Below are positions 1 to 39,543 of a stretch of 39,543 nt of DNA, piece after piece. The translations under genes were made by a program, and so were the position numbers. The stretch is from a virus, in the IMG/VR virus record IMGVR_UViG_3300021389_000057, positions 1 to 39,543 of that record; one strand, 5' to 3'. Each line of letters begins with the position of its first letter. The first letter of the stretch is position 1. The notes under the pieces were generated by a model that had not been told where the DNA came from, ran no database searches, and saw nothing but the letters and a program-made list of their open reading frames with translations.

Positions 1-75
1 TGTATTACCCCACGTACCAGACTGTTCGCCCGTGGCGATTTTCTCAATACCGCTTCCTGTATATGTACTTGCCAT
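1..75 (-). CDS. Tail protein, N-terminal fragment (cut by window edge)
   Basis: Only the first 25 codons are inside the window, starting at the ATG on bases 73-75 and running off base 1. The peptide begins MASTYTGSGIEKIATGEQSG and continues TWGNT. The G-(D/E)-Q-(S/A)-G-T-W-G-N-T pattern is, from memory, typical of the start of phage tail or fibre proteins. A ribosome-binding sequence AGGAA lies on the stop codon of the upstream gene, so the two are co-translated. It is the last gene of the structural operon that is visible here. The rest must lie on missing sequence or, if the genome is circular or permuted, beyond the other end. Confidence 0.6.
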   Translation of the reverse strand, partial: MASTYTGSGIEKIATGEQSGTWGNT

Positions 76-84
76 TTTGTTTCC

Positions 85-606
85 TTACGCCGCTATTTCA
101 GTCCAAATTGTATTTGCATCTGGGATTATCTTACCCCAAACAGTTGTACGGCTCGCCTCGCCCGTGGCAAAAATGCCCGTTGGGTACACATTCGCATCTC
201 CAATTACTGTAACAGAACCGACCTGCCCTGTCGAGATGATGCCCGTTGGAGCAACCGGGACGATTTGATTAGTTTTTAAAGTGACTGTGCCAACCGCACC
301 CGTACCCGCAACGCCTGTTACGGAACATACTGCATTTGCAACAATTGTTACATCGTCAACGGCACCCGTACCCGCAACGCCCGTGACACTTACGTTTACT
401 CCAGCACCGACTGTAATAGAAACACTTCCAACTAAGCCAGAAGCGGCCAGTCCTGTCGCGGGTACAGACGCTGCGCCTTCAATAGATACTGTGCCTATCG
501 CGCCAGTAGCAGAAACAGGAAATGCTACATCGTTGCCCCACGTACCAGAACCCCACGCTTGTGTGGAGGAGTTCCAGCCAGAAAAAACAACCTTCGCATC
601 CGCCAT
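85..606 (-). CDS. Fibre-like structural protein with tandem Thr-Gly repeats
   Basis: A 173-residue acid-poor, Gly/Ala/Thr/Val-rich protein. After an N-terminal segment with a GSGTWGN motif (about residues 18-25), residues 30-150 are made of about six imperfect repeats of roughly 22-24 residues, each built round an ATG-x-x-(A/S)TG-x-VG-x-V-x-V pattern. Repeats of this kind form beta-rich rods or solenoids in phage fibres; that fold is an inference. It lies between a 149-aa structural protein and the tail-protein fragment at the window edge, with short gaps, in the late operon. Probable role: tail fibre or virion appendage. I cannot name an ortholog. Confidence 0.6.
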   Translation of the reverse strand: MADAKVVFSGWNSSTQAWGSGTWGNDVAFPVSATGAIGTVSIEGAASVPATGLAASGLVGSVSITVGAGVNVSVTGVAGTGAVDDVTIVANAVCSVTGVAGTGAVGTVTLKTNQIVPVAPTGIISTGQVGSVTVIGDANVYPTGIFATGEASRTTVWGKIIPDANTIWTEIAA

Positions 607-609
607 TTT

Positions 610-1059
610 CTAAGCTATACGAATAAGGGCGTTAGACGCGTCTGCGGTTGGAAACACAATTTGGAAGTCTCCTGAAGTTGAAGCTTTGTCAGAGCCAAAG
701 TCCAAAACAACTACTGTATTAGTAGTTCCTGATCCAGCGCCTTCAGTTGTGTTATAGATTAAAGCACCCCGTGCAGTAATCGTTGCAGACGTAAACGTAA
801 GATCTGCAAAATCTGTAAACGCCGTTGTACCGGATGTGGTTGGATCGACGCGAGTTAATGTCCCGCCCCCTGCGCTATATGAACCAGAGTTGCTAACCTC
901 ATTAGTCGAAGTGTAGTCCGTAGTCGCCGCTGTAAACGAAGCGCTATTGGTATACAAAGCTAATTTGAAGGTATCACCGCCTGAATTTAAAAAATTGTGC
1001 CCACCTTCAAGAAGCTCTTTTTTAAAAGAGGTACACATAAAGTTTCCGCTGAAAGCCAT
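610..1059 (-). CDS. Structural protein, conserved in marine phages (unknown role)
   Basis: 149 residues beginning MAFSGNFMCTSFKKELLEGG, then a Thr/Ser/Gly-rich beta-type sequence with few charges. The opening segment, followed by a strand-rich body, resembles small virion proteins that I recall from tail regions of uncultured marine phages; no function is established to my knowledge. It starts one base after the stop of the 98-aa gene upstream, and the fibre-like gene follows three bases later, so it is part of the tightly packed late operon. Possible roles: tail tip, fibre base or capsid decoration. The sequence alone does not choose among them. Confidence 0.55.
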   Translation of the reverse strand: MAFSGNFMCTSFKKELLEGGHNFLNSGGDTFKLALYTNSASFTAATTDYTSTNEVSNSGSYSAGGGTLTRVDPTTSGTTAFTDFADLTFTSATITARGALIYNTTEGAGSGTTNTVVVLDFGSDKASTSGDFQIVFPTADASNALIRIA

Positions 1060-1060
1060 T

Positions 1061-1357
1061 TTAAAGTCTCCTTATAAGTTCAGCAAGTTTCGGATGCCCT
1101 GCATCTATAAGGGCGTTATACACAGTTGTACGATCACTGCGAATAGCTTGACGCATGTAGTAGGCAACAGTGCGTTCCATTTCTGCCTTGTAGGCATTTG
1201 CCTGATCTCTAATCGCAGGGTGTGTTGAATCAGATACACTTATCAGTTTACCCACACAGTCCTTTGATATCTCTTCAGGTGTAAACCCACGATTATGGGT
1301 TGTTTGTACTCCAACAATAGATTCGCTTTGAGGTACATCTACCTTCACACTAAACAT
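1061..1357 (-). CDS. Conserved hypothetical protein, 98 aa
   Basis: 98 residues. The N-terminal third is polar, and residues about 45-98 look alpha-helical with alternating charges (AYKAEMERTVAYYMRQAIRS region) ending LAELIRRL. No catalytic motif or membrane segment is visible. It directly follows the head-tail adaptor gene with no gap (adaptor stop at 1358) and precedes the 149-aa structural gene. The position suggests a virion or assembly component. Unrecognised beyond being a typical small gene of this module. Confidence 0.5.
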   Translation of the reverse strand: MFSVKVDVPQSESIVGVQTTHNRGFTPEEISKDCVGKLISVSDSTHPAIRDQANAYKAEMERTVAYYMRQAIRSDRTTVYNALIDAGHPKLAELIRRL

Positions 1358-2011
1358 TTATAGCTCCAGCCTTGGTTCGCTACGATAACTATCGCGTTTC
1401 AGTCTACCCTCACCTAAAATCATAAGTCGCTTTAACGCTTCTTGGTACTTTTCTTCATACTGAGCAAGCAAATCAGCATCACCCTTCATGAATATGTAAG
1501 CTTCTACAAGAGACCCGTACAGCAAAGCAACCTCTGCATTATCACCAAGCCAAGATGTTGATGATGTAACTATAGACGGTGGATCGTAATAATAGTGCAA
1601 TTGAACTTCATATGCGGCATCTGGGGTTGGGCCTAATATAAAGTTTCCAGAAGAGTTAGTTGATGTGAAGTCACCATCAAACTCAGCGTAATACTTAGGT
1701 CTGGAATATGCTGTCTTTGATGGATACGCCTCTCTAACAAAATTAACATCTTTGTTGAGAAGGAAGTGATAGTCTCCATCGCCATCTATAACTGCCATAG
1801 AAAAGGGTGCCAAGAAGTCTGATGGCCTAGCTATGAACCTAACCTGCTGGGTCATGTTCGCCGTAACATTCTTGCGGAGTTCAGGAATTAACACAGTTCT
1901 ATGTATTTTTTCTTCTGCCTGACGAACAAACGTAGGGATTTCAGCGACAAAAGTTGTCTCATCATTCTCCGTGTAAGCCTGTATAGCTGCTGTTAATTCT
2001 GAATAGTTCAT
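1358..2011 (-). CDS. Head-to-tail adaptor protein (tail tubular / connector type)
   Basis: 217 residues. The start MNYSELTAAIQAYTENDETT, an FVRQAEEKIHR helix near residue 30, the LLNKDVNFVREAYP segment and a PKYYAEF motif match, from memory, the adaptor proteins that bridge portal and tail in short-tailed marine phages (functional equivalent of T7 gp11 or the P22 connector proteins). The C-terminal third is helical. A perfect copy of the dispersed palindrome (2005-2018) covers the start codon, and a one-mismatch copy (1594-1607) lies inside the gene; bound protein at 2005 could affect transcription entering this gene. A second adaptor-like protein is encoded at 3733-4413. Confidence 0.75.
   Translation of the reverse strand: MNYSELTAAIQAYTENDETTFVAEIPTFVRQAEEKIHRTVLIPELRKNVTANMTQQVRFIARPSDFLAPFSMAVIDGDGDYHFLLNKDVNFVREAYPSKTAYSRPKYYAEFDGDFTSTNSSGNFILGPTPDAAYEVQLHYYYDPPSIVTSSTSWLGDNAEVALLYGSLVEAYIFMKGDADLLAQYEEKYQEALKRLMILGEGRLKRDSYRSEPRLEL
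1594..1607. repeat. Dispersed palindrome, one mismatch
   Basis: AGTGC-AATT-GAACT inside the adaptor gene, 411 bp from the perfect copy at 2005; T to G variant in the left half. Confidence 0.55.
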
Positions 2012-2018
2012 TTGAACT
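2005..2018. repeat. Dispersed 14-bp palindrome, perfect copy over a start codon
   Basis: AGTTC-ATTT-GAACT; on the minus strand it contains the ATG (2009-2011) of the head-tail adaptor gene and part of its ribosome-binding region. Confidence 0.85.
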
Positions 2019-2023
2019 TTCCT

Positions 2024-2413
2024 TTAGGATATTCTAAACCTGCCACCTTGAGTGGCAGCACCCATGCCACGGCACACCTTGCCACCACCAGCCTTCTTTA
2101 CCACTTTTTTAGCTGCTCTACCTGCTGCTGCCGCTACGCCCGGTAATGCTGGTTGCACCATTGCTGCTGCAATATTTCTTAACCCATCCCCAGTCTTCTT
2201 AGCCCTATCCTTGCCCCCTCTTTTGGGTTTGGGTTTATCTTTCTTAGGATTTTCCCCAGCGTCAATAGAAGCGTTTATCTCCGATTTGGTCATACCAGCC
2301 AGAAGCTCTTCCGTTTTAATGTCGCCTTCGCGGCGTCTTTCCATAGCATCGGGGCGTTTAGGTGGACGCTTTGATCCCGGTTGGGCTGGTTTAGCTTTAG
2401 GTTTCGTTGCCAT
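2024..2413 (-). CDS. Small very basic Lys/Pro/Ala-rich virion-type protein
   Basis: 129 residues from the ATG at 2411-2413. The frame is open further upstream, but this ATG has AGAGGA eight bases before it, inside the end of the previous gene. Residues 1-45 are rich in Lys, Pro and Arg; a short acidic helix (TEELLAGMTKSEI) follows; then another Lys/Gly block, an Ala-rich stretch (about residues 80-105) and a C-terminal GMGAATQGGRFRIS. No enzyme motif. It is one of five small, strongly basic proteins encoded between 2024 and 5271, which suggests binding to packaged DNA or to the capsid interior. Function not established. Confidence 0.6.
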   Translation of the reverse strand: MATKPKAKPAQPGSKRPPKRPDAMERRREGDIKTEELLAGMTKSEINASIDAGENPKKDKPKPKRGGKDRAKKTGDGLRNIAAAMVQPALPGVAAAAGRAAKKVVKKAGGGKVCRGMGAATQGGRFRIS

Positions 2414-2417
2414 ATCT

Positions 2418-3092
2418 TTAATCCTCTTGGTACAGGTTATCGAATATTTTGTTGACATCCATAGTATAGTCTAAATCGGATTTTGAATAGTGTATATGTT
2501 GAGATGGCTTGAAGTCTGGGGCACCAGTACCAGTCTCAAACCACGCAGGATGAGTAACCCTTACACGATTGTTAGGCAGTGCCACCACATTACCAGTCCA
2601 TTCCCCAGCGTCTAAAAGCTGCATAACATGGCTTTGCTTATGTTGCGCTGGGTCATCCGCTATCTCACCTTCCGAATAATCAACGGTGAACATATACTTT
2701 GCAGGATACATATTCCCATCTATCTTTGCCAACCAAGGACATGGTGTTGCCCTGTCCAAGACGTACACAGCATGGTTGTAGGACGAACAGTCCCAAGGCT
2801 GGGCATCATGCACAGCCATAGCAGAAGGCCACTCATTGAGCGGCTCATCGGCTACAAGAGCGGTTATAGGCATTCTCGCCCACATTGCGCCACCATGTAC
2901 ATTCTCATCTCCTTCTTCATCCGCTTCGCATCCCGTAAAGATAACTTGAAAGCTCAAGCATCTATTTGGCATTGTCGTTACCGCTATTGCCATCGCGTGT
3001 AAGAACTCGCCGTGGTATTGTTCATGGTTGTGAGTATACTCACGGCGAACCCAGCACTTGAAGTGCGGTATGTTACTTTGCAAATAAGCCAA
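2418..3092 (-). CDS. Conserved hypothetical protein, 224 aa
   Basis: 224 residues, beginning MAYLQSNIPHFKCWVRREYT. Rich in His, Trp, Cys and aromatic residues, unlike its neighbours. It has no signal peptide, no membrane segment and no catalytic motif I recognise. I recall near-identical N-termini in uncultured marine phages, always in the structural region, without assigned function. Its stop codon carries the ribosome-binding site of the next gene (2024-2413). It could be a virion protein or a non-structural assembly factor. Its globular composition argues against a fibre role. Confidence 0.55.
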   Translation of the reverse strand: MAYLQSNIPHFKCWVRREYTHNHEQYHGEFLHAMAIAVTTMPNRCLSFQVIFTGCEADEEGDENVHGGAMWARMPITALVADEPLNEWPSAMAVHDAQPWDCSSYNHAVYVLDRATPCPWLAKIDGNMYPAKYMFTVDYSEGEIADDPAQHKQSHVMQLLDAGEWTGNVVALPNNRVRVTHPAWFETGTGAPDFKPSQHIHYSKSDLDYTMDVNKIFDNLYQED

Positions 3093-3112
3093 TCTATCCC
3101 CCCAAGTTGACT

Positions 3113-3412
3113 TTACTTTTTAGTCTTACCGCCTTTAGCGTAACCTTTTTTCTTTTTCATCATGGCCCCGCCTTTCGCGTAACCCTTTTTCTTCATCATC
3201 ATAGCGCCACCCATTTTCTTTTTAGCAGCGCCACCTTTTTTCATTTTGCCTACACCATCAGCCGCAAACGCTGGGACACTCTTCCCATTCTTTTTGACCA
3301 TAGGCATCTTGCCACCTGACTTCATTGCCACGGGCTTTTTCTTTTTCATTGCGCCGCCAGCCATCTTCTTAGCAACGCCGCCTTTAGCATAGCCTTTTTT
3401 CTTCATCGCCAT
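3113..3412 (-). CDS. Lys/Gly/Met-rich repetitive basic protein
   Basis: 99 residues, about one-third lysine, with only one or two acidic residues. It consists largely of repeats of KKKGYAKGG (at least three copies: residues about 4-12, 74-82 and 87-95) interspersed with KKMGGAMM-type blocks. The composition recalls bacterial and viral DNA-compacting tails, and I recall similar Lys/Gly repeat proteins in marine phage structural modules. The repetition is also visible in the DNA. Probable role: binds DNA in or during filling of the capsid. This is inference from charge only; processing into smaller peptides is equally possible. Confidence 0.55.
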   Translation of the reverse strand: MAMKKKGYAKGGVAKKMAGGAMKKKKPVAMKSGGKMPMVKKNGKSVPAFAADGVGKMKKGGAAKKKMGGAMMMKKKGYAKGGAMMKKKKGYAKGGKTKK

Positions 3413-3421
3413 TTTAAACTC

Positions 3422-3736
3422 CTATGTTGTTTCGACGGTAACAGTTCCAACTTCAGCTTTCATAAACTGAAGCTCGTTCCATACAGGATTCCACCCAAAC
3501 AATCCGCGACTTTCAGCCAAAGACGTATCAGGCCTTGGATTTCTCAAAGACTGGGGATCGTTTATCTTTACTCTACCCAAAAAGTTTTGTGGTTGGTCTG
3601 GGTCAACAACATCACGGCCTACCAAGAATCCAGTCTTAACGCCGTTGTTAAACTCAGGCACAAGATCAGCCAAAGGATATCTGAACCCTGTCTTGTCACA
3701 GTAACCAAAAGCGTACTTCCCTCTAGCGTAACTCAT
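3422..3736 (-). CDS. Structural-module protein, 104 aa
   Basis: 104 residues starting MSYARGKYAFGYCDKTGFRY, with a motif block VGRDVVDPDQPQNFLGR around residues 40-56. Similar short proteins sit beside head-tail adaptors in marine phage genomes that I recall, and the CDKTGFRYPLADL part resembles a small metal-binding or treble-clef-like start, but only one Cys is present, so metal binding is not supported. It overlaps the upstream adaptor gene by four bases (ATGA), indicating translational coupling to the adaptor. Likely a connector accessory or stopper protein; not proven. Confidence 0.55.
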   Translation of the reverse strand: MSYARGKYAFGYCDKTGFRYPLADLVPEFNNGVKTGFLVGRDVVDPDQPQNFLGRVKINDPQSLRNPRPDTSLAESRGLFGWNPVWNELQFMKAEVGTVTVETT

Positions 3737-4413
3737 CCTGCACCCGTCATAAATGTGTTAAACGGGACAAACTTAATTGATGCTGTCTCTTCATCTTCCC
3801 CAGCGGCAAGCTGAAACTGGAACTCATACTCTTGTTTTAACCCAGCAGCCATCTGTGGGTTCTTTTTCATGGCAATATAGTAAGCCATACCCGCGACTAA
3901 ACATGGAACAAATCGAGGCGGTACAGATGATACCTCTGTACCTATGCCAGATGACAACCCGTCAATACCCTTTAACCTATGATACGCTATTTGATAGGTT
4001 GTTGTGTTATCAGGAACAGGCCACAAGGTTACTTTTGTTTCTGTCGGGAGCCTTTGGACGTAGATTTGGGTCGGCCTACCTTCCGTGTTTTTGTTGGTTT
4101 GCTGGGCGTAGGTCGAGACACTGACTCTTTCGAGCGAGGTGTCGATTTGGTTTGTGCCTGTTCCTGTGCGGATTTGGTGTTCGATAATGTCGATTGTATC
4201 CGCAGGAAGGGTATACGTTGCCGTACCCGCTGTAACAGCGAGCGTACCCGCTTCAATAGTGAAGAGATTAAGGCCACGATTTTGCCACTCCAATGTTAAA
4301 AGGTTTAAACTTCTTCGTGCAGTTTTAAGATCATACCCACTACGCATCTCAAGGCCAGCCCGTTCATAGGCTTCCTCAAAGATCTCTGGCATGTCGGGGG
4401 TTACTACAGCCAT
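3733..4413 (-). CDS. P22 gp4-like head completion / connector protein
   Basis: 226 residues. The N-terminal helix segment EEAYERAGLEMRSGYDLKTA, followed by RRSLNLLTLEWQNRGLNLFT (residues about 12-50), matches from memory the start of P22 gp4-like packaged-DNA stabilisation proteins, which attach beneath the portal ring after packaging. A beta-rich middle (YTLPADTIDIIEHQIR, then LWPVPD) and a helical C-terminus with AAGLKQEYEFQFQLA fit the family. It overlaps the genes on both sides (start with 4413, stop with 3736), so stoichiometry is probably set by translational coupling. With 1358-2011 it gives the two adaptor layers expected in a short-tailed phage. Confidence 0.75.
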   Translation of the reverse strand: MAVVTPDMPEIFEEAYERAGLEMRSGYDLKTARRSLNLLTLEWQNRGLNLFTIEAGTLAVTAGTATYTLPADTIDIIEHQIRTGTGTNQIDTSLERVSVSTYAQQTNKNTEGRPTQIYVQRLPTETKVTLWPVPDNTTTYQIAYHRLKGIDGLSSGIGTEVSSVPPRFVPCLVAGMAYYIAMKKNPQMAAGLKQEYEFQFQLAAGEDEETASIKFVPFNTFMTGAG

Positions 4414-4676
4414 TATGTCACCACGCTCCTAAACCGTTTGGTTTTCTTTGCAATCTTTTTAGGCTGCTTGGCAACCTGCTTGCCCTTCTTGGTGGCCTCG
4501 CGTTTCTTCTTTGTAGTAGCGGCGTACTCCGCAGAGGTCAAAGACTTGATAGCCTTCTCAGGAAGGTATCGCTCGCCTGTAGCCTTGCTTCCTTGCGTCG
4601 ATGGCTTGCCAGACTTTGTTCGCCACTTCTGCTTTGTCCAAGACTTCAAGCTCTTCTGTGACTTCTTGAGCGCCAT
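4413..4676 (-). CDS. Small basic protein with SLKxWTxQKWxTKSGK motif
   Basis: 87 residues, more than one quarter Lys/Arg. It opens MALKKSQKSLKSWTKQKWRT, continues with KSGKPS, then TGERYLPEKAIKSLTSAEYA and a C-terminal Lys-rich tail ending KKTKRFRSVVT. I recall this domain as a small basic protein family shared between marine phages and large eukaryotic DNA viruses; the role is unknown and an HMM search is needed for the family name. It overlaps the upstream adaptor gene by one base and the next basic gene by one base. Probable DNA- or capsid-associated protein. Confidence 0.6.
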   Translation of the reverse strand: MALKKSQKSLKSWTKQKWRTKSGKPSTQGSKATGERYLPEKAIKSLTSAEYAATTKKKREATKKGKQVAKQPKKIAKKTKRFRSVVT

Positions 4677-4966
4677 TAACCTCTATAGCCCCCACCCTTA
4701 GCCTTGTATTCTTTAGCAACCATCTGGGCTTTTCTTGCCGACCACTGGCCCGGTTTCCCGCCCTTGCTGCCAGCCTTGTACTTTGCCACAAGGCGCTTAC
4801 GCATTTCTGGCTTTGTGTAGTTTCCAGCAGCATTAACACCAGACTTTTTCTTTTTAGTTTTACCACCCTTACCAAAGCGAATGATGTCAAGATCTTTAGC
4901 ATCATCACCTGTAGAGGTTCTGTTACCTGTTAGTTGACTGCCCATCTGAGAACGCGAGATAGCCAT
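4676..4966 (-). CDS. Small basic protein with GQWSARKAQ motif
   Basis: 96 residues from the ATG at 4964-4966; an in-frame GTG six bases upstream is less likely. The N-terminal half is polar with an IIRFGKGG-type motif near residues 30-36. The C-terminal half contains NYTKPEMRKRLVAKYKAGSK and then GGKPGQWSARKAQMVAKEYK. The latter motif pair is, from memory, found in small basic proteins of marine phages and giant viruses. The start overlaps the stop of the preceding basic gene, so at least three basic proteins are translationally chained. Function unknown; binding to DNA or to other virion proteins is inferred from charge. Confidence 0.6.
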   Translation of the reverse strand: MAISRSQMGSQLTGNRTSTGDDAKDLDIIRFGKGGKTKKKKSGVNAAGNYTKPEMRKRLVAKYKAGSKGGKPGQWSARKAQMVAKEYKAKGGGYRG

Positions 4967-5271
4967 TACCACTTCACCTTATCAGCCCAGTATGCAGCAC
5001 TCATCTTGCCCTTTTTAATATTCTTACCATGACGGGCTTTAAAGCTTGCACGTTTCTTTTTCATCTTGTCGCCCTCGCCAGCCTTTGGTTTCCCTGCTGT
5101 CTTAGCACCCTGCTCACCAAACCTAATTGTCTTAACCTTCTCCCCATCTTTAGCCACAACAACGTGTGACTTCTTTGGGTGACTTGGTGTGCGCTTAGGC
5201 TTGTTGAATCCAGAAACCCCCGCTCTTGCTAAGCGGGGATCTTTTTTTGATTTTGTTTTTTTCTCAGCCAT
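4966..5271 (-). CDS. Small basic protein with SFKARHxKN motif
   Basis: 101 residues, strongly basic. Motifs in order: LARAGVSGFNKPKRTPSHPK (about residues 14-33), VVVAKDGEKVKTIRFGEQG (about 36-54), then RASFKARHGKN and GKMSAAYWADKVKW at the C-terminus. The IRFG, SF(K/R)ARH and Tyr-Trp motifs recur in small proteins of many phages that I recall, but no role is known to me. It is first in the chain of three overlapping basic genes. An IRFG motif also appears in the following gene, so the two may be distant relatives. Confidence 0.6.
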   Translation of the reverse strand: MAEKKTKSKKDPRLARAGVSGFNKPKRTPSHPKKSHVVVAKDGEKVKTIRFGEQGAKTAGKPKAGEGDKMKKKRASFKARHGKNIKKGKMSAAYWADKVKW

Positions 5272-5274
5272 GAC

Positions 5275-5559
5275 CTACTCAAAAAATATTGTAACGCTTA
5301 CGTTTGATGGTAGGGAAGCGTACACTCCATTCTTAGCTAGGATGCCATCCCCCGGTATTATTATATCAACCGTGCTTACAGCCTTTTCATCAACTTCAAG
5401 CAAAACTGTACCTGATGCTGCGGATGCATTATCATAAAATACGACATCACCTGAACCTCCAGATGTCGTATTCACAACCACACCTCTTAGTCGGCACCTT
5501 CGATTTACAAGTGCCGCTGAGGTATGCGAGTGTATAGATAGTACATCATTACCAGCCAT
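5275..5559 (-). CDS. Small structural protein, paralog of 5563-5850
   Basis: 94 residues, beta-rich, neutral to acidic. It shares layout and motifs with the next upstream gene: MAG at the start, an RxRxxGV(V/L)V strand near residue 20-27, a small-residue loop with S-G-(x)-L-L, then IPGDGILAKNGVYASL and a terminal strand ending in Glu. The gap to its paralog is three bases, so this is a tandem duplication that has diverged. Possible role: capsid decoration or trimeric virion plug. No specific family recognised. Confidence 0.5.
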   Translation of the reverse strand: MAGNDVLSIHSHTSAALVNRRCRLRGVVVNTTSGGSGDVVFYDNASAASGTVLLEVDEKAVSTVDIIIPGDGILAKNGVYASLPSNVSVTIFFE

Positions 5560-5562
5560 ACA

Positions 5563-5850
5563 TCACTCCAGTAATAGAGTTATCACTGAACCAGTGCCTG
5601 ATAGAGCAGACACATAAGCACCATTATCAGCAAGTATACCATCGTTAGGAAGGAACACATCGTTCCATCCCGCTGGAAGAGTTAGATCCAACAGAGTGTC
5701 TCCTGATGCAGAGCCATTCTTAATGGTGAAGGCTGTGATATTAGTGGCATACACCAAGACGCCCTGTATTCGACTTCGTGCGGGGCCAACGACCCCTGCA
5801 CTAAATCCTGATGTTGCGACATTAAATGCCCGTATTTCTTGACCAGCCAT
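5563..5850 (-). CDS. Small structural protein, paralog of 5275-5559
   Basis: 95 residues, beginning MAGQEIRAFNVATSG. It contains RSRIQGVLVYATN, GDTLLDL and LPNDGILADNGAYVSALSG, which align by eye with the corresponding positions of the 94-aa neighbour (DGILA(K/D)NG.Y.S is nearly identical). No catalytic residues or membrane segments. It follows the 156-aa structural protein after ten bases. Likely a virion surface or decoration protein present in multiple copies. Function is inferred from position only. Confidence 0.5.
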   Translation of the reverse strand: MAGQEIRAFNVATSGFSAGVVGPARSRIQGVLVYATNITAFTIKNGSASGDTLLDLTLPAGWNDVFLPNDGILADNGAYVSALSGTGSVITLLLE

Positions 5851-5860
5851 CTAGGCCTCC

Positions 5861-6331
5861 TTACGGCTGAACAGCCGTATTAAACGCTTGAGCATACATC
5901 ACTGTTATAACAACTGATCCCGCATTAGTACCTGCACTTGAGGTAGCTGTTAGTTTTAAATCAGATGCACCAGTATTTTTCCATGTAAGTGTACCACCGC
6001 CAGAAGCGCCTAACGCCTTGATACCTACAGTAGTTCCAGAAGCGACAGCATTAACGAGAGTTGCTGCACCACCTACAGTATCACCAACACTAATATTTGT
6101 CGTAGTGTTAGCAGCCACTTCTAAATCAATGATGATGTCTACGATTTTTGAGTTGGCAGGGATTACCACATTTGTGGCTTCTGCTGCGACAGCGCCGCCA
6201 GAAATATCCATTACATGTTGTTGAGTCATTACAACATAACCTACGTTTGCTATGTCTGACCCAACAGTAGTGCCCGTTGTGTTGCGAATGTTGCCAGCCC
6301 GTATAGGACCAGAAAAAGTAGTAGTACCCAT
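5861..6331 (-). CDS. Structural protein, 156 aa, beta-rich
   Basis: 156 residues, Gly/Thr/Ala/Val-rich with almost no Lys or Arg. It starts MGTTTFSGPIRAGNIRNTTG, a form I recall from marine phage virion proteins encoded next to the capsid gene. The body alternates short beta strands and small-residue turns (SGGTLTWKNTGASDLKLTAT). It is the first gene after the capsid terminator (6404-6438) on the minus strand, 82 bases beyond it, so it may need its own promoter or terminator read-through. Candidate capsid decoration or head fibre protein. Confidence 0.55.
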   Translation of the reverse strand: MGTTTFSGPIRAGNIRNTTGTTVGSDIANVGYVVMTQQHVMDISGGAVAAEATNVVIPANSKIVDIIIDLEVAANTTTNISVGDTVGGAATLVNAVASGTTVGIKALGASGGGTLTWKNTGASDLKLTATSSAGTNAGSVVITVMYAQAFNTAVQP

Positions 6332-6403
6332 GTTGATCTCCTGTCTGGGTTAGTCAAACACACCATGTGTTTGTCAGGGATGTGGAGATATTAACATATA
6401 AAC

Positions 6404-6438
6404 AAAAAAAATAAAGGGGCAACTTTCGCCGCCCCTTT
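6404..6438 (-). terminator. Intrinsic terminator after the capsid gene
   Basis: On the minus strand an 8-bp perfect stem (AAAGGGGC paired with GCCCCTTT, 10-base loop) is followed by a run of eight T. It lies 25 bases after the capsid stop codon, just beyond a perfect copy of the dispersed palindrome (6448-6461). It probably sets a high transcript level for capsid relative to downstream genes. Confidence 0.9.
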
Positions 6439-6447
6439 ACCAATAAA

Positions 6448-6461
6448 AGTTCTATTGAACT
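6448..6461. repeat. Dispersed 14-bp palindrome, perfect copy
   Basis: AGTTC-TATT-GAACT, between the capsid stop codon and its terminator hairpin. Confidence 0.85.
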
Positions 6462-6462
6462 A

Positions 6463-7368
6463 TTATGCTCCGCGAGAACCGTAGATTCCCAATGGATCTG
6501 ATACACCAAAGCTGTAACGCTCACGCGCTTTGTAGCGCACGTTACCAGTGTCAAAATCACCATCCATGCCTGTTTGCATAGCGGTACGGACAAAATGCTT
6601 CATGCCGTTAGGCACATCAGTTGTGATGAAGAAGGCATCATTGTCTGTAAGATAGTGATTCACCGCATAACCCTCTGGGATAGACCCGTTTGAATTAAGT
6701 GCGTTGATATCATTATCTGCTGTACCAACACGCAGAGTTGTTTCCAACAAGCGAGTTGCAACAAACATTAACGCTGGTGGAATGATTAGCTTACGAGGGC
6801 GAGCAGCAATCAATAAACCACGTTCATCAGTGAACGCAGCAATATCAATAACAGCTTGCTCAAGTGAAGTTTCATTCAAGTCAGCGTCAGTTGCAGGGCG
6901 GTTAGCATTAGTAGTGCCCTCAACGGTTGGGTGCGCTGTGCTAAACAAAGTAACGCCATCACCTGAGTTAAAGGTGGTGAAGCCTGTGTTCAGCAAAGAA
7001 GCAGCCTTTGTTTGCTTTGTGTATGCCATACCGCGAGCAAGAGCTTTGGTATAACGAGCAGAAAGCGAATCATACAGATTGTCTTCCATAGCCTCTTCTG
7101 TAATAGAAAAGCCCATTGCGACTGTCTCATGATTATAACGCGCAGTGAATGATTCCTGTGCGTTGTCATAAGAAATTGAAGCACCTTCTGCTTTCACAGG
7201 AGCGGCTCCAAAACCTGATAATTTAACTTCCTCTTCAAAGCTACGCTCTGAAGTTTCAGTTTCATAGATCTCAGCATGTTCGTCTTCGTACTTGCCGTAC
7301 TCCAAACCAAACAATGCATTCAGACCCGGTAATAGCTCTTTAAGGAGCTGGGCGCGTGAAATAGCCAT
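6463..7368 (-). CDS. Major capsid protein
   Basis: 301 residues. It starts MAISRAQLLKELLPGLNALF and has an FEEEVKLSGFGAAP segment (residues about 43-56). A helical region with amphipathic ITEEAMEDNLYDSLSARYTK follows, then AASLLNTGF and LFSTAHPTVEG near the centre, and ARPRKLIIPPALMFVATRLL. This matches phage major head subunits of the HK97-fold/gpT-like type as I remember them. Position supports it: scaffold and co-chaperonin upstream, strong terminator directly downstream. Length is normal for the family. I cannot see a propeptide cleavage site. Confidence 0.85.
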   Translation of the reverse strand: MAISRAQLLKELLPGLNALFGLEYGKYEDEHAEIYETETSERSFEEEVKLSGFGAAPVKAEGASISYDNAQESFTARYNHETVAMGFSITEEAMEDNLYDSLSARYTKALARGMAYTKQTKAASLLNTGFTTFNSGDGVTLFSTAHPTVEGTTNANRPATDADLNETSLEQAVIDIAAFTDERGLLIAARPRKLIIPPALMFVATRLLETTLRVGTADNDINALNSNGSIPEGYAVNHYLTDNDAFFITTDVPNGMKHFVRTAMQTGMDGDFDTGNVRYKARERYSFGVSDPLGIYGSRGA

Positions 7369-7380
7369 GATTTAACCTCC

Positions 7381-7995
7381 TTATAAGCCTACGTTATTGG
7401 TCATCTGGTGAGCGCCCGGATTGAACTTTACAAGTACATCCGGGAACGCATCAGCAGCATCTGACACATGTGAAACGATACGAAACGCCGCTGCGGCAGT
7501 CTTCACCGTAGCGTCTAATGCAGATGTAGAGTTACCTGTCGTGGTATTACCAGTTGAGGTAGACTGTACTGCTGCAAAGAATGTGTTTGTACCGATAATT
7601 GTTTGCGCTCCTGTACCATCAAGCTGGGCTTGGAATAGTACGTTTGGATCGTCAACAACATATGCCTTGATCGCAGTGCTGCTACTGTTTGTACCAGATG
7701 GATAATACTGCGCCTGAACACGTTGGCCTGAAGAATTTACATACTCACAACCAACAAAAACGCCGATACCACCAACGCCTGTTGTTCCTGAGATGCTGTT
7801 AGATGTCAGGTCTGAACCTGAACCAGTTGCGAGTGCGATGTAACCATCAGCCCCAATGATAACAACTTGCCCGTAAAACAGGTTTGTTGCTTCTCCAGCG
7901 GGATCAATGAGATACTGATTGGTCGCACCAGCATACGGCATTCCGTCTGCGCGGCGCACAGGTTTTAAGCCGTAGGGAGTTGCTGTAGTAGCCAT
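7381..7995 (-). CDS. Capsid-associated structural protein, 204 aa
   Basis: 204 residues, begins MATTATPYGLKPVRRADGMP, followed by beta-rich sequence with Ser/Thr/Gly loops (a low-complexity TSTGNTTTGNSTSA near residue 150) and a C-terminal strand-helix ending PGAHQMTNNVGL. It sits 12 bases upstream of the capsid gene on the same transcript. Proteins of this length and N-terminus beside capsid genes in marine phages are usually annotated only as structural. A head decoration or minor capsid role is likely. No enzymatic motif. Confidence 0.6.
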   Translation of the reverse strand: MATTATPYGLKPVRRADGMPYAGATNQYLIDPAGEATNLFYGQVVIIGADGYIALATGSGSDLTSNSISGTTGVGGIGVFVGCEYVNSSGQRVQAQYYPSGTNSSSTAIKAYVVDDPNVLFQAQLDGTGAQTIIGTNTFFAAVQSTSTGNTTTGNSTSALDATVKTAAAAFRIVSHVSDAADAFPDVLVKFNPGAHQMTNNVGL

Positions 7996-8042
7996 TTTCT
8001 CATACTCCTAGAGTTTAAATTAAGACAAGCTACCCACAGGGG

Positions 8043-8486
8043 TCACTTGCCAAATGAAGATCGTGTGCTTCGTTCTGGATTTAGAACGGGCATACGAGGG
8101 TCTGATTGTTTTAGATACGAGTTATCAACAGCATCCATTTGGCTTTGAGCCGCCTGTAACTGTGCTTCAACCCTAGCCTCGACCTGTTCAGTAGCAAGTT
8201 GACATAACAGTAAACCCCCTACCTCAATACCGTCTTGGAATCTTGAATCTATATCAGACACAATGTGAAGGTCTGGATGATCCTCTTTACGAACTGGCGT
8301 CCATCCCTCACGAAATCTGGAAGAGACGTTAGTGTTATCCGTATTTCCCAATGTAGATGTGCGGATCCAGCGGAAGGTAATACCATCGCGTGGCTCTGGG
8401 GAAGGTAACATTGTTGGTCTAGTCCATGACGCTTTACGTTTAACCGAATCGCGGGTTTCTGTAGTGCGTGGAGATCTATTCGTCAT
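8043..8486 (-). CDS. Conserved phage protein between capsid and scaffold, 147 aa
   Basis: 147 residues. The N-terminal 45 residues are Arg/Thr/Pro-rich and probably disordered. Then comes a compact segment with FRWIRTSTLGNTDNTNVSSR, REGWTPVRKEDHPD and a predicted helix or coiled coil QLATEQVEARVEAQLQAAQS. The C-terminus ends RSTRSSFGK. It overlaps the scaffold gene by four bases (translationally coupled) and precedes the 204-aa structural gene. Placement implies a role in head assembly, perhaps portal-capsid or scaffold contact. No named family recognised. Confidence 0.55.
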   Translation of the reverse strand: MTNRSPRTTETRDSVKRKASWTRPTMLPSPEPRDGITFRWIRTSTLGNTDNTNVSSRFREGWTPVRKEDHPDLHIVSDIDSRFQDGIEVGGLLLCQLATEQVEARVEAQLQAAQSQMDAVDNSYLKQSDPRMPVLNPERSTRSSFGK

Positions 8487-9445
8487 TTGGATTGATCCTT
8501 CATTAATTGCGCCGCATATTGCTCATTTGAGAGTCCAAGCCGCTTGGCGAGAGAGGCTTGCGTTGAGGTAAGTCGCACTGTGCGTGATTTTTTCGTCGTT
8601 CTCGACGGTGCAGCAACCACGGAGCCACCTTGACGCTGGGGTGCTTGTACCTCTACTTGCCCATCGTCAAACTTATCTGGAAAGACCTGTCTCATGGCCT
8701 TGTCAATTTGTGTATAATACTGATCTGTATTTGGATCAATCCCTGATTCTACAAGCTTTTGATGCACACCATATGCATAGCCTGTCATTTCAGGGGTTTC
8801 AGGATTTTCAAACCAAGTATTTTGTTTAGCCCACTCAACTGCACGAGCATCTGGCTGCGGTCTTGCAGGTGCCTGCTGTTGATACTGAGGAACTTGGACT
8901 TGTGACACAGGTCTTTTTTGAGGCCTGTAACTATTTATCTTATCAGCCTCTATTCTCAAAGCAGTTACTTTGTCATTTGCCTCAAGAATTAAATCAGAAT
9001 CACCAGCATCAATCGCTTCTTTATATGCTACCTTTGCACGATCTAACTCAGCTTGGACACGACCTTTAGCTTGAGTAACAAGAGTTTCCTCTCCGTGTTC
9101 AAGAGTTTTTCTAAGACGTTCATTTTCAGCCTTAATAGACTCAGCATACTTTAAAGCCTCTTCACGAAGCCTAATAGCTTCCTCTTTATTCCTACGCTGC
9201 TCATTGGCCTCGTAGGTCATTTTTTTAAAACGCTTTTGAACACCCTCAGAATACTTATCTAACTCGTCATCATTAAAGATTTCAGGAGCAGCATCCTCAG
9301 CCTTACGGGGTCTCCCACGATCCTCTTCAGGAGTATCGTCTACAATTTCAATTTCAAACTTATCATCAGATACAACATCTTGTGTATCGGGTGATTCGTT
9401 TACAACATCTTCCATCATTTCAGGTTCTGAAGCTAAATTACTCAT
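8483..9445 (-). CDS. Scaffolding protein
   Basis: 320 residues, highly charged. An acidic N-terminal third (residues 1-60, many Asp/Glu) is followed by a long predicted coiled coil (about residues 65-165, e.g. NEQRRNKEEAIRLREEALKY), then a Gln/Pro-rich linker (about 175-200) and a basic C-terminal helix ending LSNEQYAAQLMKDQSK. This acidic-coil-basic design and the place between portal and capsid are typical of P22/T7-type scaffolds, whose C-terminal basic helix binds the coat protein. No protease motif is seen. It overlaps both neighbouring genes by four bases. Confidence 0.75.
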   Translation of the reverse strand: MSNLASEPEMMEDVVNESPDTQDVVSDDKFEIEIVDDTPEEDRGRPRKAEDAAPEIFNDDELDKYSEGVQKRFKKMTYEANEQRRNKEEAIRLREEALKYAESIKAENERLRKTLEHGEETLVTQAKGRVQAELDRAKVAYKEAIDAGDSDLILEANDKVTALRIEADKINSYRPQKRPVSQVQVPQYQQQAPARPQPDARAVEWAKQNTWFENPETPEMTGYAYGVHQKLVESGIDPNTDQYYTQIDKAMRQVFPDKFDDGQVEVQAPQRQGGSVVAAPSRTTKKSRTVRLTSTQASLAKRLGLSNEQYAAQLMKDQSK

Positions 9446-9810
9446 ACCCGTGTATACCCCCTTGGATCGTCAACAACGGCCTCAATAGTGTCATCGTTCA
9501 CTAAGCGAAACTCTTTGCCATGAATTTTAAATCTGGTTCCTGAATAAGATCTAAAGATTACAAAATCACCTTCTTTGCAGTAGGCTCCATTTGGAAATCT
9601 ATCTTTATCAGAGTATGCATCAGGGCCAGATTTAATTACAAACCCTATAATAGATGCTGTTTCTTCTGCTTGCCTGAGTCCATCTGGCATATAAACGCCA
9701 CCCTCAGTCTTCTCATTAACCTCAACAGTGCTAATAAGAACTTTGTAGCCTTTAGGTTCTGGCAACTGAGTCGCTACTTTTTCCTCAGTTATTTTTTTAT
9801 CTGCATACAT
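9442..9810 (-). CDS. GroES-like co-chaperonin (Cpn10 fold)
   Basis: 122 residues. KGYKVLISTVEVNEKTEGGV (from about residue 20) followed by YMPD corresponds to the GroES N-terminal strand and the mobile loop that binds GroEL. IIGFVIKSGPDAY and GDFVIFRSYSGTRFKIHGKE, then LVNDDTIEAVV, match the remaining barrel of the Cpn10 family. It would dock onto the host GroEL ring to fold capsid protein, as gp31 does in T4 and as phage co-chaperonins do in other marine phages. It sits between scaffold and portal. SD AAGG eight bases before the ATG. Confidence 0.8.
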   Translation of the reverse strand: MYADKKITEEKVATQLPEPKGYKVLISTVEVNEKTEGGVYMPDGLRQAEETASIIGFVIKSGPDAYSDKDRFPNGAYCKEGDFVIFRSYSGTRFKIHGKEFRLVNDDTIEAVVDDPRGYTRV

Positions 9811-9849
9811 TTTATATACCTTGCAGTGATTAGGTTCACAGAAACCGTG

Positions 9850-9865
9850 CGCGGATTACCCCGCG
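9850..9865 (-). other. Hairpin between palindrome and co-chaperonin gene
   Basis: A 5-bp GC stem (CGCGG/CCGCG) with a 6-base loop lies on the minus strand after the palindrome at 9886 and before the co-chaperonin start. There is no T-run, so it is not a convincing terminator; it may act as an mRNA processing or stability element. Confidence 0.4.
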
Positions 9866-9885
9866 AAGCCCCCATATGTAGAAAT

Positions 9886-9899
9886 AGTTCAATTGAACT
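9886..9899. repeat. Dispersed 14-bp palindrome, perfect copy
   Basis: AGTTC-AATT-GAACT (fully symmetric), just after the stop codon of the 62-aa gene and about 75 bp upstream of the co-chaperonin start. Confidence 0.85.
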
Positions 9900-10087
9900 T
9901 ATTGTTCAATAAATCTTTTTTCTATTTCTTGTAAATCAGACTCTAGAAGCTTTAAAGCCTCATATCTCCCAACAAGTCTGCTGTAGTCATCCATAGATTT
10001 AGCTTGGCCCCCTGCCAAGAATTGTTCTATTTCAAGTTTATACTCAGAGATACTACGCTTCATCAAAGCAATAACTGTATCATCCAT
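9899..10087 (-). CDS. Small helical protein downstream of portal, 62 aa
   Basis: 62 residues, almost wholly alpha-helical and charged: EYKLEIEQFLAGG, then SRLVGRYEALKLLESDLQEI. The heptad-like spacing suggests a short coiled-coil hairpin. It overlaps the portal gene by eight bases, so it is translated with it. Small helical proteins directly after the portal are common in marine podoviruses that I recall. A portal-assembly or scaffolding accessory role is plausible but not shown. Confidence 0.55.
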   Translation of the reverse strand: MDDTVIALMKRSISEYKLEIEQFLAGGQAKSMDDYSRLVGRYEALKLLESDLQEIEKRFIEQ

Positions 10088-12494
10088 CCCCCTTACTTAG
10101 CTCCCTTGCTATTTCTACCCCAAGTTTAGCCCCAGCTTGCTGATCCGCTCGCTGAGAGTTATCAAGATCAGTCGCCAGTTTAACTCCCAACTTGGCCCCC
10201 TCTCTTTGATTAGCGGCTTTTATCTTCTGAGCCTCAAGCTGAAGTTTAGCCGTGTCTAGTTGCATCTTATGCTGAAGCTCTTGTGTCTTCAGTTGCAGTT
10301 CTTGCTGCTGCATTTGAACAACAGGATCTTGCTGCTGTGCTTGAGCCTGCTCCTGTGCAGCTTCTGCTTGATCTTTCTTGAGAAGCTTTTCTGCGGCATC
10401 CTTAGCCAGCCTAGAGATTTCCACCTCAACATCTTCAGGCAGATTTTGATCTTCATTAGGCAACTCAACACCAAGCATTTTCTCCATCTCTCTGCGGTAT
10501 TGGAACGCAACATGTTCTGTTACGTGTGCAGCCATTGCTTGCTGTATTACTTGAGCGAATGGAGACTGGCCTACCATTTGCGAAAGTTTAGGATCTTCTG
10601 CTGCCGCCATATGAACTGCTAAGTGAGCCTCATGGTCTTGATACTTAAACGCTTTAACTGGCTCTTGTTTCAAGATCATCATGTTTTCAGTTACAGGATC
10701 AGAGGGCTTAATATCTTCTGGAAGTTTAATAAGATCATTAGCATCTTGAATACCAAGAACCTCTAGCATTTGCCTATGAAGTTTACCCATGTCATATAAC
10801 TGAGGCGCTTGTTGCGCTAATTGCAACGCAGCTTGATACTGCATGATTCTTTGAGACATCGTAGCAGCATTAGGGTCTGAGACTGGTATAACATCTATAC
10901 GCTTATCAAAGTCATCTGTCCTACTGAAGTCTCCATCAACTTCATAGGCATACTCCTCTGGCATATAATCGTGAACAATCTTAGCAAGAAGTCGTAACTC
11001 TTTTTTCATAGCTGCATGAAGGCGAGCCTGTACACCAGACATCACTTTCATTGAACGCTCCATGAGGGCAAGAGTTGTGCCCACGGGTGCCTGTGCGTTA
11101 GTATCTCCTACTTGGATGTCTGCGACTGAACCAATGCGGCGTCCCTCTTCGACAATATTTCCAAGTAAAGAGTACAGTACGCTTGATGGCTCTTTGTAAG
11201 GGATAAACGTAATCGAGTCACGTATGGCACCGCCCGGTACGTCCACATCCCTAAATTCACCCGGCATAAGAGGAGTGTCATCCCCCTTAATACGAAGACC
11301 GCGAGCTTTAAGACCCGCTGGCAAATTCGACAGTGTGCCAGCATCAACCAACTGACGAAGGATAGAGGTAGCAGACTTAGCAAGTCCACCAATAAGGTGT
11401 ATGAGACCTGTGCCATAAAACCCCAAACCCGGTAGATAGCGATAGTGAACAAAGTGTAAACGCTTCTTTTTCCTTTGATCATCTTCGTACCAGTTCTTTC
11501 TTATAGATAAAATTTCTCTTGATGACTTATCAATTGTTACAACATATGGACGCGCAATTCCGTCTGGGTCATCAAACTCATCTGGCATATTAATAGTTAC
11601 ATGCATTTCAAGTATTGTATGACGGTCATCGTCTTCAATAACTGCACTTTCTCCATCCAACTCATCATATTTTTCTTGGATATCAGAAAAATCTGGAGAG
11701 GGTGCAGGTAGCTCCACGTCACGATAGAAGCCAGCAACTTGAAGTTCTCTTATTTCGTTTTCGCTTTTCTTCATGACATGCGTATATCTTGGGCACGTCA
11801 TCAAGTCTGTTGCCCCATAAGAAACAACAAACTCTTCAGAGGGAACAAATACAGCGCATGGTCTGTCCATTAAAGGATCATAGTAAACTTTTTTAAATGC
11901 AGAACCAGCCAAAGGAAGCTTAAAGAGCATTTGCTCTAATTCATCACGATATTCTGTCATCTCTTCCGTAAGAAGATAGTTCATTTCATTTTGAACACGA
12001 TCAGCTTGATCAGCTTTTTCTGGGGTCATCTTCCCCATGATCTTTGACCTAACAGGGCCACTAGCAGGGAATAGTTCTCCCATTGCTTGCGCTTGGAACC
12101 TAACAACAGACTCAGTTAGGACGGGATGAAATACACCAGATGCACCAGCCCATGGCTGCTGCCTGTCTTCAATCTTCATGCCAAGTAGATCTAAGCCTTT
12201 TACATAAGCCCTAGCCCAATCAGACCTTGACTCACGGTCAGACTCAAAATCACTAACAAGCTCAGATGCCATAGATTCAAGTGCTGATTCCTCTATAAAC
12301 TCAGCTAAATTTGAATCATGATCTGGACCTATCAAGTCTTCAGCGAGACTACCCTCAAAGTCAATGACAACTCCACCATCTTCTGTTTCCATGGAAATGG
12401 AATCTGGATTTACGATTTCAACAGTAAGCTCTTCTTCAGATGGATTCTCTTCAATCTCTACATCAGAAGGAACCATTGGTTTTTCTATAGCCAT
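10080..12494 (-). CDS. Portal protein (P22-like)
   Basis: 804 residues. An acidic N-terminal extension (about 1-60) is followed by the portal core: SRSDWARAYVKGLDLLGMKI, PWAGASGVFHPVLTESVVRF, the FKKVYYDPL clip-like segment, KRLHFVHYRYLPGLGFYGTG, and the helical region SATSILRQLVDAGTLSNLPA. A long Gln-rich coiled coil (about 675-760) ends the protein and resembles the C-terminal barrel of P22-type portals. The dodecameric ring forms the DNA entry vertex and docks TerL. It is the first gene of the late operon, with a candidate divergent promoter at 12529-12556. Confidence 0.85.
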   Translation of the reverse strand: MAIEKPMVPSDVEIEENPSEEELTVEIVNPDSISMETEDGGVVIDFEGSLAEDLIGPDHDSNLAEFIEESALESMASELVSDFESDRESRSDWARAYVKGLDLLGMKIEDRQQPWAGASGVFHPVLTESVVRFQAQAMGELFPASGPVRSKIMGKMTPEKADQADRVQNEMNYLLTEEMTEYRDELEQMLFKLPLAGSAFKKVYYDPLMDRPCAVFVPSEEFVVSYGATDLMTCPRYTHVMKKSENEIRELQVAGFYRDVELPAPSPDFSDIQEKYDELDGESAVIEDDDRHTILEMHVTINMPDEFDDPDGIARPYVVTIDKSSREILSIRKNWYEDDQRKKKRLHFVHYRYLPGLGFYGTGLIHLIGGLAKSATSILRQLVDAGTLSNLPAGLKARGLRIKGDDTPLMPGEFRDVDVPGGAIRDSITFIPYKEPSSVLYSLLGNIVEEGRRIGSVADIQVGDTNAQAPVGTTLALMERSMKVMSGVQARLHAAMKKELRLLAKIVHDYMPEEYAYEVDGDFSRTDDFDKRIDVIPVSDPNAATMSQRIMQYQAALQLAQQAPQLYDMGKLHRQMLEVLGIQDANDLIKLPEDIKPSDPVTENMMILKQEPVKAFKYQDHEAHLAVHMAAAEDPKLSQMVGQSPFAQVIQQAMAAHVTEHVAFQYRREMEKMLGVELPNEDQNLPEDVEVEISRLAKDAAEKLLKKDQAEAAQEQAQAQQQDPVVQMQQQELQLKTQELQHKMQLDTAKLQLEAQKIKAANQREGAKLGVKLATDLDNSQRADQQAGAKLGVEIARELSKGDG

Positions 12495-12528
12495 GAATCA
12501 CCTTCAGCTTGTGTATGTGGACGTTATC

Positions 12529-12556
12529 AAAATATTATTGTGAGGTCTAGTGTCGA
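12529..12556 (-). promoter_or_regulatory. Candidate promoter for the late (portal) operon
   Basis: On the minus strand TCGACA (12551-12556, one mismatch to TTGACA), a 16-base spacer, then TATTTT (12529-12534). It lies 35 bases upstream of the portal start. Hexamer matches of this quality occur by chance, so support is moderate. Confidence 0.35.
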
Positions 12557-12640
12557 GGTGGGTAACTTGGGGGAAGCCACCACACCCCGACTGGGCGCTG
12601 GGAGATGCGCCCATAATTATCCTTTAGCTTAGACCGACTG

Positions 12641-12669
12641 TTGAAACAAATATTATATTACTGTATTAG
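12641..12669 (+). promoter_or_regulatory. Candidate promoter for the 12676-13839 cassette
   Basis: TTGAAA (12641-12646), 17-base spacer, TATTAG (12664-12669). The first ATG is at 12676, so the transcript would be almost leaderless; no Shine-Dalgarno sequence is visible before it. Confidence 0.35.
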
Positions 12670-12675
12670 AAAATC

Positions 12676-12897
12676 ATGGATAACATGTTGATTTGGAACA
12701 TCGTATTAACTTTCGTGGTTCTACCCATAGGGTGGTGGGCCAATCAAATAGCATCTGAAGTCAAACGCCTCAATATTCTTTTGAACATGACTAGAGAGAA
12801 TTATATAAAGAGGGAAGACCACGCGGGGGAGCTTGGGAGAGTTGTTGACCACCTCGTTAGGCTTGAAGGCAAGATAGATAAGCTTGCAGAAAAATAG
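12676..12897 (+). CDS. Small membrane protein with coiled coil (holin or spanin candidate)
   Basis: 73 residues. One N-terminal hydrophobic segment (WNIVLTFVVLPIGWW, about residues 7-21) is followed by a charged amphipathic helix (EVKRLNILLNMTRENYIKRE) and a C-terminal coiled coil (GRVVDHLVRLEGKIDKLAEK). A single transmembrane helix plus a cytoplasmic coil is seen in small phage holins and in DUF-type membrane proteins. It opens the plus-strand cassette and lacks a clear ribosome-binding site. Lysis role is inference; the endolysin itself is 9.7 kb away. Confidence 0.6.
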   Translation: MDNMLIWNIVLTFVVLPIGWWANQIASEVKRLNILLNMTRENYIKREDHAGELGRVVDHLVRLEGKIDKLAEK

Positions 12898-12916
12898 GGG
12901 GAGATAGGCATGGGAT

Positions 12917-13105
12917 ATGTTCATCTGCGCCCTAACAGCAATATTAGCTAGTCAAAACCCGACTATAGGTCTGCACCAGACCTGTGAGTACAGGTGCCCT
13001 AAAGAAGTTTCAGCTTTCTACTACCAATACCCAGCTAAAGTCAGAGTTCCTTGGAAGCATTTCTGCCCGCCATACATTGTTGTTGGTAGGGGAAGAAGAA
13101 CATGA
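12917..13105 (+). CDS. Short Cys-containing, possibly exported protein, 62 aa
   Basis: 62 residues. It opens with a short hydrophobic stretch (MFICALTAILAS), then TCEYRCPKEVSAFYYQYPAK and a C-terminal HFCPPYIVVGRGRRT. Four Cys (one in the leader, C-x3-C, one near the end) suggest disulphides after export, but the leader is short for a classical signal peptide. The gene overlaps the following gene by four bases (ATGA). The ribosome-binding site is weak (GGGGGAG 14 or more bases before). I recall comparable short proteins in marine phages without assigned function. Confidence 0.5.
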   Translation: MFICALTAILASQNPTIGLHQTCEYRCPKEVSAFYYQYPAKVRVPWKHFCPPYIVVGRGRRT

Positions 13106-13584
13106 TTGATCCAGTAACAGCCATTGCAGGGGCCACTCAGGCATTTAATCTTGTCCGTAAGATGGTTTACGCGGGCCGTGAGCTAGAAGATGTGGCTGGT
13201 CAGCTTGGTAAGTGGTATGGTTTTGCTGCTGATCTTGGCAGGGCAGAGCAGCAACGCAAAAACCCGCCAATCTTCACTAAGATTTTTTCATCTGGGTCTG
13301 TAGAGCAAGAAGCTTTGCAAATTATTATTCACCAGAAGAAGCTGGCAGAGCAAGAAAAAGACTTGCAGCAAATGTTAAACAACCGTTTTGGATATGGCAC
13401 TTGGCGCGAGATGGTGGAGCTTCGCCGCAAAATTAAAAAAGAGCGCGAAGAAACGCTGTATCGCCAGCAAGAACGCAAGGCTGCATTTTTTGAAACTCTT
13501 CTGTTGATTTTATTGTTTGCTATGTTGGCAGCTATCTTAGTCGGCGGCACATGGCTGACTGGTTTAGGCGCAGGATGGTGGTAA
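13102..13584 (+). CDS. Membrane-anchored coiled-coil protein, 160 aa
   Basis: 160 residues. The N-terminus MIDPVTAIAGATQAFNLVRK is amphipathic with small residues; a long charged coiled coil occupies about residues 75-128 (KKLAEQEKDLQQMLNNRF, LRRKIKKEREETLYRQQERK). The C-terminus is a transmembrane helix (FETLLLILLFAMLAAILVGG) with a short WLTGLGAGWW tail. Start ATG has GGGGAAG upstream and overlaps the previous stop. Similar proteins occur in marine podoviruses. It could be a spanin-like lysis protein, or a virion protein inserted in the membrane during entry. Confidence 0.55.
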   Translation: MIDPVTAIAGATQAFNLVRKMVYAGRELEDVAGQLGKWYGFAADLGRAEQQRKNPPIFTKIFSSGSVEQEALQIIIHQKKLAEQEKDLQQMLNNRFGYGTWREMVELRRKIKKEREETLYRQQERKAAFFETLLLILLFAMLAAILVGGTWLTGLGAGWW

Positions 13585-13839
13585 ATGACTGATGGGTTAA
13601 GCGGCATAGGCAACGCACCGTTTAATGTAGGGTCTGATATCCATCAACAAACTCAAAGCCGTGAACGAATAGAAGCTCACCTAAAAGAACAGATGGTTGA
13701 GAAGGAACACAGGGCAAATCACAGTCACCTAGAGGCGTTAGCAAAGCAAAGGTTTGACTTGGGAGAAGCTTATGATCGCTTTGGTCGCAAGACTAACGCA
13801 GATCGACCCCAAGGAACTAAGATAAACATAGAAGTTTAG
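13585..13839 (+). CDS. Small hydrophilic protein, 84 aa
   Basis: 84 residues, hydrophilic. QQTQSRERIEAHLKEQMVEK leads into a His-rich helix HRANHSHLEALAKQRFDLGE, and the C-terminus ends QGTKINIEV. It begins directly after the stop of the membrane-anchored gene, so it is translationally coupled. It ends at the dispersed palindrome (13838-13851), which separates it from the convergent terL gene. No family recognised; a peripheral partner of the preceding membrane protein is possible. Confidence 0.5.
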   Translation: MTDGLSGIGNAPFNVGSDIHQQTQSRERIEAHLKEQMVEKEHRANHSHLEALAKQRFDLGEAYDRFGRKTNADRPQGTKINIEV

Positions 13840-13851
13840 TTCAATAGAACT
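13838..13851. repeat. Dispersed 14-bp palindrome, perfect copy
   Basis: AGTTC-AATA-GAACT fills the whole gap between the convergent 84-aa gene and terL. The plus-strand stop codon TAG (13837-13839) shares two bases with it. There is no GC-rich terminator here, so this site is the only visible boundary element. Confidence 0.85.
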
Positions 13852-15360
13852 TTAATAATATTCTACAGGACGCTGATACTTAGGCTCATCGTCCCAATCA
13901 TCTGACTCAGCCTTAACCCAACCGCCCTGCCTAAACCTCAATAGCGCCTGAGTGGTGGAATCCACATAGTCATCATGCTCTCCTGACGGAAAAGCAGCAC
14001 ACTCTTCGATAACTTCATGTGCCCACTGGGTGGGTGGGTGCCATATAGATCCACTGGCAAACAAATCGGTCACAGCATTTGCCCTAGCAATTTTATCCTG
14101 CCCGCGAGAAGGTGTGAACTCTGTAACTGGGATACCCATTGCCCTCAGTTCAAATATTAGTGGGGCACCAGATGCTTTCTTCTCCACGATCATTTGATCT
14201 GGCTCATACTCCATGTACTTTTCGTAGGCAGCACGTTTTAGATCTGGGAACTCAAGCTTTTCTTTGTAGGCATCCAGCATAATTAAGTTAGGTTGACTGC
14301 GCCCCGTATCATCAGGATGGTAAAATACCCCCCATGTGGTGCAAGCACTGTAGTCAGACCTCTGTGTCTTGAGAAATGCGGTGTCCCAAGACTGTAATAT
14401 GATCTCACAAGGGGGTGGGTTAGGCCTATCCCACTCTCTCCACCACTCACGCTTGATGAGTGCCCCTTCCTCAGACGTGGGATTTTGCTGATATTGGGCA
14501 TTCCACTTTGTAGGTGGAAGTTCTGCCTTCAAAGCATCCAGTTCATCCATTGACCAGAACTCAGGCCATAGGGGTTTCCCCGAAGGCATTATAGCTGGGA
14601 ACTCAATGACCTCCCATTCGTCCATACCTTTCTTATTTCCTGTAGATTTCATGATCTGCCCAGTCAGGTCTCGCAATGACCACCGCGTCATCACGACAAT
14701 GATGGCACCACCGGGCTGTAATCGCTGTCTTGGGCCAGATGTGTACCATTCATACACACGATCATAGACTTCTGGGTTGAATTGCCCCTGCTGGGCGTCC
14801 TGTTCTGAGTGAGGATCGTCAATAATTAGGAGATCAGCACCTTTACCAGTAACTGCCCCGCCAACACCAATGGCGAAGTAGTCACCGCGCTTGTTTGTGT
14901 TCCACCTTCCTGCCGCTTTGGAGTCAGATGACAGGGTTATACCGCTGAACACGTTTTGGAAGTCCTCAGATTGTATAAGGTTCCGCACCTTCCTACCAAA
15001 TCCAACTGCCAACTCAGCAGTGTGGGCGGTTTGAATGACTTTCTTTTCAGGATATTTTCCTAGAAACCACGCTGGCAGTAAGTAAGAGGCGAACTCTGAC
15101 TTGGTATGGCGGGGTGGCATATTGATAATCAGACGTTTTAACTCACCACTAGCCACACGTTCAAACGCACTCGCCATTTTCTGGTGATGCCGCCCACTAA
15201 TAAAGCTAGGCCACATGAGATTTACAAAGGAAATGAAGTCTTCCTTAGCTTTCTTCTTGTTCTGCACATCCTCAAGAGCTTCAAGATCCTTGAGAAGGGC
15301 AGCTTTCTCATTGGGTGGTAGCTTTGATATCTGAGACAGAACTTGACTTAAATCTCGCAA
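13852..15360 (-). CDS. terL: Terminase large subunit
   Basis: 502 residues from a TTG start with GGGGGAA six bases upstream; the next Met is near residue 49. N-terminal ATPase: INMPPRHTKSE (Walker A region, about residues 80-89) and LLIIDDPHSEQ (Walker B, about 177-187), with IIVVMTRWSLRDL as the coupling motif. C-terminal RNase H-like nuclease: LQSWDTAF (first Asp) and later Asp-bearing segments such as MIVEKKASGAP and EHDDYVDSTTQAL. This is the motor and headful or site-specific nuclease that translocates DNA through the portal. It lies apart from the portal, beyond the plus-strand cassette. Confidence 0.9.
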   Translation of the reverse strand: MRDLSQVLSQISKLPPNEKAALLKDLEALEDVQNKKKAKEDFISFVNLMWPSFISGRHHQKMASAFERVASGELKRLIINMPPRHTKSEFASYLLPAWFLGKYPEKKVIQTAHTAELAVGFGRKVRNLIQSEDFQNVFSGITLSSDSKAAGRWNTNKRGDYFAIGVGGAVTGKGADLLIIDDPHSEQDAQQGQFNPEVYDRVYEWYTSGPRQRLQPGGAIIVVMTRWSLRDLTGQIMKSTGNKKGMDEWEVIEFPAIMPSGKPLWPEFWSMDELDALKAELPPTKWNAQYQQNPTSEEGALIKREWWREWDRPNPPPCEIILQSWDTAFLKTQRSDYSACTTWGVFYHPDDTGRSQPNLIMLDAYKEKLEFPDLKRAAYEKYMEYEPDQMIVEKKASGAPLIFELRAMGIPVTEFTPSRGQDKIARANAVTDLFASGSIWHPPTQWAHEVIEECAAFPSGEHDDYVDSTTQALLRFRQGGWVKAESDDWDDEPKYQRPVEYY

Positions 15361-15375
15361 GCCGTTCCCCCTATA

Positions 15376-15452
15376 TATATCAGGTAAACAGTTATATACC
15401 TTTAACTGTTATATACCTTTAACAGATATATAACTTATCTATACCTGATATA
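15376..15452. repeat. AT-rich array with 17-bp direct repeats (copy A)
   Basis: Two adjacent 17-bp units, GTTATATACCTTTAACT (15391-15407) and GTTATATACCTTTAACA (15408-15424), flanked by an inverted pair TATATCAGGTA (15376-15386) and TACCTGATATA (15442-15452). The same units with the same 17-bp period occur at 26807-26843 upstream of the primase. Iteron- or operator-like. Confidence 0.75.
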
Positions 15453-15653
15453 TAATAGTAGTAAATATATAATATGCCGTTTTATGAAAAAAGTTTAGAA
15501 AAGTTCAAGATATAATTAATTAACCCGTCACAGAATCGCGTTTAAGGGCTAAGGGGAAATAAGTCAATCATAGGGTGGGGTCTGTGTTTCATCAGTGTTT
15601 GAGATTATTTGTGTGTAATACTATGTATGGTCAGAATAATCGGGCGCGCTCGC

Positions 15654-15679
15654 GGGGGGTGGTCGGGGGTGGGTGGGGG
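15654..15679 (+). other. G-quadruplex motif
   Basis: Four G-runs of 6, 5, 3 and 5 with loops of 5, 1 and 1 bases fit the canonical G4 rule. It is conspicuous beside AT-rich DNA in the terS-terL gap. On the minus strand (direction of terS and terL transcription) it reads as C-runs. Confidence 0.7.
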
Positions 15680-15716
15680 TAAAACTCCTTATAATTCTGT
15701 GCGTGTGCGAGCAAAA

Positions 15717-15730
15717 AGTTCGATAGCACT
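15717..15730. repeat. Dispersed palindrome, one mismatch
   Basis: AGTTC-GATA-GCACT, seven bases after the terS stop codon. The single change (A to C in the right half) is the same as at 16433. Confidence 0.65.
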
Positions 15731-15736
15731 TATTTT

Positions 15737-16267
15737 TCACATGCCAAGCCGCTTGAGCCGTGCCTCGATATCCGCCTCGATTTCATCCGCGCTGCGCTCC
15801 GCTTTGTCAGTGGTTTCCACACGATCAATCCATAGCCCGCAGTTCTTGCCAAGCAATTCCAAGGCCCGCACCCTTGCGCCATCCTGCACGTCTTCGTTTA
15901 GTGCAATCTCTTGAAGCTGTTTCAAAACCAGATCTGTTCGAGAGAGGCCCAACACGCGCTGCTCTGCTTCTTTCTCCACAGCCATCTGTTCCAGCCTAGT
16001 TGAAACCTTGGGGTTCTCTGCTGCGAGCCTGTAGGCTTCCCTATGCACTGTAGCATCTGCCATGTTCTCCGCATCATACGCAGCCCTGTAAGCCTCAGAG
16101 AAACTGCTACCGCTCATGACCGCCATGCAGAAAGCTTCCTGCTTGTCTGTCAGTTGACTTGCTCCAGCGTTAGGGGATCGCTTGCGGGTTTTCTTTGGTT
16201 CACTGGCAGCTACAACCGTGAGCTTTGGCTTGCCTTTTGACGTGCTGCTTGTTGGTGTTTTTTTCAT
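15737..16267 (-). CDS. terS: Terminase small subunit
   Basis: 176 residues. A basic, disordered N-terminus (1-35) is followed by LTDKQEAFCMAVMSGSSFSE and AYRAAYDAENM, the helix-turn-helix type start of the Terminase_2 family. Helices NPKVSTRLEQMAVEKEAEQR and LVLKQLQEIALNED form the oligomerisation core, and an acidic or mixed C-terminal tail (ADEIEADIEARLKRLGM) would contact TerL. It recognises the packaging site and starts DNA cutting. It is encoded 376 bp upstream of terL on the same strand, an unusually large gap that may contain the recognition site. Confidence 0.85.
   Translation of the reverse strand: MKKTPTSSTSKGKPKLTVVAASEPKKTRKRSPNAGASQLTDKQEAFCMAVMSGSSFSEAYRAAYDAENMADATVHREAYRLAAENPKVSTRLEQMAVEKEAEQRVLGLSRTDLVLKQLQEIALNEDVQDGARVRALELLGKNCGLWIDRVETTDKAERSADEIEADIEARLKRLGM
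16236..16252. repeat. 17-nt direct repeat, copy 1
   Basis: TTTGACGTGCTGCTTGT, inside the first codons of terS. An exact second copy is at 16394-16410, 158 bp away. Possibly duplicated terminase-site sequence or a remnant of a local duplication. Confidence 0.6.
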
Positions 16268-16393
16268 CTCATGCCCTTTTTTCTCAATGTTTTCAGTGGG
16301 TGGTATTATTACACCCCACTAGCAGCTTGCACTCCTGCCCCAGCAAATCACCCCGCGAATCAGTAAAACGAATCACCTGCGAATCACCCCTGA

Positions 16394-16410
16394 TTTGACG
16401 TGCTGCTTGT
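16394..16410. repeat. 17-nt direct repeat, copy 2
   Basis: Exact copy of 16236-16252, here in non-coding DNA upstream of terS. Confidence 0.6.
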
Positions 16411-16432
16411 CCATCCAGATCCCCGCTGCAAA

Positions 16433-16446
16433 AGTTCTATTGCACT
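16433..16446. repeat. Dispersed palindrome, one mismatch
   Basis: AGTTC-TATT-GCACT in the terS/early-operon divergent gap, followed four bases later by TATATC, a weak -10-like hexamer for the plus strand. It is the copy best placed to act as a promoter operator. Confidence 0.65.
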
Positions 16447-16942
16447 TTTTATATCAGCCAAACCCCTACTTTTAAAGGCTTTTAGTGCTAAGGTAACTTT
16501 AATCAACATTAGGGGTAGACAAGGGAGTCATTAGCTGTCATAAGGGTGCTGCGGATTCGTTGAGATCCAGCGGCGTCAGGAAGGAGCGCCACCGCCAACA
16601 ACCCCGTTTCGCCAGTTTCTCTCTGGAAGTGACATAAACCAAAAGAGACGCCGTAAGGCCAAAAGGTCAGACCCAACGATAATAATTACATGTCTGACTG
16701 AGTAGGGAACCAGAGGTTGTGCCGCAGTAACGGCAAGTCAGTGATCGTTAGTTGATCCCCGTAAAACGGGATCTGGTATCGGACGTTTTCTCTCGCTGGG
16801 CAGTGATGCCTTCCACAAGCATCATCCCCCAGCAATGTCAGTGAGGAACGGTAGAGAGCGCGAAAGCTGGCTGTTTGTGAAATTTTTGTAGGGGCCGCAA
16901 TGGTGCTGCCCCTGTGATGATTTCATGAGAGGAGAAACCAAC

Positions 16943-17134
16943 ATGAACACACCCAGAGATCTCGCAATGGAAATCATCCATGACCGCCATTGGGTCAGTG
17001 AAAAAGACATGCTCCAAGCTTGCTTGGCATACATGTCATGGGATGACGTTGTTGACATGCTCAAGACAAACGAAATGATTGAGCCTTTCACTGCCAGCTA
17101 TCTGGCAAAGCACCAAATTTATGAAACCTCTTGA
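16943..17134 (+). CDS. Hypothetical early protein, 63 aa
   Basis: 63 residues from the ATG at 16943, which has GAGAGGAG upstream; an in-frame ATG at 16925 lies before this ribosome-binding site and is unlikely. The sequence MNTPRDLAMEIIHDRHWVSE is followed by amphipathic helices (MLQACLAYMSWDDVVDMLKT). Acidic, no membrane segment, no known motif. First gene of the early plus-strand operon; small proteins at this place commonly act on host machinery, which is only inference. Unrecognised. Confidence 0.55.
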   Translation: MNTPRDLAMEIIHDRHWVSEKDMLQACLAYMSWDDVVDMLKTNEMIEPFTASYLAKHQIYETS

Positions 17135-17148
17135 AAGGAGAAACCACC

Positions 17149-17541
17149 ATGGCTTCAATTAAATCTGCAATCCAAAACATTAACGCGTCAGGCATCTCTA
17201 TAGAGATCGTCATGGACAACGGCATCAAAGGTGATCACGTATTGACCATCAAATCAAATCAAGAAAATCGTTATGCTTGGACATATACGATGACTGACCC
17301 GCAGGGCAATCACTGGCGTCTGCGCTCAGATTATTTCCTGCATGATGGTTTGAATGAGTTCGATCAGGAAGACATATTCCATGTCAGCGCCATGGCCCAA
17401 ACAGTGATGGCAACTGGTCATCAATGGGATAAGGGCGGCTCACTAATCCAAGACGGTTTCGCCATAAGACGCGAGATGATGCAAGGATCAAAAGCTGCAA
17501 ACAATGCGGCTGGAGAAATCATAGACCAGCGCAGTGCGTAA
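17149..17541 (+). CDS. Hypothetical protein, 130 aa
   Basis: 130 residues from the ATG at 17149 (AAAGGAG upstream; the 17131 TTG is before the ribosome-binding site). It is a mixed alpha/beta protein with aromatic clusters (NRYAWTYTMTDPQGNHWRLR) and ends with a polar helix. No catalytic motif. The ribosome-binding region AAAGGAGAAACC is nearly identical to that of the preceding gene (GAGGAGAAACC), suggesting duplicated leaders. Followed by a GC-rich hairpin (17555-17578). Function unknown. Confidence 0.55.
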   Translation: MASIKSAIQNINASGISIEIVMDNGIKGDHVLTIKSNQENRYAWTYTMTDPQGNHWRLRSDYFLHDGLNEFDQEDIFHVSAMAQTVMATGHQWDKGGSLIQDGFAIRREMMQGSKAANNAAGEIIDQRSA

Positions 17542-17554
17542 GGTTTTACACTAC

Positions 17555-17578
17555 ATGCCCCGTCATCATGCGGGGCAT
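17555..17578 (+). other. Strong hairpin without T-run
   Basis: Perfect 8-bp stem ATGCCCCG/CGGGGCAT with an 8-base loop between two early genes. No T-run follows on either strand, so it is more likely an mRNA processing, stability or attenuation element than an intrinsic terminator. Confidence 0.6.
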
Positions 17579-17626
17579 TGAGGGTAAAATCGCCCAGAAA
17601 ATTGTCAGCCTAGAAGGAAGATACAG

Positions 17627-18292
17627 ATGGCAAAATCAACATTTCAAATCCAAGACGCAACCGTGAACCTGATCGGCAAAGCGGAGCAACAGATCGGTTC
17701 TCTGAAGGCCGATAACAAGGCAAACAACGAGGTTGCCAACGGTCACAAGATCGGGGCCTATTGCGAGCTTATCGCTGCGCTTGCCCCTGTCAAGTTGGTC
17801 AAGGGCAACCTGCCCCGCGCTGCGTCCAAACAAGTGCGGGAAGCCCTCGCTGTTGCTGGTCTGAAAGAGGCCACCATCAAGCGTTACATGGAGAACTCAG
17901 TTGGTGCGATACGGCACTTTGAGATCGGCGGCATGGCTAACGCCACTGCCACCATGGTTGGTGAGTTCTTTGAGACCCACAATATCGACAGCGAGAACAA
18001 GCTGGCGAAGCTGGTCAAAGGTGAGGGCGGCAAGTCCAAAGCCCAGCGGCTGGCTGAGCAGGTTGTCGGCAAGTGGTCCACAAAGAAGGATGACAAGGGC
18101 AACGCGGTTCAGGGTGACGTGTTCAAGGATGGCCTTGATGATGCTGAGCTTGAGCAGTTCGAGGATATCATGCGAGAGCTTTTGGCTGCGCGTACTGCCT
18201 ACCGTAATGCTGAGGCAGCGAAAGCTGCTGAGGCTGCTGCGTCTGAAGAAAATAAGGATGTCAATGATGTCATTGCACAGTTCGCCGCCTAA
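17627..18292 (+). CDS. Hypothetical alanine/lysine-rich early protein, 221 aa
   Basis: 221 residues, mostly helical. A central basic segment with NLPRAASKQVREALAVAGLK and EATIKRYMENS (about residues 62-90) could be a DNA-binding helix pair. After an acidic region (DDAELEQFEDIMRELLAART) the C-terminus is Ala-rich (AEAAKAAEAAASEEN). SD GAAGGA precedes the ATG. G+C is clearly higher here than in later genes (34 of 60 bases in 17821-17880). Family not recognised; a DNA-binding or host-takeover protein is possible. Its end overlaps a 48-aa ORF in another frame. Confidence 0.6.
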   Translation: MAKSTFQIQDATVNLIGKAEQQIGSLKADNKANNEVANGHKIGAYCELIAALAPVKLVKGNLPRAASKQVREALAVAGLKEATIKRYMENSVGAIRHFEIGGMANATATMVGEFFETHNIDSENKLAKLVKGEGGKSKAQRLAEQVVGKWSTKKDDKGNAVQGDVFKDGLDDAELEQFEDIMRELLAARTAYRNAEAAKAAEAAASEENKDVNDVIAQFAA

Positions 18293-18404
18293 AGGTGCGG
18301 CTGAGGACGATGCTGAGGTAAGCCGCATACTTTCAGATGAGAGTGTGCGGCCTATGTCTGATCGTCTCAAGGCTTTAGTTGAAAAGCTAAAGAAGTTCGA
18401 TTGA
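18258..18404 (+). CDS. Small overlapping protein, 48 aa
   Basis: 48 residues with ATG at 18258 (in-frame alternatives 18264 and 18267), overlapping the last 35 bases of the 221-aa gene in another frame. Sequence after the overlap: DDAEVSRILSDESVRPMSDR, then LKALVEKLKKFD, a charged amphipathic helix that looks coding. The upstream AAGAAAATAAGG provides only a weak ribosome-binding site, consistent with translational coupling. Its stop codon lies inside the dispersed palindrome at 18394. Below usual gene-caller length limits. Confidence 0.5.
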   Translation: MSMMSLHSSPPKGAAEDDAEVSRILSDESVRPMSDRLKALVEKLKKFD

Positions 18405-18407
18405 ACT
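18394..18407. repeat. Dispersed 14-bp palindrome, perfect copy
   Basis: AGTTC-GATT-GAACT; contains the stop codon TGA of the 48-aa ORF and is followed by a hairpin at 18412-18435. Confidence 0.85.
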
Positions 18408-18411
18408 TTTA

Positions 18412-18435
18412 TTGCGCCCCTGCAAAGCGGCGCAA
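18412..18435 (+). other. Hairpin after palindrome
   Basis: 7-bp perfect stem TTGCGCC/GGCGCAA with a 10-base loop. Lies five bases after the palindrome and upstream of the next ribosome-binding site. No T-run follows. Confidence 0.6.
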
Positions 18436-18460
18436 CGATGGTTCAACAGAGGAGTGAGAA

Positions 18461-18976
18461 ATGCCTAAGTTTTTAGTTTTCAAAGCGCACCTGACAAAGG
18501 TGGATCGTGACATCGTAAACGGTGAGACCGTCAGACACGGCGGCTGGGGAGCAACCCCAAAGCTTGCAGCCTATTCGGCTGTTTCGCATTCTATCGGAGG
18601 CTTGTCTGACGCGGATTGCATTGAGAGAGAAGTGAATGTTTTGGCAGCAACAATTCACCGCGTTTATGTCCACGGCATCACGGCCATGGCTGACAGTGTT
18701 GAACAGATGTTTGAGTATGACAACGCGCCATGGGGATGCGAGGCTGTTCAGCCAAGCTATCATGCCAAGGGTTTGCGTAGCCTGTCTGTCGGGGATCTGG
18801 TCATGGAAATCCCAGCGGGTGATGGCGAAGGGTTCTCGCACCCCAATGCTGAAACGACTTTGTACCTGTGTGCGAATGCAGGTTGGGCGAAGTTGTCTGA
18901 TCGTGCGCGTCATGCATTTATTGCAGATATCCCAACGCTGGAAAGAAAAGTAAACGCACTAGAGGAGGCTGCGTAA
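18461..18976 (+). CDS. Hypothetical protein, 171 aa
   Basis: 171 residues, begins MPKFLVFKAHLTKVDRDIVN; mixed alpha/beta with a SLSVGDLVMEIPAGDGEGFS segment (about residues 106-125), suggesting a small beta-barrel or regulator-like fold, and a C-terminal helix (LERKVNALEEAA). The SLSVGD(V/L) pattern appears in many uncharacterised phage and plasmid proteins. GAGGAG lies upstream of the ATG. The stop overlaps the next start (TAATG). Function unknown. Confidence 0.55.
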   Translation: MPKFLVFKAHLTKVDRDIVNGETVRHGGWGATPKLAAYSAVSHSIGGLSDADCIEREVNVLAATIHRVYVHGITAMADSVEQMFEYDNAPWGCEAVQPSYHAKGLRSLSVGDLVMEIPAGDGEGFSHPNAETTLYLCANAGWAKLSDRARHAFIADIPTLERKVNALEEAA

Positions 18977-19251
18977 TGAAAGAATATACCTATCACATTG
19001 ACGCTGGGCACGGTTACTTGGAAGTGCCCTTGGCTGATGCCTTACGGCTTGGCCTGACGCTAAAAGACTTCGCGCATTACAGCTTTGCGCGGGTCACTGA
19101 ATTGTTTGTGCCAACCCTCTACCTTGAAGAGGACTGCCACATGTCAATGTTCTTGGGCGCTATGCAGTCCAAGGGTGAGCAATTCAAATTGATTGAAATT
19201 GTCCATGACGGGGATGCGCCCTGTCGGGAATATGGTCGGATAAAGGAGTGA
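18976..19251 (+). CDS. Hypothetical protein, 91 aa
   Basis: 91 residues: MKEYTYHIDAGHGYLEVPLA, then DALRLGLTLKDFAHYSF, and EEDCHMSMFLGAMQSKGEQF near the middle. The HGYLEVP opening is, as I recall, found in small conserved plasmid and phage proteins. Acidic, soluble, no catalytic motif. Translationally coupled to the 171-aa gene (one-base overlap) and followed closely by the 65-aa gene. Part of a chain of five short genes leading into the MoxR ATPase. Confidence 0.55.
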   Translation: MKEYTYHIDAGHGYLEVPLADALRLGLTLKDFAHYSFARVTELFVPTLYLEEDCHMSMFLGAMQSKGEQFKLIEIVHDGDAPCREYGRIKE

Positions 19252-19253
19252 TC

Positions 19254-19451
19254 ATGTCACTAATAACATACGAAGCCGTTGACGCGGCTATGCAGAATGC
19301 CATTGCCATGGCTGAAAATCAAAACCCTGATGGGTCAATCAACTGGAACTTTATAGACGCTGATGCGTTCTTGAATATCCAGCCTAAACACTTGGATGTT
19401 GATAAGTTTTATTGCTTGTTTGAGCAGATTGCAGAGGAGAAATATTCATGA
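19254..19451 (+). CDS. Hypothetical protein, 65 aa
   Basis: 65 residues from the ATG at 19254, preceded by AAAGGAG; a GTG at 19248 is part of the ribosome-binding region. The protein is acidic and helical (AVDAAMQNAIAMAENQ, DADAFLNIQPKHLDVDKFYC). The last bases overlap the start of the 38-aa membrane peptide (ATGA). No family recognised. Confidence 0.5.
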   Translation: MSLITYEAVDAAMQNAIAMAENQNPDGSINWNFIDADAFLNIQPKHLDVDKFYCLFEQIAEEKYS

Positions 19452-19564
19452 ACACTCGCATTTCACGGCGTGAGAAACGCCTAATATTCATAGAGGCCTT
19501 CGTCTCTGGGATGACGTTCACCGCTGCTATGGTTCTGATGGTCATCGTGATGATGGCGATTTGA
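19448..19564 (+). CDS. 38-residue single-pass membrane peptide
   Basis: A 38-codon ORF with ATG at 19448 overlapping the previous stop (ATGA), and stop TGA at 19562-19564 overlapping the next ATG (TGATG). The product begins MNTRISRREKRLIF with a basic N-terminus, followed by a hydrophobic segment FVSGMTFTAAMVLMVIVMMA. GAGGAG lies about seven bases upstream. Start/stop overlaps on both sides and the classic positive-inside membrane pattern argue that it is real although very short. Possible holin-like or membrane-anchoring peptide. It is too short for standard ORF lists. Confidence 0.6.
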   Translation: MNTRISRREKRLIFIEAFVSGMTFTAAMVLMVIVMMAI

Positions 19565-19752
19565 TGTACTGGGCAGTTTGGGAAGAGTGGGGCACCAACT
19601 ATCGCAGATATGCGGAAGCTGAAACCCGCGAGGGGATTGATCAAAAGATCCTGACTAGGAGTGTGTATCCAGCAAAGAAACACACTATTCAAATTTTTGT
19701 AAAGTCTGAGGAGACAACCAATGAAACTATCACAAGCACAAACCATCGTTGA
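19564..19752 (+). CDS. Small hydrophilic protein, 62 aa
   Basis: 62 residues from the ATG at 19564. It starts MYWAVWEEWGTNYRRYAEAE, then a basic strand-like segment KKHTIQIFVKSEETTNETIT. The gene overlaps the upstream membrane peptide by one base and the MoxR gene by 32 bases, so it is coupled to both. Not recognised. Confidence 0.5.
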   Translation: MYWAVWEEWGTNYRRYAEAETREGIDQKILTRSVYPAKKHTIQIFVKSEETTNETITSTNHR

Positions 19753-20758
19753 GAGTTCAATCAACTTCAACATGGATCTGTCCGATGGGCGTGATGCTCA
19801 GTACATCGTACCAATGTTGATCGGCGGCGCTGGCCTTGGCAAGACAACCATGGTCAAAGAAGCAACTGCCAGTGTATCAGAAAAGCGCGGGGTTCCAATG
19901 GAATGCCGCATTGTTTCGCTGGCGCAGTATGACCCGACAGAAATTGCGGGTTGGACAATCCCTTCAGAGGATCGCAGCCACATGGTGCGGATGCGTCCAG
20001 ACTGGATGCCAACAGATGGCTACGGCGTCATCTTTTTGGATGAGCTACCGCAAGCAATTGTGGCGTGTCAGAACATTGCAGCGCAGATCACAAACGAGCG
20101 CCGTGTGGGGCCGCATCACTTGCCTGATGGCTGGGTTGTGGTTGCCGCTGGTAACCGCATGTCAGATCGCGCTGGTACAAATCAGATGCCTTCCCACTTG
20201 AAGGATCGCATGATGTTCTTGGAGATCGAAGCGGATCTTGATGATACGCTGGCATACTTCAACTCTGTGGGTGTTGATTTTCGCGTCAACTCTTTCCTGC
20301 GCTTTCGCCCTGAGTACCTGCACAAGTTCGACAGGGATGCCAATGCTTGCCCGTCACCGCGTTCATGGGAGCGTGTTGGTTCGATCCTGTCATGGGGTCT
20401 TGATCCTGTGTGCCAGCTTGAGGCTATCGCTGGGCAGGTTGGTCGCGCAGCCGCTGCCGATTTCAATGGGTTCTTAAAAATCCATGAGACGTGCCCCGAC
20501 ATTGACGCATTGATCTCAGATCCCATGGGATCCGATATCGCGGAAGATCCAGCCGTTGCCTACGCGATCACGGCAAACCTTGCGTTCCGCATGACAGACA
20601 AGAACGCGCATAACATCATCAAGTATTTGATGCGCTTGCCACAGAAAGAGTTCGCTGTGTTCTGTGTCAAGGATGCGCTGAGCCGCAACAAAGATCTCAA
20701 GAAGGTCAAAGCTGTGCGCGATTGGATCATGACAGAAGGTCGTCACATGATCCTGTAA
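19721..20758 (+). CDS. MoxR-family AAA+ ATPase
   Basis: 345 residues. Walker A GGAGLGKTT (residues 35-43), Walker B VIFLDEL (Asp107-Glu108), sensor 1 VAAGNR, and an arginine-finger region PSHLKDRM, followed by a helical lid. A YDPTEIAGW stretch between Walker A and B fits the MoxR group (AAA_5). MoxR ATPases act as chaperones that remodel proteins together with VWA-domain partners, and the partner gene lies just downstream (21038-22168). GGAGA precedes the ATG. Followed by the dispersed palindrome and a hairpin. Confidence 0.8.
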   Translation: MKLSQAQTIVESSINFNMDLSDGRDAQYIVPMLIGGAGLGKTTMVKEATASVSEKRGVPMECRIVSLAQYDPTEIAGWTIPSEDRSHMVRMRPDWMPTDGYGVIFLDELPQAIVACQNIAAQITNERRVGPHHLPDGWVVVAAGNRMSDRAGTNQMPSHLKDRMMFLEIEADLDDTLAYFNSVGVDFRVNSFLRFRPEYLHKFDRDANACPSPRSWERVGSILSWGLDPVCQLEAIAGQVGRAAAADFNGFLKIHETCPDIDALISDPMGSDIAEDPAVAYAITANLAFRMTDKNAHNIIKYLMRLPQKEFAVFCVKDALSRNKDLKKVKAVRDWIMTEGRHMIL

Positions 20759-20759
20759 A

Positions 20760-20773
20760 AGTTCAATAGAACT
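20760..20773. repeat. Dispersed 14-bp palindrome, perfect copy
   Basis: AGTTC-AATA-GAACT directly after the MoxR stop codon, flanked by A and T runs that extend the symmetry. Confidence 0.85.
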
Positions 20774-20778
20774 TTTTT

Positions 20779-20798
20779 GGGTAGGCCTAGACCTACCC
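20779..20798 (+). other. Hairpin after palindrome
   Basis: 7-bp stem GGGTAGG/CCTACCC with a 6-base loop, five bases after the palindrome. No T-run follows; the six T lie before it. Confidence 0.55.
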
Positions 20799-20839
20799 AC
20801 AACCAATTTTTGTAACCTTGAACTTCTTTGGAGAAACCT

Positions 20840-21025
20840 ATGAGTGATGCCGTTCTAATGAACGTCTATGAAATTTTTGTTGAGGAGAGACAAGTTTTCT
20901 CCTTGGAAGTCGAGGCCCTGACAGCCGACGATGCGTTAAAAGAAGTCGAAGAGAGATATCGACAGAATTATTTAAAGTTTAAACGCGATGCCAAAGCTCA
21001 CGATGGCACCGTAGATTTTTTGTAG
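20840..21025 (+). CDS. Small acidic protein between MoxR and VWA genes, 61 aa
   Basis: 61 residues from the ATG at 20840 (GGAGA upstream; the in-frame TTG at 20828 precedes it). MSDAVLMNVYEIFVEERQVF leads to SLEVEALTADDALKEVEERY: two strands followed by an amphipathic helix, a small alpha/beta unit. Ends KAHDGTVDFL. It sits between the ATPase and its presumed VWA partner, so it may be a third subunit or adaptor of that machine. No family recognised. Confidence 0.55.
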   Translation: MSDAVLMNVYEIFVEERQVFSLEVEALTADDALKEVEERYRQNYLKFKRDAKAHDGTVDFL

Positions 21026-21037
21026 AGGAGAGTTCAG

Positions 21038-22168
21038 ATGGATGAACAAACAAAAGTATCGCGCTCTATCACGCGCCTTGTGATATCGCACCCGTTCTTT
21101 GGGTCAATGGCCCTGAGCCTCAAGATTGAGGCTGATGAAGAGATCTCAACCATGTGCACTGATGGCAAGTTCATCAAGTGGAACCCTGACTTTGTGGCAA
21201 ACATGTCAGAAGAGGAGACCACTGGGGTGATGGCGCATGAAGTCATGCATGTTGGCATGAAGCACAACCTGCGGCGCGGTGATCGTGACCCAGAGCGTTG
21301 GAACATTGCATGTGACTATGTGATCAACCCCATCCTGATTGAGGCTGGGTTCTCGCTTCCCGCTGGCGGCTTGTATGACGAGCAGTATGCAGATCTTCCC
21401 GCTGAGCGTGTCTATGACATGCTGCCAGAGGACGTGTCGCACCTGTCACAGGCTGGTGGCATGGGCGGGGTGATAGATACCACCAAAGAGGGTGGACAGT
21501 CGCTGTCTGAGGCTGAGGTTAAGCAGATGGAAGCCGACATCAACTCCAAGGTCATGATGGCTGCGAATGGTGCCAAGTCTGTTGGCAAGCTGCCAGCATC
21601 CATTGAGGCACTGGTGCAGCGCATGAAGCGCAACCAGATTGACTGGGAAGAGAAGGTGCAGCGTTTCGTAGGTGGTGATCAGCCTGATGACTACTCAATG
21701 CGCCGCCCTAATCGTCAGATGTTCGATCAGGTTGGGGTGCTTGGCCCTAGCATTGTGGGCACTGGTTGCGGTGACATCCTTGTGTGGATGGACAGTAGCG
21801 GATCTGTGTCTGATCGTGAAGGTGAGTTCTTCTTGGGTGGGCTGAATGCAATCAGTCGTGACGTGAAGCCCAAGTCAATTACGGTGATCACATGTGACGC
21901 TGAGATCCAGAGCGTCAAGCGTTATGAAGAGGGCGAAGAGATCACCCTGTTCAGCAACAAAGGTCGTGGCGGTACATGTGTGCAGCCTGTGTTCAACTAC
22001 ATTGAGCAGCACAATCTCAATGTGGATAACATGATCTGCTTCACCGACATGGGGATCTTTGACTACCCAGATCGTGCACCAGACTACCCAATCTTGTGGG
22101 TGTCTTCATATTCTCGCGGCAAACCTGCACCGTTTGGCGAGACAGTTTACCTAAACACGGGGGATTAA
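21038..22168 (+). CDS. HExxH metallopeptidase-like protein with VWA domain (DUF2201-like)
   Basis: 376 residues. The N-terminal domain has HEVMH (residues 67-71), the HExxH zinc-binding motif, followed by RWNIACDYVINPILIEAGF, the layout I recall for DUF2201 N-terminal metallopeptidase-like domains. A helical linker (residues about 150-230) precedes a C-terminal VWA domain with DILVWMDSSGSVSD (MIDAS DxSxS at 252-256) and VITCDAEIQS. Encoded 279 bp after the MoxR ATPase. Known MoxR-VWA pairs insert cofactors or remodel complexes; whether the HExxH is proteolytic is not known. The phage target is unknown. Confidence 0.8.
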   Translation: MDEQTKVSRSITRLVISHPFFGSMALSLKIEADEEISTMCTDGKFIKWNPDFVANMSEEETTGVMAHEVMHVGMKHNLRRGDRDPERWNIACDYVINPILIEAGFSLPAGGLYDEQYADLPAERVYDMLPEDVSHLSQAGGMGGVIDTTKEGGQSLSEAEVKQMEADINSKVMMAANGAKSVGKLPASIEALVQRMKRNQIDWEEKVQRFVGGDQPDDYSMRRPNRQMFDQVGVLGPSIVGTGCGDILVWMDSSGSVSDREGEFFLGGLNAISRDVKPKSITVITCDAEIQSVKRYEEGEEITLFSNKGRGGTCVQPVFNYIEQHNLNVDNMICFTDMGIFDYPDRAPDYPILWVSSYSRGKPAPFGETVYLNTGD

Positions 22169-22169
22169 A

Positions 22170-22409
22170 ATGACCAACGAAATTAAATTTCTAATGGAGA
22201 TGTTTGAGATGCATGTCTCTTACATCATGGATGCAAACCAAGATCTCTCATATGATGAGGCACATGCTATCGCATGGGAGCATGGCAAAGATGGGCTGCT
22301 GCGATATCTTGATGCAGATATCAACACCAAATCTGAGCTAACCTCAATGATAAGGCATCGAAGAGACAACGATCCTGCTGGAGAGGGGAGATACAATCAT
22401 GATAGCTGA
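22170..22409 (+). CDS. Hypothetical acidic helical protein, 79 aa
   Basis: 79 residues: MTNEIKFLMEMFEMHVSYIM, DANQDLSYDEAHAIAWEHGK, then a polar C-terminus GEGRYNHDS. Helical and acidic, with no membrane segment or catalytic motif. It starts one base after the VWA stop and overlaps the endolysin start by eleven bases; its last codons contain the endolysin ribosome-binding site (GGGGAG). Unrecognised. Confidence 0.5.
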   Translation: MTNEIKFLMEMFEMHVSYIMDANQDLSYDEAHAIAWEHGKDGLLRYLDADINTKSELTSMIRHRRDNDPAGEGRYNHDS

Positions 22410-22845
22410 ACTTTGCTTGGCACTGGCAGTGTACCATGAGGCCAGAGGCGAACCACTGATAGGGCAGAAGGCTGTTGCTGAGGTGGTGATGAACCGTGTT
22501 GCATCAGATAGGTTCCCAGACACGATATGCGGGGTTGTGATGCAGCCTAAACAGTTTTCGTTTGTCAGCCCTAATGGATGGGCTGGCATACCCACAGACC
22601 CAGACGTGTGGGCTGATGCTGTGAACATATCGCAAGATGCGATAGGCAATCATCTTGATGGTCAATCATATTTTGCCAACAAGGGAATGCTGTATTATCA
22701 TTCTACTGAGGTCAGCTTAGTGTGGACTAAAAGTTTATTTGAACTTTTTACCTTGGGGAACCACACATTTTACTCTGACCCTCTGACAAAAACCAACAAG
22801 CCAAGGGAGAGACCTGTTGGAGATACAATTAGAGAGGATGATTGA
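22399..22845 (+). CDS. Endolysin: SleB/CwlJ-type cell wall hydrolase
   Basis: 148 residues. LALAVYHEARGEPLIGQKAV, then AEVVMNRVASDRFPDTICGV, is the start of the Hydrolase_2 (SleB/CwlJ) lytic transglycosylase-like family, with Glu14 in YHEARGE as the expected catalytic acid. QFSFV and later YYHSTEVSLVW and HTFY complete the fold. These domains cut peptidoglycan and serve as endolysins in many alphaproteobacterial phages. No signal peptide is seen, so a holin would be needed. It is encoded in the early operon, unusual for a lysis gene. A one-mismatch palindrome copy (22732-22745) lies inside. Confidence 0.75.
   Translation: MIAELCLALAVYHEARGEPLIGQKAVAEVVMNRVASDRFPDTICGVVMQPKQFSFVSPNGWAGIPTDPDVWADAVNISQDAIGNHLDGQSYFANKGMLYYHSTEVSLVWTKSLFELFTLGNHTFYSDPLTKTNKPRERPVGDTIREDD
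22732..22745. repeat. Dispersed palindrome, one mismatch
   Basis: AGTTT-ATTT-GAACT inside the endolysin gene. Confidence 0.5.
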
Positions 22846-23146
22846 ATTGGCAAAAGATGAAAATCGTTTGCGTAAAATACGCGATGAGCCAAACGCATGG
22901 CAAACGAGGAAGTTTTTGGGAACCACAGAACATACACCTGAGCATAAGATTGTGAACGTGATGAGGCGTAGAACCTGTTGGACTACACAAGAAATAAAAA
23001 GCAGAGCCAAGCTGAAGCTTGGAACAACACTGCAAATTTTAAAGAAGCTTGAAAAGCATGGCATTGTAAAATCAAACAAGCCAATAGAGGCAAGCGCAGT
23101 TATATGGGAGCTTAGTGATGAGCATAAAAAATCCAGAAGAACTTAG
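22817..23146 (+). CDS. Winged-helix DNA-binding protein
   Basis: 109 residues from a TTG at 22817, which has GGGAGAG about eight bases before it; the ATG at 22838 is the alternative but has poor spacing. The C-terminal half reads KIVNVMRRRTCWTTQEIKSR, AKLKLGTTLQILKKLEKHGI and VKSNKPIEASAVIWEL: a helix-turn-helix with a beta wing, as in MarR- or phage-type winged helices. Overlaps the endolysin end by 29 bases. Candidate regulator of the early/late switch. Specific target unknown. Confidence 0.55.
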   Translation: MEIQLERMIELAKDENRLRKIRDEPNAWQTRKFLGTTEHTPEHKIVNVMRRRTCWTTQEIKSRAKLKLGTTLQILKKLEKHGIVKSNKPIEASAVIWELSDEHKKSRRT

Positions 23147-23315
23147 CCCGTTTCAAGAGGCTCAGTTAAAATTCTTTAGGCGTCAGGTTGATAATCTAAT
23201 TGATGAACAGCTTGGTCGTGACCAACGCCCAAACCTAGATAGAGAACTTTTCTCTGCCAGAGAAGAGCTTGATCAATACGTCAAAGGTTTGAGGGGGATG
23301 GGGAAGTTAATATAA
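23118..23315 (+). CDS. Small charged helical protein, 65 aa
   Basis: 65 residues from the ATG at 23118 (GGGAG seven bases upstream), overlapping the winged-helix gene end by 29 bases. MSIKNPEELSPFQEAQLKFF, then RRQVDNLIDEQLGRDQRPNL and RELFSAREELDQYVKGLRGM: almost entirely amphipathic helix, possibly a coiled coil. Ends just before the palindrome at 23317. Not recognised. Confidence 0.5.
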   Translation: MSIKNPEELSPFQEAQLKFFRRQVDNLIDEQLGRDQRPNLDRELFSAREELDQYVKGLRGMGKLI

Positions 23316-23316
23316 A

Positions 23317-23330
23317 AGTTCAAATGAACT
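23317..23330. repeat. Dispersed 14-bp palindrome, perfect copy
   Basis: AGTTC-AAAT-GAACT, two bases after the stop codon of the 65-aa gene; a weak GGCG/CGCC hairpin (23351-23365) follows. Confidence 0.85.
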
Positions 23331-23384
23331 AAAAGAGGAAGTCAAAACTGGGCGTGTTATGCGCCTACATTTTAGGAGTGAGTG

Positions 23385-24158
23385 ATGAATGAATATGATC
23401 CTTGGGTAGCGTACCAAAGAATACGCAATAACAATACTGCCATCATCGACTATGTGTGCAGTCAGTATGGCATCACGGGCAAAGCAAAACAGCTTATGAC
23501 CCTGAAAACATACGGCGCCCTGCAAAAGGGCTTTGATAGTAACCCAGAACAGTGGGATCCTATACTCGCTAAGTATGGGCAAGGCGCAATAACAGATGCC
23601 AACAGTTATCTGTCAGGCCTCAGAAGTAAAATACGAACTGCAAGATCTGCTTGGAAGTCATACAAGTTTACAAACAAACTGCATGATGAGAAGGAAAGGA
23701 GTGTACAGTTTGCAGATCAAATCCTCAACAAAACATACCCGTCTCAGTCGTTTGATGTTTATGGTGTAAACAGTCAGGCAGATGATCCATCTTGGAAGTG
23801 TCGATCAACCTTTCTTTCAAGGTACTCTTCTCATGAGGTTCGTGTTCCCTTGTCATGGAACTCAACCGTATATCAAAAGAACATTGAGGTTGTACACTCA
23901 GGCAAAGGCCCTCGCTTTATACTGCAAGCCAAGGAGCGCAAGATTGATCGTCTTAATGAAGACAATATATCCGCTTACAAATGCAAGGCTCTGTATGTTT
24001 ACAATGGCAACCTACTAGGTGAAGACCTATGGGTCTTGAAGGGAAGTGGATACAGTGAAAATGTAATCGCGTGTGGGGAAGATTTCCTGATGACTGAAAG
24101 GTTGCTTCAACGGCGCGTTAGAAAAGCCGTGATGGCTGCAATGGAACTGGAGACCTAA
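23385..24158 (+). CDS. Hypothetical protein, 257 aa
   Basis: 257 residues from the ATG at 23385 with GGAG six bases before. It begins MNEYDPWVAYQRIRNNNTAI; residues 75-105 are basic (GLRSKIRTARSAWKSYKFTN), the middle is polar with WKCRSTFLSRYSSHEVRVPL, and the end is helical and basic (RLLQRRVRKAVMAAMELET). The strand-rich centre (RFILQAKERKIDRLNEDNIS, CKALYVYNGN) does not match a family I know. Basic patches suggest nucleic-acid contact; a nuclease is possible but the catalytic set cannot be assigned. Confidence 0.55.
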   Translation: MNEYDPWVAYQRIRNNNTAIIDYVCSQYGITGKAKQLMTLKTYGALQKGFDSNPEQWDPILAKYGQGAITDANSYLSGLRSKIRTARSAWKSYKFTNKLHDEKERSVQFADQILNKTYPSQSFDVYGVNSQADDPSWKCRSTFLSRYSSHEVRVPLSWNSTVYQKNIEVVHSGKGPRFILQAKERKIDRLNEDNISAYKCKALYVYNGNLLGEDLWVLKGSGYSENVIACGEDFLMTERLLQRRVRKAVMAAMELET

Positions 24159-24398
24159 ATGAAAACACCGCAAAAACTATCCTATGAGATAGAGCAGGAG
24201 ATTGATGAGATAGGTGATTGGATGGATGTCAATAAGGGCATCCTTCCAAACACTATGACCTTCAATCAGATGGTCGTATTAATTGATGGCCTCATAGATA
24301 TATATGAAATGAATGATGCCAGAAAAAATATTTGTGATTGTGTGCAAAAGATGCATATACTCTTCTCAGTGCTAGAGAATGAGCGATCATTTCATTAG
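24159..24398 (+). CDS. Hypothetical acidic helical protein, 79 aa
   Basis: 79 residues, starting immediately after the preceding stop (TAAATG). MKTPQKLSYEIEQEIDEIGD, then NTMTFNQMVVLIDGLIDIYE and a final helix with two Cys (NICDCVQKM). Acidic, soluble, no motif. Last gene of the long early operon before the intrinsic terminator at 24464-24512. Unrecognised. Confidence 0.5.
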   Translation: MKTPQKLSYEIEQEIDEIGDWMDVNKGILPNTMTFNQMVVLIDGLIDIYEMNDARKNICDCVQKMHILFSVLENERSFH

Positions 24399-24463
24399 TA
24401 TTCTTCCTGAAGGGCGCACTTAAACAGTAAAAGATCCTGCCTTACTGCCTCGCGCCCCAACTG

Positions 24464-24512
24464 CCCCTGACTGGGTTAGGCTTCGCACTGCAATAGTTAG
24501 GGGATTTTTTTT
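24464..24512 (+). terminator. Intrinsic terminator of the early operon
   Basis: CCCCTGACT (24464-24472) pairs with AGTTAGGGG (24495-24503) through nine base pairs including one G-U, followed by ATTTTTTTT. An alternative 5' strand CCCCAACT (24455-24462) could compete for the same 3' strand, a possible attenuator arrangement. Confidence 0.8.
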
Positions 24513-24644
24513 GTATCGCAAGCTATGAGTGCGATAGGGTGGTTTTGGTATTCATTAGGTCACCCAACCATAGCAGTCCAAGCCTTTCCTTCCTTGGGTG
24601 ATTGGACACTGGAGGTGGCGTATGATGCTCCTATGCTGCCTCCT

Positions 24645-24684
24645 TTAAAAAAAAGAGTGGCTCACCTTAGTAGAGCCACCCTTT
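24645..24684 (-). terminator. Intrinsic terminator of the primase operon
   Basis: On the minus strand AAAG and GTGGCTC pair with GAGCCAC and CTTT (11 bp with one mismatch, 9-base loop), followed by a run of T. It lies about 85 bases after the 47-aa gene, so that gene belongs to the primase transcript. Confidence 0.8.
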
Positions 24685-24768
24685 AATTTGTAGAGTGAGG
24701 AGAGGCCCCATGAAAAGCCTCAAGTCCTAGCTATCATTCAAATCTTTATCAGTCAAACTATTCAATAA

Positions 24769-24912
24769 CTAATCAGCTAATTGATTTATTACAACAAGTG
24801 TTTCCCTGCGATTGAGTTCAACGCTGCAAGCCTTACCGTCTTTCCATATGTACAGCACTGGACCATTGCTGCCATCCCTAACAGTCACCAATGGCTTAGA
24901 AAGGTAGTTCAA
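24769..24912 (-). CDS. Small protein coupled to the primase gene, 47 aa
   Basis: 47 codons from a TTG at 24910-24912, overlapping the primase 3' end by 17 bases, with GAGGAG seven bases upstream inside the primase gene. Product: NYLSKPLVTVRDGSNGPVLY, then IWKDGKACSVELNRRETLVV and INQLAD, a plausible folded strand-turn-strand-helix protein. An internal GTG at 24888 is an alternative start. It lies between primase and the minus-strand terminator, where otherwise there would be an unexplained 200-base tail. Not recognised; below normal ORF cut-offs. Confidence 0.55.
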   Translation of the reverse strand: MNYLSKPLVTVRDGSNGPVLYIWKDGKACSVELNRRETLVVINQLAD

Positions 24913-26683
24913 TGTCCAACTCCTCGATGTCTATCTCTTCAAAGTTATCCTGATCTATCTTAACGGGATTTAAAAATGGGTCAGCATTTTTTTGTTGATA
25001 GCTGGATGTGATGGTGTTGAAATCAAGCTCAGTAAAACCCTGCTTACCAACCCAAGAGAACCGACACTTCCAGATGTGTATCTCTGATGACACTGAGTTC
25101 ACTGGGTCTGGTCTATGCACAGACATTCCGACATCTGCCTTTGCGAACCATGCGGCAGATCCAGATATATCATACCCCTTTGGCACTGGCACCTTACCGT
25201 CTTGACCCCTTAGCATCTTCGCTGGGTGAGCGACAAACCATATGTGAATATCATGAGCCTGAGCAAATACCCTGACCCTTGTAAGTATCTCTGATATCCA
25301 TTCAGTTTCATTCTTGTCACTTGATCTTTGGATGTAGTTGTAAGGATCTATCACTGCCCCTCGAATGCCATGGCGAAGGACAGCAATCTTTAATCTTTCA
25401 ATGATGCTATCTATTGAGGACAGTGACCCGTCAGCTTGATACAAAAAAGAAAAGTGCGATTGAACAAATTTCTTTCCCGCTTCTAGCTCACGTCTAGTCA
25501 ACCTTTGAACATTACCATCAAAGAATGGTTTTCCCAGCCACTTACTTATGAGCTTGGCAATGTGCAGCCTTGGCTCATTCTCAAAGGAACAGATGCCAAA
25601 CTTCCAACTGGTTTTCTCAGCCATGTTGACCATGATCTGATCAACGAACTCAGATTTTCCTGATGATGGATGGCCCGTAACGATAGTGATCTGCCCACCA
25701 ACGACAGTGTAATAATTATCTACGTTGTCATAGCCAGTGCTTTCACCCTTTCCCATTCCCTTCTCATAGATCTCATCAACCTGATCATAGAAATGAGAGG
25801 CATCATACAAACCAGCGACAGGCCACGGCTTACAACCCGTAACAATTTTATCAATCCCGTCCCTGCCATACTTGATTAGTACGTCATTGGCATCCTTACA
25901 ATCCTCTGGGAACTCCACCTTCCAGCATACGTCTTTGCCTATGCGCCTTGCGATTTCCTCTGCCATTGCCTGACCAGCTTCGTCATTGTCAGTGGCGATC
26001 ACGATCCTATCAGCATTGTCTATCTGCTTCTTAGCATCCCACAGGAACTTGAATTTGTTATCGTCAGATGGGTCAATCTTTTTATCAACCACCTTCATCA
26101 CTGCCCCGTTGGGAACGGAGACTACACTGTCATAGCCCGTTTCCATAAAGGCCAGTGCATCCATCTCTCCCTCACAAATGATAATCCAATCATTCAGTTC
26201 TACATTCTCCAGATTGAAGAAAGATTGAGGTGATCCGTTGCACGAAAATCCTTTGTCACTTATTGACCTGATCTTTGATGCATAGACGTGACCATTGTTT
26301 TTGTATGGGAATGTGATGCATTCCGTCTCAGAGCCGATAGACTGGATCCAATGGTTTACTGATTTTAATCCAGCCTTGGTTGCTGTTTCCTCTGATATGC
26401 CTCTACTCTTTAACCAAGAAACTGCCCCATCAGACAGGCTTGTTTCATTGATTTTTTTAGCGACAATCATAGGTCTTACGTTCTCCCTGACCTGATCTTT
26501 TAAAAATACATAACCTTCTGAGTTGCAGTGCCAACATTGGTACACTGCCATCTCTGTTTCAACCTTTAACGAAAGGGTTTTATTTTTTTTCTTGCGGCTC
26601 TGGCTGCAAGTTGGACATGCTATTTTGTGTTGACCTGTTCCCAACTTGAAAGCCTCGCCACGAACTTGAAGTTCGATTGACAT
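24896..26683 (-). CDS. Primase-helicase (T7 gp4-like architecture)
   Basis: 595 residues from the ATG at 26681-26683 (AGAGGA upstream; the frame is open further up but without a ribosome-binding site). Domains: zinc ribbon with CPTC (23-26) and CWHC (50-53); TOPRIM with CEGEMDALAF (E171, D175) and IVIATDNDEAG; RecA/DnaB-type helicase with GHPSSGKSE (Walker A, 337-345), AVIDPYNYI (Walker B) and VAHPAKM (H-motif). It would unwind DNA and make primers for the host polymerase, since no phage polymerase is seen. The C-terminus EELDIELPF resembles an SSB-type tip. Confidence 0.85.
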   Translation of the reverse strand: MSIELQVRGEAFKLGTGQHKIACPTCSQSRKKKNKTLSLKVETEMAVYQCWHCNSEGYVFLKDQVRENVRPMIVAKKINETSLSDGAVSWLKSRGISEETATKAGLKSVNHWIQSIGSETECITFPYKNNGHVYASKIRSISDKGFSCNGSPQSFFNLENVELNDWIIICEGEMDALAFMETGYDSVVSVPNGAVMKVVDKKIDPSDDNKFKFLWDAKKQIDNADRIVIATDNDEAGQAMAEEIARRIGKDVCWKVEFPEDCKDANDVLIKYGRDGIDKIVTGCKPWPVAGLYDASHFYDQVDEIYEKGMGKGESTGYDNVDNYYTVVGGQITIVTGHPSSGKSEFVDQIMVNMAEKTSWKFGICSFENEPRLHIAKLISKWLGKPFFDGNVQRLTRRELEAGKKFVQSHFSFLYQADGSLSSIDSIIERLKIAVLRHGIRGAVIDPYNYIQRSSDKNETEWISEILTRVRVFAQAHDIHIWFVAHPAKMLRGQDGKVPVPKGYDISGSAAWFAKADVGMSVHRPDPVNSVSSEIHIWKCRFSWVGKQGFTELDFNTITSSYQQKNADPFLNPVKIDQDNFEEIDIEELDIELPF

Positions 26684-26858
26684 GGCTGGTTCCTCTTCTC
26701 TACCCCGCCAAGGTAGAATATAATTACTGCCCCAGTCAACCAAAAACTTTCAAAGAAATCAAAGGCCTATATCTAGTAGGTATATACCTGTTAAGTTCTA
26801 TATCTATTAAAGGTATATAATTGTTAAAGGTATATATCAGGTATTATATATATATATA
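26684..26858. repeat. AT-rich array with 17-bp period (copy B)
   Basis: Upstream of the primase, between it and rusA. TTAAAGGTATATAA (26807-26820) and TTAAAGGTATATAT (26824-26837) are 17 bp apart and are the reverse complement of the units in the terL array; TATATCAGGTA (26833-26843) is also shared. A 12-bp palindrome AGGTATATACCT lies at 26778-26789, and an AT run follows. Candidate replication origin or operator/promoter array. Confidence 0.7.
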
Positions 26859-27239
26859 TTATATATCTGGCAGATTTTTTATGTCACATGATGAAACCCT
26901 GATTAAAGTTCTAGGGTTCTCACGATCCAAGCCCCAGTAAATAAACTTTTGTTTTACCTGCCTGTCGTTTGCATAGATTTTGTCTTGCATACAATCCAGA
27001 ATAAGACTCTCATCAAGGTCTGGTCTGCGTGTTGCGTAGTAGATTATCATCTCTACTTTCACGTCATCTTTGGTTGGGCAGTCAAGTATTGGGCACTGCT
27101 TTGCGAAGGTATCAACATATCCTCTGGCCTTGGCAGATTTTATAAACGCTGGCCTACCTCTAATGACAACAGCTTTGCGGCTGTTAGCCTTGGAAGCTGG
27201 CTCCCCAAGGATTGAAAAACTTATGTCAAAACTTCCCAT
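26859..27239 (-). CDS. rusA: RusA-type Holliday junction resolvase
   Basis: 126 residues from the ATG at 27237-27239 (GGGGGA five bases before). The start FDISFSILGEPASKANSRKA and the catalytic segment RRPDLDE (Asp74, Asp76) with DKIYANDRQV (Asp92) match the three essential acidic residues of the RusA family. It cuts four-way junctions and branched DNA made during recombination-dependent replication and before packaging. The last codons run into the AT-rich array. Divergent from the RecB/Cas4-like nuclease gene. Confidence 0.85.
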   Translation of the reverse strand: MGSFDISFSILGEPASKANSRKAVVIRGRPAFIKSAKARGYVDTFAKQCPILDCPTKDDVKVEMIIYYATRRPDLDESLILDCMQDKIYANDRQVKQKFIYWGLDRENPRTLIRVSSCDIKNLPDI

Positions 27240-27260
27240 GTATTCCCCCAAAAAGAACTA

Positions 27261-27289
27261 TTGCCATCTAAGATGGACTATGGTATTCA
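27261..27289 (+). promoter_or_regulatory. Candidate promoter of the recombination operon
   Basis: In the 71-bp divergent gap between rusA and the nuclease: TTGCCA (27261-27266), 17-base spacer, TATTCA (27284-27289). The -10 match is weak. A small CCATC/GATGG hairpin overlaps the spacer. Confidence 0.25.
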
Positions 27290-27310
27290 ACATAACAGTA
27301 GGAGTGAGAA

Positions 27311-28219
27311 ATGAAAATAACAAATAATTACGGGCTTCCTGACCCGTTCATGAACTTTGTCAGGAACGATAAGTACACAAGAGGCAAGGCTGATATCAGT
27401 GTGACTACGCTGATCGACAGTCCTCGCATCAGGTTACTTGTTGATGATCACAAGGATAAACTGGAGTCAGATCTTGTTGATATGATCTGGCCTATCTTTG
27501 GAACGGCAGTGCATTCTGTTTTAGAAAGTTCAATAGAACAAAAAAATACCATAGTGGAAGAGCGTCTATACGCATCCTGTAATGACTGGACTTTATCAGG
27601 TGCGCTTGATCATCAAGAGATCCTTGAGGATGGACGCATTAGGGTAACTGATTACAAGGTTACATCCGTCTGGTCTGTAATCCATGGTAAAAAAGAATGG
27701 GAGTATCAACAGAATTGCTACGCTTGGTTACTCAGGCAGAATGGCAAGGACGTTGAGAGCATTAGGATCTGTGCAATCTTGAGGGATTGGCAGAAGCGCA
27801 AGGCTGCAACAGATGGTGACTATCCTAGCGCACCTGTTGTCATCATTGATCTTCCATTGTGGACGCGGGATGAGTGTCAGAAATATGTAGAGGAAAGAAT
27901 GTCTCTGCATCAAGAAGCGCAAATCAATTATGATATCCATGATGAACTGCCCCTGTGTTCAGAAGCAGAGAAGTGGGAGCGCCCAACAACCTACGCTGTA
28001 ATGGCGAAGGGTAAGAAGAGAGCCATCAGGGTTTTGGATACTCAGTTTGAGGCTGATGCCTACCTTGAAGGATTTAAATCAACCAGTGCGTTGAACCCAA
28101 AAGATTTAACCATCGAAACCAGAAAGGGTGAGAAGGTTAGGTGTAGTGGCTACTGTTCAGTGTCACATTTATGCGATCAGTATTTGAAGGAGAGTGAGGA
28201 AAATGACTACAGCAATTAA
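27311..28219 (+). CDS. RecB/Cas4-like PD-(D/E)XK exonuclease
   Basis: 302 residues. Nuclease core: His68 in GTAVHSV, Asp100 in GALDHQE, Asp114-x-Lys116 in VTDYKV and a QxxxY box (Gln133-Tyr137), as in RecB/Cas4-type nucleases. Four Cys (216, 278, 282, 288; the last three in RCSGYCSVSHLCD) could hold an iron-sulphur cluster as in Cas4 and AddB, though the first Cys is later than usual. Probably the 5'-3' exonuclease that feeds ssDNA to the annealing protein three genes later. A one-mismatch palindrome (27527-27540) lies in the coding sequence. GGAG upstream of the ATG. Confidence 0.75.
   Translation: MKITNNYGLPDPFMNFVRNDKYTRGKADISVTTLIDSPRIRLLVDDHKDKLESDLVDMIWPIFGTAVHSVLESSIEQKNTIVEERLYASCNDWTLSGALDHQEILEDGRIRVTDYKVTSVWSVIHGKKEWEYQQNCYAWLLRQNGKDVESIRICAILRDWQKRKAATDGDYPSAPVVIIDLPLWTRDECQKYVEERMSLHQEAQINYDIHDELPLCSEAEKWERPTTYAVMAKGKKRAIRVLDTQFEADAYLEGFKSTSALNPKDLTIETRKGEKVRCSGYCSVSHLCDQYLKESEENDYSN
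27527..27540. repeat. Dispersed palindrome, one mismatch
   Basis: AGTTC-AATA-GAACA in the nuclease gene; only the outermost base differs. Confidence 0.6.
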
Positions 28220-28574
28220 GAGATATTTATCTGAGCATAATATAAAGCAGACAGACATGGCGAAGCAGCTTGGTATTAACCCTGCAACCATGTCTAAGAT
28301 AGTCAGAGGTGAAAGAATGCCTCGCATAGATGTTGTAGAGCGCATTGAGATCGCTACCTATGGCGATGTAGGGCCACGTCACTTCTATAAAAATCCAGAT
28401 GTTTGGAGTGAAGTGTCAAAGCTAGAAGATGCTAAGTGGGCAAAGGCAAATATTGATAGGAAAAAAAGTGCAGAGTTAGAGGATGCCAGCTTTGAAGAGG
28501 ATTTAAATGATGATTTAATTCCGTTTCAAGAGTTGTCCTCTTGGGGTAAACTGAAACGGTTGTTTGGGGGTTAG
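28203..28574 (+). CDS. XRE/Cro-type helix-turn-helix regulator
   Basis: 123 residues from the ATG at 28203, overlapping the nuclease gene. The N-terminal HTH is clear: AIKRYLSEHNIKQTDMAKQL, GINPATMSKIVRGERMPRID (about residues 4-43), as in Cro/CI-family repressors. The C-terminal two-thirds is acidic and polar and lacks a recognisable self-cleavage domain, so it is not a LexA/CI-type autoprotease. Candidate binder of the dispersed AGTTC-N4-GAACT palindrome. Placement inside the recombination operon would let it shut early transcription down. Target unproven. Confidence 0.75.
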   Translation: MTTAIKRYLSEHNIKQTDMAKQLGINPATMSKIVRGERMPRIDVVERIEIATYGDVGPRHFYKNPDVWSEVSKLEDAKWAKANIDRKKSAELEDASFEEDLNDDLIPFQELSSWGKLKRLFGG

Positions 28575-28576
28575 CA

Positions 28577-29320
28577 ATGGCTAAGAAAACTGTATGGGAA
28601 ACACTCAGAAGTATTGATGTATCTGAGTATACCAAAAAGAAAAACGGCATGACCTATCTATCATGGGCACATGCTTGGGGTGCATTAAAAGATGTATATC
28701 CAGATGCCACGTTTGAAAAGCATGTAGAGGAAGGCAACATTCCTTACATGATTGACGTTCATGGGTTTGCTTATGTGCGTGTTACTGTAACTGCCAGTGG
28801 CGAAAGTGCTACTGAACTTTTCCCTGTGCTGGATTACAAGAACTCGCCAATTAAAAACCCTAATGCTTTTCAGATCAACACGGCCCATCAACGTGCTATG
28901 ACGAAGGCCATGGGTTATCTGGGTTTAGGTCATTACATCTATGCGGGTGAAGACTTGCCGCCAGATGATGGGGTAGAGCCACAGAAACCAGCCGCTGCGG
29001 TTAAAGTTGATCGTGAATTTCAAGAGATTAATGCAAAGAAGCCAAAGGCTAAACCCGCTTCACCACCGCCCTCAGCAACTGAGACGTCATCGGGTGACGT
29101 GAAGAAGAATGCGTCTGAGGAAAACTGGGATACCACCAAAGCCTTAATATCTGAAGTGGTTAAAGCTTCATCTGATATACAGTGGCTGAATGGTGTGTAT
29201 CGAAAGAACCTTGGTCCGATCAATCAACTCAAGGACAATAGTCCAAAGTTGTATGAAGAGTTAATGAATGACTTTTCAAAACGTAAATCTGAACTCAATT
29301 CAAAAGGAGATCAATCATGA
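28577..29320 (+). CDS. Sak3-like single-strand annealing protein (DUF1071 type)
   Basis: 247 residues. TVWETLRSIDVSEYTKKKNG, then MTYLSWAHAWGALKDVYPDA, is the characteristic opening of DUF1071/Sak3-type annealing proteins (Rad52-like superfamily). VRVTVTASG and INTAHQRAMTKAMGYLGLGH complete the core by about residue 120. The C-terminal half is Lys/Ala/Pro-rich linker plus a final helix. It anneals single strands produced by the nuclease encoded upstream. Starts two bases after the regulator stop. A one-mismatch palindrome (28805-28818) lies in it. Confidence 0.75.
   Translation: MAKKTVWETLRSIDVSEYTKKKNGMTYLSWAHAWGALKDVYPDATFEKHVEEGNIPYMIDVHGFAYVRVTVTASGESATELFPVLDYKNSPIKNPNAFQINTAHQRAMTKAMGYLGLGHYIYAGEDLPPDDGVEPQKPAAAVKVDREFQEINAKKPKAKPASPPPSATETSSGDVKKNASEENWDTTKALISEVVKASSDIQWLNGVYRKNLGPINQLKDNSPKLYEELMNDFSKRKSELNSKGDQS
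28805..28818. repeat. Dispersed palindrome, one mismatch
   Basis: AGTGC-TACT-GAACT in the annealing-protein gene; carries the recurrent T to G variant of the left half. Confidence 0.45.
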
Positions 29321-29619
29321 GTCAGTATCCACCACGCGGAGCGTTGTTCCAAAATCAAAATAAGCAGAAGGAAACTCAACCAGATTACACTGGTAACCTT
29401 GAGATACCTAACGATGTCGCTCAGGATATCATTGCCCAAATCAATGAGGGAATAGAGTCTCCAAAGATTGACCTAGCTGGCTGGAAGAAGGTCGGCAAAA
29501 GTGGTCTGGCTTTTGTATCTTTACGTGGGAACTTAGATCGTAACCGCAGGGATGGTGCTTCATCTTTCCAAGCTCCAGCCCCAAGCAGTAATGTTTCTAA
29601 TGATGAGATACCGTTCTAG
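29317..29619 (+). CDS. Small protein with SSB-like C-terminal tip
   Basis: 100 residues starting MSQYPPRGALFQNQNKQKET, with TGNLEIPNDVAQDIIAQINE and a basic strand segment KIDLAGWKKVGKSGLAFVSL. The tail is disordered and ends NDEIPF, close to the DDDIPF tip by which bacterial SSB recruits partner proteins. From memory, short proteins with this N-terminus accompany phage recombination genes. A role as an ssDNA-associated or partner-recruiting factor is an inference. It overlaps the annealing-protein stop by four bases (ATGA), with AAAGGAG upstream. Confidence 0.6.
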   Translation: MSQYPPRGALFQNQNKQKETQPDYTGNLEIPNDVAQDIIAQINEGIESPKIDLAGWKKVGKSGLAFVSLRGNLDRNRRDGASSFQAPAPSSNVSNDEIPF

Positions 29620-29623
29620 TGCC

Positions 29624-29836
29624 ATGGTCAGGAATAACTTTCTCAAAAACTTTAAGGTCGGTGAAGATCTTTTAGATGCTCATGAGGCGGCAGCGCTTCT
29701 GTCAATTCATGTAAAGACTTTCTACAAATGGACCAAGGAACGTAAGGACTTTCCAATGGCCATTGAGTTTAGTCCACGCATGAAGAGATGGAAGAAGTCT
29801 GATATTACAGCTTGGGTTGAAAGCTTGGGCGTATGA
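29624..29836 (+). CDS. AlpA/excisionase-like helix-turn-helix protein, 70 aa
   Basis: 70 residues with the ATG at 29624; ATG 29603 is an alternative in the same frame and neither has a strong ribosome-binding site. LLDAHEAAALLSIHVKTFYK, WTKERKDFPMAIEF, RWKKSDITAWVESLG: the MerR/excisionase-like HTH_17 pattern of AlpA-type regulators. These bind DNA as small activators or recombination directionality factors; no integrase is present here, so a transcription role is more likely. Overlaps the next gene by four bases. Confidence 0.65.
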   Translation: MVRNNFLKNFKVGEDLLDAHEAAALLSIHVKTFYKWTKERKDFPMAIEFSPRMKRWKKSDITAWVESLGV

Positions 29837-30267
29837 AATCAAGCAGTGAAATGTTGACGTATGAAAATAACACTGACTTCAAGAATGAAGAAAGACTTGC
29901 CAATCTTCTTTCTGAAAAATGGAAGTGTGAAATGCAGAGGAACAAACCTCTTTATGCGTTTGATTACATTGCTCACAGAGGCGGTATACCAACCGCCTTT
30001 GTGGAACTTAGAAGGCGATCAATTAGCTTTCACAAGTACCCTACAGTCATAGTATCCATTACCAAGTTTACATCTGCTAAAACACACACTGATGTTACAG
30101 GTCTGCCCTGTCTGTTTGTGTGTGAGTGGACTGATGAGATTGGCTACATAAACTTAGACTGTAATAAAGATTTTGTTCTATCCGGTGAGGGATGGAATAG
30201 AAGAAACCCTTCACATGAAGTGGAAGTGATTGGTCACATAAAGACCAGTGATTTTATATTATTATAA
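29833..30267 (+). CDS. PD-(D/E)XK-like putative nuclease, 144 aa
   Basis: 144 residues. LANLLSEKWKCEMQRNKPLY, then AFDYIAHRGGIPTAFVELRR: an Asp, a strand and an E-x-R in place of the usual E-x-K, followed by FHKYPTVIVSITKFTSA. I recall a family of small phage proteins with this D...ExK core, annotated as PD-(D/E)XK superfamily. The Lys to Arg change may lower or abolish activity. Last gene of the recombination operon; followed by the palindrome at 30280 and terminator at 30297. Confidence 0.5.
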   Translation: MKSSSEMLTYENNTDFKNEERLANLLSEKWKCEMQRNKPLYAFDYIAHRGGIPTAFVELRRRSISFHKYPTVIVSITKFTSAKTHTDVTGLPCLFVCEWTDEIGYINLDCNKDFVLSGEGWNRRNPSHEVEVIGHIKTSDFILL

Positions 30268-30279
30268 ACTAGCACTACA

Positions 30280-30293
30280 AGTTCTATTGAACT
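30280..30293. repeat. Dispersed 14-bp palindrome, perfect copy
   Basis: AGTTC-TATT-GAACT between the 144-aa gene and the terminator hairpin, in the convergent gap with the giant gene. Confidence 0.85.
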
Positions 30294-30296
30294 TTT

Positions 30297-30330
30297 ACAG
30301 TCGCGCTAACCGGGTTGGCGCGACTGTTTT
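30297..30330 (+). terminator. Intrinsic terminator of the recombination operon
   Basis: Perfect 10-bp stem ACAGTCGCGC/GCGCGACTGT with an 11-base loop, then TTTTATT on the plus strand. Read from the minus strand the stem is followed by AAAAG, so it stops plus-strand transcription only. Confidence 0.85.
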
Positions 30331-30346
30331 ATTGTATGCTTGAACT

Positions 30347-33300
30347 TTATATTCCCTGAGCAATCATTATGCCCTGACGGGTTATTATCTTTCTTTGCTC
30401 GACAAGTTGCTTGACGATGCGATCCTTCTCATCTTGCGGCAAACGTGAATCATTCACTGCCGTAATCTGCTGAGAGATCTTCCGTCTTGCTGATTCAATC
30501 TTCTTGATTTGCGGAGCAATCCTAAGCTCTGCCTCAAACCTAGACACGGCACTGTTGATGCGGTCCACGTCACCACGCTGAGCGGCCTTCTTGTACTCAG
30601 CCGTTGCCCTGTTCACCTGATCACGGACCTCAATGTATTGAGACACGTCATCCCTGCTGGACACGCTTCGTAAAACTCTACGCATGAACGGGATCTCAGT
30701 GGCAATATCCTCTGCGGATTCTGCGGCAGCTATTCTTGCTGGTGCTTCAGCGGTACGTTGCACAAACCTACCAGCGCCGCCCGTAATATAATCAAACCAG
30801 AACTCCAAAGAGTTTGGTGACCAATCAATCCACCCACTCAGTGTCTCAGTCCCACCCGTCAACTCATTAAGAGCCTGTGTTATGCCAACTGCTGTCGGAG
30901 AAGTGTTGTTCCAGTACAAGCTGCTTTGTGATGCCACCTGATTTGGGAATGCCTTCTTAACAATATCTCTGCCAGAGAAGTCTGTGTTGGTTCCGTACAG
31001 TGAGATGAAGGGATCAAACACAGTGGGTGCTGCGAAGTTCAAGAAGCTTTCAGTACCACCTAGCGGGTTGAATATCTCAAGGGTTGTGCGCCCAATAGAT
31101 GCTCCAATCTCTGATGGATCTGATCTGCCCTGAGCCATCTTGGCAAAGTTGCGCCCGACATTGTGGAATGCGTTCATGCCGTATGGCATTGGTATGGAAA
31201 CATACCCACGTCCAAAAGGATCCATCACATCTGGCAACATGAATACCATGTTGTGTTCCAGAATATAGTCTGGGATCTTGTCGTACTGCTTTACTCCATC
31301 CTCATCCTCATCTGACATCATTGAGTTAATTATGTCTTGCGTAAAGCCAACAGCTATAACGCCACCCATGATATTGCGAACCTTCTTGGAGCGAGCCAAT
31401 GATCTCAACAGGAAGAAGCTGCCCTGCAAGGACGCATTGTAGAATAGGTACAGTGAGTTCAAGAATGCCTTGTTGTCACCACCCTTGCCAAAGTCTACGG
31501 TCACACTCCTTGCGGCCTGTGCTGCTCTCTCCTTGGACACGCCACGCTTAACCAGAGCGTCATAGGTGCTAACACGAATGGCGTTTTCAACCACAAGGTT
31601 TGAATTATCCATGAACTCTAAGAGCTTCTTACCTTTGGCCTTCATCAGCCCAAGCTTACCGCTTGCATCAGAGATGTCTGACAGTGTGGATTGAAGATCA
31701 GATATCTGATCTTGTAGTGTGGTCATTGGGTTGGCAGCACTTGCACCGCCGTATGATCTGAACTCTTTGTATATCTTTGCCCACTCAGAAGAATCATCTT
31801 TGTTTAAGATGGATCTCTTTAGGCCTTTTGCTGCCTTCAAAACATTTCTAATCGTGTCTTTTCTCAGGCCATCCATTTCAAACTCACTGACCTGTATGCC
31901 AGCGGCTTGAACGTCACGAATGAAGTTGGAGATAAAGAACTCTGGGTTCCAAGATGTGTTAATGTTTGACAGGTATCTGTTTACCTTAGCCAAACCTCTG
32001 GTGATTGTGGCAGCGTTGCCAGCATCCCAAATGTTTTCCCCGTTGAACGCACCCGCCAAGTTGTTGTCATAGAACTGAAGGACTTTCTCTTCTCCGTTCT
32101 CTTTTACAATGGCGATTGATGGGTCATCACGATAGGTTCTCGTCGGCTTGATAACAACCGCACCGTTCTGCATTACGCGGGCTGATGGTGGTTGATCTAG
32201 GATCTCAGCATATCCAGACATGCCTTGAGGGTTTGATCTAACTAGATCAAGCATAGACTTACCAACCTTGTTGCGCTCGCCACGAACAATAGAGTTTGTA
32301 TTTTGCAGGATGGTGCTTGCCAAAATATCTCTGCCGTATGACCTACGACCTAAAGCCCTTTGATCTTCTCTGCCCATAGCTCCATATCTGGATGGCTTGC
32401 CGCTGCCGTAGATTCCCTCTTGGTCAACTTCAAAGTGACCCTTGAGTGGAACATAGAAATCAAAGTTGCTGTCTTCCATGTCGCCTATCTTCATGTCGCT
32501 TGACTGTAGACCAGCCGCAACACGAACAGCGTTGGTATCATCCACGATAGAGCGAACAGCATCCTCAGCCTGACGCAAAGCTATTTTGTTTTGCGGGTCA
32601 AGGCTATCAAACCAGTTGAGTATTGCATCAGCCTCTGCATCAGTCATACCTGAGCCAGCATCATTGGTGGGGTCCACCGTTCTGATGTACGCGTTTCTCT
32701 CCTTGGCATGTTTTGCATAGAGATAAGTATCTACGGCGGATAAAGCTTTTGACTTTGTTCCCTCAAACGTGAACTCAGCAAGGCCTTTACCACCACCAGA
32801 GTTGGCATTTGATAGTGCCTTTAGCTGATCAACCTGCTGCTCTGTGATGTTCATGTTTTTGACAGCATCAGTGGCAGCTTTATAAATTGTTTCCTTGCGC
32901 TCAGTAATCTTACTGCCAGCAATACCTTCGCTCAGTTGCTGCTTCAGATATGGGTCCATGCTATCAGCGATCTTATACTGAGGATTTATCTCCTTCAGTT
33001 CTTTGATCATTCTGCCAACAGGAATAAAGCTGTCCTGTGTTTTCTGAATAAATAAATCTGCTCTCTTCTGTGCCTTTGTCTTGTCGGTGAAGGGCACCAA
33101 GCGCAGAGCTTTGCCAAGCCAGTCAGCGATATCAGTGTAGCGTGTTACACGATCCGCTTGCATCGCGTCTAGACCTGTGCCGCTTACAGTGTTCAATGCG
33201 CTCAGTTTGATCTGGCTGTTGCGGATCTTTTTGCGATCCTTCTTATCCATGACTGGGAAGAATGTCTTGACGTAGTACGGACCGTTGCCGCTGTTACGCT

Positions 33301-36300
33301 TGCCACGCTCAAGGACAAGGCGCAGGGGTGGGCTTTTAGCCATGCGGTTATCGAACCACTCCAAAACCAAGTTGCCTCCTGACGGGTACGCTACAACGCT
33401 GTCACCGTCCTGATAGCCTTGGCTCTTCCATCTGTGCAGTGTGTCGTAGATGGCTTTCTCTACTCGCTTGTACCCTGAGTTCTCTACAAGCTCCTTGTCG
33501 TGCAGTCTTTGCTGTATGTGATAGAGACCACCGCCGTTATCAAACTGGTCATTGCTTCCCTCAGTAAGAAGGACGGGGATAACCTCACCATCAGTTTCCT
33601 GTATGCCGCCATATATAATGTCAGTCAGAGTGCCAGTTCGTTTGACTGGAGTTCTGATTGCTTTGTATGGATCAATAGGTATTTGAGAAAGCTTCTGTGG
33701 TGGAAGTTCATTTGAACTTTCTACACCTTCCATCGTTGACAGATCTACGTCTGCCTCTGTGATGAATGGCGCTGCCTCTAGTGCTAGTTCTCTAGGGGCG
33801 AAGAAGTCTCCCTCTGCAATCGTTGGCTTAACTGCATCAACGCTTCCGCTAACCGATCCATCTCCTTCTCGTTGAGCGATGATACCAGCGAGTCTTCCTC
33901 GCTCTGTTGCGGGGAGTGAATTTTTGATTTTGTCATCGCCTATACCTTTGTTTTTCAGGATGTTCAGGGCACCGTCAGCATAATCGTTGTCATCGCCACG
34001 GCCTTTACGGACACCACCAGCTTCAAACAAACGCTTCTCAGCATACCACATAAGGGCTTGGAAATCAGCATTAGTTATATCAACGCCAGCCTCATCCTTG
34101 AGGATCTGTCTTGCACGATTAGCAACCTCACGCATTGCGGTCCTGTCCTGTGCGTTGCGAGGATCCTCTTGTAGAGTTGGGATTAGCTTCTTCTGATATG
34201 TTTCAGTGGCTCTCAGGAAGGCTGTCTTTGACGGACGTGATGCAGCCGCAAGAGACTTAACGGTTGCAGCGTCTCGACCAACAGGGGTTTTGCTTTTGTT
34301 TAGACTGAACTCATACTGACCAGATGTAAGTAAGTCTTCAACGGTATCCTTATATGCCTTCGTGTAATGATCTCTATTCCAGATCTTACCAATCTCAGGG
34401 GCAATCAGAGGTATGTCTGTCTTGTCCATTGTGGATATGTTAAGTTTTCTTTGTGCTTCAAAGAGAATATTTCTATCCATGTCTGTCAGTGGTTGATCTG
34501 CCTCAGTAATAAAGTTCCAAACAGTATCAAGGTTCTGCTCTACCAGCTCGTCTGCATATTTTACTGTAGGGTTACCAGTGATGCGGTTAGCAAAGCGCAT
34601 CCACCATCTATCCATAGTTAGAGGATCGTAGTTGCCTCTAAGGTTTTGATAGAAACCGTTGCCAATCTTTGGACCCAGTATGTAGGCCACAGATACCATT
34701 GTGTTAGCTTCTTCAGCGCCACTAGCTTGGAACTCTTTGGGCAAGTCCTTAACCCTATCGACCCCAAGAACATCAACCATTGTTTTGTTGAGATCTTTCT
34801 TTGGCATCTGCATGGTTAGCAAAGCCTCAATCTCATTTGATGACATACCTTTGCGGCTCAGTGTGTTCCAAAACTCAAAGGCAGATAGCATAGATCCACC
34901 TTGAGCGCCTGATCCCTTGACTGGGAAGGTGCCACTATCACTAGCCTTCCAAGCATCATACTGCTCAGATGCGAACCTGTAGTTGTCTATAACTGACAAA
35001 CCATTTGATGTGATGGCAGTGGCAAAGTCAAAGGCATGTTCTGCTGCTGGGTCATACTCAGAGTTTGGAGAACCGTCAGGCCTCTCCGGTGAGACCTCTG
35101 GATACACAGGGAACAACACACGCTTAGCCAGCTTGAGTGTAGAGTCATACCAACCAAGGGCATCACTGCCAGAGATCAATGCTGCCTCAGCTTCAGCCGC
35201 CATGATCCTTGCTGCGTCTTGCTTGTCACGCTCTGAATTTATTATGTCCAAAGGAGCTACGTTACGCAGGCCAAGAAGTTTCTCAGCAAAGCTAACTAAT
35301 GTCTCTGAGCCTTCTTTCTTTTTAAATTGAGGCTGCCCCGTTTTTGGATTAAGGTAATCAAGTATACTTGCATCACGTTGGGCTGGCGTCAGTGGAACTC
35401 TTGATGTCTTAATTCCAGAAGCAGCCCTATCTATATCTCCAAAGGCTGATTCTACCTGATCTGTTAGTCTTGTTCTTGCAGTATCTGATTGACCATTGAT
35501 TTCATTATCGGACTCAACTCGCGTAGTTCCTCGTTTGAAAGGATCGAATCTAGATCCAACAAGGGGGTTGTTTCCTGAGACTTTTGTAACTGACTTGGGT
35601 TCATTGACCCCGCCATTGTTGTCGATTTGCGCGTAGCCATCTGCAATTCCATCTTGTTTTAATTTTTCAAAGACTTTTGTAGGATTGTCTCTGATAGAAT
35701 CAAAGTAACCTATCGGAATGATTCTGCCAGTGTTTACAAACCTGCCAATCATTCTGGAATATGCTTCTTCTGGAGCAACATCCATGTTGACTAGATTTAC
35801 CTTATATCCTTTTTCCTTTAATTTGTCAATTAACTGGACAATACTTTTTGACTTGTCGCCCACCTTTGGGATCATGATGTTAGTGCCGCGAGACATCATT
35901 AACTCATATAGGCCAGAAACAAGATCAGAACTTTCCTCATGTACAGCCGCAGCGCCTATGCCACCTTCATACTCAGGAAGTGATTTCTTGATCTCATCAG
36001 AATCCGCAATGGCAAATCCTTTTGATGTTGCCAGTTCATTAGCTATCGTGGACTTTCCTGATGCTGGTGGGCCAACAAGAATTATTGCTTCTCTATTTTT
36101 AGGAATGGGCTTGGGTTGCAGACCCATCTCCACAAATCCTAGTTGCTCTGCCTGTCTTTCAAATGCTCGTAAAGCATTGGGGGTTCCCATAACCCTTTCA
36201 CCGTTTACTAGATATGTCCTAGTGTTATGCCAGTTTTCGCTATTATAATCGGGGCGAAGATTTGTTTGTTCTCTTTGATTCATTTGGCTTACGACAGAAG

Positions 36301-38833
36301 ATATAGACGGGTGCATGTCTATTTGCTGTCGTGGTGGATTGGTTTGAAACAGAGAGCTTAGGTCATTTATGGAATCTCTTATCTCCTTTGGGAGACTTGC
36401 GGGTATTCTTGACTGCCTTGCAGTGGTTACTTCTGTGCGTGATGTCGGGGTCTGTGTGACTGTGGTTACAGGAGCGCGATCAGCAACACTGCCAGCACCA
36501 ATGCCACCGAATATAGCACCAACATTATTAAAGCCATTGTCAACATGTGCCCCTACGATTGACCTAAAGAAGTCACCTATCCGCTTTAACAAAGGTCTAG
36601 ATGTTCCAACATTCTTCAATCTGCCAGCAGTGAAGTCACGATACATCTCTGCAATCGCTTCCTCTTCAACAGCAGACATCCTACCTTTGTCTCCCTTCTG
36701 ACCGACAAGCTCACCGTTAAGCCTACCAGCGCGGTCTAAGTAGGAGTAAGATCTCTTCTTGCCCTCTGGATTTACAAACTTTGTCTTCTTGGCAGCTTTC
36801 TTTAGGAGATTTATTTCTTTAGGTGTGAAGACATTCATGTCCACAATCGCGTGTACTGCTTCGTGATTCATTACTTCAGCAACGCTATTGGTGTAGTCAG
36901 CGTCAGATAGTGAAGGATCGTATACACCAAGAGCCAAGGTGATTGCTTTCTCTTCGCTCATTGGATCGAACTGACCCTCTACCAGACTATCTTGACTGCC
37001 AATAACCTTCTGACCCTTGAGGCCAACACGCTTGAGACCCATCTTGTCCAGACGTTCTCTCAAGTTATTCATCACAGCCTCTTCACGCTGTGTGTACTCA
37101 GGCTTCTTTTCAACTTGCTCTTTGCTAAGGCCATCGAAGATGGTTCTGGTTTCACCCCTCTTCTCAGCCGCCTGAAGTTGTGGTCCTATCTCTGCCTTCA
37201 GTTGCTCAGGGGTAACTTTACCGGGTATTGATTCGATTTTCTCAGAAGCTTGAACTTTATAGTCATCTGGCAAAGTAACTAACTTCTGTTGGTTCGATTC
37301 GAGCCTTGCGTTTAATTTGTTCAATTGAACTTTTTTATTATCAAGAGCAGCCTGAACTTCTTCAGCCTTTACTGCATTACCCCGCGTGTCTTTACCTGTC
37401 TGGGTTGCATACCTTAAATCCAATTCAAGTTGTGGTATATCCTTGGCAATTTTGTTTGCCTTAACCACAACATTTGCGCTGTCACGTCTGACGTTGTCCA
37501 GCGCATTCTCTGCCATCTTCGTGGGTGGTGTGACAGTATATCTGTCAGTCTTTGCACGTTGGCTTTTGGATATCACACCCTGTGTAGTAAGTGAGTCTCT
37601 GGCTTGCTTGATCAGACTATCTGTCTGCTTCTGAGTTTCCCCTGAGAGACCAGATTTTTGCAGAGCAATCCTAGCCTTTGGAAACTTTAGCTCACCCTCA
37701 ACACGCATAGATGAAAGCACGACATCAGCCGCACGATTAACCAACTGATCTTCTGGGGTGGCTGTCGGTGCGGGTAATGCTAACTGAACCTGTGGCTCAG
37801 GTGCTGACAGTATTTCATCAACCTCTTTAACCTCTTGCTCTGTTTGTTCCAATCCATATGCAAGCCTTGTTCTTGCCACCTCTCCCAGTTTGGTGAGGTC
37901 TTCATCCAGTTCCTTGGATACTTTATCGGTATCAACGGTGGGAGATACCAAGCCAGCAGCAGAACCTATTGTTCCACCGACTACCGCTCCAGAAGCAAAT
38001 GCTTCTTCGTATTCCTTTAAGGCATCTTCATCAAACAAATCTTGTCCAGCTTGCGCCCTGTTTACCATGCTTTGAGAAACTTCTTGAAGACCCTCAAGTC
38101 CACCAGCTTGCCCGCCTTCCATCAAAACTTTTCTGGCACGGCCCGCATCAACTGGCTTGATAAACTTACCAATGACAAAGTAATCAATTAAGAACTCAGA
38201 AGCTGCATTAATGGCAGTTGCTCCACCCGCTCTTAGAATGCTGGTATCCATACCAGCTTCCTCTTGTTTATTGATTGCTTCAGCAAACATCTGAGGTAGA
38301 GCCTTGACCGTTGTGTATCCAACACCCGCAGCCCTAGTAATACCTGCTCCGACTGGGCCAAATGGGAGGCCAGCTAACGTGGCTCCAGCTTGTATAGCTG
38401 TATCTTTAGCCTCACTGCCCAACGCCTCACCAGCGAAGCTTGCTGCTGATGATAGATCATTTACATCATCGTACCTTACAGATGGATCTTCAGCCTCAAG
38501 TCTTTGTAATTCTGCCAGTGCATTTTTTTGTTGCTCTTGTGCTGCCTCAGCGTCCAAGCCAAACATTTTGCCAACAAATGTATCTGCAAGAACCTCTTTT
38601 GTTTTGCCTTGAGCAAGTTGATTTTCATAGGGTTCTCTTTCAAGACCCCGCATGAAGGCAGTTTTGTCTTCCTCTTCTGGCTCAGGTGGTTGAACTGCAA
38701 CAGGTGCTTGATCACGCTTCGATACAAGGAAGTCGTTTATCTGTTGCTGTTCATTCTCAGTGGGTTCTGTTCCAGAGATGTTTACTGAGTAGTCAATTCC
38801 TGTCTGAGGATCTTTGACAAATATTACAGACAT
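30347..38833 (-). CDS. Giant polyvalent virion protein: HExxH, Zeta-type kinase, RNase-like and LPD38 domains
   Basis: 2,828 residues, about 21% of the window. GAGGA precedes the ATG. In order: acidic N-terminus; Gly/Ala-rich hydrophobic segments (about 140-300) that could enter membranes; coiled coil (about 440-560); HEAVH (657-661) with a downstream acidic helix EEEAIAEMYRDF, a zincin-like peptidase; Zeta-toxin/UDP-GlcNAc kinase-like domain with GPPASGKST (921-929) and DSDEIKK; a conserved polyvalent-protein segment around 1400 (NYDPLTMDRWWM); an RNase-like region (about 1750-1860, LYHIQQRLHDKELV); LPD38-like C-terminal region (about 2100-2480, TVDFGKGGDNKAFLNSLYLF). Polyvalent proteins of this type are thought to be injected with phage DNA to counter host functions. 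Confidence 0.8.
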   Translation of the reverse strand: MSVIFVKDPQTGIDYSVNISGTEPTENEQQQINDFLVSKRDQAPVAVQPPEPEEEDKTAFMRGLEREPYENQLAQGKTKEVLADTFVGKMFGLDAEAAQEQQKNALAELQRLEAEDPSVRYDDVNDLSSAASFAGEALGSEAKDTAIQAGATLAGLPFGPVGAGITRAAGVGYTTVKALPQMFAEAINKQEEAGMDTSILRAGGATAINAASEFLIDYFVIGKFIKPVDAGRARKVLMEGGQAGGLEGLQEVSQSMVNRAQAGQDLFDEDALKEYEEAFASGAVVGGTIGSAAGLVSPTVDTDKVSKELDEDLTKLGEVARTRLAYGLEQTEQEVKEVDEILSAPEPQVQLALPAPTATPEDQLVNRAADVVLSSMRVEGELKFPKARIALQKSGLSGETQKQTDSLIKQARDSLTTQGVISKSQRAKTDRYTVTPPTKMAENALDNVRRDSANVVVKANKIAKDIPQLELDLRYATQTGKDTRGNAVKAEEVQAALDNKKVQLNKLNARLESNQQKLVTLPDDYKVQASEKIESIPGKVTPEQLKAEIGPQLQAAEKRGETRTIFDGLSKEQVEKKPEYTQREEAVMNNLRERLDKMGLKRVGLKGQKVIGSQDSLVEGQFDPMSEEKAITLALGVYDPSLSDADYTNSVAEVMNHEAVHAIVDMNVFTPKEINLLKKAAKKTKFVNPEGKKRSYSYLDRAGRLNGELVGQKGDKGRMSAVEEEAIAEMYRDFTAGRLKNVGTSRPLLKRIGDFFRSIVGAHVDNGFNNVGAIFGGIGAGSVADRAPVTTVTQTPTSRTEVTTARQSRIPASLPKEIRDSINDLSSLFQTNPPRQQIDMHPSISSVVSQMNQREQTNLRPDYNSENWHNTRTYLVNGERVMGTPNALRAFERQAEQLGFVEMGLQPKPIPKNREAIILVGPPASGKSTIANELATSKGFAIADSDEIKKSLPEYEGGIGAAAVHEESSDLVSGLYELMMSRGTNIMIPKVGDKSKSIVQLIDKLKEKGYKVNLVNMDVAPEEAYSRMIGRFVNTGRIIPIGYFDSIRDNPTKVFEKLKQDGIADGYAQIDNNGGVNEPKSVTKVSGNNPLVGSRFDPFKRGTTRVESDNEINGQSDTARTRLTDQVESAFGDIDRAASGIKTSRVPLTPAQRDASILDYLNPKTGQPQFKKKEGSETLVSFAEKLLGLRNVAPLDIINSERDKQDAARIMAAEAEAALISGSDALGWYDSTLKLAKRVLFPVYPEVSPERPDGSPNSEYDPAAEHAFDFATAITSNGLSVIDNYRFASEQYDAWKASDSGTFPVKGSGAQGGSMLSAFEFWNTLSRKGMSSNEIEALLTMQMPKKDLNKTMVDVLGVDRVKDLPKEFQASGAEEANTMVSVAYILGPKIGNGFYQNLRGNYDPLTMDRWWMRFANRITGNPTVKYADELVEQNLDTVWNFITEADQPLTDMDRNILFEAQRKLNISTMDKTDIPLIAPEIGKIWNRDHYTKAYKDTVEDLLTSGQYEFSLNKSKTPVGRDAATVKSLAAASRPSKTAFLRATETYQKKLIPTLQEDPRNAQDRTAMREVANRARQILKDEAGVDITNADFQALMWYAEKRLFEAGGVRKGRGDDNDYADGALNILKNKGIGDDKIKNSLPATERGRLAGIIAQREGDGSVSGSVDAVKPTIAEGDFFAPRELALEAAPFITEADVDLSTMEGVESSNELPPQKLSQIPIDPYKAIRTPVKRTGTLTDIIYGGIQETDGEVIPVLLTEGSNDQFDNGGGLYHIQQRLHDKELVENSGYKRVEKAIYDTLHRWKSQGYQDGDSVVAYPSGGNLVLEWFDNRMAKSPPLRLVLERGKRNSGNGPYYVKTFFPVMDKKDRKKIRNSQIKLSALNTVSGTGLDAMQADRVTRYTDIADWLGKALRLVPFTDKTKAQKRADLFIQKTQDSFIPVGRMIKELKEINPQYKIADSMDPYLKQQLSEGIAGSKITERKETIYKAATDAVKNMNITEQQVDQLKALSNANSGGGKGLAEFTFEGTKSKALSAVDTYLYAKHAKERNAYIRTVDPTNDAGSGMTDAEADAILNWFDSLDPQNKIALRQAEDAVRSIVDDTNAVRVAAGLQSSDMKIGDMEDSNFDFYVPLKGHFEVDQEGIYGSGKPSRYGAMGREDQRALGRRSYGRDILASTILQNTNSIVRGERNKVGKSMLDLVRSNPQGMSGYAEILDQPPSARVMQNGAVVIKPTRTYRDDPSIAIVKENGEEKVLQFYDNNLAGAFNGENIWDAGNAATITRGLAKVNRYLSNINTSWNPEFFISNFIRDVQAAGIQVSEFEMDGLRKDTIRNVLKAAKGLKRSILNKDDSSEWAKIYKEFRSYGGASAANPMTTLQDQISDLQSTLSDISDASGKLGLMKAKGKKLLEFMDNSNLVVENAIRVSTYDALVKRGVSKERAAQAARSVTVDFGKGGDNKAFLNSLYLFYNASLQGSFFLLRSLARSKKVRNIMGGVIAVGFTQDIINSMMSDEDEDGVKQYDKIPDYILEHNMVFMLPDVMDPFGRGYVSIPMPYGMNAFHNVGRNFAKMAQGRSDPSEIGASIGRTTLEIFNPLGGTESFLNFAAPTVFDPFISLYGTNTDFSGRDIVKKAFPNQVASQSSLYWNNTSPTAVGITQALNELTGGTETLSGWIDWSPNSLEFWFDYITGGAGRFVQRTAEAPARIAAAESAEDIATEIPFMRRVLRSVSSRDDVSQYIEVRDQVNRATAEYKKAAQRGDVDRINSAVSRFEAELRIAPQIKKIESARRKISQQITAVNDSRLPQDEKDRIVKQLVEQRKIITRQGIMIAQGI
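33705..33718. repeat. Dispersed 14-bp palindrome, perfect copy
   Basis: AGTTC-ATTT-GAACT inside the giant gene; one of two perfect copies overlapping coding sequence (the other covers the adaptor start codon at 2005). Confidence 0.8.
37319..37332. repeat. Dispersed palindrome, one mismatch
   Basis: TGTTC-AATT-GAACT inside the giant gene; only the outermost base differs. Confidence 0.6.
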
Positions 38834-38855
38834 AGTATTTCCTCATTGATCAAGA

Positions 38856-39543
38856 CTACGGATTAACTGTTTGTACGTTAGCTAACTGCGGGTATGCCAT
38901 ACCCTTGTACTTATTTATTTCGCTTATGAGAATATTTGCTTGCATTTGTTTTTCTGCTAACTGCTCTGGAGTGAATGGTGTTACCTGACCATAATCTCCC
39001 AGTGTACCTTTTCTAGCAATGTCTGCCTGTAGTGAGTTTAATTCTTTACGTAAATCACCAGCTTCTCTGAGCAATCCAACTCTCTCTGTTCCTGTCATTG
39101 CCTTTGGTCTGTTGGCTTTAGCTAAAGCTGCCGCTCTGGAAAGACGTGAGCTTCTTGCTTTCTCTTCGAGACCCATCAGGCCAAGGATATCTGCATCGTA
39201 TTGGCTCTTAGCCTTCCTCAGTGCGCCTACACCAGCAAGACCAGCCTCACCAAGGGCACCACCAAGTGTTGGGTTCTTAGATGCCATCAATGCCATACCA
39301 GTCTGAGCAAGTGCCATCCATTTGTCTGACTCCCTATCAGCCTCTCTGTCTGAAAGCATTTGCGCTATGCGAGCTTCCAGTCCTGTAGCTGCGCCACCAG
39401 TGGTAGCAACACCACCGCCACCGCCACCACCACCGCCACCGCCACCATCATCTAGTGTAGCAGCGGTAACGACATTACCTGTTGAAGCTGGGAATGATGC
39501 AATACCTTGCTCTAATGCAGTAACATCACTCAAAGTCGGTGTG
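38856..39543 (-). CDS. Virion-type protein with 12-glycine run (5' end beyond window)
   Basis: The frame is open to the right edge, so the start may lie outside; a TTG at 39533 is the last possible start inside. At least 225 residues: a small-residue N-terminus, twelve consecutive Gly (coded by 39411-39446), then helices LEARIAQMLSDREADRESDK and MALAQTGMALMASKNPTLGG, a charged coil (EEKARSSRLSRAAALAKANR), and a C-terminal region RKELNSLQADIARKGTLG. Helical, Ala/Gly-rich proteins next to polyvalent giants are commonly internal virion proteins ejected at infection. That role is inferred from context. Confidence 0.55.
   Translation of the reverse strand, partial: TPTLSDVTALEQGIASFPASTGNVVTAATLDDGGGGGGGGGGGGVATTGGAATGLEARIAQMLSDREADRESDKWMALAQTGMALMASKNPTLGGALGEAGLAGVGALRKAKSQYDADILGLMGLEEKARSSRLSRAAALAKANRPKAMTGTERVGLLREAGDLRKELNSLQADIARKGTLGDYGQVTPFTPEQLAEKQMQANILISEINKYKGMAYPQLANVQTVNP
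39411..39446 (-). repeat. Trinucleotide GGY repeat coding for 12 Gly
   Basis: Twelve glycine codons (only GGT and GGC used) in the 38856-39543 gene. A simple repeat able to change length by slippage. Confidence 0.8.

Follow-up and report, generated by a model that had tools for sequence, protein, structure and literature searches.

The nearest described case that we found for the repeat reported here is the 17-bp dyad TGTTCGG-N3-CCGAACA of the Cluster O mycobacteriophages (Corndog and its relatives), which has 34 copies in Corndog (PMC4351075). The extracts of that paper describe a genome-wide repeat, denser towards one genome end in Corndog, with many copies intergenic and about a third in genes. 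A dimeric binder was predicted by its authors and no protein was assigned to the repeat; the phages are not obviously temperate, and no stop-codon bias is mentioned in these extracts.

Four further systems are described in extracts of the literature. In Cluster A mycobacteriophages (L5, TipsytheTRex), the stoperators are sites for the phage repressor, which binds as a monomer; each is an asymmetric 13-mer, and its orientation follows transcription (PMC9283540). SPBRE of Bacillus phage SP-beta is a 15-bp element at prophage promoters, bound by a single phage master regulator, MrpR (PMC10516654). T1-like phages (Stevie, T1, TLS) carry 22-bp repeats that were likened to stoperators and whose role was called obscure, and the Stevie repeat is asymmetric and oriented with transcription (PMC4319613, PMC11447400). 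The Nostoc cyanophages A-1 and N-1 contain 43 and 21 copies of asymmetric motifs, typically between genes, which were suggested to be promoters or stoperators (PMC4916379).

The window, meaning the whole stretch of DNA analyzed here, is a virus record of 39,543 bases, with matches to known phage families for its head, portal, and terminase genes. It carries the dispersed palindrome AGTTC-N4-GAACT, for which no published description was found in the full-text literature, judged at overview level. Like the Cluster O repeat, it is symmetric and dispersed over structural and early genes, and it differs from that repeat in sequence and spacing. Its sites are many, dispersed, and often in short intergenic gaps (9 of 16 noncoding), as Cluster A stoperators are. 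However, each is a 14-bp dyad when perfect instead of an asymmetric 13-mer, and a symmetric site has no orientation that could follow transcription. Membership in the Cluster A stoperators therefore fails on symmetry. An earlier note on this DNA had proposed a family of sequence-specific DNA-binding sites like stoperators or partition/anchoring sites; a family resembling stoperators in distribution is well supported, and the symmetry departs from the Cluster A model. Like SPBRE, the palindrome is a phage element repeated in several intergenic gaps, and its binder may also be a phage protein, probably dimeric; unlike SPBRE, most of its sites are away from starts. Dispersal and a mostly intergenic location are shared with the T1-like repeats, and repetition with the Nostoc motifs, which have another sequence.

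Counts, spacing, and placement of the palindrome

A direct scan of the window identified nine perfect and seven one-mismatch copies of AGTTC-N4-GAACT. All nine perfect copies named in the earlier note were recovered at their positions. The seven one-mismatch copies also exist, the last of them starting at 37318 and not at 37319, and the change T4>G or its mirror was confirmed in four of the seven. When four genomes were counted, one-mismatch changes fell mainly at half-site positions 1 and 4. The count was not reproduced after shuffling with the same dinucleotide content, so the motif was not refuted: the window holds 16 copies with at most one mismatch, compared with a mean of 1.29 and a maximum of 5 in 100 dinucleotide-preserving shuffles. 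Among the 5-base inverted repeats of the window with gaps of 0-9, AGTTC-N4-GAACT ranked first with a score of 32.3, whereas the best score of any such repeat across 60 shuffled windows was 11.6.

The one-mismatch site 1594..1607 (AGTGC-AATT-GAACT) was located within gene 1358-2011. The perfect site 2005..2018 overlapped the start codon of that gene (minus strand), and its centre lay 12.5 bp past the stop of 2024-2458 (minus). The perfect site 6448..6461 was just past the stop of the major head protein gene 6463-7368 (minus), and a strong intrinsic terminator-like hairpin at 6410..6441 (minus; 14 pairs, a T run, -21.5 kcal/mol) adjoined it directly downstream. Perfect sites were also present at the stop of gene 9899-10087 (minus; site 9886..9899) and at the convergent ends of 13585-13839 (plus) and the TerL gene 13852-15360 (minus; site 13838..13851). 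Two one-mismatch sites followed, one past the stop of the terminase small subunit gene 15737-16267 (minus; site 15717..15730) and one in the divergent gap between TerS (minus) and the early genes (plus; site 16433..16446).

Further to the right, three perfect sites lay among plus-strand genes: 18394..18407 between 17627-18292 and 18461-18976 (both plus), 20760..20773 just past the stop of the AAA ATPase gene 19721-20758 (plus), and 23317..23330 just past the stop of gene 23115-23315 (plus). One-mismatch sites lay within 22399-22845 (plus, endolysin-like by PHROGs; site 22732..22745), within the exonuclease gene 27311-28219 (plus; site 27527..27540), and within the Sak-like annealase gene 28577-29320 (plus; site 28805..28818). 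The perfect site 30280..30293 separated the convergent genes 29833-30267 (plus) and 30347-38833 (minus), and a second strong terminator-like hairpin adjoined it directly downstream at 30297..30327 (plus; 14 pairs, 8 of them G-C, -23.4 kcal/mol). The perfect site 33705..33718 and the one-mismatch site 37318..37331 were within the gene of the 2828-aa polyvalent protein (30347-38833, minus). In this protein, Pfam detected a zeta-toxin-like kinase domain at 912-1075 and LPD38 at 2516-2716.

The placement statistics rest on a gene list picked from the window ORFs, by which 7.9% of the window is noncoding. Nine of the 16 site centres were noncoding (binomial 8.2e-7). Eight of the 16 sites were no more than 25 bp downstream of a stop codon, and none of 20,000 random placements had as many. 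Among the noncoding sites, seven of nine were that close to a stop, compared with 16% of noncoding positions (binomial 7.2e-5). Six sites were in genes, two were between convergent genes (13838, 30280), and one overlapped a start codon (2005). Four of the six in-gene sites spell Ser-x-x-Glu codons, so protein constraint may account for part of their conservation.

The window sites were more evenly spaced than random placement. For the perfect copies the coefficient of variation of the spacing was 0.34, and only 0.28% of 5000 random sets were as even; for all 16 sites it was 0.56, with 1.3% of random sets as even. The widest gap between perfect copies was not unusual (9.5% of random sets), and neighbouring sites were never more than about 4.4 kb apart. 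Such evenness would suit anchoring, partition, or genome-organizing sites for a nucleoid-like or segregation protein that has no direct effect on transcription. The symmetric sites at the convergent junctions 13838 and 30280, which need no promoter, point the same way, as do the sites associated with the giant gene: in the window and in contig G018 they are inside it, and in G024 they fall between its matches. Nevertheless, the strong bias towards gaps and gene 3' ends suggests a link with expression, and no ParA or ParB name appeared among the matches of the 20 window proteins searched in PHROGs and the 10 in Pfam, a subset of what the genome encodes. We consider the anchoring explanation unlikely.

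A different proposal is that each site serves the start of a single transcription unit, as an operator or activator site in a classical repressor or activator regulon. The model would be SPBRE, the 15-bp element that MrpR binds at promoters (PMC10516654, extracts). MrpR is a regulator with a tyrosine-recombinase fold. The three plus-strand sites 18394, 20760, and 23317 lie about 60 bp ahead of a start, as this would predict. The convergent-end and in-gene sites, however, have no start nearby, and promoter-like sites were fewer than in shuffles in a sigma-70 scan, which covers that promoter type (21 vs a mean of 30.6, and 20 vs 28.2). Start-linked operators thus appear doubtful as a general account.

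Our own tentative reading is that AGTTC-N4-GAACT could be the operator of a phage-encoded, probably dimeric DNA-binding protein with stoperator-like functions. The protein would occupy 16 or more places in the genome, mostly short gaps and often gene ends, with further places at intervals inside long genes and two directly before terminator-like hairpins. Once bound, it would hinder read-through from one transcription unit into the next, as a series of roadblocks or insulators. In the window, the stretch after the site was among the most stable 4% of the background in 4 of 10 sites tested; in G018 and G024, a comparably strong hairpin followed 1 of 15 sites tested.

Protein sites and RNA hairpins

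The core stem of the palindrome contains two G-C pairs and was at -3.0 kcal/mol or weaker in 15 of the 16 sites, with 30280 reaching -3.6. When flanks were included, the sites folded at 0 to -6.8 kcal/mol. None of the 16 has the stable G-C-rich stem plus T run of an intrinsic terminator, and none was in the terminator listing, which requires three G-C pairs and excludes them by that rule. The changes in the window comprised seven one-sided changes, one compensated double change (site 20851), and one uncompensated mirrored double change. A stem this weak, together with changes that are mostly one-sided, points to protein-DNA sites more than to RNA hairpins.

We accordingly judge it very improbable that the palindromes work at the RNA level, whether by terminating transcription weakly or as hairpins for 3'-end processing. 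Several features would agree with such a role: the sites sit after stop codons, A/T flanks are present as in bidirectional terminators, a T run follows some sites, some flanked sites fold to -6.8 kcal/mol, and the double change at 20851 is compensated. Beyond the weak core, however, both recurrent changes (T4>G, A1>T) disrupt pairing, and the first flanking A/T pair is complementary in just four of the nine perfect sites and not in the other five. Moreover, separate strong hairpins come after sites 6448 and 30280.

Recurrence and drift in related phages

Related contigs were collected by head protein (the best 80 loci) and VWA protein searches (17 loci). At least one site with no more than one mismatch was present in 19 of the 25 contigs from these matches that were examined whole. 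The gene-by-gene comparison covered 12 contigs, which were chosen because they bear sites, and in these the sites recurred at equivalent places, against the second refutation that the earlier note had named. The shared places extended to clades with 62-63% or 50-51% identity to the window in the VWA protein. They included the position after the head protein gene, positions at or near the ends of the TerL, TerS, and AAA genes, the position before 23382, the end and the interior of the polyvalent protein gene, and the interior of the Sak gene. The junction of site 2005 was also occupied in G013, G014, G018, G021, G023, and G004, and a site followed the major head protein gene in all six compared contigs that hold this gene. 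Thus, a group of marine bacterial viruses shares the dispersed palindrome at matching genome places.

When IMG/VR was scanned for the extended motif AAAGTTC-N4-GAACTTT without use of homology, at least 120 loci were returned. A window homologue was present in 55 of the 120 loci listed, and two or more window genes in 44 of them. The corresponding values for a scan with the palindrome of the Planktothrix phage Pag-Yong1, which returned at least 120 stretches, were 14 and 2 of 120; that scan is a G-C-richer control and not a neutral one, and 80 of its stretches were listed, with a single place in each. Together, the dispersal, the enrichment in gaps, the recurrence in relatives, the fixed half-sites, and the mostly uncompensated changes make a family of DNA-binding sites well supported.

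Related lineages bear altered palindromes. Loci L194 and L222 have mostly GTTCAAGTGAAC or GTTCACTTGAAC, and L156 has AGTTCACCTGAACT at two of its three perfect sites; in all three the half-site is constant and the spacer is altered. Pag-Yong1, whose head protein is one of the three closest in the phage collection (74%), contains GGTTCAG-N-CTGAACC 33 times with at most one mismatch, 17 of them perfect. Its sites were noncoding in 19 of 33 cases (binomial 1.6e-12). With a limit of 25 bp, 10 of these noncoding sites were close to a stop and 5 to a start; each class of position makes up 20% of the noncoding DNA. The centres of 8 of the 33 sites lay 29-30 bp ahead of a start, which means that closeness to stops is not a universal rule. 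This repeated distance speaks for start-linked operators, and, by suggesting a link with expression, it also speaks against anchoring.

No perfect AGTTC site was found in G005, G009, G010, G011, HTVC027P, HTVC023P, DSL-LC04, 023Pt, or CRP-901, several of which are partial. These phages have the head module in common, and a direct match to the protein family of window gene 17627-18292 (the 17627 family) is absent from them. With G010 set aside, their top-scoring 5-base inverted repeats had at most 4 copies, compared with 9 in the window. The head protein of G005 is 88% identical to that of the window, yet G005 has no perfect site. The mosaic contig G003, whose structural module resembles that of the window and whose TerL is just 46% identical, keeps two perfect AGTTC sites though the 17627 family is absent.

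Other repeats were seen in these and further phages. In G003 (loci L104 and L105; contig 19979-32034), 12 GTAGTG-N3-CACTAC palindromes, one of them mismatched, occupy the early region, while the AGTTC sites are in the structural module. G010 (loci L144, L145, and L146), a G+C-rich phage with the common head module, carries GTATGC-N5-GCATAC 21 times with at most two mismatches, 17 of them perfect; the copies span contig positions 1105-43741, nearly all at 30392-43741, and several are followed by purine-rich stretches. Both palindromes are mainly in early regions and do not count as evidence for the AGTTC motif. Locus L192:10164-10499, in an otherwise different phage, has eight GTTC-N4-GAAC-like sites in three short runs with 21-bp steps, resembling an iteron or centromere array. 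In G019, G023, G024, and G025, TATA-rich inverted repeats were among the top-scoring repeats.

Candidate binding proteins and their meaning

The earlier note had put forward three binders. Its XRE protein (28194-28574) and winged-helix protein (22817-23146) now seem unlikely: neither had a tblastn match (E 1e-3) in the six site-keeping contigs G017-G022, and the genes flanking both places were matched in all six. A different XRE-like gene, judged by eye, is present in G018 at 1925-2533. The third, the HTH_17/AlpA-like protein (29552..29836, plus), may be retained as a second candidate. It belongs to a family common to the window and Pag-Yong1 (E 1.8e-17) and is conserved, but lineages that share a site differ in its recognition helix. 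As to whether the phage is temperate, like those with Cluster A stoperators, this protein matches excisionase families, and 20 window proteins gave no integrase match, in a window that falls short of the 58-62 kb of related contigs.

The best candidate, suggested by its co-occurrence with the motif, is the orphan 221-aa protein encoded at 17627..18292 (plus). For the window protein, Pfam at its curated cut-off and PHROGs up to E 1 both gave nothing, and other family members had only weak matches (best PHROGs E 0.0014). In a scan with the family alignment, the best 80 of 131 relatives (833 kb) contained 161 perfect and 216 one-mismatch AGTTC sites. A perfect site was present in 70 of these 80 loci and a site with at most one mismatch in 79, whereas 59 permuted half-sites gave a mean of 0.93 perfect copies and a maximum of 11 in the same loci. 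In 14 control genomes with no direct 17627 match (674 kb, including Pag-Yong1), two perfect sites, both in G003, and 14 one-mismatch sites were found. Since the 80 loci are redundant, they were clustered by protein identity and the longest locus was counted. At 95% identity, 25 of 31 clusters had a perfect site and 30 had at least one site; at 80% identity, the values were 14 and 16 of 16 clusters. Contig L358 has the family but lacks even a one-mismatch site. Because the early genes around 17627 travel with it, co-occurrence does not distinguish it from them.

One scan of bacterial genomes gave a sole 17627-family match, on a partly masked 6.7 kb contig that carried no site of at most one mismatch. 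This contig was binned to an Akkermansiaceae genome, a placement that bears on whether the sites are boxes of a host regulator such as LexA, with the box GTTC-N4-GAAC. The Verrucomicrobia LexA box, located upstream of SOS genes, is TGTTC-N4-GAACA and has the same core. However, a bin assignment for so short a phage contig (6.7 kb) says little about the host, and the 1.9 Mb bin showed no enrichment of GTTC-N4-GAAC (13 vs 40 for the reversed control). The motif also drifts by phage lineage and goes with the early module and not with the capsid, as G005 illustrates. That the sites are boxes of a host regulator is therefore quite improbable.

A remote homologue of the 17627 protein is predicted beside the AAA gene of Pag-Yong1, at OL906435 32003-32842, by hhalign (probabilities of 85, E 6e-6, and 75, E 2.4e-5), and we regard this link as moderate. 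Plain hmmsearch missed this homologue; no relatives turned up when IMG/VR was scanned with the Pag-Yong1 protein or the phage collection was searched with 17627. A G003 protein near its AAA gene had no profile match.

The putative helix at residues 77-97 was among the most conserved segments of the 17627 family (0.83 vs a mean of 0.70, in 37 of 43 aligned proteins), and segments 118-131 and 138-147 were as conserved. The helix was altered in the group L194, L222, and L355-L357, which has the spacer AAGT/ACTT, as seen in L194, L222, and L357. It was also altered in the group L352-L354, as seen in L352 and L354, and this group had no perfect and five one-mismatch AGTTC sites. The G023/G024-type and L319-type helices differ, and these lineages keep AGTTC-N4-GAACT. 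L156 has a strongly different helix, yet three perfect sites, and L187 has the usual helix and one site in 10.3 kb. In L194 and L156 the motif change is in the spacer and not in the half-site. The helix thus tracks the motif imperfectly.

Two structure models of the 17627 protein were mostly helical with a long C-terminal helix (mean pLDDT of 85.4 for one). Foldseek against PDB gave nothing at E 0.001, VIA-align gave no Z of 8 or more, and a profile search of PDB sequences gave nothing below E 0.18. One uncharacterized viral protein with 49% identity was matched in BFVD. The missing structure matches prove nothing; with no convincing solved-structure match, DNA binding by this protein rests on association. 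The 17627-18292 protein is a better, though unproven, candidate binder than the XRE and winged-helix proteins.

The window also encodes, at 19721-22168, an AAA ATPase and DUF2201/VWA pair related to N4-like phage genes; in the phage collection, the AAA ATPase occurs in 758 records and DUF2201/VWA in 703. The MoxR-type ATPase and VWA module was rejected as a sufficient correlate of the palindrome. Homologues are carried by CRP-7 (ATPase and VWA), N4 (ATPase), and pVa5 (VWA), and no dispersed palindrome was found in the first 50 kb of any of these three records.

The many environmental relatives, the motif that drifts between lineages, and the co-occurring orphan family open the question of the binder to direct test by binding assays. 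More speculatively, and with considerable doubt, the 17627 family might be an undescribed class of dimeric DNA-binding proteins that marks gene boundaries genome-wide in marine phages not known to form lysogens, a symmetric counterpart of stoperators outside lysogeny whose specificity diversifies with its sites. If true, this would give phage biology a symmetric regulator that marks boundaries throughout a genome, and it would supply a series of naturally occurring protein-site pairs with which to study specificity.

Follow-up and report, generated by a model that had tools for sequence, protein, structure and literature searches.

Polyvalent proteins that combine MPTase, zeta, RelA/SpoT and PBECR domains, and that show mosaicism, have been described (Iyer et al., 2017; PMC5512222; what we take from this paper and from PMC6356619 refers to the accessible parts of their texts). 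Because such combinations have been published, the protein analysed here belongs to a known kind. Like the proteins of Iyer et al., it is a giant multidomain polypeptide with an MPTase-like domain, a zeta kinase, a BECR-like domain and LPD38 parts, but the accessible text of that study places zeta domains in MuF fusions as well as in conjugative elements. In temperate phages, MuF toxins are polymorphic at the C-terminus, with RelA-like domains among the variants (PMC5576092). They resemble our protein as phage proteins with interchangeable toxin-type domains, RelA-like and ART domains included (PMC5576092), whereas the C-terminal variability, the N-terminal MuF domain and the putative immunity ORFs of these toxins were not seen in the giant protein system. 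The kinase shares with the Zeta/PezT toxins (1gvn) its family, the Walker lysine, the catalytic aspartate and one arginine. It differs from them at the positions of Glu116 and Thr118, in being embedded in a giant protein, and in that no antitoxin gene was found to be exchanged along with it. The domain alternating with the kinase has the predicted fold of small alarmone synthetases (RelQ/RelP, Tas1, CapRel), but unlike theirs its sequence lies beyond the reach of the Pfam RelA_SpoT model.

For an internal slot that alternates between a zeta-type kinase and a synthetase fold in near-identical phages, we found no description in the accessible portion of the open-access literature. What is new here is the finding that phages exchange the kinase as a cassette within a polyvalent protein. 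What polyvalent proteins do at entry has been a question since their first description, and pairs of near-identical phages that are mainly one cassette apart are a ready-made experiment on it. The alternation of the two folds in one slot also points to a shared class of targets.

The giant reading frame and its domains

The window comprises 39,543 bases of a marine phage and spans an entire IMG/VR virus record. The giant ORF runs as one uninterrupted frame from 38833 to 30347 on the minus strand behind a good ribosome-binding site, and relatives keep it at full length with 37–96% identity. Since an open frame of 8.5 kb far exceeds chance and is conserved over its full length, we regard the ORF as real, as a reading of the sequence alone (hereafter the sequence-only reading) had proposed for a single frame of 2,828 residues. 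The ORF, its neighbor and the domains outside the kinase region are as follows:

30347–38833, minus strand: polyvalent protein ORF, 2,828 aa, with an ATG start and a GAGGAA ribosome-binding site at 38839–38844
38856–39542, minus strand: upstream gene, truncated by the end of the contig so that its C-terminal part remains
37214–38833, minus strand: mostly helical N-terminal region, residues 1–540
36479–37111, minus strand: zincin-like metallopeptidase domain, residues 575–785, delimited by the relatives' alignment and the secondary structure of the model
36851–36865, minus strand: HEAVH, residues 657–661
36632–36667, minus strand: EEEAIAEMYRDF, residues 723–734, likely the helix with the third zinc ligand
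33779–35398, minus strand: conserved helical core domain, residues 1146–1685, with a weak resemblance to DUF7178
33224–33631, minus strand: BECR-like (RNase-like) domain, residues 1735–1870, with invariant His and Thr
30350–33139, minus strand: conserved C-terminal region, residues 1899–2828, PHROG 14770/616
30686–31288, minus strand: LPD38 domain, residues 2516–2716

Sister phages carry a longer version of the upstream gene, also directly upstream of the giant ORF; the part present in the window has no PHROG match. As this right-hand gene extends further in the sisters, the record is incomplete, and a circular record was rejected on the same ground. The terminase (14–16 kb), portal (10–12 kb) and capsid (6–7 kb) genes lie on the same strand as the giant ORF, and these head and packaging genes are far from it within the record. 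Homologues of the C-terminus occur in Shiga-toxin phages, and a further one in a Ruegeria phage is flanked by genes mostly without names. The contig of a 49% relative (L102:8084-17299) shares a bin with a Porticoccaceae MAG, which hints at a marine gammaproteobacterial host; a binning error could produce the same association.

The LPD38 (E=1e-38) and Zeta_toxin matches both exceed the Pfam cut-offs, and together with the HExxH domain they put several disparate catalytic and LPD domains on one polypeptide, which defines a polyvalent protein. Two earlier proposals, a polyvalent protein with a zeta-type kinase and an LPD38-like C-terminus, are hereby confirmed. No MuF domain was matched by Pfam. 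PHROGs 14770 and 616 span residues 2030–2816, and neither has a known function. The core at residues 1146–1685 is common to many other phage giant proteins; a profile search of it against PDB gave no useful match, and its matches to DUF7178 are weak.

In the putative peptidase, the HExxH motif and an EExxAE motif about 60 residues downstream are both invariant in the 19 aligned relatives (19/19). Over residues 575–785, a model of modest confidence predicts a helix, short strands, the HExxH helix and the Glu helix in this order, which is the zincin layout of the polyvalent MPTases (PMC5512222, accessible part). Foldseek with the low-confidence model of the N-terminal region found no match to a solved zincin, Pfam had no match for residues 575–785, and a PDB profile search of the domain returned nothing useful. 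The MPTase-PolyVal profile (PF18818) matched none of 22 related records, but the positive controls were silent too. The peptidase module that had been proposed is thus supported by the HEAVH motif and the predicted order of secondary structure.

The BECR-like domain is missing from some relatives. Where it was aligned, both a GL.HI..R.H-type motif and a Thr late in the domain are invariant, and the predicted model of the homologous region in L002, one of the sister phages, has helices followed by four strands. A helix with His, four strands and a late Thr/Ser make up the published BECR/PBECR layout (PMC5512222, accessible part). The region had no match in Pfam, in PDB or by profile–profile comparison. 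Profiles of PBECR1, PBECR2, PBECR3 and MuF_C, derived from genomes and viral contigs, gave hhalign probabilities below 1%, and we therefore do not class it as a PBECR member. The suggestion of an RNase-like region thus holds for the predicted layout and the invariant His and Thr, but has no statistical match in Pfam, PDB or profiles.

The zeta-type kinase

Three features describe the kinase:

35609–36100, minus strand: zeta-toxin-type P-loop kinase, residues 912–1075, Pfam PF06414, E=5.5e-19
36047–36073, minus strand: Walker A motif GPPASGKST, residues 921–929
35984–36007, minus strand: ADSDEIKK, residues 943–950, with Asp946 aligned to the zeta catalytic Asp67

The Zeta_toxin model (PF06414) scores 68.8 bits against a curated cut-off of 22.3, and also matches L026, L019, L085 and L079. 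Searched against PDB, the kinase profile has zeta 1gvn as its best match (E=3.1e-8), and the same profile also matches AvrRxo1 and a polynucleotide-kinase-like protein. Within the kinase family, the glycine and lysine of the P-loop and the Asp pair are invariant. By its sequence, membership of the kinase in the zeta family is well supported; the P-loop kinase of the sequence-only reading, recognized there by GPPASGKST and DSDEIKK, is upheld.

Residue pairs with 1gvn were read by hand from the printed profile alignment, with Arg171 falling outside the computed alignment. Lys46 pairs with Lys927, Asp67 with Asp946 and Arg158 with Arg1031, all three being kept, while Glu116 pairs with Pro989 and Thr118 with Val991. 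In zeta, Glu116 is essential and probably a Mg ligand (PMC6356619, accessible part), and Thr118 contacts UDP-GlcNAc (PMC3062530). Across the phage kinase family, the Glu116 position is Pro or Gln and the Thr118 position mostly Val, and the family has an invariant VHxES motif of its own. Because Glu116 aligns to Pro989 and Thr118 to Val991, action on UDP-GlcNAc cannot be assumed, and the earlier assignment of UDP-N-acetylglucosamine as the substrate is not sustained. As for a cognate antitoxin beside the giant ORF, none of the neighboring genes within about 17 kb varies together with the cassette; the HTH gene at 28194–28574 is common to the sisters.

A cassette exchanged between near-identical phages

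The kinase lies within a segment that differs between sister phages:

35467–36401, minus strand: exchangeable cassette, 935 bp, about residues 811–1122, unalignable to three sisters

The proteins of these sisters (L002, L003 and L021) align to residues 1–838 and 1103–2828 but not between, and their DNA is about 90% identical to the window over about 17 kb, on both sides of the cassette. In bins of 90 bases, the giant gene is mostly 82–100% identical in the flanks and falls to chance level at codons of about 810–1121; exceptions in the variable N-terminal region are residues of about 420–510 in L002 and about 45–330 in L003. In the approximately 17 kb that L002 or L021 has in common with the window (BLASTN pieces of 81–98% identity), positions 35467–36401 are the only gene-sized difference, so no immunity gene was swapped within the compared stretch. 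L003 is also unalignable at 37910–38696 in the N-terminal region (residues of about 45–310), a second swapped stretch, where L002 and L021 match. Both breakpoints fall in low-confidence linkers predicted to be disordered, and the cassette joins in frame at both ends. Its GC content is 42%, versus 47% for the remainder of the gene. The set and order of domains had been thought possibly undescribed; the set is not fixed, as near-identical sisters swap the kinase, and the general architecture is found in PMC5512222 (accessible part). The record also encodes a Sak single-strand annealing protein (28577–29320, E=3.7e-39) and a PD-(D/E)XK nuclease (27311–28219), which together offer a possible recombination route for the exchange.

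The sisters hold a different domain in the slot, which has a small alarmone synthetase fold according to AlphaFold and Foldseek. Residues 835–1895 of L002 were modeled with a mean pLDDT of 72, and the model was searched against PDB. Each of the top 50 fold matches is a synthetase of the RelA/SpoT type, the best at E=6e-5, and the TM scores normalised to small synthetases are mostly 0.5–0.7. Pfam matched nothing in the L002 cassette, none of 21 virus records reached E≤1 with RelA_SpoT (PF04607) while 12 of 14 control genomes were positive, and the matches of a synthetase-like domain profile in PDB were all weak. Viral matches of the modeled region include proteins already named RelA/SpoT. We thus describe the alternative cassette as a predicted small-alarmone-synthetase-like domain, and it is a family that current Pfam models miss.

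The kinase recurs in the same slot of two independent contigs, L026 and L019. Their nearest backbones (L010/L013 and L016–L018, with backbone identities of 90% and 97–98%, respectively) carry the synthetase-like cassette. In a tree of core and tail, the three rows with the kinase stand apart, and at least three independent changes between kinase and synthetase are needed. One fixed position alternating between a zeta-toxin-like kinase and a synthetase-like fold in three lineages suggests an exchangeable weapon slot. The slot is almost empty in L020, L027 and L034, and in L036 it holds an ART domain (ART-PolyVal, PF18760, E=6.3e-10). Between lineages, the synthetase cassette is 73–83% identical, the peptidase 40–59% and the tail 33–47%. 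The high identity of the cassette suggests horizontal transfer, though slower evolution could also give it. The kinase module is also present in unrelated giant phage proteins.

Two side observations concern these modules. In the more distant relatives L035:12665-13612, L037:6863-8674 and L039:10913-13075, the slot domain resembles gp82 of mycobacteriophage L5 (PF25735, best E=3.3e-7). In L079:6533-9850 and L082:7403-10723, the kinase module is located near the end of giant proteins that have a ParB/DdrB-like stretch, as judged by eye; therefore, the module travels between unrelated scaffolds.

A putative entry enzyme and its alternatives

Our main reading, to which we assign a probability of roughly 55%, is that a modular protein is packaged and injected, and that its kinase or synthetase-like entry-enzyme cassette is swapped by homologous recombination. 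The protein would be made late, packaged in the particle and enter the host along with the DNA. In phages, polyvalent genes are typically neighbors of virion genes, and packaging of their products is predicted (PMC5512222, accessible part); by analogy the giant protein is probably carried in the phage particle, in agreement with the sequence-only reading. Its chain of modules would run from the helical N-terminus through the zincin-like peptidase, the cassette, the conserved core and the BECR-like domain to the LPD38 tail, with the peptidase probably processing the giant chain. At entry, the kinase or the synthetase-like enzyme would act on ATP and nucleotide-type small molecules, and thereby shift host physiology or block a defence. 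Phages would switch cassettes by homologous recombination via the conserved flanks. Given the predicted alarmone synthetase fold of the alternative cassette, the simplest common theme would be an action of both on purine nucleotides or nucleotide signals. Reported effects of zeta toxins include both a drop in purine nucleotides and a stimulation of (p)ppGpp synthesis (PMC6356619, accessible part).

The best-surviving alternative, a real possibility that we hold tentatively, is that the cassette disarms an immune system of the host and that switching tracks the local defence repertoire. A swap between near-identical phages that exchange no other gene is what strong local selection would produce, and polyvalent proteins have been proposed as counter-defence (PMC5512222, accessible part), but a general host-takeover enzyme would show the same pattern. 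Slightly more doubtful is a dedicated exchange site within an injected giant protein, at which the synthetase-like enzyme and a zeta-fold kinase acting on a novel substrate would be functional alternatives, two nucleotide-directed entry weapons between which local host defences choose, no immunity gene being involved.

Classical zeta action, in which the injected kinase would phosphorylate UDP-N-acetylglucosamine and weaken wall synthesis at entry, agrees with the Zeta_toxin match, with 1gvn as best profile match and with the kept equivalents of Lys46, Asp67 and Arg158, and is what Iyer et al. propose for polyvalent zeta domains (PMC5512222, accessible part). We consider it unlikely, given the Pro/Gln and mostly Val at the Glu116 and Thr118 positions, the invariant VHxES found instead, and the profile matches to AvrRxo1 and the polynucleotide-kinase-like protein.

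A polymorphic toxin against competitors or superinfecting phages would have a precedent in the MuF toxins of temperate phages (PMC5576092), with which toxin-type domains (RelA-like, ART and nuclease) are shared, and would fit the ART-PolyVal domain in the slot of L036. However, MuF toxins vary C-terminally and are often followed by a small gene (PMC5576092), whereas the variable segment here lies inside the protein and does not co-vary with any adjacent gene, which makes this improbable. We give as little credence to neutral mosaicism, in which inactive or structural domains are exchanged without function: the almost empty slots and the loss of zeta Glu116 would be expected, but the invariance of HExxH, of the Asp pair and of the glycine and lysine of the P-loop speaks against it, as does the return of the same two alternatives in three lineages. 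An assembly chimera of two metagenomic phages, conceivable for a metagenomic contig whose cassette differs in GC content, is very improbable, as both joins are in frame and two other independent contigs have the kinase in the same slot.

Elsewhere in the window, positions 19721–22168 hold a gene pair in a MoxR–VWA-like arrangement, here in a phage: an AAA-like P-loop ATPase without a Pfam match comes first, and a DUF2201 metallopeptidase/VWA protein (E=1e-48) second. The gene at 22399–22845 encodes a Hydrolase_2-family cell wall hydrolase (E=1.6e-23).
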